Assembly (NCBI GenBank): GCA_016617785.1
Contig: JADILM010000004.1
Span: 1,860,001 to 1,924,000 of the forward strand
Length of the DNA: 64,000 bases
Reading direction: 5' to 3'
Source of the DNA: Sporobolomyces roseus
Taxonomy: Eukaryota > Basidiomycota > Microbotryomycetes > Sporidiobolales > Sporidiobolaceae
The notes under the pieces are model-generated. The model made no database searches. It was not told the DNA's origin and was given only the letters and a program-made list of their open reading frames with translations. This document shows, in pieces, positions 1 through 64,000 of the stretch; the first letter of the stretch is position 1, and every line of letters starts with the position of its first letter. The position numbers were made by a program, and so were the translations under genes.

Positions 1-181
1 ATTGGTCGGTTATAGCTGATAGTGATAGTGAATAGAGCACCTGGAGGCAAGTTTGCGAAATCATCGTAATTACTTGAAATCTTCATCGCTCCCGAATCAA
101 AGTCCTCTTTCTTTTCGAATCTAGACAGAGCTCATTGTGAGCACACGCACGAGGATGAGCTAGCAAGGGAGAGAGAGAAGT

Positions 182-466
182 TTACTCTATCCCCCACACG
201 AAAGCTCCTCCACCTCCTTGAGGAACCCTCTCCCCTTCTACGACCGCTACGTTTCCTCTCACTGCCTCTTTCGCTAGTTCCCTAACACCATCCACTAGCT
301 CTTGTGGGATTCGGGTAGAGGGAAAGACGATAGTGATTCGTGGTAAAGTGGATTTAGTGGGTAATGAACGAGATGAAGCGGTTCTTTGTGGGACTGAGGG
401 ACGGATTAGGACTGGATCTGGTAAGAGGTTACTGAAGGACGCTAGAGGGGATGCAGAGGAAGCCAT
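182..466 (-). CDS. hypothetical 94-residue protein
   Basis: This is an intronless ORF from ATG (466) to stop (182). I do not recognise it. The first 40 residues are rich in Ser, Pro and Arg, which could be a mitochondrial presequence. The rest holds a hydrophobic strand (ITIVFPST), a helix-like segment (QELVDGVRELAKEAV) and a glycine-rich end (GGGGAFVWGIE). The start lies 341 bases from the next plus-strand gene, so the two would be divergent. It could be a real small gene or a chance ORF, since no splice or family evidence backs it. Confidence 0.35.
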   Translation of the reverse strand: MASSASPLASFSNLLPDPVLIRPSVPQRTASSRSLPTKSTLPRITIVFPSTRIPQELVDGVRELAKEAVRGNVAVVEGERVPQGGGGAFVWGIE

Positions 467-807
467 AGTCGAATGAAGTGGAGGTATCTTAATTAGTTCG
501 AAAGTTCAGGAGGTTAAAGTAGCGACTTGAGCGAACCACGAGCGACTTGCGACTTTTCGAAAATGAGAGAAAAAAATCGACTTCGCAACTTTCTATTTCG
601 CTCCTTTTCCTCGCTACCCTTCCCTCTTGTCTCTCCTGCTCGACTGCTCGGATTCTCTCACGACATGATTGCCGTCGATGTCAAAGTCGGTGATCTGCTA
701 CGGAGTTCCGCGGTCTTTTTCGAATTTCCCCTAATCCCGCTCTGTTGCTCTCTTTTCTCTTTCTCTCTTTCCCTCTGCTCCGTTGACCACCAAACTCTCA
801 ACCTGAG

Positions 808-1627
808 ATGCCTCTCCAGACCTTCACGAACTCGACTCCAGGTAGATGGTGTTTCACTGCCGTAGCTTGCTTCATCCCTTTCTCTCCTCCCTTCGTAATC
901 CTCGCCTACAAGTGGAGACACGGAGCTCCTCTCCAGCAATGGATCTGGTGGTTCGGTGGCGATCTCTTGTGTTTGTTCCTCGGTAAGCACCCTTCGAGCT
1001 CCTCTCGAGCGATCACTGCTGGTCTTTAACCGCGTTCGGAATTCTCCCAGCTTTCGGTAGCTTAAGTCAGATGTGGGCAAGATTACAGGGGTTGTCGATT
1101 CACGATATCGGATTACAGATTGGCTTACCAACCTCGATCATGTACTTCGCTTGTATCGCTCGTAAGTTCCGAAGTATTGGTCAGCTCGCTCAAACAACGA
1201 AAAGCTAATCTTGCTCTCGGCTCTTACAGTCGCTCTATACGTTATCTGGCAGGTTCGTCTAAGATTCCGATGATCCTATGTATCAGAACTTCGGCTCATC
1301 TCTACTCCATAGAACAGTATAAATTCCCCAATACCACCAGTACCGCGGGCGGAGGAGGAAGCGGAGGGGGCCAACCGTCCTACGACGACAAGGGCAATTT
1401 CAACAGTCTCAACAAGTCCTCTCGACGTCGTGCAATCGTTGATAGCGACAGTTCGGGAGGCGAGGAGGAGAAAAGTTACGGAAGTTCTCATCTCGAAAAC
1501 GTTGCCGACGCGAGAGCGGCAGCAGCTGAACAGACGGTGGGACTACTTGCTTTCACATCTCTGAGAATGACCCACTGATGTGCGTAGCATAAACCCACAG
1601 AGGAAGGCAGCGCTACGAGATTACTGA
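808..1627 (+). CDS. small multi-span membrane protein (184 aa, five exons)
   Basis: Exons 808..982, 1051..1161, 1230..1252, 1318..1536 and 1601..1627 join in frame across consistent GT-AG introns, one flanking a 23-nt exon. The predicted protein has an N-terminal hydrophobic stretch (residues ~16-35), a Trp-rich second one (QQWIWWFGGDLLCLFL), a loop, and a third span (TSIMYFACIALALYVIWQ), followed by a glycine-rich, then Ser/Asp/Glu-rich cytosolic-type tail of about 80 residues. The size and span order recall small endomembrane or plasma-membrane proteins, but I cannot name a family. The last exon (eight codons) is inferred; reading through that donor would instead end at 1578. The start ATG was chosen because the frame stays open and links by phase 1 to exon 2. 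Confidence 0.6.
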
Positions 1628-1752
1628 GGGAAATCTGCAGGAGTAAATTCCGAACTTTGGAAGCAATCGACCGCAGGCCTCTCTCAAGTAGTCACGACGA
1701 AATGAAAATCACAACTTTATTCACTGAACTACACTGTTTCTTCTTTCTTCAC

Positions 1753-2799
1753 TCAAGCCTTCGCCTTTGATCCAGAAGGAGTAGTACCCTGTTCATTAAA
1801 CTTGATCGACACAGAGTTGACACAATGCCTCACATTCTCCTTTGTCAACCTTTCTCCCCTGAAAGTGTGTCCCTGATGTGCGCCGCAGTTTGCACAAAGT
1901 ATCTCTTCACGGGTGGTACCGAATGATCGATCGACTTCGGATCGGAGAGCTCCTGGGATCGCATCGAAGAAGGCGGGCCCTGTTGTATGGGGAAATGTCG
2001 GATGGGAGACGAGGAGGAAGGAAAGGGGAAGGCAGGCAGAGCATGAGAGACAGAGAGAGGGAGGAGCATGAGAGAGAGAGAGAGGGAGGATGCGTCAATT
2101 TAACCGAGATGAGGATTCAGAGGAACTAGAGGAAACGTACATCCACAACCAGAATCGAACTTTTGGTCGGCAGTGTACAAGGGAGTATCGCATCCAGCAC
2201 AGTTGTACGTTCCCTGTCGAAAGGAAAGAGATAAAATAAATCGATCGTCAGCTTCCGATTTCCTGCTCTTCTTCTGTCGGCTTGATCGGATATTGACGAC
2301 AGCACCATACTCTATCCTTCCCATCCATCCTCGTCGCTTATTATTGAGGGATGTGACAATTCTTCGATTCCGACTTCTTGCGAAACTCGATGGTTTCCCT
2401 AGATCGCACAGAAGAAGCGGTTCGACTCACCTTCTCAGGATAATGCTTGTCGTATTTCCCAGTTCCGGGTCTCTCAGTACCCTTCTGCCTCAAGATCTGA
2501 CAACACCAATAGTTGACTGACATCAGTTTCCTCCACTCTCTCTCTCTCGAGGAATTTGAACTCACTCTGAATTGTTCAGGAGTCAATTGTAACCTCCATT
2601 CATCATCTGATTTCTGTACTGGGTATTCGTGGGAAGACATCGGGTTAGATTGGAATGAACCTATCGTGGTGGCGTGAAGGTGAGATCGGAGGGATGGGGA
2701 AGAAGCTACGTAAACTGCTGCGAGTGATGTAGAAGCTAGGAGGAGTGTACGAGGTCGAGTGAGCCGTTGGAGTAAAGCGGAAGATGAGCGGGAGAGCAT
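1753..2799 (-). CDS. MXR2: peptide-methionine (R)-S-oxide reductase (MsrB)
   Basis: Repairs R-methionine sulfoxide in proteins with thioredoxin as reductant. Exons 2566..2799, 2431..2496, 2141..2213 and 1753..1979 (minus strand) give 199 residues. Family blocks occur in order: LTPEQFR, LRQKGTERPGTG, the zinc-binding CAGC, DSGCGWPAFFDA, the second zinc pair CANC followed by GAHQGHTF, and the catalytic-cysteine segment HCVNSVSIKF. A basic, Ser/Leu-rich N-terminus with a hydrophobic stretch precedes MSSHEYP, so a mitochondrial form from 2799 and a cytosolic form from the internal Met at 2640 are both possible. The third intron holds a long GA-rich tract. The gene faces TIM44 head to head with a 162-bp shared promoter, which fits a mitochondrial role. 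Confidence 0.92.
1980..2140 (-). repeat. GA-rich low-complexity tract in an MsrB intron
   Basis: The intron between the third and fourth MsrB exons holds an irregular (GA)n/GGA-rich run on the plus strand (about 2037-2090), i.e. a CT-rich tract on the transcribed strand. It probably serves as a polypyrimidine stretch and is likely to vary in length. Confidence 0.6.
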
Positions 2800-2961
2800 C
2801 TGGCGATCAAAGAACTTCCGAAGATGGTGAGGGACTTGGAGCGAACACTTATAATCAGATATAAGGTAAATTAAGCTAGTTAGAGCAATTTCCGACACTT
2901 GTGAGATTTTTCGAAATACTCCCGACAAGTTTCGCCGCCTCTCTCTCTGCACCCAAAAGAA

Positions 2962-4788
2962 ATGAAACAAGCAGCACAACGAACACTAGCTCAAGCAGTG
3001 AGGTCTACACGACCTTCGAGTCTCCCCTCTTACCGCCCTCGTCCTTCTACTTCATCCACTCGACCATTCTCTTCCACCCGATTCCACTTGCAACAACCAC
3101 AACAAGAGTCCAAAGCCGACTCGCAAAAAGAAGGAGAGCAACCCAAAGATGATTCGAAACAGAAGAAGCAACAACCAGAGGAGAACGATACGACAGTAGC
3201 GGGTCGATCTCCTTTCGCTGCTTTCGTTGAAGTTTTGAGGGAGGAAGTGAGGAAGAACAGGGAGTGGCAGGATAGTGTAAAACAGTTGGGAGGTGAGGTT
3301 AGTAAAGTACAGGATTCAGAGGCTATGAAGAGAGCTAAAGAGGCGTATGAAAGAGCTAGGGTAAATTCAATCACTTTCTCTCTCTTGGTGGAGCATTGAG
3401 CTGATCAGCGAGAGCGTATGTAGCTGGCGGCTAGTATTAAAGAGAACCCGAGATTGGCTGCTGCAGCAAACGAGTTGAAGAGAGCTGGAATCTCGATTAA
3501 CGACGCAGTAGGAACTGCTCTCAAGGGAATGGAAGAGACTGCATTCGTACGAACAGTGAGTAGACAGTCTCATACAACTCATCAATCTGGAGAGTTATTG
3601 ACCCTTTCTTCTTCACAGCTCTCGAAAGCCTCAAGAGCAGTAGGAGATGCAGCATTCACCGCTTCAGCTCCTGTACGAGACACAGAAGCGTACAAAGCTG
3701 TCGCATCAGAGATTACCGAGCTGTTGGAGAATGCGGCGAACGATGTACAACACGGAGGATACATCGATCGGGAAGCGAGGAGGAAAAGGAGAGCAGCGAG
3801 GTTGGCAAAGATTGGAAAAGAGACTGGAATGGCTCAGAGACGACTAAAGGTGGACGAGGATGTCAAGTAAGTCACGATCACTATTCCCTACGAGATGTGA
3901 GCTGACGATAGGAGTGTTTTGTAGCGCTGGACAAGCAGTCGTTTTCCATTCGACAGCGAACAAAGAATCGAAAACTGAATCTCGCTTACCGAAACCTATG
4001 GCCGACGCCCTCGCCTCCTTCTCCAACACTTACCAAGAATCCGACAACCCATTCGTCGTCATGTCCCGTTCAGTGACGGGTACGATCGGAAGATGGTTCG
4101 ACGAGACTGAGACTGCGAAAGTGACGAAATGGGTCAAAGAGATGGACCCTACGTTCACTCAGGAGAGCTTCTTGAAAGAGTTGAGGGAGTACATCGTGCC
4201 GGAATTGGTCGACGCTTATGTGAATGGCGATCAACCAACTTTGAAACAATGGTGTTCAGAAGCTGTAAGTCCTTACTGCTTTCCTTACTTTCTTCTTCAT
4301 GGACTGATTCTACAGTTGCCCTCAGACCTTCAATGTTCTTGTCGCGACTCTCGGTAACTCGATTGGACCAGCGATGATGTCTGAATCGAGAGTGTTAGAT
4401 ATCCGAAACCTTGATGTGCGTCGATTATTCCCGAATTCAACTCGCTCTTCTCTCTCTCGAGACGTATGCTGATCCAGCGTTACCGATACACAACAGATCA
4501 TGTCTGCGAAAATCCTCGAGAACGACTTGCACGTCTTCGTTGTCTCGTGGAGAACTCAAGAAGTCCTCGCTTACAGGGATTTGAAGACGGATGAGATCGC
4601 TGTGGGAGATGAGAACAAGATTCAACAGGTTGGATACGTCGCCGTGTTGACGAGGGTAGAGGAGGAACTGGATAATGAAGAAACTGGTGGATGGAAAGTC
4701 ATCGATGTACGTTTTCGTTCGTTTCACTCAGTCACGACAGATACTGATAAAAACCGTGAAATCGTAGATGGCACGAAGAGCAGCATAG
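2962..4788 (+). CDS. TIM44: TIM44, mitochondrial import motor anchor
   Basis: Peripheral inner-membrane protein that tethers mtHsp70 to the TIM23 channel on the matrix side. Exons 2962..3360, 3424..3555, 3619..3866, 3925..4264, 4326..4415, 4497..4706 and 4768..4788 join in frame to 479 residues, near the usual fungal length. The N-terminus is a basic, Ser/Thr-rich presequence (MKQAAQRTLAQAVRST). A charged Gln/Lys linker follows, then the helical N-domain (FVEVLREEVRKNREWQDSV), and the C-terminal Tim44 domain with NPFVVMSRSV, LKELREYIVPELVDAY and GWKVIDMARRAA. The last exon encodes only six residues. Introns are 58-81 nt and several carry a GCTGAY branch motif. Confidence 0.95.
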
Positions 4789-5367
4789 AACCTTTTCTTG
4801 AATTATACCCTACACATGAATCGAAAAGAGCACCTCAACAACAGCTCAAACCAACCACTCTCCCTCGCAGTTTTCCCATTCTTACCCGCATCGCTCCCTT
4901 ACCATCGTTATATATCATCTCCCTTGTCCCTCTTTGCAGTACTCTCCCACAACCCCCACTCAGCAACATCACTTCTACTGAATGTTTCTCTGCTAATCAA
5001 GAGGAATTCAGACTAGAACTTGAAAACAACCTCAGTGCGAGGCATGTCACTCTTCTGCGAAGCTCTCATTCACTCACAGTATCCGCACTCAATGACAGCG
5101 GTGAAAGCTTCATAAGAGACGGAGCAGTAATGACCAGTGGAGATAAAAGACGAAATTTGCGAAGACTCAATCACGAGATTGCGGCGCCTAGATCGAAACC
5201 GTTCTTTGCTACTTCAAGTCAATAGAACGACGCAAGCTACTTACCGAACGAGATTCGTACAAGCAAAGCACATTTCATTCGAATCTCAAGCGTCTTTTCC
5301 GAAGTTCCCTTTACCCCTCGATTCAAGCTTTCTACCTTTTCCTTTCCTTTAACCGCCCGCGCACAAA
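4789..5367. other. convergent intergenic region
   Basis: This is the 3' side of both TIM44 (+) and P1 (-). An open frame running past the last TIM44 splice donor reaches 5225, but it is intron and downstream read-through with no family similarity. I see no gene or repeat here. Confidence 0.6.
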
Positions 5368-6705
5368 TCAATGCCTCTCTCCACAAATCTCACAAACATC
5401 GTCATCCATACAAGGATCACAATCGAATTCGATCCCTCTCGCTTTCATCTCCACTTGAAGAGTTGCGTATCGATCGATCCTAGAAGTTGGAAGCGTACCT
5501 AGATGAACGTCGATAAGTCGAGAGAAGGGAGATAGTAGGTTGATCGCGAGTGAGGGATCGAGGATTCCTGTGATTCGGCTGAGGAAGCGAGTTGGGCGAG
5601 AAGATTCGAGAGGTACCCAGTTCGAATCGTAGAAGTTGAGACGGCGGATTTTGGATGAGGCGCTTGTGAGAGTGATGAGCAGTTGAACGGGGAGGGTGAA
5701 GCCCATGAGGGCGAGGGTATGAAGTGAGGAGAATCGGGAGAGGAGTTCATGAGGGAAAGGATCGGTCGCTCCGTGTGCTTTGTTCAGATAACCTTCGATA
5801 GTGAGTTCTGAGACTGCCGACATCTGGAGCGAGATCTCGAGCTCTTCGAGTGTCGTAGGTAGGTAGGTGAAGAGCCAGGTCGCATCTTGCGGTACGAGTT
5901 TGTAGAACGTGAGCGAGACTTTGCGGAAACTTGAGCTGTCCTGAGGTAAGAAAGGTTTGATGACACGGAAGATTGTACCGTACACTTCGAGGGTGCAGGA
6001 TACGAGTTTCAACTGCGTGCGTGGATCGTCGTTCGTACCTTGTGCTCCTCCGTTTCGAACACTCGTCAAGGTCAATTGCTCGACGTTTCGCAATGTCCTA
6101 TGCTTGAGAGCTCGATGAACCAGCTCAGTCGTGATCTTGTAGTCGGCAATGAGTCCAGTGTTTGCAAATTTGACGCTCCTGAGTGTCGATTCTGACGGTG
6201 CGAGGGCTTTGAGGAGCTTGTTCATGTGGTTGATGGAGTCGAAGACGAGATCTACACACTCAAGTCGAGGACATGATGAGAGAAGACCGTAGTAGAGAGA
6301 GAACGTCTTGGTGTATCCTCGGAGTTGAAACGGGAGAGAAGAAGTCGGATCAGGGAGTCGAGCGATACTGCTGATGAAGTAGATCATTCCTTCGAGCGAG
6401 CGGACCAGGAAACCGTTACCGGACGCGAGCGAGTTGTAGAAATTGAACGATTGTTCCCATGAGAGATGGACAGTCGGGATTGGGCGATCGTAGAGACGTG
6501 AGCGAGCGAGGGGGAGGATGCGCTTGGAGACGAGACAGAGTGAGGCGAAGGTTCTTTGTGAACCGGCTAAGCAAACGAACCGTCTACATTAGTGAACACT
6601 CGCACTGCGCATCGGAGGAGAAAACAATCTACCGAATAGAGACGATTTGCGAACAAACGAGAGAACGATTTCGATAATTTCTGTTGGCAGATTCGAGAAC
6701 GACAT
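5368..6705 (-). CDS. P1: F-box/LRR-like paralogue
   Basis: Exons 6633..6705 and 5368..6566 give 423 residues. The F-box is split by the family's phase-1 intron (66 nt, with an in-frame stop): MSFSNLPTEIIEIVLSF, then FASLCLVSKRILPLARSRLY. The middle has LRR-like hydrophobic periodicity. The C-terminus keeps LGTLPTSRIDRY but ends in a Cys-rich tail (DCDPCMDDDVCEICGERH) absent from the other copies; four Cys plus His could bind a metal. The HGPSL motif of the other paralogues is missing, so this is the most divergent copy. It is probably an SCF ubiquitin-ligase substrate receptor (known for the F-box class; inferred here). It stands alone, convergent with TIM44 and divergent from SSN3. Confidence 0.85.
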
Positions 6706-7078
6706 TTCAACCTGCTCAAAAAGGATTGCATCAGTATCTTCCATGCCACGGACCGAGTACTGGATTGTCAGGCTAGAGAATCGGGAGCTGAGATTTGGCG
6801 ACGAAGGAGAGATTAGGCTTCAACACCTCGTCAATCCTCCTCGAGCTTACAGAGATATCTCGCAGATTATTCAGGCCTCCACTGCTATCCTCTGTCTCGC
6901 TCATATGCGTTGTTGATCCCTCGTGAGCGTTTGTTGAGTGTTCATCTCCCAAGTGTGTTCGCTCCGTCCTCACACCTTCAGACCAGCCTAGGATGAAGGG
7001 AGTCTCACCTCGGATAGTTCTACGTGTATCTGTGTGTTCAAATCGGCACAAGCTGAGGTGTGAGTGAAGAGTGAGAGG
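6706..7078 (-). promoter_or_regulatory. P1 leader exon and leader intron
   Basis: The leader exon (about 7009-7078) shows the family pattern CTCTCACTCTTCACTC ... ATACACGTAGAACTATCCGAG followed by GTGAG. The inferred intron is 6712..7008 (297 nt), ending in GAGCAG six bases before the ATG. This is the most diverged of the ten leaders. Confidence 0.55.
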
Positions 7079-7217
7079 TCAAGAGTGCAGGTCAAGTTTA
7101 TCTGGCTCTTGTTCTCCTACCGTCTCCCACTATCTATCACGTTGCTCTGTATACATCCGATAAAGCTACTGAACCGTCCTGAAAGCTTTACCGAATCAGG
7201 AGTGGTCCTTGTCGTCG

Positions 7218-9055
7218 ATGCCACCTTCCTCTCCATTCCCTTCAGCAATCACTTCCCCTCATGACCTATACAAACAGAAACGAGACTTTCAGAGACCCAC
7301 AGTACTCAGGTGAGTCTTCACTATCCTCGCCTAGCTCTCCAGCCTTTCTGACCTTTCAATTCCTCCCCACTTTCGCTTCGTATTCTCACCTCAAATCAGT
7401 CGTTATTCAATCCTCGGTTTCCTATCCTCGGGCACCTATGGACGAGTGTACAAAGCCCGAATTCGTCAATCCTCCTCCCTCGACTCTCCAGCAGGTCTAC
7501 TCGGAACACCTTCAGCCGCGACACCGGGAAAGAGAGTGAAATTGGCTAGAGAGGAGGGGGAGGAAGAAGGGGAATTGGTCGCAATCAAGAAATTCAAACC
7601 GGATAAAGAGGGAGAGGTTATCACTTATACAGGGATTAGTCAGAGTGCTTGTAGGGAAATCATGGTGCGCTTCTCGATTTCTTCTCGATCCTGTTTGAGC
7701 TCGACGACAGTCTGATCGAGCGAATTCGACTACTCAGATCAATAGAGAGATCTCACATGAGAACGTGACGGCTTTGAGGGAAGTTATGCTCGAGGAAAAG
7801 AGTATCTATCTAGTTTTCGAATATGCAGAACACGATTTCCTCGTACGCTCCTACTCTTCCTATTACTCATATCTCCCTTCACCACACAGACTGATATTCC
7901 AATTCTCCGTGTAGCAAATCATCCACCACCATTCGACAACTCGCACAAACCTCCCTCTCGGAGTCCTCAAATCTCTCCTCTGGCAACTCTTCAACGGTGT
8001 TTCCTACCTCCACGACAACTGGATTATTCATCGAGATCTCAAGCCCGCAAACATTCTCGTCAATGAGAAAGGTCAAGTCAAGATCGGAGATTTAGGTTTA
8101 GCTCGATTGTATCAAGAACCTCTTCAATCTCTCTATACTAGTGACAAGGTACCCTCTCTTCCTCTTGATCTATCTCCGCAATACGGCGAGCTGATAGACT
8201 GTAGCCTTGAGTGTAGATCGTAGTGACAGTTTGGTATCGATCCCCGGAACTTCTCCTTGGAGCACGACATTACACTCCTTCAATCGATATCTGGTCACTC
8301 GGTTGCATTTACGGTGAGATGTTGTATTTGAGACCGATGTTCAAAGGAGAAGAAGCAAAGATTGAGATGGGAAGTAAGAAGGGGGGCGTACCGTTTCAGA
8401 GAGATCAAATGAGTAGAGTCATCGAGATATTGGGGAGCGTCGATCGTAGGTTAACTAAACACTCGAGTCCGCTTATCCGAGCTGATTGGATGCGTTTTGT
8501 GTGATCTTGCAGTGAAAGAATGGCCCACTGTGACTCAACTTCCTGAATATCCACAACTCTCCCGTTTAGACAAGCGCGTTTCCTCATCCTCTTTCTCGCT
8601 CTGTCGGCTCTCAATCACTCACATCTCTCCCTCTCGTAGGTATCCAAACACTCTCGGACCCTGGTTCAATTCGCGTCTACCTCGAGGTGCTCAACCCTCG
8701 TTAGCTTTCGACCTCATGCAACAACTCCTCATTTACGATCCTACGAAGCGTATGACCGCCCGCGCCTCACTATGTCATGACTGGTGGGCTCAAGAACCGA
8801 AACCTCACGTCAAGTAAGCTTCTCTCCCTTCCTCTTTCAATCGACAACGCGAGCTTACGATTTGAGAGGGTTTCGTTTCGTAGTGCGTTTCTGCATTTAG
8901 CTCAAGGGATCTCGTACCCCCCAAGGAGAGTCAGTCATGATGATACGGATCCGAAGATGCAACATTCTACTTTGGGGAAATATGGGGGATCGAATTATCC
9001 GGTTCAGAGTGGAGCTGGAGTCGCGGGAAGTAGTAGGAAGAGACGACTCGAGTAG
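7218..9055 (+). CDS. SSN3: SSN3/CDK8, Mediator cyclin-dependent kinase
   Basis: Kinase of the Mediator CDK module, which phosphorylates RNA polymerase II machinery and transcription factors in the nucleus. Exons 7218..7309, 7400..7664, 7738..7842, 7915..8148, 8217..8445, 8513..8573, 8640..8813 and 8884..9055 give 443 residues. The start was set by the family block [20 protein letters not shown] followed by [14 protein letters not shown] (P-loop). Later blocks are VAIKKFK (catalytic Lys), [18 protein letters not shown] (DLG, as in fungal CDK8 rather than DFG), [15 protein letters not shown] and [13 protein letters not shown]. An acidic insert of about 35 residues lies between the P-loop and the catalytic Lys. 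The sixth intron appears to use a GC donor. The gene is divergent from P1. Confidence 0.95.
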
Positions 9056-9212
9056 AATCAGAAACGTGCCAGTAACGAAGTCGGGGAGAGGAAGAGTCAG
9101 TAGCAATGTTGTTGTAACTTTTCTCAAGGTTCTCAGTTTCGTTCACGTTGATTCCTTTTCTCTATTGCGTTTCTATCGAGTACTCTAACGAAGCTATCGA
9201 CAATTCTTCAAT

Positions 9213-11456
9213 CTACTCACTACTAGCGTCCTCCTCACTTGACGTTCCAACTCCTCGACGAGGATGTCTCCTACTCTTTCCGATCGATCTGCGCCTGGTC
9301 GAACGAAGCCACTCGCCCGAATGACGACGATCTGTATCCGACGACCACGACGGCGACGCTGACACATAACCAGAATCCCCCATTCGGTTCCTACTGTTGC
9401 GTGACTCCCTCTCTGCCTTTTCCGACCTCTCCTTTCGCAACTTCCTCAGTTTCTCCCTATCCTCCGCCGTTTCTTCCACCCACCTAGAATGCTCGTCTTC
9501 TTCAGTGGAACTCCACTCTGCGCTACTGGCCTGAATGCGACGCGACAGTCGTCCCTCCTCCTCCGCCCTATCATCCAGCTCCTTCTCCCTTTTCCCTCTC
9601 GCCATCCAGGGGATAAATTTACGCTGTTGAGGCCATTCTCGTTCCGCTTTCAACGATTCTTTCTGTATTGTTTCGATCTTGTTCCGTATATTCTCGATGC
9701 GATCGTTGTTGGTACCGTTGATCTCGACTTTCCGTCGGAGTCGTGTTTCGTCTGGATGAGGAGGTCGATACTTCTTGTTTGGCTTCTTCGGCATGGGAGG
9801 ATTCATAGGTGGGACATAGATTCCGTGTTGATATTGGTGACGCGCTTGACGAGAAGCGATCTGACCAGTAGCTGCGCCAGGAGGAAGGGATTCGTCACGA
9901 CGGGAATACATCCAGTCTGGATCAGACCAGGGTCGCTCTTTGTCTCTAGGTGGAGGATTGTTGTGGTAGAGTTGATAGAGAACGAGGAACTGTTGAGTTT
10001 GAAGATATCAGTTCGAGAAATAGCAAACAGATTAAGACGACGAGCGTACGATGACATCTCCCGAGAGCGCGCAAGCTAGATTCGCCAAGTAGGGCGCCTG
10101 AGCGATCACAGTCTCCCTCGTATGCGAAACCGATACGATGCTCTGTGAAGTCGGAACGAATTAGCTGACTTTCAGGAGAACTGAATCGAAACGAATTTGC
10201 AACGTACGATAAGCATCGTCATGTTTTGTAGGACGAGAGCAGCAAAAGTGAAAGCTGAGATAGCAGAGACGCTTCTCGAGGCGATAGTCATGTAGAGTTG
10301 GTACACTCGGGGCGCGTCTGGTCGATTCACGAGAGGTTGATCAGCCGAGTAAAGGTCAATTGGAAAGCGAGAAACGCACTGTAGAGCAAAGTCCCAAGCC
10401 AGCCGAGCATCCAGCCAATCTTCTCGACCTGAGTGGACGGCGGAAGCGCAACTTCGAGGTTGACGTTGGCTTCGTCTTGAGGAACGAAATCGATTCCTAC
10501 CCAAACCAAGATCATCACGATCGTCACCAGCTGATAATTCCCGTCAGGTCAGGTCAATCTACTGCTGTTCTTTGAGAGGGAGAGACTGACTAGATAACCT
10601 GAAAGGTTCACTCTCCAGCCGTCGAAATCTTTCCAAACTTTCGAAAGGTCGAGGCCGCGACGATGGTTGCCGCCCGAAGCAGTTTCGTTGGAGCTCGAAT
10701 CGATGTAGGTTCGACGGTCTAGACTGCGAGAGATGTATCGAAGTAGAGAATCAGTTCGCGTCTGAGTTTGCCAGGTCTATTCGACACTCACCGTTGAACC
10801 CGAAGCGGAGCTTTCTCTTCGTCCTCAACTTCTGTCGATTTCGAAGATCGTCTACCTAGCGAACTCTGAATGTACTTCGGTTCCCGATGAACGCCGGAAA
10901 TCAATTCATCGATAACAGGATGTTGCTCTTTTCGTTTCTTCCAGAAGGTGTTGAAAGGCACATAGCCACGATAGTATAACCTCTGAAGTGTGATGACGCT
11001 GGACGTCATTCGATGTCGAATCAGTTTGATGCACAAAGCAGAAGAGGAGAGAAAGGGAGAACGAACGAAGTCGCGACTGCGAAGCAGATCATACTCGCTT
11101 TCTGAGTGTCCAATCCGCCGATAATAAAGACTCCCACAGTCTGAGCAATATCTCCGATCAACCACAAGCCCAAGAGAACGAACGATGGACCACCTACGAG
11201 ACAAGCACGAATTCAGCAAAAGAGCAGAGAGAAAAGGAAAAGAGCGAGACTCGCCTTGTTGAGGCTTCAGCTCATATAGTTTACCGATTTGTGGGATAGC
11301 GAACCAAAGAGAGAATCCGACTGCAAATGATGCGAGGGAGACCGACAGTCAGCTTTCGGGTATTGGAAAGCACTCGGGAGAGCAGGAGCGAGCGAGAAAC
11401 TTACAGGACCACCGACCGAAGAAAGACGACAACAAGTCGAGTCTCGAAAGCGGCAT
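9213..11456 (-). CDS. PQ-loop membrane protein (Ypq1/PQLC2-like)
   Basis: Members of this family export cationic amino acids or related solutes from the vacuole or lysosome. Nine exons (11405..11456, 11255..11320, 11067..11193, 10792..10998, 10591..10723, 10380..10530, 10208..10317, 10050..10142, 9213..9989) join in frame to 571 residues. The first PQ loop reads LWFAIPQIGKLYELKPQQG, followed by GLWLIGDIAQTVGVFI. A hydrophilic loop of about 100 residues separates the halves, then GYLLVTIVMILVW. The second loop reads PRVYQLY, with Arg in place of the usual Gln, and two more spans follow. A C-terminal tail of about 240 residues is strongly basic and acidic (KREKELDDRAEEEGRLSRR) and presumably cytosolic. 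The second intron has a GC donor (GCGAGT). Exon ends are inferred from phase and family pattern. Confidence 0.82.
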
Positions 11457-11692
11457 CTCGAATGGGAGAAGAAGGAAGAGAGAAAAGGTGATCGGCTGAA
11501 GGCAAATCTTGGGAAAAGAGGTCCGCGGAGTCCGAAACTCGGCTGACGATGCCAGCTCTCCGTTGCGAGCAAGTCACGACCTCCTCCGTTCCAGTGAAAA
11601 GCAATCTTCATTTGCATCCTCTTTGACTTACTTTCCCACGCCATCCCTACTTTATTTCCAACTCCTGGTTCTCCTCGAACCGACGTCTTCCC

Positions 11693-13050
11693 TCAATCCT
11701 GTGAGAACAAACACTCGTACTCTGCCTTGATTCCATGCGCTTCGAGAGCAGCCGTGAGTCCGAGGTATCGAGCAGAGTCGAAGGTCGGAAGGATGCCGAG
11801 CTCAAGAGTTTTGAGAGAAGAGAACTTTCGCAAAGTATCGACGACTTGAGCTTCTGGAAAGATGTCTTCGGCGACTGTAGACTTTGTATTCGAGTCGCAG
11901 AACCATTGGGATCCGTTGAATCCGATACTGATGAGATTTGGCGAGTTGTCGAGGAGCGTTTGTAGAAGAGCGAGAGACGGACCGTGACTGTTCCATAGAT
12001 CGAATGTAGCGAGATGCGGGAAAGACTTGAAGATGTCACAGGGAACTCGAGGAGCGCTCAAGGTTGTACAGAGGGACCAGTGGAGTGTCCAATTATCGTC
12101 TCGCTTGAAGGAGATTGTTAGATTTCGGAGGTTTGAATGAACGAGGGTCGGGAGGATGAGAAGATGTACTCCATTGGTAGCAGTCGAGCCGTGAAAATGG
12201 AAGATATCGACTGTTGGTGGAGCTGAGGGGAATGGGGGAAGCGAAGAGGACGTTTTAGTGGAGAAAGTCGAGACCTGGTAGTACTTTATGTTGTCGAAGG
12301 GAAGCTGAGGTATTTCTGAGGCGAGACCATCAAAAGTGAAGTTGACGTCGAGCCTGACGGTAGCAAGAGACGGGATTGAGACTTGGTCGAGAGTTTCGAG
12401 GAACCTAGAAAGGTTATTCGTTCGAGGGAGGGCAGATGCGAGATGAGATCCTTTGAAAGTGATCGACCGGATTCGAGGGAGAGTGAGATGTCCATAGAGC
12501 GAATCCAGAGGTTCTGGGAGGCGTGCAGGGCCGAGTGCGAGTGCTGCAAAGAGACGTCGCAAGTCTTCTTCTGTCGCGAAAGTGAGGTCGACTTCTTGCA
12601 GTAACGGACAGACATGCAGGATCTCAATGTACCAGTAGTAGCCTGATGTATTGGTCCGTCCTCCTACGCGCGATAGGATACGGTGCCTGTCGATGCCCCG
12701 GATCCAGGACACAATGTTGAAAGTATCGCGAACGAATCGACCGAGATAGCCGTTGCTCTCTTGAAGAGCTGCGAGAAGCGAGTTCGCTAGGGTCCATGTC
12801 GGTGTTCGCTGATAATTGAAAGGTCGACAATAGAGAGCTTTGCGAGCGGAGTTTAGAACTTGACGTGAAACGAGACAAACTCTTTTGAGAGAAAGAACAT
12901 CGACTGAAACGCAATTTGATCAGTCGACGTCTTATAGCTGGTGAGGGACTGAGAAGAAATACCTTCTTCGTCGTCATCATAGCTGGTCTTGCGAGTCAGA
13001 TTTGAGCAGATCTGATCGACGAGTTCTGCAGGAAGGGACGAAAATGACAT
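11693..13050 (-). CDS. P2: F-box/LRR-like paralogue
   Basis: Exons 12963..13050 and 11693..12903 give 432 residues. The F-box reads MSFSSLPAELVDQICSNL, an acidic linker, then VCLVSRQVLNSARKALYCRPF, split by a 59-nt phase-1 intron. Mid-protein family blocks include CPLLQEVDLTFATEEDLRRL. The C-terminal block has HGPSLALLQTLL, SPNLISIGFNGSQWF, EDIFPEAQVVDTL and LGILPTFDSARYLGL. It is the leftmost member of the five-gene minus-strand tandem block (P2-P6). A role as SCF substrate receptor is inferred from the F-box; no substrate can be guessed. Confidence 0.88.
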
Positions 13051-13460
13051 CTGCGAAGAAGAAAGCGAAGGATCAGCTTCACGTTCACTACAAGTTCATC
13101 TCTTACACCTCGTGATACAGCAGCCTCCACTAGTCCCTTTCGTATGACTGATTGATCCGTTTCCATCTTCGAGGAGGAGAGCAAATTCGTCCCTCACAGA
13201 GACCTCTGACACCGAGCTGGACCTTTCCATAGGCTTTGATATATTCCTTACACAGTATACGCCAACCTGTCTCTCGCTTCCTGCCTTCGTCGCTGACTTT
13301 CCATCCCTCATTCAACGTCTCATCTCCCTCCTCCAATATCGCCCTCTTGAACCTCGGAGAAGAGCTGAGACTTACCTTGATAGTATCTAAGGAGCTTGAA
13401 GTATATCGAGTCGAAGTTTGAAGCGAATTTGAGGTGGTCGAGTGAGAAGTGAGGAAGAGA
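13051..13460 (-). promoter_or_regulatory. P2 leader exon and leader intron
   Basis: Leader exon about 13376-13460, leader intron 13051..13375 (325 nt) with GTAAGT donor and CGCAG directly before the ATG. It carries the shared blocks TATGGAAAGGTC and a variant of TGAGGGGATTGGAAGTCAG. Confidence 0.7.
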
Positions 13461-13768
13461 AGATTTGGCACAGAAAGTTTGCGAGTCACAGAGGGCAAAC
13501 ACCTGTCCTGTGACGATATCGATCTATCATTGCCCTCATATTGCTGTCTGGCTTGGAGCTGAAGAATGATTGAGCATTGGAGCGAGGCTCAGCTCGCAAT
13601 CCTGCGACGAGAAAATCTCAGTCGCTCTTGCACCGGCGAGTAGAGGAAAACCCGTGACTTCGTTTGAATGCAGCCAAAAGAGAAATGGAAGAGGTGAAGC
13701 GCTTTCAAATTCAATTTCTCCTCATTCGTCTATTCCGTTTCCTTCTTTCAAATTAAGGGGTTCATTTC
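13461..13768. other. spacer between P2 leader and P3
   Basis: Presumed P2 promoter plus P3 3' flank. I see no gene in it. Confidence 0.5.
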
Positions 13769-15089
13769 TCATGCCTGTTGACAGATCGCATACTCCGTCC
13801 TGATACCTCCCTGCTTCAATGCCAATCTGAGTGCCTCGTATTTGAAAGGGTCGATGGTAGGGAGTGTGCCGAGATGGAGGGATTCGAGGTGAACGAGTTT
13901 CGACAGAACAAACGAGAGTTGCGCTTCGGGAAAGATGTCGTTTGAGTCGGCAGAGGCAGGATTGGAGTACGAGATCCAATGACAGCCTCCCAACCCGATG
14001 ATCCGGAGGAAAGGTGAGCCACCGAGGAGAGTTTCGAATAATTGGAGCGAGGGACCGTGAGAGCCGGTGAGGTTTAAAGTTTCGAGATGAGGAAAAGAAC
14101 CGAAAGCTTGAGGCGGGAGGGAAGGACCATGGGAGGAATCGGAGTATGTCGCCAATGATCCGAGGTTTCGACGTGCAAAGAAAATGAAATTCAGAGAGAG
14201 GGTTCGAAGATTCCTGCCGACGTTCCCGGGAAGCGCGCAAAGATCCGTACGATCACTGCTATTGAGATTGAGGAAATCGAAGGATTCAAGGGAGTCGACC
14301 AGTCGAGGGCAGAGGGCAAAGGCAATTCCCAGCTCGTCTTTAGTTACAATTTGAACGTGTTTGACCGGGAGTGGGAAGCTGGCACCGGATGGCGCGCTTT
14401 GTGTTGACCTTCTCCAACTCAACAAACTGAACCTGACTCTATCGAGGCACGAATAGGAGTTTGTCGAAGGCATTCGATGATTTCCGAAGAAAGGATGTTG
14501 CGATTCGGTTGTGATTGTGGGTGAGGCGAAAGGAAGTCGATACTGCGGAGGCCCGCAGATGGAAGGGAATGTGGAGATGAGCTGGCAAGAGCTGCAGATA
14601 CAGGATAGCGAGGGAAGAGATCTTCGAGGAGTTGTTTGAATTTCTCCTTCGAATGCAAGATGAGGTCGACCTGTCGAAGCCGCGGGCAGGTCCGGAGGAC
14701 ACGACGATACCAATTTCCCTCGCCAAGGAATAGCAAGAACTGATCGATGCCGGATGTCTCTCGAACGAGTCGCCCTAGTCGCCCGTCGTCCCTTTCGAGA
14801 ATCGACAAGAGGCGATCGATCCGAGTCTGCATCGTGTCTCTAGCTGTCCACTGGGGTCCCAGGAATGGTAGGCGATAGAGCACTGGTTGAGCCGATTGGA
14901 GGGTAGCCTTCGAAACTAGGCAGAAGCTGAGAAGACTTTGGCGGTCGACCACTGTGAAGCGAAGCTGAGTGTTCGTATGTCGCTACACGCCGAGCGAGAC
15001 GGCTACTTACCACATGCCTTGTCACCGATCTCTCCAACGAAGTAAGCGATCTGATCGACGAGTTCTTCAGGAAGTGAGGAGAATGACAT
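13769..15089 (-). pseudogene. P3: F-box/LRR-like paralogue with a frameshift
   Basis: Exon 1 (15011..15089, MSFSSLPEELVDQIAYFVGE) and exon 2 (13769..14951) follow the family plan with a 59-nt phase-1 intron. The frame starting LLSFCLVSKATLQSAQPVLY stops at 14419. The rest of the family sequence (RVRFSLLSW ... HGPSLQLFETLL ... NDIFPEAQLSFVL ... LGTLPTIDPFKYEAL) continues in another frame. The switch lies near 14436-14455, where GTGCCTCGATAGAG passes from one frame to the other. The combined exon length is one base short of a multiple of three, which fits a single-base deletion. No intron of usable size fits the gap. Either this is a fresh pseudogene or the base is a sequencing error, because the downstream half is otherwise intact. 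Confidence 0.8.
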
Positions 15090-15503
15090 TCTGCAAAGAA
15101 GAGAGCGAAAGATCAGCTTGACGCTCGCTCAATGTTCGACTCCTACTTCTTGTATTCCGGCGGCCTTCACTAGTCCCCTTGGCGTGACTGAAGCCTTTTC
15201 CCAGCTTCGAGGAGGAGAACAGAATCTTTCCCTCTTTCAAACAACCTCTGCCATCGAAACGGACCTTGTCATCAACTCTCGTGTACTCCTTGCACAGTAT
15301 GCGCCCATCTAGATATGTCCTCTTGCTTTGTTCGCTGACTTCCGATCCCTTCATTCAACCCTTTCATCTCCCTCCTCCTTTCTGTCCCTTTCTAGCCTCT
15401 CAGCGGTGCTAGTACTCACCTCGATAGTATCTAAATATCTTGTCGTAGATCGAGCTGAAGTTTGAAGCGAATCTGAGGTGATCGAGTGAAAGGTGAGAAA
15501 GAG
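15090..15503 (-). promoter_or_regulatory. P3 leader exon and leader intron
   Basis: Leader exon about 15420-15503 and intron 15091..15419 (329 nt), with GTGAG donor and TTTGCAG one base before the ATG. It stays well conserved although the coding frame is broken. Confidence 0.7.
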
Positions 15504-15960
15504 AGAGTTCGCGAAGTTTCGCGAGTCAATGGTTTTAAGTGCTCACATATCGCAATCTCATCTGCCTACTCGTGCATCCGAGCAGAGAACTCTCTCCTGA
15601 GGGGACAAAGATCGAATCGATCGCGAGAGAAAAGCAAGGAAGCTTCGGAAGTCGAAGAATGCGTTTCGTTCGCTCGACAGAGTTCGTGTGCAAACGTAGG
15701 ACCGCGAGCTACTCTCTTCTGCAGCTAACGGCTGGTGATAGTACCCATGAGCGCCGCTCAGCAGGATCTAAGAGAAAAGAGCGAGTAGTCACATTTCGAT
15801 ACAGAGAAAACGACATTTTTGTAGAACGAAGGATTTGAGGTAAGTGACCACACGCTTGCTCGCAATCCTCTTCCTCCTCTGCGCTCGACTCTCTCGCACT
15901 ACACGCAATCTCCCCTTCCCCATTCTCCATCCACATTCAGCTTTCCAGCTCAGCTCCGTT
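15504..15960. other. spacer between P3 leader and P4
   Basis: Presumed P3 promoter and P4 3' flank. Short open frames cross it on both strands, but none looks like a gene. Confidence 0.5.
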
Positions 15961-17332
15961 TCATTCCTTCTCGCAGATGTCGTGATCAGCCCAGATCCCT
16001 TTCTGCAATAAGGTGCGCTCCATATTTTGGTATCTTGAACAATCGAGAGTTGGGAGGACGCCGAGATCGACGAGGTCGAGACAGGGAAATTTGGCGAGAA
16101 CGGCGATAATTTCGTCTTCAGGAAAGATGTCAGCAGGATCATCTGATAAAGGTTTGTGGTCGGAGATCCAGCGACTGTAGGGGAGTCGAAGGTAGGCGAG
16201 AAGAGGAGACGCGTTGGCCAGGATTTCGAGAAGCCGAAGAGAGGGACCGTGAGTAGCGGAGAGTGTGAGAGTGTCAAGGTGAGGGAACGAGGCGAAGGAT
16301 TCTGGGCGAAGCGGGGGAGTGTCACGGTAGGAAGTGTAAGTGGACAAGGTGCAGTCGAGTCCCCATTTGGAGTTCAAGCGCAATGCAAGCGTTCGAAGAT
16401 TCGTCCCGAGAGTCTGCGATAGTGCTGAAAAGTCGGAACCGTCGATTGCGAGATTGCCATTCAGGTCGACGTGCTGGAGAGTGTCTGTCGATCCGGAGAA
16501 CGGGAGAAGCCAAGGAATGAGTCGTCGATCAGACCAAAACGAGAGCTCGAGTCGACGGATGCGAAACGGAAACGAGCAGATTACAGTCGTGTCCTCCTCC
16601 AGAACCCAATCGACGCCAACGATAGAGACGCTGTCGAGGGAGCGAACCAAACTGGTTTCGAGAGCGCTGAAGACCTGCGAACAGCTGATTCGGGGAGTGT
16701 CGATCCATTTAACAGGAGTTCCTCCGAAAGTGATTTTGCGAAGATTCGACGTCAGAGGTACGTGTGAAGAGGAGGGACCGAGGGCGCGAGAGACAGGAAG
16801 ATGAATCGAGAGTGAGCGTAAAGCAGTGTACAGTTGATCCTCGGTGGACAAGTTGAGATCGACTTGTCGAAGTCGAGCGCACGCTCGAAGCACCCGATGG
16901 TACCACGACAGTGTGTCTTCCGATATTGCTCCGACCATCTCCTCCTTCACTGCTCTATTGAGATCGTAAAGCCAACTGTCTATCCCGCGCGTCTCACGAA
17001 CCAATTTACCGAATTGATTGCTGTTCGCCTCGAGAGATTCGACGAGATTACGAGCTCGATCCCACGACACAGCGTTGTCTCCGTCTTGGTAAGCGTAGCG
17101 ATCGAAAGGCTCTTGATATAGGACTCGGCGGGAGGAAGAAAGCGTTTGTCTCGAGACCAGAGATAGCGAGAGAATGTTCATAAAGTCGTCCCCTGCGCAA
17201 GTCGATTTGTCAGCAACCGTCTCAGGATCTCTCCATTATTGATTGGAACTTACTCGCATTCCAATGTGGGTTTGCGTCTACGTAATATGCGATGTTTTCG
17301 ACGAGTTCTTGAGGAAGCGATGAGAACGACAT
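15961..17332 (-). CDS. P4: F-box/LRR-like paralogue
   Basis: Exons 17254..17332 and 15961..17192 give 436 residues with a 61-nt phase-1 intron. The F-box is MSFSSLPQELVENIAYYV, then LSLSLVSRQTLSSSRRVLYQEPF. LRR-like blocks follow (CARLRQVDLNLSTEDQL, VRSLDSVSIVGVDWVL), and the C-terminal signature is complete: HGPSLRLLEILANASPLL, SRWISDHKPLS, ADIFPEDEIIAVLAKF, LGVLPTLDCSRYQNM. The frame is intact and there is no sign of decay. It lies third in the minus-strand tandem block. An SCF adaptor role is inferred from the F-box only. Confidence 0.9.
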
Positions 17333-17750
17333 CTGTAGAACGGCAAGCGCGGATGATCAGCTTCAAGTCACTCGCAGCTAACACGCTACTTCTCTGCTAT
17401 GCAGTCATATTGATCACCGCTCCTTCTGTCCCACTTGTACCCTCTCCAATCTCTGAGGTTGAGAGCAACATCTTTCTCTCAGAAGACCCCCGACTGTCGT
17501 GCTAGATCTTTCCATGACCTCCCAAGCACTTTATACGCTGTATGAGCCAGCCCATCTTTACCCTCGTACCGTCGTCGCTGAGTTCCAATCCCCTCATTCA
17601 TCCGTTTCATCTCCCTCCTCCATTCTCTCCCTCACTACCAATCGAGAAGAGTTGAGACTTACTTTGATAGTATCCACGTAGCTTGAACTCTCTCGAGTTG
17701 AAGTTTGAAGCGGATTCGGGGTGACGAAGTGAAGGGTGAGAAAGAGAGAG
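17333..17750 (-). promoter_or_regulatory. P4 leader exon and leader intron
   Basis: Leader exon about 17663-17750, intron 17333..17662 (330 nt), GTAAGT donor, CTACAG directly before the ATG. It aligns closely by eye with the leader introns of P9 and P10. Confidence 0.72.
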
Positions 17751-18194
17751 GAAATTTCGCAAGTCGGCGAAGTTTAACAAGCTTCGATCTTCTCGCTTTC
17801 TAGCTCGTAAAGCTGTTCGTTGGGCTTGGCGTACTGCTCAGCCGAATGTCTGGCGCGGAGAGAGAAGCATTCGACCGCGAACTTGGAGAGAAGCTCCCGC
17901 GAGTTCCCGCTATTCGCTCGTTTCCTTCAAGCCTGACCACCTCACTCGACTGATGTTCTACTACCTGAGAGTCATTGATGAGCTGTTGGGCGCCAGAGCG
18001 AAGAGAGAACGAGATTGGAGACATCAAAAAGGTGAAATAGACAGATTTCCATTTCTCGAAGTAACAAGCGACTTCCTACTACATTGACATCCTACTCTTT
18101 GTCTCCCCTTCTTGACAAGCGATTACTTCCTTCAAAGTTCACTCAAGCGCGACCTCGATCCATTCCTTCTTGAATGACCTTAACCCCATTCAGC
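17751..18194. other. P5 3' flank; part of the inverted duplication
   Basis: Positions from about 17905 to the P5 stop are near-identical, in inverted orientation, to the flank downstream of P8 (49437 to about 49735). The P8 side carries about nine extra bases (CTCAAAGCG-type insertion near 49640). No gene is seen. Confidence 0.7.
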
Positions 18195-19589
18195 TTAGAC
18201 GCAACAATCGAAGCGAACCTTTACTCCTCTCGATTCCAACGTCTTAACGAGACCTTGATATCTTTCTTCTGTTGTTGTCGGCAACAAGCCTAAATCCATT
18301 TCGTCGACATGTTTGAACTGCTCGAGGGCAGAGAGAATCAGGGTTTCGGGGAAGATCTCATCGGGAATTGTCGAAAGAGAGTTCGAGTTGGAGATCCAGC
18401 GAGAACGATGAAGGTCGAGCACGCGAAGAAGAGGTAAAGCCTTGGCGAGTGTTGCGAGGAAGCAAAGTGAGGGTCCGTGGATATTGTCGAGCGTGAGAGA
18501 AGTGAGCAGAGGGAAGGAAACGAAATTATCGAGAATGAGCGTTGAACGAGGAGTGAAAGTTGTGTAGTTTGACAACGTGAGATCGGCGAAGCGTGGATCC
18601 CCCATAACCTTGAGTACGAGCTTCTTGAGGTGTGCGCCGACAAGGGTTCTCAGAGAAGTGAGATCGATCGTTTTGAAGATGAGACTGCTGAAGCTGAAGG
18701 TTTCGAGTGTGGACGGTGGGAGGGGGAAGAGTGGGATACATTCGGCGAGGGGCGACGAGATGGTCATTATACGAAGATGTTTGCATCGTAAAGGGAAAAG
18801 AGGAGTCGAGCTGGTCGGTGGATCGAGATGCCATCGGACGTTCGCAAACGTGACTGTATCGAGCGAAGGGATCGAAGCCCGCTCGAGAATAGCGAACACT
18901 CGGCGTGGATCAATTGAGGTTTCGGTTCGAGCTAGTCGGAAACAGTGGTCGAACACAACGCTGTCGAGTCGATTTAAAGACAATGATGGATGAGAAGGAT
19001 TCTGTGAGGATAAAGTGTCGGTAACTGGAGCGAGGAGATGGAGAGCTTCAAGAAGCGCCTCCAATTCTGTGGTGGTTCCAAAATTGAGATTGACCTCCCG
19101 AAGGTTTGGGCAAGCGCGCAAGACCTCGATGTACCACTTCCTATGCTGATCGTCCTTTCCGAGTATCAGAAGATAATAGCTTATGCCGAGCATTCCACGA
19201 ACGAGTCGTCCAAGTCGGTTGTCGCTCGCCTCGAGCGCAGTTAGGAGTTTGACGATTCTGTCCTCAGCGAATTGAATTTCTGTCTTCTCGTTGCCACTAG
19301 ATCTCCCTTCGATTAGACTGGTGAGGCTGATGAACGGTCGACGGTAGAGGCAAGCTTGTCCCGAGGAGATGGTACGTTTTGAGATTAAGCAGAAATTGTA
19401 CAAGCTCTTGACGTCGATCACTGCTCGATGTTGGGGATCAGGCGTTGTATATAGCTCAGTCGCGTCTAGCAGCTCACCATTGTCTAGTCCTCGTTCATCG
19501 GTACCAACGAAGATAGCGAGATGATCGACGAGTTCTTGAGGAAGTGAAGAAAACGACATTCTGCGATCGTGAGAGCGAAGGATCAGCTT
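17905..19589 (-). repeat. inverted duplicate unit, copy 1 (P5 side)
   Basis: A block of about 1.7 kb covering P5, its intron and its 3' flank. It matches 48042-49735 on the opposite strand almost perfectly. The outer limits are approximate because the flanks fade into ordinary family similarity. Confidence 0.9.
18195..19559 (-). CDS. P5: F-box/LRR-like paralogue, twin of P8
   Basis: Exons 19478..19559 and 18195..19420 give 435 residues. The F-box is MSFSSLPQELVDHLAIFVGT, then LYNFCLISKRTISSGQACLY. The phase-1 intron is 57 nt and has no in-frame stop, so retention would yield 454 residues. C-terminal signature: HGPSLCFLATLAKALPLL, SRWISNSNSLS, DEIFPETLILSALEQF, LGLLPTTTEERYQGL. The gene equals P8 in length to the base; I see only three amino-acid differences (Ile16 to Cys; Ala to Thr in IQFAEDR; Leu to Pro in FPETLIL). 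An F-box adaptor role is inferred. Recent duplication or gene conversion explains the pair. Confidence 0.92.
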   Translation of the reverse strand: MSFSSLPQELVDHLAIFVGTDERGLDNGELLDATELYTTPDPQHRAVIDVKSLYNFCLISKRTISSGQACLYRRPFISLTSLIEGRSSGNEKTEIQFAEDRIVKLLTALEASDNRLGRLVRGMLGISYYLLILGKDDQHRKWYIEVLRACPNLREVNLNFGTTTELEALLEALHLLAPVTDTLSSQNPSHPSLSLNRLDSVVFDHCFRLARTETSIDPRRVFAILERASIPSLDTVTFANVRWHLDPPTSSTPLFPLRCKHLRIMTISSPLAECIPLFPLPPSTLETFSFSSLIFKTIDLTSLRTLVGAHLKKLVLKVMGDPRFADLTLSNYTTFTPRSTLILDNFVSFPLLTSLTLDNIHGPSLCFLATLAKALPLLRVLDLHRSRWISNSNSLSTIPDEIFPETLILSALEQFKHVDEMDLGLLPTTTEERYQGLVKTLESRGVKVRFDCCV

Positions 19590-19965
19590 CTTGCTCACTA
19601 CAGGTTCATCTCTTACACCTCGTGATACAGCAGCCATCCCTTGGTGACACCTGAACCGTTTCCCAACTTTGAGGAAGAGAGCAGAACCTTCCCTCGCTCG
19701 AAGACCTCTGATGATCGAGCTGGACCTTTCCATAACCTCGTGAGCACTTGATATACCGTATGAGCCAACCGTTCTCTCCCTTACTGCCTCTGTCCCTGAC
19801 TTCCAATCCCTCATTCAACCGTTTCATCTCCCTCCTCCGTTTCCTCCCTTTCCAACTTCTCAGTGGAGCTATGACTTACCTCGATAGTATCTACGTAGCT
19901 TGAAGTATATCGATCCGGAGTCTTGAGGGAATCTGAGCTAGTCGAGTGAAGAGTGAGAAAGCGAG
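19560..19965 (-). promoter_or_regulatory. P5 leader exon and leader intron
   Basis: Leader exon about 19880-19965, intron 19561..19879 (319 nt), GTAAGT donor, CGCAG one base before the ATG. Apart from the last ~25 bases it differs clearly from the P8 leader, unlike the coding part. Confidence 0.72.
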
Positions 19966-20301
19966 ATTTCGTTTGAGAATTCGCAAGCGGCAAGAACCGC
20001 AACCCGTTTCGATCCTGAATTTGCCACTCTTAGCCCGCTGTGCGAGTCATGAGGATTTGCTTGAGGAAGCTGTCGAGGCTATGCGAGAATGCTCGCGAAA
20101 TCGGATTTGAGAGTGGTAAAAGTGCGAATCGTTACCGTTGGTTTCGCACAATCCCGACTTTGCAAACAGGAATCACTACAAGCTCAAGCTCTGACATACA
20201 TCAAGTCGATCAATAATAAACAAGTACATCACTCAAGATCCGCTGTCCTATTCCTCAATACCCGCTCACTCCCTCGCGTTCTACTAATCAACACACCCAG
20301 C
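19966..20301. other. spacer between P5 leader and P6
   Basis: Presumed P5 promoter and P6 3' flank. No gene is seen. Confidence 0.5.
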
Positions 20302-21636
20302 TCACTCCTTCTCGCATATCTGGTAACGTGATGGGATTCCTTCCTCTTCGAGTCGCGTCTTGAAGCCCTCATACCGCAGCGGATCCCTTGTAGGCAGAAT
20401 TCCCAGATGAAGTTCTTCGAAGAGGGGAAATTTCGTCAAAGTGTCGAGGATTTCTTGCTCGGGGAAGATGTCGTCGGGTACAGAGGAGAGAGGGTTGTGA
20501 CTACAGACCCAACGAGAGTCGAGGAAGCGGAGTCTGGCGAGGAGAGGGGAAGTTTTGACGAGAGTTTGGAGAAGGAGGAGAGAAGGGCCGTGAGCTTGAA
20601 TGAGGTTCAGGTAGGAGAGGTGAGGGAAGGTTGCGAAGGCTTCGGGTAGAGTACGAGGGCTCGTGGAAGGGAGATGATAGGTTTCTAGCGTGCTCTTCGG
20701 ACGAACGAAGAATCGCATCCCGAGGAACCATATTTTCGAGGTCGAAAGAGTTCGGAGCTTGAGAAGTCCGAGTCCGTCGTGGGCAGTGGTACCGTAGAAG
20801 AATAGTCGTTCGAGCTGATGGGGGTCTTGTGGGAAGAGGGGAGGGCAAAATTCGAAGGGTTGGTAGGAGAGGAAAAGTTCCTTGATTTGCGATGGTAAGT
20901 GACATGGCGTGTCTGGCGTAGGCATAAGAGGAGACCACCTGATATTGCTGACAGTGAAGGTGTCGAGGATCTGGATTGAGGATTGACGAAGGAGGTCGAA
21001 AAAGTCTAAATGTGAGATCTCGAAATCGCGAGGAGGGTCTCGAAAGTCTTGCGCCAGGGTGAGCGATCGAAGCGGATGCTTTTTGCTGTTAGAGAAGGAG
21101 GTGCTGAGCGGCGAGAGGGAGTGGAGGGCCTTGCAGATTCGTTTGAGGTCTTCTTGACCCGAGATCGAAAGTTCGACATGGCGAAGATTCGGACAGGCCT
21201 CGATGAGAGAGCAGTACCAGTCGTTGATTCCCCTTATCATCTCACTAGACCCCTTCGGTTGCCGCTCCCTCGCGAGACTTGAGGACCACTCGCGAACGTC
21301 CGACAAGTCGTGAACGAGTCTTCCTAACACTTTCTCGTTGGCTCGGAGGGCGTCCAGAAGCTTCAGAGCTTGCTTCCAGGTTGTATTGCTGTCGATCAGC
21401 GTTTCATCCAAAGGTTGGCGATAGAGGTAGCGTCGAGCGAAAGGTAGTATTTGGCGGGAAACAAGGCAGAGAGATAGGAGGGTGTCGACGTCGAAGACTG
21501 TGTCGAGCGGTTCATTAGTCGGTGCACTCTGAGGCTCCAGTCGTATTGACTTACCGCATCGACGATGTGAACTCTGATGCGTTATTTGGGAACAAATGGC
21601 ATCGACTAGCTCTTGAGGAAGCGACGAGAACGACAT
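20302..21636 (-). CDS. P6: F-box/LRR-like paralogue
   Basis: Exons 21555..21636 and 20302..21497 give 425 residues; the 57-nt phase-1 intron has no in-frame stop, so a 444-residue read-through form is possible. The F-box is MSFSSLPQELVDAICSQI, then LLSLCLVSRQILPFARRYLYRQPL. Middle blocks include CPNLRHVELSISGQEDLKRI. C-terminal signature: HGPSLLLLQTLVKTSPLL, SRWVCSHNPLS, DDIFPEQEILDTLTKF, LGILPTRDPLRYEGF, ending in QICEKE, the same last residues as P4. It is the rightmost member of the minus-strand tandem block. Function as an SCF receptor is inferred. Confidence 0.9.
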   Translation of the reverse strand: MSFSSLPQELVDAICSQITHQSSHRRCGKSIRLEPQSAPTNEPLDTVFDVDTLLSLCLVSRQILPFARRYLYRQPLDETLIDSNTTWKQALKLLDALRANEKVLGRLVHDLSDVREWSSSLARERQPKGSSEMIRGINDWYCSLIEACPNLRHVELSISGQEDLKRICKALHSLSPLSTSFSNSKKHPLRSLTLAQDFRDPPRDFEISHLDFFDLLRQSSIQILDTFTVSNIRWSPLMPTPDTPCHLPSQIKELFLSYQPFEFCPPLFPQDPHQLERLFFYGTTAHDGLGLLKLRTLSTSKIWFLGMRFFVRPKSTLETYHLPSTSPRTLPEAFATFPHLSYLNLIQAHGPSLLLLQTLVKTSPLLARLRFLDSRWVCSHNPLSSVPDDIFPEQEILDTLTKFPLFEELHLGILPTRDPLRYEGFKTRLEEEGIPSRYQICEKE

Positions 21637-22055
21637 GACCCTGTAAGACAGCTCGAAGAAAGTCAACACATGCTTTTTGATAGCTCGAAAGCTTCTCTGG
21701 GCACCCTTTCTCAATTCTTCTCAGCTCTCCCTCGTTGATGTCAAGGGGTTTTGAGGGTTTGAAAGGTAATTCAATCCTCTCCCTCACCCTCTCCCTCAAT
21801 CCCTGCTCATCTAATACGCTCCAGCATCTCTCAGATATCTGATCTATATCCCAAAACATCCCACACCGCTCCCCTAGTGTTCCTCGCCGTTCTTTCCCGC
21901 TCGTTCCGTCTCATCTCTTGCCTCTTTGTTCGATCTCGCAAAGTTCTCAGGACATCAGGGACTCACCTCGATAGTATCTGAGCAGTCTAAAGTATGTCTA
22001 ACGAAACTTGCGGGCCGATTCGAGAGAGGTAATTGATGGGTAAGGAAGAAAGAAA
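21637..22055 (-). promoter_or_regulatory. P6 leader exon and leader intron
   Basis: Leader exon from 21967 upward, intron 21641..21966 (326 nt), GTGAG donor. The acceptor GAGCTGTCTTACAG lies four bases before the ATG and matches that of P7, a sub-type distinct from the other leaders. The 19-base core seen in most copies is weak here. Confidence 0.65.
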
Positions 22056-22207
22056 TTCTCGAGATAAAACTTGACAGCAGTCTCGTCAAAACTTGCTCGC
22101 TCGCGCTCTCTCGAAGACGACAGCGCTCGTGTTATACGAATGACTACTTGACACATTACACAAGCGAATGAAGAGAACTGCTATACTTTGTTCAAGAAGA
22201 AATCTAA

Positions 22208-23648
22208 TCAAGAGTACATGTTGTCGTTTCCACCGTTGTTTCCACCTCGACCTCCAGCTCCAGCTCCTCCTGGTGCACCTCCCATCATCGATCCGAAAGA
22301 TTCAGCCATTCGACGCCTACAGACAAGCGAGCTGTCAACATCGAAAAACGGCGACGAAGAGATAGAGAAAGTCGACTCACATCTCGGGATCCGCCATCAA
22401 GGAAGCCATATCAGGCATACCTCCTCCACCTTGCATAGATTCCATCATACGACGCATCGAGCTACGTTTCCTCCATCCCATCAGTCTCACTCACGATAAT
22501 TCGATAAGAGAGTCAAATAGTACTCACTCGTTACCCATCATTCGTTCGAGTCCACCATTCGCCATCATCTGTTGAGCCATACCCATAATCGCAGGGTTGT
22601 TCATGATCGAAGAGAGATCAGGCATTCCTCCTCCTCCTCCTCCTCCACCTCCCATTCCACCCATCAAATTCGCAAGTCCTGCCATAGGGTTTCCTCCTCC
22701 CGCACCAGCAGCGGGGGATGCACCTCGTGAGAGAGACGCAGACTCATCTGCGGTGGAAGCGGGGGCACGGGAACGAGCAGTCGCGAGAGAAGATTTCATC
22801 GTAGCGTTCTGTGAGGGTTTCAAACCTTCGGAACATCAGCGAATTGCTTGCAGCTCGAAATGCGCGAAACCTTACATTAGGATCAAGTTCGAGTCCCTTC
22901 TCGTATGCTTCAACAGCCTCGGCGTACTCCTTGTTCGAGAAGAGAGCGTGTCCTAGACGAGAGTAGGCTTTACTGAAAGAAGGATCGATTTCTAGAGCTT
23001 TGCGTGCGTCGGCGATAGCTGCTTCGTGATCCGAGATTTGTGAGTAAGCCGCAGCCCTACAGGTTCAACCAAAATCAGAAACGAGGACGAAAGGAGGAGA
23101 GTAGAAGAGTATTGAAAACGAACCTGTTGCTCCAGTAAACTGCGTTTTGTCCATCTTTCTCGATCGCCTCTCCGTAAGCATCGATAGCACCTTGATAGTT
23201 CTTCTGTGCCATCAACTGATTACCCTTTGATTTCGCTTGTTCGGCTGCGGCTCTGTCATCAGCGCTAACTTCTTTAGGTGCCGAATCGCTCGAGGAGGTA
23301 GCGGAAGCCTGTTGAGAGACAACTCCATCAGCTATCATGCAATGAGATCTGATAGCAGCGGTCTACGTACAGTGGAGACGTGTTGTTCGAGGAGAGATGA
23401 GAGAGTCTGAGGAGCGATCGAGTAGGCTCTTTGATCCTCTGACTTGTCGAGGTCTACTCCGAAAGCTTCAGCAATACATTGGCCTACTCCACGCTATCCG
23501 GTCAGCCTTGTCGAGAGAGGGAGATGAGAGGGGATTACGTACTCGCTACTTCGATTCCTTCTTGATCATCTTGCTTCAAGGAAGGGAGAGCGTCTTGTAA
23601 GAACTTCAAGACTTGGAACGCAGCTCGTTTTTGTGAAATGGCAGACAT
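22208..23648 (-). CDS. SGT2: SGT2/SGTA, small glutamine-rich TPR co-chaperone
   Basis: Cytosolic co-chaperone that binds tail-anchored proteins and hands them to the GET pathway, bridging to Hsp70 and Hsp90. Exons 23543..23648, 23371..23483, 23124..23308, 22876..23056, 22528..22808, 22381..22461 and 22208..22316 give 351 residues. The N-terminal dimerisation domain (KRAAFQVLKFLQDALPSLKQDD, FGVDLDKSEDQRAYSIAP) is followed by three TPR motifs (EQAKSKGNQLMAQKNYQGAI; AAAYSQISDHEAAIADARKAL; AYSRLGHALFSNKEYAEAVEAY). The Met/Gly-rich C-terminal client-binding region has a poly-Gly run, NNPAIMGMAQQMM and a second MPDMASLMADPEM repeat. The order matches SGTA throughout. Confidence 0.93.
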
Positions 23649-23975
23649 GTTTGAGTTGGTGGCTGAGTGGAAAAGGTTGGAGAAATAGAGAGAGAAGTTG
23701 AAAGAACGGAGAGGAAGGATTGAACACGTAGATTCAAATGCAAGGTAGACGACAAAGAGATATGGTACAGCAATGCAGCAACAAGGAGGTAGTACATACC
23801 GAGACGAGCGCGGTATATAATAAGGGTGAAATAAAACGAAGAAAGGAATTCATGCGAAAGTCGAAAAGAGAACGAGTAAGAAGAAGATGCTATGTGCGGA
23901 GTACTAACGTTTGCGATTAGGAGTGAGAGAGAGTGCATTCTGGAGGAGAGAGAGAGAGAGAGAGAGGGAGGGGGA
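23649..23975. other. intergenic with GA microsatellite
   Basis: SGT2 promoter and CDC45 3' flank. It contains a (GA)n run at about 23944-23968 and no gene. Confidence 0.6.
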
Positions 23976-26706
23976 TTAGCAAAGAGGGCAAGGGAAAGCG
24001 AAGGAAACGGAACTTGCGAGGAATTTTGTCAAATCAGCTTTTCGAACTTCGACGACACTCGCATCAAAGTACTTCTGTTGAGACTTAGCCTTTGAGATCT
24101 CGGCAGCGTGTTCGAAAGCTTGACCAAAGACGCTGAGACAAAGGGAAAGCACTAAGGGAGTCAGCATGTGAATTCGCCATCTATCGAAGTGAACCTTTGT
24201 ACTCACTTTCTCCTGATATGATCCATATCTTCTCCACCCATGACACCGATGACGAGATATTTATCGCTCTTCTCGTTGAGCGCAGCGATGACAACTGGTA
24301 AATTCTTGTTGTTTTGTCGTCCGTTGCTCTCCATCGTGATTCTCACTTCGTCAATCAACCAATTCGCGAGTCGATGCAGAGTGCCGGGATGTTGGAAGAT
24401 GTCGAGGTCGGGTCCACTCGAGATTACGGCATATCGATAGTTTGTTAGAGTTTTGAGAACGTTCTTGTTGTTTCGATCGAGGAGGAAACAACCTTCTGCA
24501 ACGACAGAACAGTTCAAAGCCATCGAGAGTTCGAGCGCGTCTCTCAGCAGTCGAGTACTGTAGAGATGAGAGAGTATGAGTACAAGCTGAGTTCAGAAGT
24601 TCGGGTGAACTCACTCGTTAGGCTCGAGAGCGTCCCACGCCAACCAGAAATTCCTTTTCCTCCAATCTCTCTCCTTCTCCTCCCTTCTCTCCCTCTTCTG
24701 TTTCTCCGACATCCCCTCCTCTTCCTCCTCTTCCGTTCTCGGTCTCTCCTCCCCCCCTCCAGGTCTCCTGTTCTCTTTCCCATCGTCCTCTCTCCCCGCT
24801 CTCGACCTCGGCGTCCAAACTTCCCTCCCATTATTCTGAGTGGCCGCATCGTGCTGTCCCGCCATCCCACCTCTCGTTCTCGCATACATCGCCGCCAATG
24901 CTCCTTTTCGATTTCTCACTCGTTCGAAATTCAATCGAACCCCTGTGCCGGCTTCGAGAATCGATGAGAGAACGTCGACGTAGTCGGAAGCTGACAAGTC
25001 GGTTTTGTATCCGTCTTTGCGAATGAAGGAAGGGTAGGCGAGATCGTAGAGAGAGTGTGCGGGTGCTTGTTCTCCCATTTTCGAAGCGAGAGTTTGTTTC
25101 GAATCCATCGACATGTTGGTGTAATCTTCCGAGATCTCTGCTAACGACAATCTACCCTCACCCAATCGATTCATCAGCTATCGAACAGCTCAAGAGGGAG
25201 AAGATGGGAGACTCACCCAATTTTAGCTAGTAAACCAGTCAAATTACTATTCCCTCTATCTGTCCAAAGCTGAAATTTCCCTCCTATGTAACTCGAATGA
25301 ACCATCGCGTCCCAAAGCGTCCAATGTCGAAACAAACAGAACCTCCATTCTTGATTCGGTCGGATCGAACGATCTTGTGCTGAACTAGCTGGGAAACTCG
25401 TCGAGACGTCTCCGGTTGCGATTGCGTTTGGGGAGAAGATGGCAGCTTGATCTGTGAATGCTCGAACTAGCGCGTTGTAATCGTTGTCTTTGATGATGGC
25501 TGTTATGAATTGATGAGTTAAACCGAGAATTGCGAACCTGCATTCGAGGATTCAAAATTCAGTACACTCAATTCGTCGAGACTGAGGAGAAGACTGCTCT
25601 ACGCACCACAGTGAATCTGGATCTGATCGACCTTTCCCCTCTGCGAGAACATACATCATTCCAGCGACACTTTGTGCGAATTCAGTTCCTTTCTCTTCGT
25701 AAACTGCCAGTGTTTTCCGATGTTTCAGTCGTTGTGGTCGAGAGAGAGCTATCGGCTGTGAGGAAGAAGGATGCACCACACATCAGTATAAGAAAAAGAC
25801 GATGTGCTCAAATCGACACGCACTGAATTTGTCCGCCGTCGTTTTCGTTTCGAACCCTGTGAATCTTCACCATCTTCATCATCTTCTGGAGGTTCGTCTT
25901 CGTCTGAATCATCTGAATCCGAATCTGGTTCGAACTGTGAGAAAGCGAGAAACAAAAAAGAGTCAGGTTCCAGTCGTCCTTTCGCAATCTCACCCTCATC
26001 GCAGAACACAGCTAGAAGCAACGCGGAGACAGAAGAACGTACCTCTAGAGCTCTATACGCTTCCATTTCCCTCTGATACGCCTTCTCTTCGTCCGCTCTC
26101 GGTTGAACCTCGTTCCAAACGACGACACTGAACTCATCCATCATTCTCGATCTCCTTGCCCCGCCTCCACCTCCCAGCCTCCTCTTCTCCGTCTGAAAGT
26201 AACTCTCCGTATGTGGTGCGTGTTCGAACAAGTTCCTCAAGTTGATCGGTCGATGCGAATCCAAAACGTGAATCATACAAGTGTTTGCGAATTGTAGACT
26301 GTTCGATTCTTCATCGGGAGGGAAATCATCGTTGAGTGGTGCGAAGAGTGCGTAGAGATCTGCTGAAGCTCCCAATCCAATCATGATCAAGTTTCGAACC
26401 TATTGATTGCGAAACGACGATCAGTCCCATCTCCCTCTTTTCCCGACTCTGATCGCGTTTGCTTACATCTCCATCTGGTAGTTCCCTCAGTTTCCTCGCT
26501 TCTACATCCAATTCAGGATAACTTCCGACTGGAATGGTTAAATGTTGAACATCATCGGTTTTGAGTAAACTTGAGAGTAATCGAGCTGCACACAAGGCGT
26601 CGACTTCTGGTGCGACTAGTAAGTAGGTACAACACGAGTTGTGACCCCTTGTACGGTCCAAGATGAGGTCGTAGGCTGCTCGGTAGAGTGAAGATGGAAT
26701 GAACAT
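23976..26706 (-). CDS. CDC45: CDC45, replicative helicase cofactor
   Basis: Nuclear component of the CMG helicase that unwinds DNA at forks. Exons 26467..26706, 26043..26399, 25824..25934, 25607..25755, 25217..25537, 24615..25151, 24207..24557 and 23976..24132 give 740 residues. Family blocks: an N-terminal DHH-like start (MFIPSSLYRAAYDLI, PEVDALCAARLLSSLLK), MIHVLDSHRPINLRNLF, the usual acidic insert (DSDSDDSDEDEPPEDDED) followed by a basic nuclear-signal-like cluster (KRKRRR), WTLWDAMVHSSYIGGKFQLW and the C-terminal YRYAVISSGPDLDIFQHPGTL. A second charged insert of about 65 residues (GGGEERPRTEEEEEEG) sits before the final domain and looks lineage-specific. Intron acceptors were fixed by frame and family blocks. 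Confidence 0.95.
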
Positions 26707-27244
26707 TCTATACTCGTTTCTGAATGGGTTAGCGCGTCAAGTTCGCGTGAGAGGATGAAAGAAGAGCTTACCTTCCACGCTACTCCTTCCTCTCCTAGAA
26801 TAGACCGCGTTGTGTCGATGAAGCGAAAGTTGGCTGAAGAGAGGATGAAATTTGATTAAGGCGATTAGGAGAGAGCAAAGGTAAGAAATACAAAACTCGA
26901 GAAACTTTATCGAAAATTTGCTGCTTTTCTTCTTCTTCACCTCACTTCACTTTTTCCGTAAGTTTCCACCACAATCAATTCAAGCAACCGAATCAATCTA
27001 CATCAACAAGTAAAGCAAGATGATACCATATTCTAGATGACGAGTCTGAGCTGGAGGATGGCGGTCCTGTAAAAAGGATCCCTCTTAGCATTTTTGAACG
27101 ATCCCCTCTAGGCTACCTAAATTAATTACCACTGAACCTTTACACCTACACTACTACCACTACTACTCGACCCTAGCACGCACCAAGCCAGAAAAGAGAA
27201 CATGAGCTGACCTTTTGCTCTCTTTTTTTCTTTCCCTCTGTAGA
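26707..27244. promoter_or_regulatory. divergent promoter region, CDC45 / TSR4
   Basis: This 538-bp region lies between two divergent starts. A GAGCTGACC ... CTGTAG run directly before the TSR4 ATG looks like the 3' end of a 5'-UTR intron. No gene is seen. Confidence 0.5.
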
Positions 27245-28924
27245 ATGCCTCCTCCTCAAGCAAACTTTTTCTCAGCTACCGATAAATCAGGATACGATGC
27301 AGCTACTCTCTCAGACGACGAAGATGATTACGGAAGTGATGCGAGTCATTCGACTTGGGCTTCTTCGAGCGATGCAACAATTCTAGGATTCGCAGATGGT
27401 TTCTTGGGACAAGGAGGGAGGGAGTTGTCAGATTGGAGGGTGAGCCGTATCGGAGGTTTGCCTGTGCGTCGTAGCTTTTGCTTTAGACTGTATCAGTATG
27501 GAAATCATTCGTTCAAACCCATTTTTTTTTTCGTTTCTTCTCCTTTCGCTTCTAGTCTTTCCCTCTCGCTCAAGCTCCTCCACAAGCTTCAACATCGATT
27601 TGTCAAGCATGCTCGAACCCGATGCCTCTCCTCACTCAAATTTATTGTCCACTCGAATCATCCTCGCTCGAACGAGTCGTTTATGTCTTTGCATGTCCCC
27701 GAACCAACTGTCGAAAGAAGGATGGAAGTATTCGAGCGTTCAGAGCGAATCGAATGTGGAAAGAATCACCAGAAGAGAAAGCTAGGTTGGAAGAGGAGAG
27801 GAAGGAGAAACAACCAAAACCTGTCGCAGTCGATCTTGGTGGATTGATCTTTGGAGGAGGTAATGCTGGAGGTGACAAGCCTGCCTCTACGTCGTCGAAC
27901 CCATTCTCGACAACACAATCATCGAATCCTTTCGCTCCTACACCATCTTCGAACCCTTTCGCTCCCTCAACCGCTTCCCCTCTCAACCCCTTCGCTGCTG
28001 CTCCTCCGCCTCCTTCTGTCGACCCTCCCGTTGAAGACGCTTCTCCTGAGGAGGAAGAGACACGGACTCAAACTACTTCAACCTGGGAATCAGGTCCCTC
28101 GTACCCTCCTCAATACATCACGACTTCTTACGAACCCTCTTCCCCCAAGATCTCCTCAAAGTCCTTACCACCCATGGCGAACCTCAAGATCACTGATCCC
28201 CTATCAGACGATCCTGATCTCTCAGACGACGAGAGTCCCGTCAACCATCGAAGTGGGAAAGGTGCTGGAGGTCGAACGAAGAAGGGTTCTGGAGGAGGAC
28301 AAGGAAGGGCTGATGGATCTGGAGGGAAGGGAGGATCTGGTGGGAGTGGACCAGGAGAAGGATACGAAGTACAGAAAGTGAAAGGAGTTGACGAAGTATT
28401 CTTGAGGTTTCAAGAAAGGGTTTCGAGGGAAGGTCTTCAAGTTATTCGGTGCGATTTCCCTCCTCTCTCTCTCTCTTTCATTCATCTGTAGCATCTTTCG
28501 AGTGTCGTGCTGATGAATCGAGGGAGAGAAATGGTACAGATACGATCACAATACACAACCACTCGCATTCTCTGCTTCTTCCGAAGCTTACCGCACTCTT
28601 TACCCACCTTCTGGTTCCGGAGATCTAGGCACCTTCTCTCCCTCTCGTTTACCAACCTGTAGATCATGCCGACAACCTTCGACTTTCGAGTATCAACTCA
28701 TGCCGAACTTGATCTCGGTCCTCAATCGAACGGAGGGGTTGAACGGATCTTCTGCGTATGGAGAAGAGGAGAAAGGGAAGAAGAAGGGGGAGAAAGACGA
28801 AGGGTTGGATTGGGCAACTGTTTGGGTCTTTGCGTGTGGTGCAGAGTGTATCGATGAGAAGAGTAGGGAGAAGGAAGCTTGGAGGGAAGAAAGGGTCATG
28901 ATTGAATGGGAGGAATCGGTCTAG
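27245..28924 (+). CDS. TSR4: TSR4/PDCD2-family 40S assembly factor
   Basis: PDCD2 proteins (yeast Tsr4) chaperone ribosomal protein uS5 and are needed for 20S pre-rRNA processing. Exons 27245..27463, 27556..28448 and 28540..28924 give 498 residues. The N-terminal block (ATILGFADGFLGQ, WRVSRIGGLP) is followed by a zinc-binding segment (SICQACSNPMPLLTQIYCPL, then VVYVFACPRTNC). A long low-complexity linker carries four NPF motifs and Gly/Lys-rich runs. The PDCD2 C-terminal domain follows (DEVFLRFQERVSREGLQVIRY, PTCRSCRQPSTFEYQLMPNLI, WVFACGAECI). The NPF repeats and the roughly 200-residue linker are longer than I expect for the family. Confidence 0.9.
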
Positions 28925-29206
28925 CTTGGTCGTCGGAGGTGAGAGACTGTCGAGGTGTTGTTGTGCCATCATATTTTCGAGCGTTCCTTGTCTTTGCGAG
29001 AGATAGAATGAGACTTTCGAAAGGTTGCGAAGAGAAATCGTTGCGAAACCAATTTTCAACTCCATTTTTTCGAAGCCTATTTGCCCCTGTTGCAGTGTTC
29101 GTGACCATGGAATCTCGATCGTATCATCCCGTCGGACTCAACAGAGATGAGGGTGATCTGTTTCCCGACTCTGCTGCTTCTTCACTTTTTCACTTTCACT
29201 CCAAAC

Positions 29207-32200
29207 ATGGCTACGCGGCCCTCTCGAACTACGCGAAGCTCTACAGCAACCTCTACATCAACTCCAAGTACCAGTGTTCCGGCTCCAACTCGTACAACTC
29301 GCAAAACATCTACCCTTGAATCTGTTTCAACATCAGCGCCGATCAGAAGGACAACACGCTCTTCTCGAGCAGCTACACCCGCAACAGATTCTAATCCACC
29401 TTCGAGACCTACTTCACGCGCGTCGAGCAATGTCAGAACGAGTGCAGTGACTCAATCGAAACCTCTTTGGAACTCAAGTCGAAACAACATTCAATCTACG
29501 ACTCAAGGAATCGAGACTCCACCTCCTGCAGCTGCGAACAGGAGCTCATTGGCAGTACCGAAGGCTAGAACGGGAGCCAGTGGGTTGTTGAGGAAGATGA
29601 CTAGTAGAGACAGTATGAGACCCCCTCCTACTCCCGCTCAACAACCTTCAAGAATCGCTGTACCGAGTACTCCAGCCTATAGAGAGAGTGCTATCGGTAC
29701 TTTCGAAGGATCTCGCGAACCAATCAGGGTGAGTTCGTGGATCGTATCTTCGGATTCTCGTTCAGTTTTCACTAAACATTGCACTGTCTTGCCAGGCTTA
29801 CTTGCGCATTCGACCACCTCCTCCTGGATCGTCGACGGAAAGCTACATGCAAATTATCGGCGACAACGAAGTATTGATGGTTCCTCCCTCAGTACGTTCA
29901 ACCGCCCCTTTTCTTTCGTTTCGATATACTCGACTGAATTCGTCTCTTTCAGGATCATCGCCTCCACCCATCTTCGTCCTCTTCCTCCCTTTTCTCGAAT
30001 GCTCTCCTACGCTCTTCAAATCTCAACTTGAACCCTTCCTCCCACCCTTCTGGAATGCCCGACGATATCCTCTCTCTCCCTCAAGGACCCGATCCCTCTT
30101 CTTTCGGAACCTTCTACAAGTTCACCTCTGTCTTCCCTTCCTCTTCCTCCTCATCTCCGACCTCTCCTTCCTTCCCAACCTCTACAACCTCTCAATCCGA
30201 TTTCTTCCGTTCGACCACTTTACCCCTCGTTACTGATTTCCTCGAGAACGGAGAGAATTGCTTGTTGTTCGCGTATGGGCCTTCGGGGAGTGGTAAAACT
30301 TACACGGTACAAGGTGGGACGGGGGATGATGCGGGATTGTTACCGAGAGTGATGGATGTCGTTTGGAGGAGTTTACAAGGGAAAGAAACCAAGGTGCGTT
30401 GTCGAATCGTCATCAGAACCGCACGACGAAGTGTTCCTGAGGAACGGTTTCGACGTACAGGATGATGCGTTCATGTCGCCAGTTCAAGCGGCGAGACGAC
30501 ACCTTCACGGACCCATTTCGTCGACTCCGCCCGCTGGAACTCCGAGTGGAAAGAAACCGGCTGCGAGGGGACTAGGCGTCAAGGATAGCTTACCAATGTC
30601 TGATCTTCCAGATGGTGAGTCGATTGCGAGTTTGACTCTTGATAGGAGCTGATTCGATTTTGCTCGAAAACAGTGGTCAATGTCGACGACGGTTACGAAT
30701 ACTCAATTTGGGTATCTTGTGAGTCGCGTCGAGGGCCCTCAGTTCGAGTCAGCGGTTACTGAGCTTGTGTTTCGCGTTCACAGATTCCGAGATCTATAAC
30801 GAGAAGATCTACGACCTCCTCGAATCGCCAATCCCAGCTCCCGCTCCTTCTACCTCTTCAATCGCTTCTACAGGTGGATCGTCAATGTTCTCGGGCTTTT
30901 CGCAAGGTGCGAAGAACCTCTTCAAGTTCCCTACGGTCAAGCGAAGTGCTCTCAGTCTCAAGGCAGAGAAAGCTTCGAGTGCTCAAAGCGGAATGGGTCA
31001 AACTTTCAAGGTCGTAGCTGGAATGAAGGAGATTCGAGTTCACAGTGCAGAGGTAAGCATAAGCTCTTCCCTGCAGCGCAACACGCAGCTGATCGGTGAT
31101 TTTCTTGCGTTTACAGGAAGCGCAAGGCGTTCTCTCTCGAGGTCAAGCGAATCGACGAGTTTTCTCTACCCTCGCAAACCGAGTCTCTTCCCGTTCTCAC
31201 TCGATCTTCACCATCAAAGTCCATCGTACTCCAATCGATCCGTCTGGTCGAACAGAGCGCACCAGCAAGTTCAGTATCGTCGATTTGGCGGGAAGTGAAC
31301 GAGTCGTCAATACTCAGACTACGGGAGAACGGCTGAAGGAAGCTGGAAACATCAATAAGAGCTTGATGGTGTTGGGTCAATGCATGGAGGTCCTGAGGAA
31401 GAATCAGGAGAGGGAAAAGGGAAGAAAGGTGGGTTGCGTCGAGCTTGTCCGTCGTAAGATCGGGAACTGACTGACATGCTTCTTCCTTTCTCAGCCCGCA
31501 ATCGTTCCTTTCAGACATAGCAAGCTTACCGAGATGTTTCAATCTTTCTTCATTGGAGATGGCAAAGCTGTACGTTCGACTTTCCCCTCCAATTCAGCCG
31601 AGTCATGCTGAGTCGGTAATGTGCACGTACAGGTCATGATTGTGAACGTCAACCCTTACGAGACTGGATACGACGAGAATACTCACGTCATGAAGTTTTC
31701 AGCGGTCGCAAAGGGAGTCATGACCGTCAAGAAAGACAACGCTCTTCTCACTGTTCCCGTCGCTGCTCCTCCGATCAGAGAAGGAGTAAAGAAGAAGCCG
31801 GAACCGAGAGTTGTCAGAGTGTCGTTGGCGGAAGGAGCGGAGGAAGAAGAGTTTTTGTATGAAGGTGCGTTGTTCGAACTGGCTCAGATGCGAGCACGTC
31901 GAGACTGATCCGTTGTTTCCATCGCAGAGGATGACTCGGAAGACGATGGTGACGAGGAACAAGATGAATTCGTCAATGCACTTCTCGATGAACTGTCTAC
32001 TCTTCGAACTGCTGTAAGCCTCCGTTCGCTTTCTACCGCTAGCCACGAGGCTCAAATTTCTCATTCGACAGCTCTACGAATCACAAATGGCAACTCTTCT
32101 CGCCGAGTCGACAGCACGTGCTCGAACAGTGAGAGAATACGAAGCGAAGATGCTAGAGATGGAGCGAAAGTATCAAGAACGAATCCGTGAAGAGGTAAGG

Positions 32201-33404
32201 ATCGACGCTAATCTGTGGTCTACGCAGTCAAGCGCTGACTAGGTTCGTGTTGAATCCCTACAGGCGATCGAATCTGAACTCAAGCTCAACGCAAAATTGG
32301 ATATTCTCACTCGACTACAAGCCGCAAAGACTCCTCGTCGAGTCCCGGTTAGTCCTTCGGAAGTTGCGGCCTCTCCTAGCTACGACGATTCGGATGAGGA
32401 GGATCAGAGTACGGAGAGAGAAGATACGAGGGATGGAGAGGAAGAAGAAGGGGAATCGGGAGAAGTCGAACAGATGCTGCTTGCCGGTCAGAGGGATGTA
32501 TCAAGGGTGAGCACGACCAATGTTGATCACTGTCAAGTGTTGAGACTGATGAAGGATGTCGATGCAGGATTCGATGTCTCCTCTCGCCGCTCGCGTCAAA
32601 GTTCACCTTCACGTCACTTCTTCCCCTCCTCTCGCCGCTTCTCCTCTCCCTCAAGATCAGTCTATACCGGATCAGTCGATCATCGAAGATGCCGAGTCAG
32701 AGTTATCGGAGGATGAAAGCGAAGAAAGGGAACGCTCTCACGTCTCGACCGTTGAGAATGAAGCAGAAGAAGGGGAGGAGGAGGAAGTCGAGGAACCGAA
32801 TGCGACTGTCAACACGACTGATGAGATGCGAGGATCAGAGACTATCAATGACGAGTCGAACGAGGACGATCCGGAGGATGTCGAAGGAACTTTGGGTTCA
32901 CTCAGGGAGTTTATCGCAGACACGACGACAGAAAGCGATGTCAGCCCCAACGCTACCTACGAAGAAGAAATCTCCGTCGATGAGGGATCCGGAGACGACG
33001 ACGACGAGGAGCCTGAAGCGGATGCCGACGACGAACGATTCCCTCCTTCACCTTCAGACCCTACTCGAACACCCTCCTCGGCACCTCAACATTACGCGAC
33101 TCCCCTTCCCTATGAGAAAGAGAACGTAGTGCCTACGAAGGAGGAGGACGGTCCTTCTCGAGAAGCAGACGAGTTTGGATTTTTTGACGAGAAAAGTCAA
33201 GTGATTCAAACCGGTAGTAAATCCTCCAAGAAAAGGTGAGTACCATCGCTCCTTCCGCGCAATGTCGAGCCTGACCATCGTTGCTCTGACTATAGGAAAC
33301 TTGGAGGAAAGAAGACTTTTGATGCTGAAGCAATCGACGCCGCTGTCGAAATGCCCCAAACTCCTATGAGAAAAGCTACCTCTTCTCGTTCTGTCAACTA
33401 CTAG
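29207..33404 (+). CDS. kinesin-6-type motor (MKLP/Klp9-like)
   Basis: Microtubule motor of the class that acts on the anaphase spindle midzone. Fourteen exons (29207..29728, 29796..29891, 29953..30393, 30461..30614, 30674..30718, 30784..31052, 31117..31428, 31495..31569, 31633..31864, 31928..32013, 32072..32194, 32264..32506, 32568..33235, 33296..33404) give 1124 residues. A Ser/Thr-rich basic head of about 174 residues precedes the motor start AYLRIRP. The P-loop is GPSGSGKT (residues ~315-322), then SEIYNEKIYDLL, SSRSHSIFTIKVHR, DLAGSE and FRHSKLTEMFQSFF. The motor carries inserts of about 50 residues after the P-loop region and about 80 after the YNEKIYDLL block, typical of kinesin-6. A short coiled coil (EYEAKMLEMERKYQERIREE) and an acidic tail (EEEEVEEPN, DDDDEEPEADADDE) follow. 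Confidence 0.88.
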
Positions 33405-33722
33405 TCCACTTCTTCATACTCTTCCTTTCGATCTTTCTTCGTGTTTGTCCTCTTTATACTGCCATTGCTTCACTTTTTCGGAACCGTGTTCTATTGTTCT
33501 TTGCGAAATTCGAAAATGCATTTCCTTGACTTGTTCTCTTCACTCTTCTTAGCACGAATCCTCGCTTACTCGCCAGCGATCTGTAAACAAGCTACAAGGT
33601 ACCCTCGGACGACTCAGGAGGAATTCGCAACCCTAGAGATCAAGATAACTTGCCTCGTCCAGCATTCATTCAACCTCATCTCAGAACACCGACTAAACGA
33701 CTTCCGACAGTAGTTCAAGGGT
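33405..33722. other. intergenic
   Basis: Kinesin 3' flank and MSC2 5' flank in the same orientation. No gene or repeat is seen. Confidence 0.6.
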
Positions 33723-36700
33723 ATGAGTAACGGTGGATATGCAGAGGCGTATGATCCACGGCGGTCAGGCAGGGTTTCTCTCACTTCCCTCGGCCCTCAA
33801 ATTCGAAGGTAAGTCCTGCTCGCTTTATTCAGCGACATTTCTCGTTAGAGCTCCACTGAACGAGCTTGTGGAAAATACAGCCCCTCTGGATCACTACCGT
33901 CTGATCTCCTCTTCTCGATATTGCTCTCAAAGTCCTTACTCGCCCTTTCGCTCCACATCGCTAGAGATTGGTTACTAGGACAAGGCTATTCAACTTGGAC
34001 GCTCAACACGCTTGTGTTGTCATTCGGAGGAGCTGGTCTCGCGGTTTGGGAGAAGTCATGGGAACCTCCGAGAGGTGCGAAACGGAGAGCTGTACGTTTA
34101 ATGTCCTCTTTCGAGAAAGCTTGACGCGATCCGAAACTAGCCTTGACGTCTAAAGGGCGACTAGATTTACGAGAAGAGGGCCGTGTTCAAGCCTGGTCGA
34201 AACGCTGAGCTGACTTCACTCGTTTGGTGATATCGCAGAGCGCACCAAGTTTACTCTATCCAGTTCTATTCGCATTCGAAACCCTATTCGCTTTATTCGC
34301 TATCTATCGACTCAGTGTACTTCGGTGCGTTCCCTTCTTCCCGCTGACCCCCATAGCACAGCTAAATCTTCGTTCTTTCACAGCTTCATCCTATTATCCT
34401 CTTTCGCACCTCTTTGGTCTCGAGGTCTCCCCTTCCTCGCTCGTACGAGCAGCAAAAAGGCCGTCGGAAGCAGTAATGCTCTCTTCATCACGGTCGCAAT
34501 GGTTACTTTATCCTATTTCGTCGATTCGACAATCTCAGGTTCGCTACCCGCTCTCGCATCCTTCACTCCGATCGCTGCTTACAGTCGTTATTCATCGACT
34601 ACAGGCGGTGTTCCTCGATCTGGATACCTCTTCCTCCTTCTCCACCTTCTGCTATGTGGACAAAGGAGCGAAATCCTCGCTTCGCAACCTGGAGATGAGC
34701 AGGTCAAAGCCAAGATGCACGCAAACGGCGTTGCAGTCTCAGCAATTGTCTCTGTTGCCCTCAATCTAGTACAGAGTGTCTTTGTGAGTATTCCGGACTC
34801 TCGCTTAATAGACTCGTCGTGCTTACTCTCTCCCAAAATTAGGCCTCTTCCTCCTCAGCTCTTTCCTTACAAACAGCTTCTTCCTCCTCCTTCCGCGCTC
34901 CCGAGTCTTCTCTGGCCCTCAATGTCCCTTCCGCTGCTCTCCTCGGCTTGTCTCTCATCGCCATCGACCCTCTACTCGCCAAAGCACTCCTCGCTCATTT
35001 CCCTTCCTCCCGCCTCATTCGATCTGGATGGCCTCTCACTGTCATCAGCTCATCTTTCGTCGGCTACGTCGGATTCGGACACGGTTTGAGTTGGGGAGAA
35101 GGACTTGTCGCGTTCATCGCTTGGAATGGTGAGTCGAAGACAACCTCTCTCAAACTTTACCCGACTAACTCTCAATTCGCTTCAGGTATCACTCACATCT
35201 CATCTACTGATCCTCGATCCGGTTCAGTCGCCGCCTCTTCAAGTCTCGCAACCGGTTCTTCTTCTCCACCACCTTTCCTCGCTCGACTTTCTACCTTCTA
35301 TCGTCATTTCCGAGCGACGATCAAATCGATCATGGCGTCTGGCGAGTCGAGGAGGATCTTCTACTTCCTTTGCCTCAACCTCGCATTCATGTTTGTTCAA
35401 ATGGCTTATGGGATTTGGACTAATAGTTTGGGATTAATTTCGGATTGTACGTTTCGACTTCGCTCTTATCGGAAGCATCAGCTGACGATAAAGTGCGTCA
35501 ACTTGCGCACAGCTATTCACATGTTCTTTGATTGCCTCGCGCTTGCGATGGGATTGTTTGCGAGTGTCATGGCGAATTGGCCTTCGAACGATGTCTTTAC
35601 TTACGGGTTAGTCTTACTCCTCGCTCCTCCTCGTTGCAGCTAGCTGACACTTTTCACCTGACTAGCTACTCTCGAGTCGAAACTCTTTCCGGATTCGCAA
35701 ACGGTTTATTCCTCTGCCTCATTTCGATCTTTATCGTTTTCGAAGCTATCCAACGATTGATCGATCCGCCCGAGATGAATACTGGTCAACTCTTGACGGT
35801 CAGTGCTGTCGGATTGGCAGTAAATCTTGTGGGAATGGTAGCTACGGGTCATGGTCATCATGGTCATTCTCACGGAGGAGGGGGAGGAGGAGGTCACAGT
35901 CACGGTCATAGCCATGTGAGTGAGAAGCTGTCTTGACCCGTGGAGTAGTATTAACTCGCTTTCTATCTCGCAGGCTCCGGTTCGATCGAATTCGACCCCG
36001 TTCTTGACGAACGAGAAGGAACAGGAGAAAAGTCATAACGGTCATTCGGTAGGTCACTGAAACGTGCTCAGTCATTGTCGTCGTGAACTCAGCTTGATTC
36101 ATTGCCCTACAGCATAATGGCCATTCGCATACTCCAGCTTCTTCACCTTCGAAACCCGTTCATTCGCATTCTTCTCCAGCTCCCGCTCATTCGCATTCCT
36201 CTCACGATCACTCCCATTCTTCGCACGACAATGGACATGCTCATGGATCTCATGGCGAGGGAGGAGAATGTGATCACGATGAAGATGAGGACGGAGATGA
36301 TCACGCTGCTCCATCAGGAGGCAGTCACAACATGAAAGGTGTCTTCCTTGTCAGTCTCTCATAGTTCATTCACAACGATCCTACATAGCTCACTCTCCTC
36401 CTGGTGACAGCACGTTCTCGCCGACACTCTTGGATCTGTTGGGGTGATCATTTCGACTCTTCTCATCAATCGTTACGGTTGGACTGGATTCGACCCTCTC
36501 GCATCAATTTTCATTGCGGTCTTGATCTTCGCGAGTGTCGTACCTCTCGTCGTTGATTCTGGGAAGTTACTAGTGCTAGACATGGGAGAAGAGAAGGAAG
36601 CCGAAGTTCGCAAGGCCCTGACAGCTGTTCGTTCTATCTCTCGGTTTTCTCGGTCTTTCTCGAGTTGCGGCCTCAATGAGATTACTGACTTGCTCACGCC

Positions 36701-36963
36701 TTGCGTAGGTACACCGAGTCGAAGGTGTAGCGTCCTTTACGAGACCTCGTTTCTGGTCGAAAGATCCATCATCAGTCGTCGGTTCAATCTGTATTCAGCT
36801 CAAACCTTCGCCTTCCTCCGTCTTTGATTCGTCAAGAGCTCCTCAACATTTCGTCAACATCGAAAGGATAACAGCTAGAGTGAGGAAGGCACTGCGAAGT
36901 AATATCGGAGGATTGGACGAGTTGACGATACAAATTGAACCAACGAGTAGTTGCTTTGGATAA
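33723..36963 (+). CDS. MSC2: MSC2/ZnT5-like zinc transporter (cation diffusion facilitator)
   Basis: Moves zinc into the ER or early secretory pathway, normally as a heteromer with Zrg17. Thirteen exons (33723..33808, 33881..34091, 34239..34324, 34384..34538, 34605..34783, 34843..35128, 35186..35446, 35513..35606, 35666..35915, 35974..36048, 36113..36349, 36411..36626, 36709..36963) give 796 residues. An N-terminal half with many predicted spans (as in Msc2/ZnT5) precedes the CDF core: MAYGIWTNSLGLISDSIHMFFD (metal-site Asp and HxxxD), FTYGYSRVETLSGFANGLFL, and HVLADTLGSVGVII with the second HxxxD. Between spans IV and V lies a His-rich loop of about 100 residues (GHGHHGHSHGG, HSHSSHDHSHSSHDN), longer than usual. 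The C-terminal cytosolic domain contains HRVEGVASF. Confidence 0.93.
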
Positions 36964-38142
36964 ACCATTGCATTGAGATTCTCCCATGGTCAGTGCACAG
37001 TTTCGATCCGTTGACAATTACGCTTGAGAGCGGTGTGGGAAGAGACGGCAGGAACGTCGCGAAGCGCTTTCCGCTCACGAGTCACTCCTTCCAATTTCGG
37101 GGATTCTTCCCAGTCAAGCAGTTTTCGATCGCTTATCACACAGTTCGCATTCACTCATATCCGCTCACTCTCACGACCACCACACGATTGTAATTCCTGC
37201 TGCTCTCTCGCTGGTGCAGGATCAGAGTGACTCGCTCGCTGACAATTTCAGGAAAAAGTGACCGAGTTGCAATTGGACCTTAGCTTGTTCTCTCTTTAGA
37301 TCTACGATCTGACTTCTCCTTGACTCTGCTTCGCGAGCATCGACTTCATTGGCCTCACAAGCTGTAAGATCTGCGAGCGAGGTGAGTCTAAAGACTCTTC
37401 TTCTTCTTCTCCGATCATCTTTTCCTTCAACTTTCCCCTCCACTGATCTTTCGGGATCAAAACCCTATTAGACTTTTCAATCTACGTCGAAAGGGGACAA
37501 CCGGGGGCGATCAGGGGCAAGCCTCTCCTCTCTCTTCTCAACCAAAAGTCGATTTCTCGAAAAGGCAGGCGAATTCTTCTCGAAGGAGGCGGGATAGTCC
37601 AAACGGATTTCAACCTTTCACGCGCGGTTTAACGTTGCGACTCGTTAGTAAGAGCGAGTTGAAACGGGATCAGTAGCTCCCAAACCAAAAGGAGGAACCC
37701 CCCCGACTTTTCTGAGCGACTTCCGACTTTCCTTCGTCGGATCAAGAGCCTTTCCTCTCCCTTCAACAGACTCGACTTTCCTCTCTCGACCAGCCGTCCT
37801 CTGACTACATCTACCTCTTACTCTACGACCTTCCCCTTCCTCCCTGCCATCTCTCTCGCTACCCTTTGCAGCGCCTCCTCGCAGAACACAACCTTCGATC
37901 ACTCTTTCCTCGAAACGCGAAGATTCCGTACCAGTCAGAATAAGGAAAGGATCAAACAAAGTCTCTACCGTCTCTCTACAACGTCAAAGTCGACGTGTAG
38001 GACAGTACAGCGCGCCGAATAGCTTCCACGCCGGGTCAAACTTTCCTCGTCTAAACTAGTCGCTCTCAACCTTACTTCGTCCCGCCTCGTTCTTTCCTTC
38101 TTCCCTTTCCTCCTTCTCTCGTTACTTCCCTCTTTAGAAGGA
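36964..38142. other. long intergenic region upstream of the MADS gene
   Basis: 1179 bp without a recognisable gene. Minus-strand frames at 37222-37443 and 37645-37959 are low-complexity and have no family similarity. The last ~110 bases are strongly pyrimidine-rich and probably form the 5' UTR or core promoter of the MADS-box gene. Confidence 0.5.
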
Positions 38143-40075
38143 ATGGATTCATCTAATAGTAACGCGACTTCATCTCTACAAATGCCTCAAACAACTTCGT
38201 CAATTCACCCAGGTCAACAGCTGCCTTCACCTTCTCCCATCTCGCCTGGTTTCCCTCCCAACATCCAACACAGCTCTTCCTCATCAACTTCGACCTCTTA
38301 TCAGTCCTCGTCCTCTTCCCTCCTCCCTTCTCTACCCGTCGGCATAGAAGCTACTCTCGCTTCTGCCGGAGCTCCAACTGCTCGACCTATCCACAGCGCC
38401 TTCCCTCCGCCTATCATCCCCTTCGACCCGAATGCAGCTTCAGATGATGATGACGATGAAGATGAGGTGGGTAGCCCGAGGAAGAAGAGACGAGGGGCAG
38501 GTGGTGCGAAGAATGGCAAGGGAAGCGGGACTGAGGGAAACGGAGCGAATGCAGATGATAAAGGGAGAAGGAAGATTGAGATAGAGTACATTCAGAAGAA
38601 GGAGAAGCGACATATCACGTTCTCGAAACGGAAAGCGGGAATCATGAAGAAGGTGAGTAAACGAAGTTTGATTCGAGGAGCGTTTCATTTGAGCTGACTC
38701 TCGATCGTGTAGGCCTACGAACTCGCAACTTTGACTGGAACTCAAGTACTACTGTTAGTCGTCTCTGAGACTGGTATTGTAAGCTCAGTCCACTCTGTAG
38801 CTGAACGAATTGACCTGACCTTCGCATTCTCTTTTCATCGTTTCTCAGGTCTACACTTTCACTACGACCAAGTTTCAACCCCTTGTAGGAGCTGGTGAAA
38901 ACGGTCAACCGAGTGAGGGTCAACGGCTTATCCAGAAATGTCTCGTTCGTTTCGTCCCCTTCTGTCTCATCTCATTGAATCTTTCGCTAATCCGGTTCTT
39001 CTCCGAACAGGCTGTCGATCCCTCCGAAGCAGATAGCGACTACATCTCTCCACCACCTGATGGACCACTTCTTCCCCTTCCTCCCTCGGCTCAGAAACGA
39101 CCATTCGAAGCCAATTCTCCGATTCATGGAGGTCAAATCGCTCTTCGAACGAAACAACAACGGCCGCGAGCTAAACGACCTGCGCCGATTTCGATGCCTT
39201 CAACCGGTAGTAGCGGTAGTCATCCTCCGACACCATCAATTCACGCAACGATGGAAGGCCTTCCAATCCCTCCTTCTCCTCACCAACTTCATCCTCTCAA
39301 TCAAGCACCCTTACCATCCCCTGGTCTTCAAATGCGAGACTATCCGCCGTCTCCTGGTTACCCTCCTGGTCCGAACGGTCAAAGAGATCCTCCCTCTGTC
39401 TTACAAAATTCGAACAACTACAACGACATGATGGATCGTTCTCAGATGAATCAGAATGGGAACAATGGTCAATATGGACCTCCAACAAATTATCCACCTC
39501 CTCCTGCTCTCGGATACACTCACACCGTCGTGAGTCGTTACACTTTCCTCTCTTTCCTTCGCGATTCTATTCTCACTCTCTCCTTTTCTCACCCATTCTA
39601 GCCGAATCCAAATCGACCACCTCATCCTCTCGATCCATACCCTCATCACCAACAGCAACAACCGCATCCTCTGCATCAATCGCACAATTCCCCTTCTTCT
39701 TCTCCTCAGCAACAAACTCGCAGATACCTTCAAGCACCTCAACAGCATGGCGGTTACGCTTCTTCTTCCTCGGCTCCTCGTTCTCTCGCGGGTCAACAAT
39801 CAAACTCTCCAGATCCGTACGGCGACCATCGAATGCAATACGTCGAAGATCGACAAATGATGATGTCTTCTCAGAATTCGCAACATTCGAACTTGCACCA
39901 CTCGCAGGGGAATCATCAAGGTCCTCCTCCTAGTTCGTTACCTCACCCTCCTGACAACATGTACATGCAACAGCAAGTTCCGCATCAGCAGGGTATGCCT
40001 CAACATCATCGAATAAATTCGTACAACGGGAACGAATATGGAGGTGGTGGAGGAGGAGGAGGAGGGAGAAGATGA
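38143..40075 (+). CDS. MCM1: MADS-box transcription factor, SRF/Mcm1 type
   Basis: DNA-binding dimer that recognises CArG/P-box sites and recruits partners in mating, cell-cycle and metabolic control. Exons 38143..38652, 38713..38778, 38849..38944, 39011..39529 and 39602..40075 give 554 residues. The MADS domain starts near residue 141 (GRRKIEIEYIQKKEKRHITF, then SKRKAGIMKKAYELATLTG) and continues as TQVLLLVVSETGIVYTFTT, which is SRF/Mcm1-like rather than MEF2-like. An acidic run (SDDDDDEDE) and a basic cluster (RKKRRG) lie before it, as in Mcm1. The C-terminal half is Pro/Gln/His/Asn-rich and ends in a poly-Gly run, typical of fungal activation tails. Splice sites lie inside the MADS domain in phase 0. 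Confidence 0.92.
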
Positions 40076-40113
40076 GAGGATGGATGGAAGGAAAGGGAAT
40101 AGAAATAACATGT

Positions 40114-40394
40114 TTAGACCTCTTTGTCGTCAAGCGTCGGACCCAACTCCTTGTATCGATTATATAACCATTGCATAACCTCGCAAAGCAAATTTCGCAT
40201 CACTGAAGCGTACGCTGAGTAGTTGCCTTCCCGAGCGAATGAGAAGCTCATGATGCGTTGAATAGCGAATCGGAAACGAGAGAAGACTTGCGCGCTGCAT
40301 TGCCTTCCTTCTGATCTAGTAAGATACAACAAACAACGAATCGAAGCCCACTTTCTAATCCTTACTCAAACCGTCTATAAACCTCCTCCTCCAT
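40114..40394 (-). CDS. small hypothetical protein (76 aa, two exons)
   Basis: Exon 1 (40366..40394, MEEEVYRRFE) joins exon 2 (40114..40315) through a 50-nt intron with GTAAGG donor and TTACTAG acceptor. The product has amphipathic, helix-like composition: FSRFRFAIQRIMSFSFARE, NLLCEVMQWLYNRYKELG. I do not recognise the family. Alternatively it could be the 3' end of the upstream minus-strand gene. It is convergent with the MADS gene, with only 38 bp between stops. Confidence 0.4.
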
Positions 40395-40507
40395 CGACAG
40401 ATCGTGATCATGTCTTCCTCCGTTCTTGTTTCGTTTCCTTGTGCGAGAGTTTTGCGAAATGCGAGTGAATTGTTGCGAAGAGAACGAAAACGAACGGAAC
40501 GACAGAT

Positions 40508-42597
40508 CTACTTCTTGCGAGAGTCACAGCTGACACTGTCCTCAATCTGTAGGGTCTCATCAACCAAGCGTCAGATCCTCCGTCCAGAAACGAGAACACA
40601 CGAGAGGAGAGGTCAAGAAAAAAACGTACGCTTTCATTTTCTCCCTCCCTCACCCAACTCCTCAATTTCCCCTTGATCAATTCCTTCCACTCCCTCGCTC
40701 CCTCACCTTTCCATTCCCCCTCGACCACGACCCCAACAGCTTTCCACATCAACCTCCTAGCTTTCCTCTCCTGTCCCCCTTGTTCCAACTTCTCGATGAA
40801 CTCAACGAGCTCCCCTAATCGAGTCAAGGGAGTCCCGTCGGGGGAGTGTGAGAGGAGTGTTGAGCGTAGAAGGTGGATCGCGAATGCTGGTTGAACGATT
40901 AGGGGTAGGTTCCAGTCTGGGATCTTTGCGGGCTTGCGAGTGTTGTGCTTGAGACGTTGGGAGTCGTGGAGACGCTGAGCGAGGATCAAGTTGAATGCAT
41001 GTTGAAACTTGGACCAAGGTGGAGAAGGAAGGTTTTGGTCACGACGTGAGGGAGAAGAGGGGAGAGAAAGGAGGTAGAGTGCTTGACGGTGAAATTTTGT
41101 GGAGACTCCTACGAGAAGAGGATCGTGTGAGATATGAGAGGGGAGATGTGTAGTTTCAGGAGGGAAGAGGGGAGGGAGAGACGAAGTTGAGGATAGAGTA
41201 AGGTCGATGAGTTCGTATGCGGATGCTATCAGTTCGTGATCTGGGGTAGAAGGTGGATCGGAGAGTCGTTCGGAGTGTGATGAAGAGGCTGTGGAAGGGG
41301 TATCGAAGATTCCTAGGTGTGCCCATAACAGGCGGTATAATGCGGATGATTGACGCTGTCTCAACTGAACGAGATCGAGGATCGAGCGAGAGACGGATGG
41401 AGTGAGATCGAGCATGAGGGTATAGAGTTGAGATGCAGAGGACAGGGTATCTTTGCTGATGAGTTGCGAAATGGAGGTTCGTTGTCGAGCGCGAAGAAGG
41501 AGGAACCGGATTGCGAGGTAGAGAATGTGAGAGTGTCGATCAATCGATTTCGGATCAGGAACTCGTTGATGTAGTTCCGTCAATACGCCGAGGTCTTCTT
41601 CGAGTTGATCCGATTCGAGCGTTCCAACTAATCCTTCGATCTTCCTTTCGACCTCCCCAAATAGCTCCATATCCACCTCTTCTCCTTGTACCTGTCTCTC
41701 CAATTTCTCGACTGCCCCATCCAATAAAGCTAAGCTGACCAATTCTTCTCCCCCTTCGTCCGCCCGTTTGATCTCTTTTAGAATCCCTCTGATTTGTCTC
41801 CTCGCACCCTTTTTCTCCTTCCCCGCTCCCCTCATTCGTTCGTGAATAACCTCCAACCTCCTCACGACAAAAGCGAGCATCAAAGGACTCATAACCCTGC
41901 CTCCCTCCTTCTCCCTCATCTCTTTCAACAAATCTCCAAACTCTTTCGCTCGTTCTCCTTCGAACTCTCCTCCTTCTCCCTCTTCCAACCTCACCACGAT
42001 CGATTGCATCCAAGCAACCCTGATCCCTCCCCGATCCAATCCCAACCCAAACCCCAACTTGTCCTTCTTCTTTCCGTCTACCCCTTCTCCTTCTCCTTCT
42101 TGTCCTCCCACCACTACCACTACACCTCGTCCAAAGAACCTCTCGTCCAATTCTTTCGCTTCTTTGATTCTCCCCGCTTTCAAAAGTAATCTCATGGTAT
42201 GTCCAACGACCCTCACGATTGAATTTCGAAATTTCCATTTTTTGAATTGAAGTGGACCTGAGAGGTACGAGTGGGCTACTTGACATGCTTGAATCCAGAT
42301 TGAGAGTTCTTGTTTGAGATCTGATGGAGAGTGGATACGGTGGAGGGAGTGGGAGATGGGTGGGAGAGAGGAGAGAAGTGAACCTAGGAGTAAATGATGA
42401 TCTACTCTTTGCGGAGGTGGGGGTGGATAGGAGAGATGAGGAGGTAGAGGAGAATTTCCCAAGGGAGGTGAAGGTGGAGGAGGAGGGACAGGGAGTGATT
42501 GATGTTGATGTTGCTGGAATACTAGACGACGAGAGAAGGGAGCTTGAGGATCCGGTGGTCGACAACGGGGTGGTGTAAGCCATCTCTTGACCCGCAT
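40508..42597 (-). CDS. 668-residue orphan protein, possibly mitochondrial
   Basis: Exon 1 is 40630..42597, with a short inferred second exon 40508..40546 (intron GTACGT ... CTACAG); without that splice the frame runs on to 40408. The N-terminus is basic and Pro-rich (MRVKRWLTPPRCRPP ... PPPPPSPPLG), compatible with a mitochondrial presequence. The body is rich in charged and Leu-rich helices (HTMRLLLKAGRIKEAKELDE; FAIHLLRSTLLS; LGELVEFIEKLEQGGQERKA). The helical pairs are weakly reminiscent of TPR/PPR-like organelle RNA-processing proteins, but I see no diagnostic motif. Function unknown. Confidence 0.65.
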
Positions 42598-43111
42598 CTA
42601 GCTGCATAAGGCTACCCTCGAATGAAAAAAAAAGTTGGAATCAGCGAATCGCAAAAATCGAAAAACCCCAAGTCGAGTTTCAATACACTTGATCAAATGT
42701 ATTCTTTATTCGCTGGGTTTCGTAGGCAAACAGCAGCGACGAGTGAGAGCGTCATAGGATGTGCGAATCGGTAATGCAACGCGGAGTAGGCGAAACCATT
42801 GAATCGAAACAAATCCGAAGCGGGTTTCGAAATAGTTCCTATATCTCATTTTGTCACATTCACCAACCTAGGCAAGGTCTCGCTCTTTCGACCATCGACA
42901 GTCGTGTCGTCGTTTACCTCGCCATACTGGGAGCGCTTAACCCTTCTCCGGGACAGCCGCTCTCACTGTCCTTCCCTCTGCGAATCCCTCTCCTTCGCAA
43001 CCTTTTTTCATCCTTTGTACAAATATTTCATTACTTTTCTCGCTCTGGCACCCTACTACCATCTTCCCCATCTCCCTCTCCCCGACGGAAAAGGGGTGAA
43101 ATAGTCCCCCC
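42598..43111. promoter_or_regulatory. intergenic, upstream of the 668-residue gene
   Basis: Promoter of the minus-strand orphan gene plus the GRX5 3' flank. An A-run and AT-rich stretch lie at about 42625-42710. No gene is seen. Confidence 0.5.
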
Positions 43112-43823
43112 TTATGCCTCTGCTCCTGGTTCAGTTTCGACCAATTTAGCCTTGACCAACATCTTTTCCAACTCTCCCGATTGGTGCATTTGTAACATGA
43201 TGTCGCAGCCACCAACGAACTCTCCTTCGAGGTACACTTGAGGGATTGTAGGCCATGAACTATATACGATCGAAACGAGAACGAGAACGAGAGCGAAAGA
43301 AAGAAAGGAAAGCGAGAAAATTGTCAATCATCGCTTAAACTCTTGATTCAGAGTGAGGTGCAGTGTTGGACTTACGAGTACTCTTTGATGCCTTCCCTCA
43401 ACTCCTGATCCTCCAAACAATTGAACGCTACAATCTTGTCTGGACTGACTCCCTGAACATCCAAGATCTGACACACTGCCCTCGAGAATCCACACTGAGG
43501 TAAATCTGGTGTACCTTTCATGAACACTACTAATGGGTTCTCTTTAACCACCTGTACTCTCAGCGATCAGGAAGGGGCAGGGAGAGGGAAGGGAGATGGA
43601 CGAGGTCAGCGGCGAGTTCTCGGAACAGGGGTAGAGAGGGGAGGGAAAGGAGAGTACGTACACCATCGATCTTTTTACGGGATGAATCGGAGAGCTGTCT
43701 GCGTTGCGAGAGGATGCGGAGCGAGTTGGGAGAGGCAAGAGTTTGAAATCCTGGAGTTCGGGAAGTTGAAGCGAGAGTCGCAGGTCGGAATAGACTCGAA
43801 GTGAGGGATCTGAAGGCTGACAT
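43112..43823 (-). CDS. GRX5: GRX5, mitochondrial monothiol glutaredoxin
   Basis: Carries and transfers [2Fe-2S] clusters in the mitochondrial iron-sulfur assembly pathway. Exons 43662..43823, 43376..43551 and 43112..43259 give 161 residues. An Arg/Ser-rich presequence ([20 protein letters not shown]) precedes the domain. The key blocks are [16 protein letters not shown] (CGFS active site), [21 protein letters not shown] (TIP cis-Pro and the glutathione-binding GGCD), and GELEKML. It is divergent from the next gene with about 111 bp between starts, so the two may share regulation. Confidence 0.95.
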
Positions 43824-43934
43824 TGTTCAAATAAGAGATTCGAAGAGTGAATGGAAGGAGAATGAACGAATGAGCGAATCGACAAATCAATTCAAAGTTG
43901 ACTTGTTTACTACTACTCACTCGGGAGAAGTGTT

Positions 43935-45079
43935 ATGATCCGCCGATTCACCTTACAAGCACTCAGAACCACTCCTCTAGTAACCCGTCAAACTCTGATT
44001 CGTTCAATCCCCAAACCTTTGTTCACTTCTCTCAACTTGTCAACTTCATCAAAAGGTACTTCTCACTCTCTCTTCATTCCCTCTGGAGACAAGCTGACAG
44101 TCTTTGAGCGTTTCTGTGTGTTAGATATGGCCGTCCCTACTAGTCCAACCTCGAGTTCGTTCGACCCTCAAACAGTTCAGGCTCAGGAAGCACTCGATGA
44201 AGGAACCAGATCCCTCGAACAAGGTGATTTCGACAATGCAGCAAAGTTCTACCAAAAGAGTATCGAAATCAAACAAACTGCAATCGGTGAGTTGCGAAAA
44301 ACAATCTCGAGAATTCGCTTTCTCCTATCCTTTGGAAGTATCGCTAATTCTTGATTGACTTTCGTCTCACAGCTTACTACAATCTCGGAGTAGTCCAGTA
44401 ACGCTCACCCTTCCTCTCCCTACCGTCCCTCCGCTCAAACACCCTTGACATTCTCAACAGGTATCAATTACAACAACTCCCCACCTCAATCTCCTCTTTC
44501 GAGCGTTCCCTCGAATTAACCGACCCTTCCGTGAAACCCACCTTACCCGACCCAACCGCCCCTGTCCCCGAACTCACTCCAGCACAAATCATCTTGGCCG
44601 ACACTCATACGAATTTGGGTGCAGCTTACATCCTTTCGAAACCTCCTAGACCAGAGAAAGCTTTGGAACATTTACAGAAAGCTTTAATGATTAACCCGGA
44701 TGATGGAGAGGTAAATAATAAAAACAATTCCCTTACCCTCTATTTCAATGAGAAAGGGGAATCTTGAGCTGATGAGGAGGGAGGTGGGAAAATTTTTTGA
44801 TTTATAGGTTTGTTATAATTTAGCGGCGGTATTGGAAGCTACTGGAGAATTGGAAGAAGCTATGGTAGCTTTCGAGAGAGCTCAGAAGTTAGGTATCGAT
44901 AGGGCTCAAATCAACATCAGGAATGTGAGTACACCTTTTTTTTCGTTGCTCATTGGGAGTAGTAGGGAGGAAGAGAAAACTGATTTTTGAGGTTGGGTCG
45001 AGGTTTGTAGTTGGGAGGTAAGATTTTGGCAAAGAAGAGGGAAGAGAAAGAGAAGGAGGAACAGAAGAGCGTTGATTAG
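43935..45079 (+). CDS. TPR protein with mitochondrial-type N-terminus
   Basis: Exons 43935..44055, 44125..44286, 44373..44397, 44461..44710, 44808..44924 and 45011..45079 give 247 residues, including a 25-nt micro-exon. The N-terminus is a basic amphipathic presequence (MIRRFTLQALRTTPLVTRQT). Three TPR-like pairs follow: ALDEGTRSLEQGDFDNAAKF, DTHTNLGAAYILSKPPRPEK, YNLAAVLEATGELEEAM. The tail is Lys/Glu-rich. A shorter cytosolic form could start at Met in exon 2 (MAVPTSP, 44127). TPR domains mediate protein binding, and I cannot name the partner. The shared promoter with GRX5 hints at a mitochondrial job. Confidence 0.8.
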
Positions 45080-45419
45080 AAGACGAGAGGAAAGGCCAAA
45101 GGACGGCGAATGGTGAAAATATACATAGTACTATAGAGTTATTCGGAATTGCAACAAGGGCGGTTCAATCGCAGCACACTTGGAATTACGTTGAAGACGA
45201 CGTAAAGATGAGGTTTTGGGAGACGATCGTTTGCTCGCCTCGAGATTATTGCGAAAAGTTTCTCACGAGAGATCTGGACACCCACGATCCGCCATGTCAA
45301 TTCGAGACGAAACGCTATTTGCTCAACGAGGGTTAAAGGTACAGCCTACGTTCGAAAGCGCAATGATTGATCGTGTTGTGAGTGACTGACATCTTGCGGT
45401 AATTTGAGATTTCCTCTTT
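45080..45419. other. intergenic, TPR gene to P7 leader
   Basis: 3' flank of the TPR gene and presumed P7 promoter. No gene is seen. Confidence 0.5.
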
Positions 45420-45834
45420 CTTCCTTACCTATCACTACCTCACTTGGATTCGCCCGCAAGTTTCCTTGGAGATAGTTTAGATCAATTGATATATAACAAG
45501 GTGAGTCCCTGGTGTCCTGAGAACTTTGCGAGGGAGAACGAAGAGGTCTCAGATGAGAGCGGAACGAGCGGGAAAGAACGACGAGGGACGCTCTGGGATC
45601 GATGGAGGGTAGCTCGGGAGGTAGATCAGATGTCTGATACATAGTGGACGGTATCAGATGGTCAGCAGCTGTGGATGGGCAAAGACGGGAAGATCGAATT
45701 CACATTGGATCTCCCTCAAGCCCTCGCAGAGTCAACGAGGCCGACTTGCAAAGGATCGATATAGTTGACTCAGTGGATGTTTAAAACTACGAGTATACAC
45801 CAGGCTGACTTCTTTTGAGCTGTCTTACAGGATC
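45420..45834 (+). promoter_or_regulatory. P7 leader exon and leader intron
   Basis: Leader exon about 45420-45500, intron 45501..45830 (330 nt) with GTGAGT donor; the acceptor GAGCTGTCTTACAG lies four bases before the ATG, as in P6. It is diverged in the middle but has the same length and layout. Confidence 0.6.
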
Positions 45835-47228
45835 ATGTCGTTCTCGTCTCTCCCCGAAGAACTCGTCAATCTCATCATCTCAAAGTTGAACCGTCAGAAT
45901 GCGATATATGATGGTGCGCCTATGCGATGAACTGGGTCAAAGGCCTAGGCTGATGATTGACCTCCGCAGATCCCGATGGCAAGACGCTTCTCAGTCTCTG
46001 TCTCGTTTCTCGCCAGACTCTCGATCCTGCTCGGCAAGCATTGTACCGTCAGCCCTTCTGGAGCGCAAGTTCTTACAGGTTCAATTGGCATCGAGCGACC
46101 AACCTTCTTACTTCGCTCGCGGCGGATGGCAACTCGCGCGGTCAACTCGTTCGAGGTACTCGTCTGGTCAGAAGATATCTCCAAACTCTCATCAAAGACG
46201 ATAAAGCTTCAGGGACTTCTACTAGGCGTAGTATGAGATGGTTTGCTCAAGTGCTCGCAGCTTGCCCGCACTTGAGACACGTGGAACTCGCCTTCGAAAC
46301 CATTCAAGATCTGGACAGTTGCCTCAAAGCCCTCAACCTTTACACTACGACTGCCGAGGATCGCTCGACTACGGCTTCACCTCCTCTACGTACTCTCACC
46401 TTCGCTCGCCTCCATGAAGATCTTGGCCAAGATGAAGAGAATGATCCAGAGTATTTCGAATGGAACCCTGAAGATGATATCGATTCCTCTGACGTCTTCG
46501 CCGCGTTCAAGGACACTTCCGTGGTCTCTCTGGACGAGCTCCGCTACGAGGATATCGGATGGATGCACTCTGGACTTCCCTTCGGCAAACCTCAATTCCC
46601 TTTCCCTGTCAAATCTCTCGAAATCGTCTCTTTCATCGACTCCCTCGAAACCTGTCTTCCTTTCCTACCCCAAAACAATTCCCTACTCGAGTTCTTCAGA
46701 TTCTCGGGCAACCCATCCGTCAATCAGAACGACATTCGGGCTCTCCCGAACCTCCTCGGCACCAACTTGAAAACCCTCTCCCTCTACTTTCACTCTGTCG
46801 ATTTCCGTATCGCTGGCGAGATGCTCCCCCTCTCCGAGTACTCCCTCCCTTCAGAGGCTCCTTCCCTTCCACTCGAAACGTTCCGCTTCTTCCCTCACCT
46901 CACTTCGCTTTCCCTCGATTACACTCACGGTCCTTCCCTTCGACTCTTCGAGATCCTCTCAAAATCGTCCCCTCACCTTGCTCGAATCAATTTCCTCTGG
47001 TCATTCTGGATCTGCGATTCGAATCCTCGCTCGAACGACCCCGACGAGCTCTTTCCCGAACAGCAGATACTCGCAGTTTTAGACAAGTTCGAGCACCTTC
47101 ACGACATACACCTCGGTTTCTTACCCACAATTCACAAGGAGAGGTATGATGGCTTTGTCGCTTCCCTTGAATCGAAAGGGGTTGAAGTATGTTTCGATTG
47201 TTGTATCGACGAGGTTGACTGGTTCTAG
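45835..47228 (+). CDS. P7: F-box/LRR-like paralogue
   Basis: Exons 45835..45913 and 45970..47228 give 445 residues; the phase-1 intron is 56 nt, the shortest in the family. The F-box is MSFSSLPEELVNLIISKL, then LLSLCLVSRQTLDPARQALYRQPF. Middle blocks include CPHLRHVELAFETIQDLDSCL. C-terminal signature: HGPSLRLFEILSKSSPHL, FWICDSNPRSN, DELFPEQQILAVLDKF, LGFLPTIHKERYDGF, ending with FDCCIDEVDWF. The Cys-Cys near the end recalls P5/P8 (FDCCV). It is the first gene of the plus-strand tandem block. An SCF adaptor role is inferred. Confidence 0.9.
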
Positions 47229-47315
47229 CGTTGTATCGAGGAGGGAAACAATTGTTTGTCAAGGAAAGACAGTGGAAGGGAGTAGCTCGCACGCCGTTGT
47301 CTGTTCGTCCGAAGT

Positions 47316-47530
47316 CCTTGCAGTTTGAATCGAATGTGAATCGTCTTTTGAATCAATGGAATCTGTCGAATTGCCTATCTCAATGCTGCCACTCTAGGTT
47401 TCTCTTTGTACTGGAGATATTCAGCGATTCGTCGACCCTGATTCAGCGAAAATGGATCGAGCGAGGTCGGTTAGGCTTGACTGAAATGAGCGAATCTGTT
47501 GATTTCGACGAAAGCCTTCGCTAGTCGCAC
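47316..47530 (+). repeat. promoter repeat, copy 1 (upstream of P8)
   Basis: About 215 bp almost identical in inverted orientation to 63790-64000 upstream of P10. Weaker similarity continues from 47530 into both leaders. A 60-residue frame inside it is shared with one change but has no splice or start context, so I take it as non-coding. Confidence 0.85.
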
Positions 47531-47660
47531 TCACACCTCTTCCTCCCTTCGGATCCGGTGAGCTGGGCCTCTTGTACAGGTCAAGGAGCTCGAAAAGCGA
47601 GAAACATTCAAGATTGTCGAACCTCTCTTTGACTTGCGAAATTCCTTCGAGATGGTCGAC

Positions 47661-48071
47661 TCTCTTTCTCACTCGTCACTTGATCACCTCAGATTCGCTT
47701 CAAACATCAGTTCGAAATACCTTGAGATATCAAGATACTACCAAGGTAAGTCCTAGCTCTTCTGAGGGATTCGAAGGGGAGATATTGGAAGAGGTAAATG
47801 AAACGGTTGATTGAGGGGATTGGAAGTCAGCGACAAAGGCAGGAGGGAAGCTACAGATAGGCTGATACGGTGAAGAGAGTGCTTAGGAGGTCATGGAAAG
47901 GTCTAGTACGACAGTCGGAGGTCTCACGAGGTAAAGGATGTTGCTCTCCTCCTCAAAGTTGGGAAAGGGTACATGGGACAGTAGGCGGTGATAGATATCA
48001 CTGCATAGTCGAGGAGTAGAGTACCAGTTGCGAGAAACTTGGAGCTGATCCGTCGCTCTCACGATCGCAGA
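47661..48071 (+). promoter_or_regulatory. P8 leader exon and leader intron
   Basis: Leader exon about 47661-47745, intron 47746..48070 (325 nt), GTAAGT donor, CGCAG one base before the ATG. Contains TGAGGGGATTGGAAGTCAG and ATGGAAAGGTC. Confidence 0.75.
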
Positions 48072-49735
48072 ATGTCGTTCTCTTCACTTCCTCAAGAACT
48101 CGTCGATCATCTCGCTTGCTTCGTTGGTACCGATGAACGAGGACTAGACAATGGTGAGCTGCTAGACGCGACTGAGCTATATACAACGCCTGATCCCCAA
48201 CATCGAGCAGTGATCGACGTCAAGAGCTTGTACAATTTCTGCTTAATCTCAAAACGTACCATCTCCTCGGGACAAGCTTGCCTCTACCGTCGACCGTTCA
48301 TCAGCCTCACCAGTCTAATCGAAGGGAGATCTAGTGGCAACGAGAAGACAGAAATTCAATTCACTGAGGACAGAATCGTCAAACTCCTAACTGCGCTCGA
48401 GGCGAGCGACAACCGACTTGGACGACTCGTTCGTGGAATGCTCGGCATAAGCTATTATCTTCTGATACTCGGAAAGGACGATCAGCATAGGAAGTGGTAC
48501 ATCGAGGTCTTGCGCGCTTGCCCAAACCTTCGGGAGGTCAATCTCAATTTTGGAACCACCACAGAATTGGAGGCGCTTCTTGAAGCTCTCCATCTCCTCG
48601 CTCCAGTTACCGACACTTTATCCTCACAGAATCCTTCTCATCCATCATTGTCTTTAAATCGACTCGACAGCGTTGTGTTCGACCACTGTTTCCGACTAGC
48701 TCGAACCGAAACCTCAATTGATCCACGCCGAGTGTTCGCTATTCTCGAGCGGGCTTCGATCCCTTCGCTCGATACAGTCACGTTTGCGAACGTCCGATGG
48801 CATCTCGATCCACCGACCAGCTCGACTCCTCTTTTCCCTTTACGATGCAAACATCTTCGTATAATGACCATCTCGTCGCCCCTCGCCGAATGTATCCCAC
48901 TCTTCCCCCTCCCACCGTCCACACTCGAAACCTTCAGCTTCAGCAGTCTCATCTTCAAAACGATCGATCTCACTTCTCTGAGAACCCTTGTCGGCGCACA
49001 CCTCAAGAAGCTCGTACTCAAGGTTATGGGGGATCCACGCTTCGCCGATCTCACGTTGTCAAACTACACAACTTTCACTCCTCGTTCAACGCTCATTCTC
49101 GATAATTTCGTTTCCTTCCCTCTGCTCACTTCTCTCACGCTCGACAATATCCACGGACCCTCACTTTGCTTCCTCGCAACACTCGCCAAGGCTTTACCTC
49201 TTCTTCGCGTGCTCGACCTTCATCGTTCTCGCTGGATCTCCAACTCGAACTCTCTTTCGACAATTCCCGATGAGATCTTCCCCGAAACCCCGATTCTCTC
49301 TGCCCTCGAGCAGTTCAAACATGTCGACGAAATGGATTTAGGCTTGTTGCCGACAACAACAGAAGAAAGATATCAAGGTCTCGTTAAGACGTTGGAATCG
49401 AGAGGAGTAAAGGTTCGCTTCGATTGTTGCGTCTAAGCTGAATGGGGTTAAGGTCATTCAAGAAGGAATGGATCGAGGTCGCGCTTGAGTGAACTTTGAA
49501 GGAAGTAATCGCTTGTCAAGAAGGGGAGACAAAGAGTAGGATGTCAATGTAGTAGGAAGTCGCTTGTTACTTCGAGAAATGGAAATCTGTCTATTTCACC
49601 TTTTTGATGTCTCCAGTCTCGTTCTCTCTTCGCTCTGGCGCTCAAAGCGCTCAACAGCTCATCAATGACTCTCAGGTAGTAGAACATCATCGACCGAGGT
49701 GGTCAGGCTTGAAGGACTGGAGCAAATAGCGGGAA
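48042..49735 (+). repeat. inverted duplicate unit, copy 2 (P8 side)
   Basis: Matches 17905-19589 in inverted orientation over the gene and about 300 bp of 3' flank. Apart from a few substitutions and an insertion of about nine bases in the flank, I see no differences in the coding part beyond those listed for P5. Confidence 0.9.
48072..49436 (+). CDS. P8: F-box/LRR-like paralogue, twin of P5
   Basis: Exons 48072..48153 and 48211..49436 give 435 residues; the 57-nt intron is identical in size to that of P5 and also free of in-frame stops. The F-box starts MSFSSLPQELVDHLACFVGT, and the C-terminal signature (HGPSLCFLATL, DEIFPETPILSALEQF, LGLLPTTTEERYQGL) follows P5. Upstream, however, the leader and promoter are unlike those of P5 and close to those of P10, so the coding cassette seems to have been copied into a different promoter. 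Probable F-box adaptor; function inferred. Confidence 0.92.
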   Translation: MSFSSLPQELVDHLACFVGTDERGLDNGELLDATELYTTPDPQHRAVIDVKSLYNFCLISKRTISSGQACLYRRPFISLTSLIEGRSSGNEKTEIQFTEDRIVKLLTALEASDNRLGRLVRGMLGISYYLLILGKDDQHRKWYIEVLRACPNLREVNLNFGTTTELEALLEALHLLAPVTDTLSSQNPSHPSLSLNRLDSVVFDHCFRLARTETSIDPRRVFAILERASIPSLDTVTFANVRWHLDPPTSSTPLFPLRCKHLRIMTISSPLAECIPLFPLPPSTLETFSFSSLIFKTIDLTSLRTLVGAHLKKLVLKVMGDPRFADLTLSNYTTFTPRSTLILDNFVSFPLLTSLTLDNIHGPSLCFLATLAKALPLLRVLDLHRSRWISNSNSLSTIPDEIFPETPILSALEQFKHVDEMDLGLLPTTTEERYQGLVKTLESRGVKVRFDCCV

Positions 49736-50289
49736 CGATCGCAATCGGATGCTCCTTTTCCCCTACGAGAAAGTCCGCTGAGTAGTACGTCGAGCTGAAC
49801 AAGCAGGTGTACGAGCTCGAAAAGGAGAGATCGAAGCTTGTCGAAAACCATCGACTTGCGATTGTTCGCTCTCTCTTTCTCACTCTCTACTTGATCACCT
49901 CAGATTCGCTTCAAACTTCAAATCGAATTACCACAAGCTACGCAATTGCTTTCAACGTGAGTCTCAGCTCTTCTGTAAGTTTCGAAAGGGAGGTAAAGGA
50001 GGAAAAAGATGAGAGATTGTTGAATGAGGGGATTGGAAGTCAGCGACAAAGGCACGAGGGGAGAGAATGGTCGGCTCATACGGTGTATTGAGTGCTCAGG
50101 AGATTATGGAAATTCCAACTCGACCGTCAGACGTGTCGAGAGAGGGAAGACCTTGTGCTTCCCCCTCGAAGTTGGGAGAGGGTACAAGTGGGACAGAAGG
50201 AGCGGTGATGGATATCGATACATAGCAGGGAGGTAGAGTGGCAGCTGCGAGAAATTTGGAGCTGATCCCTCGCTGTTGTCGTTCTATAG
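49736..50289 (+). promoter_or_regulatory. P9 upstream flank, leader exon and leader intron
   Basis: Leader exon about 49870-49956, intron 49957..50289 (333 nt), GTGAGT donor, CTATAG directly before the ATG. The shared blocks TCAGATTCGCTTCAAACTTC (exon) and TGAGGGGATTGGAAGTCAG (intron) are present without change. The 130 bp before the exon are presumed promoter. Confidence 0.72.
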
Positions 50290-51654
50290 ATGTCGTTCTC
50301 CTCACTTCCCGAAGAACTCCTCGATCAAATCTGCTCATACTTGACCAAGAATGTCGCTAGCTACTACGAAGATTGTGAGTCTCTGATTAGGAGACTTCTC
50401 CTGTATGTAGACTGAGCGAAGTATCGTGTCGCAGTCATCGACCGAGCATCTCTTTCCACCCTCTGTCTCGTTTCGCGTCAAACCCTCCCACCCGCCCGCC
50501 GCGCTCTGTACTACAAGCCCTTCGACGAAACATTTAACTCCGCTTCAATATCTCAACAGCAAGCATTCGGTTTCCTTGTAACGCTGCAAAAAAATGCAGG
50601 CGCCCTCGGTCAACTCGTTCGCAACTTATTGAATATCAATCCGTGGCTTTCGAGCATTCGATACACCGCACTTACTTCCCAACAAGATGCTATGGACCTG
50701 AATACCTACTACTGCGACATCTTGAAAGCATGCCCAGCGTTACAACAAGTGTCCCTTAGCTTTTCGACAATCAACAACGGCCTTGCTCTTCTTCGCGCCC
50801 TCGGTCTGCACTCTCTAGCTTCACCCACGGTGATGCATTCTCTACAAGCTACAGTTCGTACGTCGAGCATTCGGTACATCTCGTTTTCGTCTATCTATCG
50901 CCCCTCTACCGCCGGAGTCACGGGACTCGACCTTTCGGCCATCTTCGAGAGGCTCCATCCTTCGTTGCTCCCGAGTTTAAGAACTGTGGAGCTCGTTGTC
51001 GTCGAATGGGAGCTCTTTGGTGATTCATCGTCGACTATACCTTGCTTCCCTATTCCCGTCACCTCGCTCAATCTCTACGAAGCCACTACTTCCAGCGGGT
51101 CGATATTCCCATTCTTCCCTCGCCAATCTTCGACGCTCCAAGCTCTCCGACTCGAAGGGTTTGATGGAGTGATGAACCTGGACTTCGAGGCTCTTTCGCG
51201 AATGGCTTGGACTGATCTTCGGAAACTCGAGATCAATGTATGGACTCATCGGGACGGCAGTCAGGCAATGTTGTGCACGAACTATACGACACGGTATGAA
51301 CCACCGCGACTCCCTCCTGACGCCTTTCAATCCTATCCTTTGCTCACCTTCCTCGACCTCACCAATACTCACGGTCCTTCCCTCGCTCTTCTCCAAGTCC
51401 TCGTCATATCATCGCCTTTACTCTCCCATATCTCTTTCCCCCATTCTCGATGGATCTGCAGCTACAACCCTTCCTCGCGGTCTCACGACGAGATCTTCCC
51501 CGAATCCGAAATCATCCCAGAGCTCAAGAAATTCCTCCACCTCGAACACGTCCACTTCGGTTATCTCCCAACGGTCGATCCTCTCAAATACGAAGGAATG
51601 AAGCTGAAGCTCGAAACAGGCGGAATAAAGGCGGAGTATCAGATTTGCACGTAG
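50290..51654 (+). CDS. P9: F-box/LRR-like paralogue
   Basis: Exons 50290..50374 and 50435..51654 give 434 residues with a 60-nt phase-1 intron that contains an in-frame stop. The F-box is MSFSSLPEELLDQICSYL, then LSTLCLVSRQTLPPARRALYYKPF. Middle blocks include CPALQQVSLSFSTINNGLALL and LPSLRTVELVVVEWEL. C-terminal signature: HGPSLALLQVLVISSPLL, SRWICSYNPSS, DEIFPESEIIPELKKF, FGYLPTVDPLKYEGM. Intact frame, third gene of the plus-strand block. F-box adaptor role inferred. Confidence 0.9.
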
Positions 51655-52000
51655 GAAGGAGAAAGAAAGGGAAAGAGCTTGACGTGAATGGAGGGGGACC
51701 GGCCAGGGAACACGGTGGTTGCCTGGAATAAGAACAGAAAGGACGTCGCAGAAGAATGTAATCAATCAGTGCTTTACTTCATTTCAGGGAGTGAGGAAGC
51801 GAGAGTTTTCGGATTCAGCGCTTTCAACTCAAGGTCGTGCAATTCTTTTTGATCTCTCGCTCCTTTCGACGCTTCACGTTCAAAAGCAACTGACTGAACC
51901 CTCGCAAAGAAAGCGCTTTTTATCTTGCTTGGAAAGCGAAACGAAATCTCCCAGTCTTGCGAAATCTTCCCTTCTTCTCTCCCTTCACTTCAACTCTCAA
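51655..52000. other. intergenic, P9 to HIT gene
   Basis: Same-strand spacer with no gene or family leader. Confidence 0.6.
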
Positions 52001-52940
52001 ATGGCTCCTTCAAAGCTACCACCATGCAAAGTATGCTCCAAGAAAGACGCAGGCAAGTATCGCTGTCCACTAGATCACGTTGACTAGTCAGTCAATCCAT
52101 TTCCCTCAACTTTAATCAAAGACTCAACTAACCGTCTCCTACCACTTCTAGCTGTTCTGTAATATGCTTCAAGCAACACAAAGAGAAAGACTGCCGCTCC
52201 GAGTCAAGTTACAACCCTCCACCACTCCCACTCCTTCCTCCAACAAGTTAGATCTCTTTCCTCTTCTCCCACTCTCCACAATCGACTGACAATAGGTCGC
52301 GATACTGTAGATGATAGAGATGATTTAGATGAACGACCTACAAAGAGATTGAAAGATTTACATTGGCCAGCTGAACCAAATCCGATGTTATGGGATGATC
52401 CTCTCTCTCGAGACGATGTGAAACCTCTCAGACCCTTCGAATTCGAAGCTATAGGTATGCTTCATCTCGTCCTCCCCTCCCTCCCAACCGCTGATCAAAA
52501 AGTTTGAATGATTTCCAGCTACTACACCGGCAATTCGATCCCTCCTCGCTTCTTCCTCCCTTCGCACCACTCTCACCCGTCTCCTAGCACTCCCACGCTA
52601 CGCTCGAGAACCATCTCTCCGTCTCCTCCTCTCCCTCCCACCAGAACCTTCAACAACTCAATACCGTCCAGACCCTTCTCGGAAGTTCGCAACTGGAATC
52701 CAAACGAAAGAGGAACAACAAGCTTCGGAACGTGGTCAGACTCAGTATCATTCGCCGAACTATCGGGGGAGGGGAGGACCGGGTGGAGTGAGAGGGAGAG
52801 GTGGGAGAGGTGCTGCGAGTTCAATGGGGAGAGGGATGAGGTTATTGGAGAGTACGCCAGAGGAGAGGAAAGAGATCGAGGGATTTGCGGAAGAGGTTCG
52901 AAGAGTCATACAAGAGGCTAGGGAGAAGAAGGGAACGTAG
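52001..52940 (+). CDS. HIT-type zinc-finger protein
   Basis: zf-HIT proteins take part in box C/D snoRNP assembly or chromatin remodelling in the nucleus. Exons 52001..52086, 52152..52246, 52296..52454 and 52519..52940 give 253 residues. The zinc finger is complete at residues ~8-42: PCKVCSKKDAGKYRCP, then YCSVICFKQHKEKDC. A Pro-rich linker (PPPLPLLPP), a charged block (DERPTKRLKDLHWP), a Leu/Arg helix region, an RGG-like stretch (RGRGGPGGVRGRGGRG) and a Glu/Lys helix follow. Length and finger position fit Hit1/ZNHIT3 or a Bcd1 relative; I cannot decide which. The RGG stretch suggests RNA contact. Confidence 0.82.
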
Positions 52941-53115
52941 AACCAAGTGGAATCCTCGAGTGTGATCTGACAGGAATCAAGTTGCGAAGTAGATGGCGAG
53001 AGAAGGAAAGATTATTGACAACGACAACGACAACATGCATAGAGCGAGATTACTGTTCTGAACAAACGAAAGGGTATAGAGAGAGAGGGCACAACAAATT
53101 GAAAAGCGAGACTAT

Positions 53116-55593
53116 CTACATTCCCTCCAACTTTAAAGCACCTTTCTCCTCATCCACTTCCTGCTTCTCTCCCTCTCCGACTGTCTCCTTCTCTCCATTC
53201 ACTTCGATCTCCTCCCTCAGATGACTCTTCTCATCGATCCCTTCTTTGAAATGAACGCTCCCCGTCAAACTCGGATCCCTCAACCTCGCATGACCCCTCG
53301 CTTGCGGAGAGCTCAACAAACCATTTGTCGTATCCCCATTGACGGGCGAAAGTGGAGGAGGAGTAGAAGGATCCGAATTAGTAGTTGAGAAATCAAACGA
53401 AATGTTTCTTCTATGATTCGAAGTTTGAGATGCACGACTCGCGTCTCTCGTTCTTCGGAACGCGGAGGAAGTCGGGTTCATCGAAGTTGAGGAACGGGAA
53501 TCTCGGTGTGAAGGATGGGTAAGCTCGGGGTAGGAGGGAGAGGGGGAAGGTAAGGAGGAGAGAGAACGAGAGGGGAGAGTGTTATAGGGTGAATTTGTCG
53601 TCGAGAAGGAAGCGAATGGATCTTCGATACCGGAGGGACGACGAGCGGACATGGGAGTGGAGGGCTGGGTGGGATTGAAATCCCAAGATGCCATAGTATC
53701 GGCTCGTGAATTCGAGTGTTTTCGACCTGTGAGTTGAGTACCTTATCACATTAGGATTGAAGATTTGAAGCAATGACAGCGAGATATCAACTCACGTCGT
53801 TGTTGACGATCTTGAACTGGAGGTAAATCTTCCAAGATTGCAGAAACCAAATAACCCTTTTTCTTCGCACTTTTGAAGAAAGGATGTTGCAGCAACTTCT
53901 CAGCAGTAGGTCTGTAAGCATTCGAGCGACAGCCTCTATCAGTTCGATGGGAAGAAAATGATAGATCTCGAGTGATGCTTACCGTTTCTTTGGATCTTTT
54001 TGCAAACAACTCTCGATCATCTCTTTCATATTCTTGCTGAACTTGTACCTTCCCCCTTCTCTGTCCAACTCGGGTGGATCGTCCAAGATCGTCTTGCTCA
54101 ATGCCTTCGCAGGTGGATAGAGAGAGTTCGGTGCTCTTCCTGAAGCGAGTTCCAAAGCTGTAATCCCTAAAGACCAGATATCGGCTGTCCATCTCCCGAT
54201 CTCTTCATCAGTTCAGAATGAGTGATGTTAGAGAAGATCGAGAGCGCACCTTTTGAATCGTATGATCTCCGCTCAACCACTTCAGGCGCCATCCAACAAG
54301 GAGTTCCGACGAAACTCTTCCTCGCTGCAAAAGGTGAATCCGATTCCTCTTCTTCCTGTGACTTCCTCTCTGTTGATTTCGAAGTGTTGTTGACGCTCGA
54401 AGTTGAGGAATGAGATGTTGAAGATAATTCTTGGAAGAGGGAAGAGGAAACTCCGAAGTCTGCTAGGAGCACCGTTCCGTCATCTGTGCAACATCAGCAC
54501 AGGTCACTATCAGCAATGAAGCGAGAGAAAAGTGAGCCCGAGATGATAGCGCACCGTCGACGAGTAGATTCGCAGCTTTGATATCTCGATGCAACCATCC
54601 ATTCTGATGCAGGTACAACAATCCTTGTAGAGTCTGTTGAAGTACTGTAGCGATCACGTTCTCGTCGAATCCATCGGGAAAAGCATATCTTGAAATATCC
54701 GCCAAACTACCTGTACTCACAATCGAAGTCTACTGTTAATTGTCTTCGAATAACGTTAGAGCGAAGAAAGATGAGCGTACCATGAGTCATGTACCTAACA
54801 GCTATGAACAGTCTACTCCCATCAATCCACTCTCCCCTCACTCGAAGTACATTCGGATGTTTCGATAAAGCCATCAATTGAGTCTCTCTCCTCAACCTAT
54901 CGATGTCCCCTACACTCGAGAGTCGATCTACGTCGATAATCTTGACTGCGCAACGCATGGGAGTAGGTGAACCGAGTGGTGAGAACGAGGCGAGGTGAAC
55001 TACCGAAGAAGAACCGAAACCTATTGGTTCGAGAATTGTGTAATCTCGTGCTCGACAGCTGCGAATACCCTTGGACTCACATCAGTGACCAAACAAAGAT
55101 GGGAGAGATCGAGTAGAACGCACGAGTATAAAGGCCATTCGTCTTGAACCGCACCTATAATCCTCTTCGTCGTCGTCTGTCCCACTATCACGTTCTCCAC
55201 CTTTTCCTTCTTTTCCTCGACCAGGGTATTCGTCGTCTGTACGCTCGTCGCACTCGGTTGAGTAGTTTGTATCTTGAGTCCTCCCCTACCTCTAGTGGTC
55301 GATTCCCTTCTCGCCAAAACCCCTCCTCCTCCTTCCCCCTTTGCTTTAACGGTACTACTATCCTTCTCTCCCGTCTCCTTGATCACTCCGAATTCACTAC
55401 TCCGAGGTAAGGTTGAATTCGAGGTAGGAGGAATCGCACCGCCCCCTGATCCGGTTCCCCCTCCTCCTCCTCCTCCTGTTGAAGAGATGGATGCTTTGAG
55501 ATTGGCTTTCGCATTACTGAACCATCCTGAGGTTCGCTTGAGAGTACTGCTGGATCGATTGAGTCCGTTTGGTCTTGAAGAAGTCGAAGTCAT
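53116..55593 (-). CDS. STE20-family kinase, SPAK/OSR1 (fray)-like
   Basis: Ser/Thr kinase of the GCK-VI type. Exons 55124..55593, 54781..55058, 54555..54710, 54250..54483, 53983..54184, 53796..53911 and 53116..53726 give 688 residues. A Ser/Gly-rich head of about 155 residues (poly-Gly run) precedes the kinase domain: [11 protein letters not shown] (P-loop), [11 protein letters not shown] (catalytic Lys), [25 protein letters not shown], then an activation-segment insert of about 40 residues ending [30 protein letters not shown] and [18 protein letters not shown]. The C-terminal 190 residues are Ser/Pro-rich with no clear CCT domain. The insert between DFG and the APE motif is unusual. The start at 55593 is the first ATG near the low-complexity head. 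Confidence 0.88.
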
Positions 55594-55970
55594 TGAATCG
55601 ATCAAAGTAGTTCGGCTTTGATAATAGCTCTCTTGAGGTGAAGGGATTTGATAGAGAGAGTGCAGGCGGCTCTCTCTTTGTTGAATGAGAGAAGAGAGCC
55701 GAGTGAAAGTGGGGAGGGAAAGAAGGAAGAGGAGTTTCACTTGACTTTTCCCCTGAAATTCAAGAAATCCGTCCAAACAGTCACGAATAGAATCCTACCC
55801 GAGCTAGCTTCTCTCTTTAGCGTACCCGATAGTCCGGACGTTCACCAAAATAGACAGCGAAATAACGCGGAATAATTGTACGTCCTCAACTTGCGAAATT
55901 ATTCTCGCAACCTTTTTCCTGTCTTCGTTCGACCCATTCACTTATCTCCTGCCCTCGCACTCGGAACTCC
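55594..55970. other. intergenic, kinase to ELMO gene
   Basis: Promoter of the minus-strand kinase and 3' flank of the ELMO gene. An upstream frame to 55776 joins the kinase frame, so a longer N-terminus cannot be excluded. No separate gene is seen. Confidence 0.5.
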
Positions 55971-58900
55971 TCAAATATACTCTCTATAAAAGAACCCCTC
56001 CCTCTCATCCGGCACACTAGCTACCATCCCACTCTCCCTACCCTCCCCATCCTCGGTCTCATCAAGTAATTCAATCCCATCCCCCGTCAAATCCAATAAC
56101 TTCACCCTCAATCCAACATCCGTCAGAGTTTCGACGTACCTTAGAGTCTCTTGTGTCAATCCTTCGATCTGAGGTGAAGAGGGATCAAGGAGGAATAGGA
56201 GGGAATCATGTAATTCTGCATAAGATTCGGGGTTTGAAGGCTGGAGAGAGAGAGAAGAAGAAGAAGAAGAGAAATGGAGTGTTAGAAGGGATGGATTCGG
56301 GGAAGATGGAGGGGGAGGTGAACGAGAATTGGAAAGTAATGTAGAGAGGCGTAAAGACGTGGTAATTCCGTTTGGAGGAGCAGAGGGAGGTATCGATGGA
56401 GTGTTCGAGTTTGAAGAGGAGGTGGTTAAATGTGTAATCGAAGCAATTTCGACTATTCATCCCCCCACAAGACAACGAGAATCTCATGAGCGACTCCAAC
56501 TCTCCCAAAAGAGGAACGGATACTTGAACTTACTTTTCCCCCTCTCGACCGCTCTCTCTGCCAATTCCTCGAATGCTCCTTTCCTCGCTCCTCTTCCTCC
56601 CATTCTCTCATACTCCTCCCTCTCTCTTCCACTCCCAAACTCGACCCACTCGATACCTCGACTTCCTTCTCCCAATCTCACGAGTCTCCACCTTTCTTCC
56701 TTCATGTCCCCTCGAGTTTGAGCGAGAGTTTGACTCTTTGTTCGAGAATGTCCAAACCTCGAATTTCTCGATTGTGATTGCTGTTGTATCGGTACTGAGG
56801 AGGAGATTGTCGTTGAAGATGGTGGGAGGGATACCCAGATTCCTTGGGAGAGGGCAGAGAGGCGTTGGGAACGAACGAATGAGAAACATTCGGAATAAAT
56901 TTTCGATCTCAACCTCCTGAACGAAACATCAAAGGAAATCCATCATCAGCACCTGAAAGAGAGGGAAGGGAGAGAGGGAGGAGAAGTAGTACTTGATAGA
57001 AGGTTTCTCTAGTAATTCATCCCTCATCTCGAATTTCGCAATCTGTTCTTGCCTCAAAACCTTATACGAAACATTTGCCAACTCTCTGTACGATCCGACT
57101 CAACTTGACATCAGCTCTTTCTCCTCTGAAAAGCGGGATGAGTGCAAAGAAGTGAACAAACGTACTTTTCAATCTCCCGCATCGTCCTCAGGCTCTTCTC
57201 CTGCATCAACTCTCGAAATTTCTCCCCCACCATTTCTCCAATCTTTCCAAAATCTCCTTCTTCAACTTCTTCTGAACCTCCCAAAGAGGACAAGTGGGTC
57301 GAATCACTTTCCCTCCATAACCTCATCCAAAACTTGATTAAAACTCTATGTAATTCTCCCATTCCCAATATCAAGGGTTCAACCTCTTCAGTCTGCGGCG
57401 TTGAGGAAGAGAGTAGAGCGAAATGGGTAGCGAGTAGATGAGTAATGTTGAAGGAAACGAAAGGGAACCGAATTCGTTTCTCCTCTGGACAATTCTCATT
57501 CCTCTCTAACAGCTGTAAACGAGATACCTCCGTCGTCGGGTGAAAAATCAGCTCTGTTCCTCTATTCTCATGATTCAAGACAGAGACTCATACCTTTTCC
57601 CAAACCCTTCGTTCTCGTTCCACTTTGACCCATCTCACAAACATTCCAACCTCTTCCCTCCCCCTTCCCTCACATTCCTCCTCAGGTCTCTCCGTCCTAA
57701 ACCCTATTCTCCTCCATCTCCTCTCATTCGCGATCTCGCTCAGTCCGCTCACCTGCCACAGCTCCTCAAACATGCCCGAATCTCGTTCGGGTGAAAATAG
57801 GGTCGAGTGTGAATTGAAGAGGGAGGAATGGTAGGCGAGGAAGAAAAGTTGAGATTGCTCAGACGGTAGAGACTGTGAAGAGAGAGAGAAACAAGTGGTG
57901 AATCAGCTGTGAAAAGAAAGTTTTGGCAGAGAGGGAAGGAAGGGAGGGTACGGTCAAGATTCGATAGAAACCTAATGAAGCGAGTTCTTGATCTCTGAAA
58001 GTTTCGAGAGTCATCCAATCCTCCTTCCCTTCTGTCCCCTTCTCCAATCCCTCAGCGGAGTGACTCGTCAATCCATTCAACAGAGCAGTGAGAATTTTTA
58101 AACTCAATTCAATAGCTTCTTGATCCCCTCCCGACGTATTCGTCAAATTCCTGGATCCCGGTAGCTGAGAAACGAGATGAGGTAGTAAATTCCAAGTTGA
58201 TGAGTTTGTTGAAGTGGAGGAAGGGACGATATTTGGATGAATTTGAGTGAAACCGGTAGGGGAGGAAGTGAGAAGTAGGAGAAGGATTTGAGTTGCAGGT
58301 CGAGAAATGTTCAACAGTGGTTGAGTAGCTGTCAACCCACACTCAGAGTTTGCAATGTATCAGTGAAATGAAGAAGAAGAAAGTGCTTTCGCAGGATTTG
58401 AATGCTCACCAACGATTTCTACGATCCTTTTCACAAACTCTTTCTCACACTTCCTTTTCCCTCCTCCTTCTTGATCCTTCAATTCCAACACGTCCCTAAC
58501 GACGTTCAAAGCATACGCCAACGTGTTTCCAGTGCTTCGTTCGACGACATTCATTAACGTTTCCCATCCATTCCTTCTCTCCAAGAATTCCCCCCTAAAC
58601 TCTTTATCTTTGATCAAAGTTTTGAGTGAGAAAGTGGCCAATTTGAGAGTGGGACCCGAAGAAGTAACGCTCAATTTATCCAAAGTTTCAATCGCTTCAA
58701 TTTCCGGACTCGAACCCAAAATCAATACATTCTTTTTCCCAACCTCTCGAGTTAGAAGTGAATGAAAATTTGAAGGAGTGAGGAGTTGACCAGTTTCTTT
58801 GATTCGGAGGCAGAAGAGAGTTGAAGGTTCAGAGATTGAGAGTTGAGAGGATGAAACTAGTTGTCGAATTATTTCTGGAAGGGGTACACCGGGATCTATA

Positions 58901-59043
58901 CGGGCTTTGACGTGACGTGAGGCATAGTGTACGTGAATTGTAGGGGATTGGGATTGGGGAGAGGGAGAAGCTGTAAGACGAGGTGGGGAACTTTGAGGAA
59001 GGGACGAAGTGGAAGCTAGAGGTGCTGAGGTGGTTGTAGTCAT
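55971..59043 (-). CDS. ELMO/CED-12-family protein
   Basis: ELMO proteins pair with DOCK-type exchange factors to activate Rac-like GTPases. Exons 58410..59043, 57952..58328, 57594..57872, 57166..57512, 56993..57085, 56534..56916 and 55971..56452 give 864 residues. N-terminal ubiquitin-like and armadillo-like helices (HVHYASRHVKARIDPG, LATFSLKTLIKDKEFRG) lead into the ELMO domain (WRRIGFRTERPEEE, RFPFVSFNITHLLATHFAL, RVLIKFWMRLWRES, FRELMQEKSLRTMREIEKY). A PH-like region follows (EERWRLVRLGEGSRGIEWVEF, EIASITHL, SYAELHDSLLFLLD). A CT/CTT microsatellite near 56234-56275 encodes a poly-Ser run inside the PH-like part. Exon ends in the C-terminal half rest on phase and open frame. Confidence 0.8.
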
Positions 59044-59193
59044 TCTCTTGGAGTTGAAAGAGAGTCAAGATAGAGTAGAGTAATGGACTCTAATAAAGAG
59101 AAAGAGATCAACGTCAACGAAGCGAGTTCCCCCTTTCTCTCTTTCCCACCTCACTCACTGTACTCGTAGCGGACAGTAAGCAGAGTCATATGA

Positions 59194-61566
59194 ATGACCT
59201 TTAACTACACCCTCGAATTACGCCTCTCCTCCTCATCTCTTTCCCCTTCTCCCAGCTCTTCTCCCTCTCGCTCAACCTCATTCTGGTCAATCCCATTCCC
59301 CTCTCCAACTACCCAAAATACAACTAGCGCGTCCCGTCGAATCTGGTCCCAACACCTCTCGACTTCCCTTCAAGTTCCCTCCATCCAAACCTCTCAACTC
59401 TGGACTCCCTCTCGCTCCTTACCTCTCCCATCTTCCACTTCTCAACAACCTCCACTAGATTTCCGTCGTGGACCTTTCACGATCGAACGAATCCAACTAA
59501 CCATGCCTCCCTCCTCCCCTTCTTCAAACTCGATCGTTTCACTCCCTACCGGTTCTCTACATCTCTACAAACACCCCTCCTCTTCCTCTTCCTCGAATGA
59601 TTCTCTAACTCTCGCCCTCGTATCAGTTCCAACCCTCCTAAACGCTCCACAAATCCTCCAATTCATTCATTCTCATTCTCCTCAATTCCTAAAAGGTCCA
59701 ATAAAAGAAATGAGGATTTTGAGGGATCAGAACCCGAGTAGATCAATCGTGTTGATCAGGTTTAGGGAAGAGGGGGATAAAGAAAAGTTTAGAAGAGAGT
59801 TTGAGAAGAGGAAATATTGGGAGAGTAAAGATGTACGTCTCTTCTTCTCTCTCTTTCTTTGAGTAGGAGAGCACGAGCTGATGAGGAGGGTTTAACTACT
59901 AGAGTGAAGTATGTCAGATTTTGAATATAGATCAAATTCAAGTAACGACGGAATTGGAACCCTTGATCAAGAAGGGAGGAGATTCTGGGGGGAAACCATC
60001 AATGGCCATGGTTGAATTACCGACTTGTACGATTTGTTTAGAGAAATTGGATAGTAGATCTACTGGTCTAATTCAAATTCAATGCGTTGAGTTCCTCTTT
60101 CTACTCTCTCACTCTCTCACTCTCCGAGGAAAAGGACTGATGAGTTTTGAGGAGTGGGAATATATAGAAACATAATTTTCATTGTAATTGTTTATTGAGA
60201 TGGGGAGATAGTCGGTACGCCCTTCCTCTATTGCTCTCTCGCGTCGCAGACAATTTACTGAACTCCCTCGAGTAGATGTCCAATTTGTCGAGCTACTCAA
60301 CTAGCTTCCTCCTCCTCCTCATCCTCGCTACCCATCACTTCCACCTCGACTTCCACAACTCCCACCGCCCCTCAAGCAGAAGAAGAGAAAACATTCCAAC
60401 CTCGTGAATGTGGGAATTGTCAGAGTACGGCGAATTTATGGATTTGTTTGATTTGTGGTAATATTGGGTGTGGTAGGTATCAAGGTGGAGACGCTTATAA
60501 ACATTTCGTTGGTTCAGATCATTCGTACGTATTATCAATTTTCACTTTTTCTCATTCTCACGATCACCAAAGAGAGGGAGGTTCCTGGAGCTGATTGAGG
60601 TTTGAGAAACAGGTATTCATTGGAATTGGAAACGGGTAGAATTTGGAGTTATACAGGTAAAAAAAAAAACAGCTTCCTTTTCCCTTTTCCTTTTCATTTC
60701 CTCGAATCAATTCTCATTTAACCCCTTCTCTTCATTCGACAGACGACGAATACGTTCATCGACTCCTTCGACTCCCTTCATCCTCTTCCTCCTCCTCCTC
60801 GAAACTAATCGAACTCCCTTCCCTTCCCCCTTCCTCGACCGAAGACCTAACCCCTCAAATCGCCGATGCCTATACTGAAAAACTTAAAATGGGAGGTCCC
60901 GATAGAGATGCAGAAACGGAACAAAGTAAATTGGAAATGATCGCTTTGGAGTACAGTGGGTTGTTGTCAGAACAATTGAGGGAACAGAGGGAATGGTTTG
61001 AGGAGGAAGTTATGAAACATCAGGGGTTCGCGAGGGGTTGGGAAGAGAGGTATGCGAAGGTTGAGAAAGAGAAGAGGGCGTTGGAGATTAGGGGAAAGGA
61101 GAGAGAGGTTAGGGAGAAAGAACGAGAGATTGAATTGGAGATTTTGAGGAAGAGGTTGGAAGGAATGGAGAAGGATTTCAGGCGGGTTGAAGAGGAGAGG
61201 AAGAAGGAGAGGTTGGAACAAGTGAGACTGAGGAAAGAATTGGAGAAATCTTTGGAACAGGAACGAGCGGTTACTAAAAGTTTGACGAGTAATTTGGGGA
61301 GTATGAAGGAGCAATTGGGGGAGAGACAGAGGGAGACGGAGAGTGTTAGAGGAGAGGTGGAGGAGTTGAAGGATCAGTTGAATGATTTGATGGCTGCTTT
61401 GACTATGAGGGAGAGGATAGAAGGGGATAGTGAATTGGCGAACGAATTGAGGGAGGGTACGATGGGAGTTGTTACGCAGCCAGTGAGAGGGGAGGGAGTG
61501 GGGGATGGAGTGAGTCCGAGTCAGGTCCTCGCGGCGAAGAGGAAAAAGAAGAACAAGAAGAAGTGA
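59194..61566 (+). CDS. ETP1: BRAP2/ETP1-type RING and ZnF-UBP protein
   Basis: Cytosolic E3-like protein; the human homologue BRAP modulates Ras-MAPK signalling, and yeast Etp1 acts in ethanol response. Exons 59194..59832, 59918..60085, 60168..60214, 60276..60524, 60613..60656 and 60743..61566 give 656 residues. An N-terminal BRAP2 RRM-like domain (MRILRDQNPSRSIVLIRFRE) leads into a RING finger assembled over four exons (PTCTICLEKLDSR, HNFHCNCLLRWGDSR, CPICR), with Ser/Thr-rich filler. The ZnF-UBP follows (ECGNCQSTANLWICLICG, GCGRYQGGDAYKHF, WSYTDDEYVHRLL). A coiled coil of about 220 residues ends in a lysine run (KRKKKNKKK). The order matches BRAP exactly. Confidence 0.94.
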
Positions 61567-61937
61567 AGGGAATGTTGTTCGTCTTTAGTCGTTAGTTCTG
61601 TCTGTGTTTGTTGTATACCTCAAGTCTCTGCAAGCAAGTTCTTCGTTTCTCGTTTCTCGCAAACGATTATGTGAGGATTCAATTAGAACGTCCGAATATC
61701 GCTTTCACAGCCGGCGACGAGCGAGACCAACGAGAAGTAAAGCACTGATTGCATTGCCATCCGTTGATACAACCGTTCTCCCCATCCTCCCCGTTTGTCC
61801 TTCTCGTGATCACTTTGCAAACCTTCGAACTCGAGCTACAATTCCCTTCACTCATCGTGACAAACTTCGTACTCCACTTTCATGCCTCTCAGTTCCAAGC
61901 TGGCTTTCAATCCTTCGCCCACACAGTCACTAGACCG
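61567..61937. other. convergent intergenic, ETP1 / P10
   Basis: 3' flanks of two convergent genes. No gene is seen. Confidence 0.6.
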
Positions 61938-63260
61938 TCACCAATAGTTGTAACAAGCGGTATACTCGAACTGTATCCCCTTCTCCTTCATCTGAGTCCT
62001 GAGATCATCGTACCTCGAGTAGTCGGTCGTGGGTAGAATGCCGAGATGAACTGTTGCGAGGCGTGGAAAGAGCTGGAGAGTGTCCGGGATTTGTGATTCG
62101 GGAAAGACGTCGTCGAGAGCGATGGAGTGAGGGATGGTTTCAGAAATCCAGTAGGACTCGTTGAATTCGATATTCGAAAGGAGAGGGCAAAAGTTGGCGA
62201 GATCGCGGAGGATAGTGAGGGAGAGACCGTATTGTGCGTAGAACTGGAGATTCTTCAAGAGGGGGAAGGACTGAAAAGCTTGAATGGGGAGTAGATTCTC
62301 CGTTGACTGAGAGGCGTAGTCTTCGAGGGCCATGGACTCCTGGCAGCCGGTCGCTTGCAGGCGGAGGCTTCGAAGATTGGATCCAGCGACCTTGGGAAGA
62401 GCAAGCACATCACCTGGGAGGAGACGGCCCATGTAAACGAGGGATTCCAAGTTGGTGGTTGAACGGGGGAAGAAGATGAAGTGTGCGGCTAGACTGGTCC
62501 AGAATACGATGTCGCGTATTTCGAGGCGTTTGACGGGGAATGGGTAACAGGGAACGGCGTTAAGCGGTGAACGCAGACCCCAGGCGATGTTATCGAACTC
62601 GATACTGTCGGCGGAGCGTATCAATTCTCGACGGCACGCACCGAAAACCTCGATGTAGCTGACTCTGGAGGTTAAAAAGCTGTGGTCGAGCCAATCCAAT
62701 TCGAAGAACCTGATGGTACTGATCGAGGATGAGGAGGGATCTCGAACACGCGAGGATTCGAGAATAGCGAGAACTTCGTGTAAATCCTCCTTCGTCGTGA
62801 AGCAAAGATCGAGGTGTCTGAGCTGCGGGCAAACTGCGAGACTTTGACGATACCATTCAGGAGTTCGGATATCGACGTCGACATCGTTCCGACATCGGCT
62901 AGCATAGGAGCACTTTGGCAAGAGGAATTCGATTGCCCGTGTATCGCGAACCAATGCTCCTAGCGTTCGATCGTCTGCTTCCAAGCTATCGAGAAGGAGG
63001 TCCGCTCTACGTTGTCGAATGCGTAGATCGGAGTCGTATTTGGCGACAAGGAATGGTTGTCGATAGAGGATTCGTCTGATGGTGAGAAGAATTTGTTTCG
63101 AGACCAAGCAGAGAGACGCAACTATTTCGCGCGCCATATTCGTTAGCAATAGTAGTGTAGAGCGATAGAGCGCGCCACACTTACGTGTAGATCCAGGCGT
63201 ATATCCGAGGTGTCCGCAAACGAGATCGACGAGTTCTTGAGGAAGGGACGAGAATGACAT
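61938..63260 (-). CDS. P10: F-box/LRR-like paralogue
   Basis: Exons 63185..63260 and 61938..63121 give 419 residues; the 63-nt phase-1 intron lacks in-frame stops, so a 440-residue read-through form is possible. The F-box is MSFSSLPQELVDLVCGHL, then ASLCLVSKQILLTIRRILYRQPF. Middle blocks include CPQLRHLDLCFTTKEDLHEVL. In the C-terminal block HGPSL is replaced by YGLSL; SYWISETIPHS, DDVFPESQIPDTLQLF and LGILPTTDYSRYDDL remain. It is a lone copy at the right edge, convergent with ETP1. F-box adaptor role inferred. Confidence 0.9.
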   Translation of the reverse strand: MSFSSLPQELVDLVCGHLGYTPGSTRKCGALYRSTLLLLTNMAREIVASLCLVSKQILLTIRRILYRQPFLVAKYDSDLRIRQRRADLLLDSLEADDRTLGALVRDTRAIEFLLPKCSYASRCRNDVDVDIRTPEWYRQSLAVCPQLRHLDLCFTTKEDLHEVLAILESSRVRDPSSSSISTIRFFELDWLDHSFLTSRVSYIEVFGACRRELIRSADSIEFDNIAWGLRSPLNAVPCYPFPVKRLEIRDIVFWTSLAAHFIFFPRSTTNLESLVYMGRLLPGDVLALPKVAGSNLRSLRLQATGCQESMALEDYASQSTENLLPIQAFQSFPLLKNLQFYAQYGLSLTILRDLANFCPLLSNIEFNESYWISETIPHSIALDDVFPESQIPDTLQLFPRLATVHLGILPTTDYSRYDDLRTQMKEKGIQFEYTACYNYW

Positions 63261-63672
63261 CTGCGAAAATTAAGAGCGAGGGATCAGCTTCAGCTTACTC
63301 GCAGCTAGTAATTTACTTCTCTACTCTACAGCATACCCAGCACCGCTCGTTTGTCCCTCTTGTCCCCTCTCCCATCTCTGAGATTGAGAGCAACCATTCA
63401 TCCCCTTGTAACACCCCCGACTGTCGAGCTTGACCTTTCCATAGCCTCCTAAGCACTCTATAGCATATATGATCTTATACTGAGCTCCCCTCCTGCCTTC
63501 TTCACTGACTTCCAATCCCCTCATTCAACGTCTCATCTCCCTCCTCGATTTCCTCCCTTTCCAGCCTCTCAGTAGAGCTGTGACTCACCCTGATAGTATC
63601 TGGGTATCTTGAGGTAGATCGAGTCGAAGTTTGAAGCGAATCTGAGGCGGTAGAGTGAAAGGTGAGAAAGAG
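63261..63672 (-). promoter_or_regulatory. P10 leader exon and leader intron
   Basis: Leader exon about 63589-63672, intron 63261..63588 (328 nt), GTGAGT donor, CGCAG directly before the ATG. Contains TGAGGGGATTGGAAGTCAG and CTATGGAAAGGTC. Confidence 0.75.
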
Positions 63673-63789
63673 AGTCGAATTTCGCAAGTCAGGGGGTTCG
63701 ACAATCTTCAATATTCCTCGCTTTCGAGCTCTCTGACCTTTACGAGAGACTTATTTCACTCGATTCGAAGGGAGGAAGGACTTCGAGTG

Positions 63790-64000
63790 CGATTAGCGAA
63801 GGCTTTCGTCGAAATCATCAGATTCGCTCATTTCAGTCAAGCCTAACCGACCTCGCTCGATCCATTTTCGCTGAATCAGGGTCGACGAATCGCTGAATAT
63901 CTCCAGTACAAAGAGAAACCTAGAGTGGCAGCATTGAGATAGGCAATTCGACAGATTCCATTCATTCGAAGACAATTCACATTCGATTCAAACTGCAAGG
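63790..64000 (-). repeat. promoter repeat, copy 2 (upstream of P10)
   Basis: Inverted match of 47316-47530, running to the window edge, so its full extent is unknown. Confidence 0.85.

Follow-up and report, generated by a model that had tools for sequence, protein, structure and literature searches.

What keeps the sequence in front of a gene conserved while the gene itself changes quickly? This question is raised by an F-box/LRR array of Sporobolomyces roseus, subtelomeric and arranged in tandem, head-to-tail, which occupies about 305 kb near one chromosome end and extends far beyond the 64-kb window considered here (the whole stretch of DNA that was analysed). The coding parts of these paralogues diverge fast, and the sequence predicts that nearly all of the genes are preceded by a shared leader exon and a long first intron. 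A literature search, covering mostly openly accessible papers, returned no published account of the family or its leader.

The original prediction assigned to each of the ten paralogues in the window (P1-P10) a non-coding leader exon and an intron of set length ending just before the ATG. All ten have a leader exon, a GTRAG donor at the coordinate proposed, a predicted intron of 297-333 nt and an acceptor 0-6 nt before the ATG:

6712..7118, minus strand: P1 leader, divergent type; exon about 7009-7118, donor 7008, intron 7008-6712 (297 nt)
13051..13485, minus strand: P2 leader, type I; exon 13376-13485, donor 13375, intron 325 nt
15091..15529, minus strand: P3 leader, type I; donor 15419, intron 329 nt
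17333..17772, minus strand: P4 leader, type I; donor 17662, intron 330 nt
19561..19989, minus strand: P5 leader, type I; donor 19879, intron 319 nt
21641..22076, minus strand: P6 leader, type II; donor 21966, intron 326 nt
45391..45830, plus strand: P7 leader, type II; donor 45501, intron 330 nt
47636..48070, plus strand: P8 leader, type I; donor 47746, intron 325 nt
49847..50289, plus strand: P9 leader, type I; donor 49957, intron 333 nt
63261..63698, minus strand: P10 leader, type I; donor 63588, intron 328 nt

Donor-to-ATG distances in P1 to P10 are 303, 325, 330, 330, 320, 330, 334, 326, 333 and 328 nt, and subtracting the 0-6 nt between the acceptor AG and the ATG recovers all ten intron lengths. 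The idea of a fixed length stands as a tendency, not as an absolute: 24 of 25 measured genes have 300-336 nt from donor to ATG (300-308 nt in P1, g19 and g26), and the exception, g2 (C4:1816800), has 155 nt. The expected contrast with short introns was seen in the family's own second introns, which measure 56-66 nt in 18 of 18 modelled genes. As predicted, the block TGAGGGGATTGGAAGTCAG recurs with small changes in P2-P5 and P8-P10, and P4, P8, P9 and P10 have introns that are 71-75% identical in front of proteins that are 31-35% identical. Two other readings of the long intron were rejected. As coding sequence, it carries stops in all three frames in 14 of 14 type I leaders, and a period-3 pattern was not clear; for a hidden middle exon between two short introns, no conserved inner donor was visible by eye in the alignment and no second stretch is as ATG-poor as the leader exon. 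Positions +170 to +204 of the intron hold 7 ATGs, with 15.2 expected.

Searching with a leader model, as had been recommended, uncovered further members: 30 leader matches (E <= 5e-10) were obtained in the 240 kb examined, 26 of which form the training set of that same model. In a tally over the sequence examined, 4 of 33 family loci lack a leader match. Two protein searches returned five and six proteins, eight of them different: five from S. roseus (P0002-P0006), and P0001, P0007 and P0008. The coding regions in the window are as follows:

5368..6705, minus strand: P1 CDS, 423 aa, intron 2 of 66 nt
11693..13050, minus strand: P2 CDS, 432 aa, intron 2 of 59 nt
13769..15089, minus strand: P3 CDS, frame broken, two overlapping ORFs
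15961..17332, minus strand: P4 CDS, 436 aa
18195..19559, minus strand: P5 CDS, 435 aa, 99.6% identical to P8
20302..21636, minus strand: P6 CDS, 425 aa
45835..47228, plus strand: P7 CDS, 445 aa, 98% identical to g15 over the first 400 codons
48072..49436, plus strand: P8 CDS, 435 aa
50290..51654, plus strand: P9 CDS, 434 aa
61938..63260, minus strand: P10 CDS, 419 aa when spliced, with an S. roseus relative at 63%

The gene g15 lies just outside the window. The Pfam F-box model matched two of four spliced proteins (E 0.04 and 0.09), both below the curated cut-off, and matches to Pfam LRR models were likewise below cut-off. A predicted protein model has a pLDDT of 75 overall and under 50 in residues 1-37, which include the start of the F-box. 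When it was compared to the PDB with Foldseek, F-box/LRR ligases took ranks 1-12 (E 1.9e-6 to 5.8e-5 at a probability of 1.00, with TM-scores of only 0.27-0.43) and LRR-bearing NLR proteins ranks 13-14. In this predicted model the protein forms an LRR-like solenoid, a feature of FBXL proteins.

Leader conservation was compared with that of neighbouring sequence. Within the main leader type, introns differ at 24-42% of sites, and promoters, 3'UTRs and fourfold sites are near saturation. The comparison with synonymous divergence had been set beforehand, with leader divergence equal or higher in every pair as the outcome speaking against constraint; instead, intron divergence was below fourfold-site divergence in 79 of 88 pairs (not below in the other 9), as was leader exon divergence in 81 of 88. 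The conserved island runs from about -115 relative to the donor to near codon 12, with a divergence minimum at +47 to +92, and divergence along the leader is uneven, ranging from 0.13 to 0.5 within 250 nt. The best 40-column window, starting at +45, has a mean pairwise divergence of 0.116, which was matched in 0 of 5000 column permutations; the conserved columns are clustered far above chance. All 14 type I genes examined use CTT at codon 6, compared to 18% usage elsewhere.

Between leader types, two parts survive: a pyrimidine-rich element in the exon, E1, and a purine-rich element in the intron, E2, with GRGAGATGA near +50. Divergence between type I and type II leaders is 0.39-0.41 in windows at -81 to -42 and 0.39-0.48 from -1 to +95, and 0.5-0.7 in most others. 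Across the three groups compared, the E1 bin is 69-80% pyrimidine and the bin from +30 to +60 is 79-88% purine. In P10 and P2 the elements lie at:

63638..63667, minus strand: E1 of P10, the pyrimidine-rich element of the leader exon at -79 to -50 relative to the donor, conserved across leader types
63496..63543, minus strand: E2 of P10, the purine-rich intron element at about +45 to +92, in which the position of GAGATGA is set and divergence is the lowest of the leader
13425-13454, minus strand: E1 of P2
about 13283-13330, minus strand: E2 of P2

In 22 of 26 genes E1 scores above 5, and in these it lies 129-132 nt from E2 (sd 0.47); 13 of the 22 had been used to train the E1 model. In P1 and g24 the donor is shifted by 8-11 nt between the two elements and their spacing is kept, a constancy that depends on P1, with a weak score of 5.7, and g24, with a score of 7.6 (second best 4.5). 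Among the four genes below the cut-off, P7 has a spacing of 129 nt, and the best placements in g2, g25 and g26, at 118-119 nt, are unreliable; E2 is retained in g2 despite its intron of only 155 nt. When E1 and E2 patterns were searched with three or fewer mismatches, 10 of 10 and 7 of 7 matches fell inside the family cluster, control patterns gave 0, and no copy of either element was found outside the cluster in the genome pattern searches. This confinement fits the original suggestion that the leader might be a family-restricted co-regulation tag, and the broader proposal of constraint is supported for E1 and E2 by the divergence profile, the permutations and the spacing. On balance, we lean towards the view that the leader is a constrained, family-wide expression module located close to the promoter and spanning the first splice site, of the first-intron enhancer or downstream promoter element type.

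The distribution of ATGs bears on an alternative in which E2 is an intronic splicing element combined with a conserved start-codon trap. In this alternative the spliced mRNA leader is ATG-free and a retained intron exposes the ATG at +52, among others, which would block the F-box ORF, so that splicing would turn the family on. The last 70 nt of the leader exon indeed contain no ATG in any of 26 genes, compared to a mean of 21 and a minimum of 8 in 2000 shuffling runs, and this absence suggests selection; within the last 110 nt, five of the 26 genes have one ATG each. Downstream of the donor, positions +50 to +84 hold 40 ATGs in 22 of 23 genes, where 18.9 are expected, and 19 of 23 introns have an ATG at exactly +52. 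G-runs, nearly missing from -120 to the donor, also begin after it. However, the reading frame that follows the +52 ATG is not kept, with 1-2 nt indels and uORFs ranging from 3 to 73 aa; elsewhere in the intron ATG counts are near or below expectation, and the enrichment may simply mirror the letters of the motif. Moreover, in P1 and g24 the distance of E2 to E1 is steadier than its distance to the donor. We regard splicing-gated translation as rather unlikely.

A plainer alternative is ordinary descent with homogenisation, in which the leader, as part of a tandem array, would simply be of younger origin or have undergone conversion many times, and would have only normal promoter and 5'UTR functions. 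The head-to-tail arrangement is in keeping with it, as are two demonstrable block exchanges:

48043..49736, plus strand: exchanged block 1, copy 1, from 29 nt before the P8 ATG through the CDS and 3'UTR to 221 nt before the P9 donor
17903..19588, minus strand: exchanged block 1, copy 2, from 29 nt before the P5 ATG to 241 nt before the P4 donor
45768..47623, plus strand: exchanged block 2, from 67 nt before the P7 ATG to 123 nt before the P8 donor
63695 in the window to C4:1925532 outside it: exchanged block 2, g15-P10 copy

Block 1 (P5/P8) covers 1695 nt at 98.6% identity and block 2 (P7/g15) 1856 nt at 96.6%; in these two recent cases, coding blocks were exchanged between copies. The leader tree is star-like and its gamma shape of 1.76 indicates only moderate site-rate variation, so part of the similarity within a type may be younger shared ancestry, not constraint. 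Shared tracts also occur, such as 53 identical nt in the leaders of P9 and g16 (p 0.019 before correction). Yet the recent exchanges struck coding blocks and spared the leaders: the CDSs of P5/P8 are 99.6% and those of P7/g15 98% identical, and their leaders differ by 25-57%, which does not match the earlier notion of a homogenised leader with a diverging coding part. In a test for conversion tracts within leaders (3000 permutations), 10 of 91 pairs reached p < 0.05 and 0 of 91 remained after Bonferroni correction. Homogenisation also sits poorly with the uneven conservation, in which E1 and the first 95 nt of the intron make up most of what is retained between types, and with the selection suggested by the absent ATGs. 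We consider descent and homogenisation unlikely.

Tree comparisons were rejected as proof of exchange, as the leader tree does not reject the clades P5+P8 (p 0.278) or P7+g15 (p 0.155) and the groups were picked post hoc, being named after the distances had been seen. The leader tree does reject P5+P8+g22 (p 0.0009), a clade with 100/99 support in the protein tree. P4+P8+P9+P10, whose introns are close in distance, form a group that the protein tree rejects (p 1e-46) and that is unresolved in the leader tree.

The borders of the exchanged blocks, which extend from the last 29-67 nt of a leader intron to 107-241 nt before the next donor, imply that each block holds one CDS, its 3'UTR and the upstream sequence of the next gene, and no leader core. 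These borders could mean that the leader serves recombination, as common homology for copying coding cassettes between positions, with its conservation a consequence. This seems very improbable: there are two events only, one end (221-241 nt before the donor) stops roughly 100 nt before it would reach the leader island, and similarity stays high past that point, the leaders adjoining the blocks are not homogenised, and ATG depletion and element spacing are left unexplained. A more speculative combination, in our judgement doubtful, would treat the conserved leaders as fixed expression sockets. Leader-bordered recombination would swap whole coding cassettes, each with its CDS, 3'UTR and the next upstream region, between these sockets and so generate a changing repertoire of ubiquitin-ligase receptors, possibly for non-self recognition. 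Least probable is that the leader intron folds into a structured RNA, or that E1 and E2 form a helix that hides the donor: the pyrimidines of E1 and the purines of the E2 region (+30 to +60) could pair in principle, but the alignment fold of 14 leaders has z = -0.2, single-sequence folds go beyond -2 in only 1 of 14, E1-E2 duplexes are better than swapped partners in 7 of 21 and than shuffled E1 in 11 of 21, and Rfam gave 0 matches at gathering thresholds within the window.

We thus return to the constrained expression module, most likely a first-intron enhancer or downstream promoter element acting on DNA or nascent RNA. Its parts would be a transcribed, ATG-free, pyrimidine-rich E1 in the exon and a purine-rich E2 in the intron about 130 nt away, passed down from a founding gene to the family members and then kept by purifying selection. 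Such selection on a common module would leave the subtelomeric array expressed under one programme. The long intron would bear E2, and its splicing would take the ATG-bearing stretch out of the mRNA; the coding cassettes could diverge free of this limit and sometimes be replaced between leaders by recombination. Transcription start, splicing, enhancement and co-regulation are what we infer here from the DNA.

The array separates two questions often mixed for tandem families, the constancy of regulation and the freedom of proteins to change. About 30 natural leader variants, with strongly diverged filler between two elements at a set spacing, offer a ready mutational series for the function of fungal leader introns, and the two leader-bordered exchanges provide a concrete hypothesis for how receptor arrays might diversify yet stay expressed.

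Several known systems bear comparison. The wtf genes of fission yeasts, a meiotic-driver family, undergo gene conversion. Like the F-box/LRR array they form a large yeast family, and some members are reported to have a conserved cis-element (FLEX) in intron 1 that acts as a second promoter yielding a shorter protein (PMC9562144). In contrast, the first exon of the array looks non-coding, so both products of a wtf-like pair of transcripts would be the same protein; nothing points to an alternative protein or to drive, and the proteins are unrelated. Another is intron-mediated enhancement at Arabidopsis MHX, whose 5'UTR intron is reported to hold an internal enhancing element, 5'UTR introns being longer than downstream introns (PMC3808313). 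The array similarly combines a predicted long promoter-proximal 5'UTR intron with a discrete internal element, and fits this pattern in sequence, with donor, acceptor and a 297-333 nt intron before the ATG in ten of ten window genes and a leader exon ATG-free in its last 70 nt. Unlike that of MHX, the yeast element is common to about 30 diverging paralogues, is spaced against an exon element and belongs to a basidiomycete; enhancement here is a sequence-based proposal. At the protein level, the predicted model shares an N-terminal F-box-like start and LRR-like solenoid with the FBXL receptors COI1, D3, FBXL17 and Skp2, but its F-box falls below the Pfam cut-off, residues 1-37 have pLDDT under 50 and no TM-score reaches 0.5. 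Ectopic conversion has also diversified clustered families such as trypanosome arrays, plant NLR clusters and Candida TLO genes. These likewise consist of clustered or subtelomeric paralogues, some with exchange between copies, whereas in the F-box/LRR array the exchanged blocks end at or near conserved leaders.

All ten F-box/LRR paralogues of the window (P1-P10) carry a leader, that is, a non-coding exon and a long first intron before the ATG, and their donors, intron lengths, 0-6 nt gaps to the ATG and recurrent blocks are as the original prediction described. A search for further members with a hidden Markov model (HMM) of these ten leaders returned 27 matches at E < 1e-3, and a second HMM, built from 26 leaders, found 30 in the 240 kb covered (E <= 5e-10). 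By our tally, the same 240 kb hold 33 family loci, of which 29 have a leader match and four have none. The fixed intron length that had been claimed stands as a strong tendency, the donor-ATG distance being 300-336 nt (mean 325.7, sd 9.4) in the 23 genes with both sites located and, measured apart, 316 nt in g24, a family member outside the window, but it is not absolute, since g2, also measured apart, has only 155 nt. The following loci were noted individually:

C4:1805257 (C4, contig JADILM010000004.1): thirtieth leader, preceding a 637-aa ORF (L029:1214-3127, minus strand) whose first ATG is that of the leader-intron element E2 (see below); the ORF bears zinc-knuckle-like motifs on our reading, matched no Pfam family at E <= 0.01, and is probably a retroelement inserted into an old leader intron.
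L022:8978-9438: g25, whose leader is followed without a gap by the C-terminal portion of an F-box protein and which seems to be a truncated relic.
Window 13769-14952, minus strand: P3 coding sequence (CDS), whose frame is broken so that two ORFs in different frames overlap; its leader is conserved like the rest.
Window 18195-19814, minus strand: 539-aa ORF of P5, whose frame is open upstream across most of the leader intron; the ORF list showed no comparably long upstream extension in other window genes.

We measured divergence in the promoter, both leader parts (exon and intron), the 3'UTR and the codons of 14 soundly modelled genes, which form 91 pairs; this set excludes P1, P3 and further members. 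Across the 88 pairs with protein divergence > 0.3, mean divergence was 0.62 in promoters, 0.58 in 3'UTRs and 0.57 at fourfold sites, and 0.42 in both leader exon and leader intron. In the proposed comparison with synonymous divergence, the intron was lower than fourfold sites in 79 of the 88 pairs and the exon in 81. The order was reversed in P8/g22, among the 88 (intron 0.394 vs fourfold 0.292), and the two were about equal in P5/g22, outside them (0.296 vs 0.291). Intron divergence was 0.24-0.42 within type I leaders (P2-P5, P8-P10 and others), 0.25-0.32 within type II (P6, P7 and g15) and 0.51-0.59 between the types.

Conservation is uneven along the leader. In 14 type I leaders, a conserved island starts about 115 nt upstream of the donor and stops near codon 12; divergence p is near 0.25 across the exon, drops to 0.13 at +47 to +92 from the donor and is 0.3-0.5 beyond, and conserved columns are strongly clustered (0/5000 permutations). 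The last 70 nt of the exon lack indels in these 14 genes, and their first 12 codons (window 63225-63260, minus strand, in P10) are conserved at the DNA level, so that the island extends into the CDS; codon 6 is CTT in 14/14, against 18% usage. The stretches that survive between types are chiefly -81 to -42 and -1 to +95. In each of the three groups compared, purines make up 20-31% of the bases at -90 to -60 and then 79-88% at +30 to +60. The exon element E1 is pyrimidine-rich and CTCACTCTTCACTCGACCACCTCAGATTC-like, and E2 is GGAGGAGGGAGATGAAACGGTTGAATGAGGGGATTGGAAGTCAGCGACAAAGG-like in type I. Among 26 genes, 22 have an E1 score > 5, and in these the two elements stand 129-132 nt apart (sd 0.47); 13 of these 22 had trained the E1 model. 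The E1-donor (70-79) and donor-E2 (51-62) distances shift in compensation in P1 and g24. In the four genes below the cut-off, spacing is 129 in P7 and 118-119 in g2, g25 and g26 (unreliable placements).

Start codons are also unevenly placed. All 26 genes lack an ATG in the 70 nt of leader exon that precede the donor, compared with a mean of 21 and a minimum of 8 in 2000 shuffles, although these are not 26 independent trials because the genes are related; widened to 110 nt, five of the 26 exons have one ATG. Every leader intron has between 3 and 8 ATGs, which are overrepresented at +50 to +84; one lies at +52 in 19 of 23 introns, at +53 in g1 and at +63 in P1 and g26, and it is lost in g3. From sequence, this pattern fits a spliced 5'UTR.

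The original prediction also allowed that leaders are homogenized while coding parts diverge. No within-leader conversion was significant after correction, and the extents and ends of exchanged blocks indicate that CDS blocks moved and leaders stayed. Self-comparison of 235 kb (matches >= 88% over 70 nt) gave, among the matches listed, two lengthy, nearly identical stretches shared by family units: P7 ATG-67 to P8 donor-123 matches g15 ATG-67 to P10 donor-107 (1856 nt, 96.6%), and P8 ATG-29 to P9 donor-221 matches P5 ATG-29 to P4 donor-241 (1695 nt, 98.6%). Each contains one CDS, its 3'UTR and the upstream sequence of the next gene. Intron and fourfold divergence are 0.315 vs 0.000 in P5/P8 and 0.248 vs 0.034 in P7/g15 (both outside the 88). 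Of the four block ends, three lie within or at the edge of a leader island and one stops some 100 nt before such an island, with similarity going on past that end; promoter divergence is 0.14 in P4/P9 and 0.09 in P8/P10. A preference for such exchange borders cannot be proved from two events, and the leaders, as the best shared homology, would alone favor such ends. Nine other matches among those listed are 72-480 nt long; more distant members include inverted copies (L023:2038-2517 and 8807-9286, 95% over 480 nt, plus further pieces). As to the suggestion of a structured RNA, no RNA structure and no specific E1-E2 pairing were found in the leader. A coding function was rejected for the leader intron, which gave no coding signal.

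The window occupies C4:1860001-1924000. In the 22.4 Mb genome (15 contigs), a whole-genome search gave at least 43 matches to P10, all within C4:1,797,596-2,103,168, which places them roughly 23-329 kb from the contig end; as C4 terminates at 2,126,566 with TTAGGG repeats (L028:957-1000), the array is subtelomeric. The two sub-arrays are separated by unrelated genes, including a MADS-box (SRF-type) factor (window 38143-38697) and a cation efflux protein (35532-35936). The P2, P6 and g1 leaders, used as DNA queries, gave no matches beyond the C4 cluster, nor did E2 (7 matches) and E1 (10 matches) patterns at <=3 mismatches; reversed control patterns gave 0 matches. Weak copies may exist elsewhere in the genome.

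A protein collection searched with P10 yielded a 63% identical protein of Sporobolomyces roseus JCM5353 and another match at 96%, from which we take the source to be a Sporobolomyces-like red yeast; the annotated 794-aa P0006 (JCM5353_008876) looks like two adjacent paralogues merged by gene prediction. Pfam did not detect an F-box in unspliced ORFs and found it only below threshold in spliced proteins. For P0002, a relative from S. roseus, the structure predicted by AlphaFold2 (pLDDT 75) best matched COI1, D3 and FBXL17 in the PDB (Skp2 at rank 22; TM-scores < 0.5), and this predicted fold supports F-box/LRR identity.

We think that constraint acts on the leader as an expression module of the first-intron type. 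The sequence shows uneven conservation, E1-E2 spacing, ATG depletion and no copies found outside the family, while splicing, enhancement and co-regulation are inferred. Element-bearing long 5'UTR introns have been described before (PMC3808313), and in Cryptococcus, a basidiomycete, mRNA of most tested genes falls upon intron removal (PMC3744415). What is unusual here is a leader common to a whole, strongly diverging subtelomeric family, together with the exchange of coding blocks that have leader borders.
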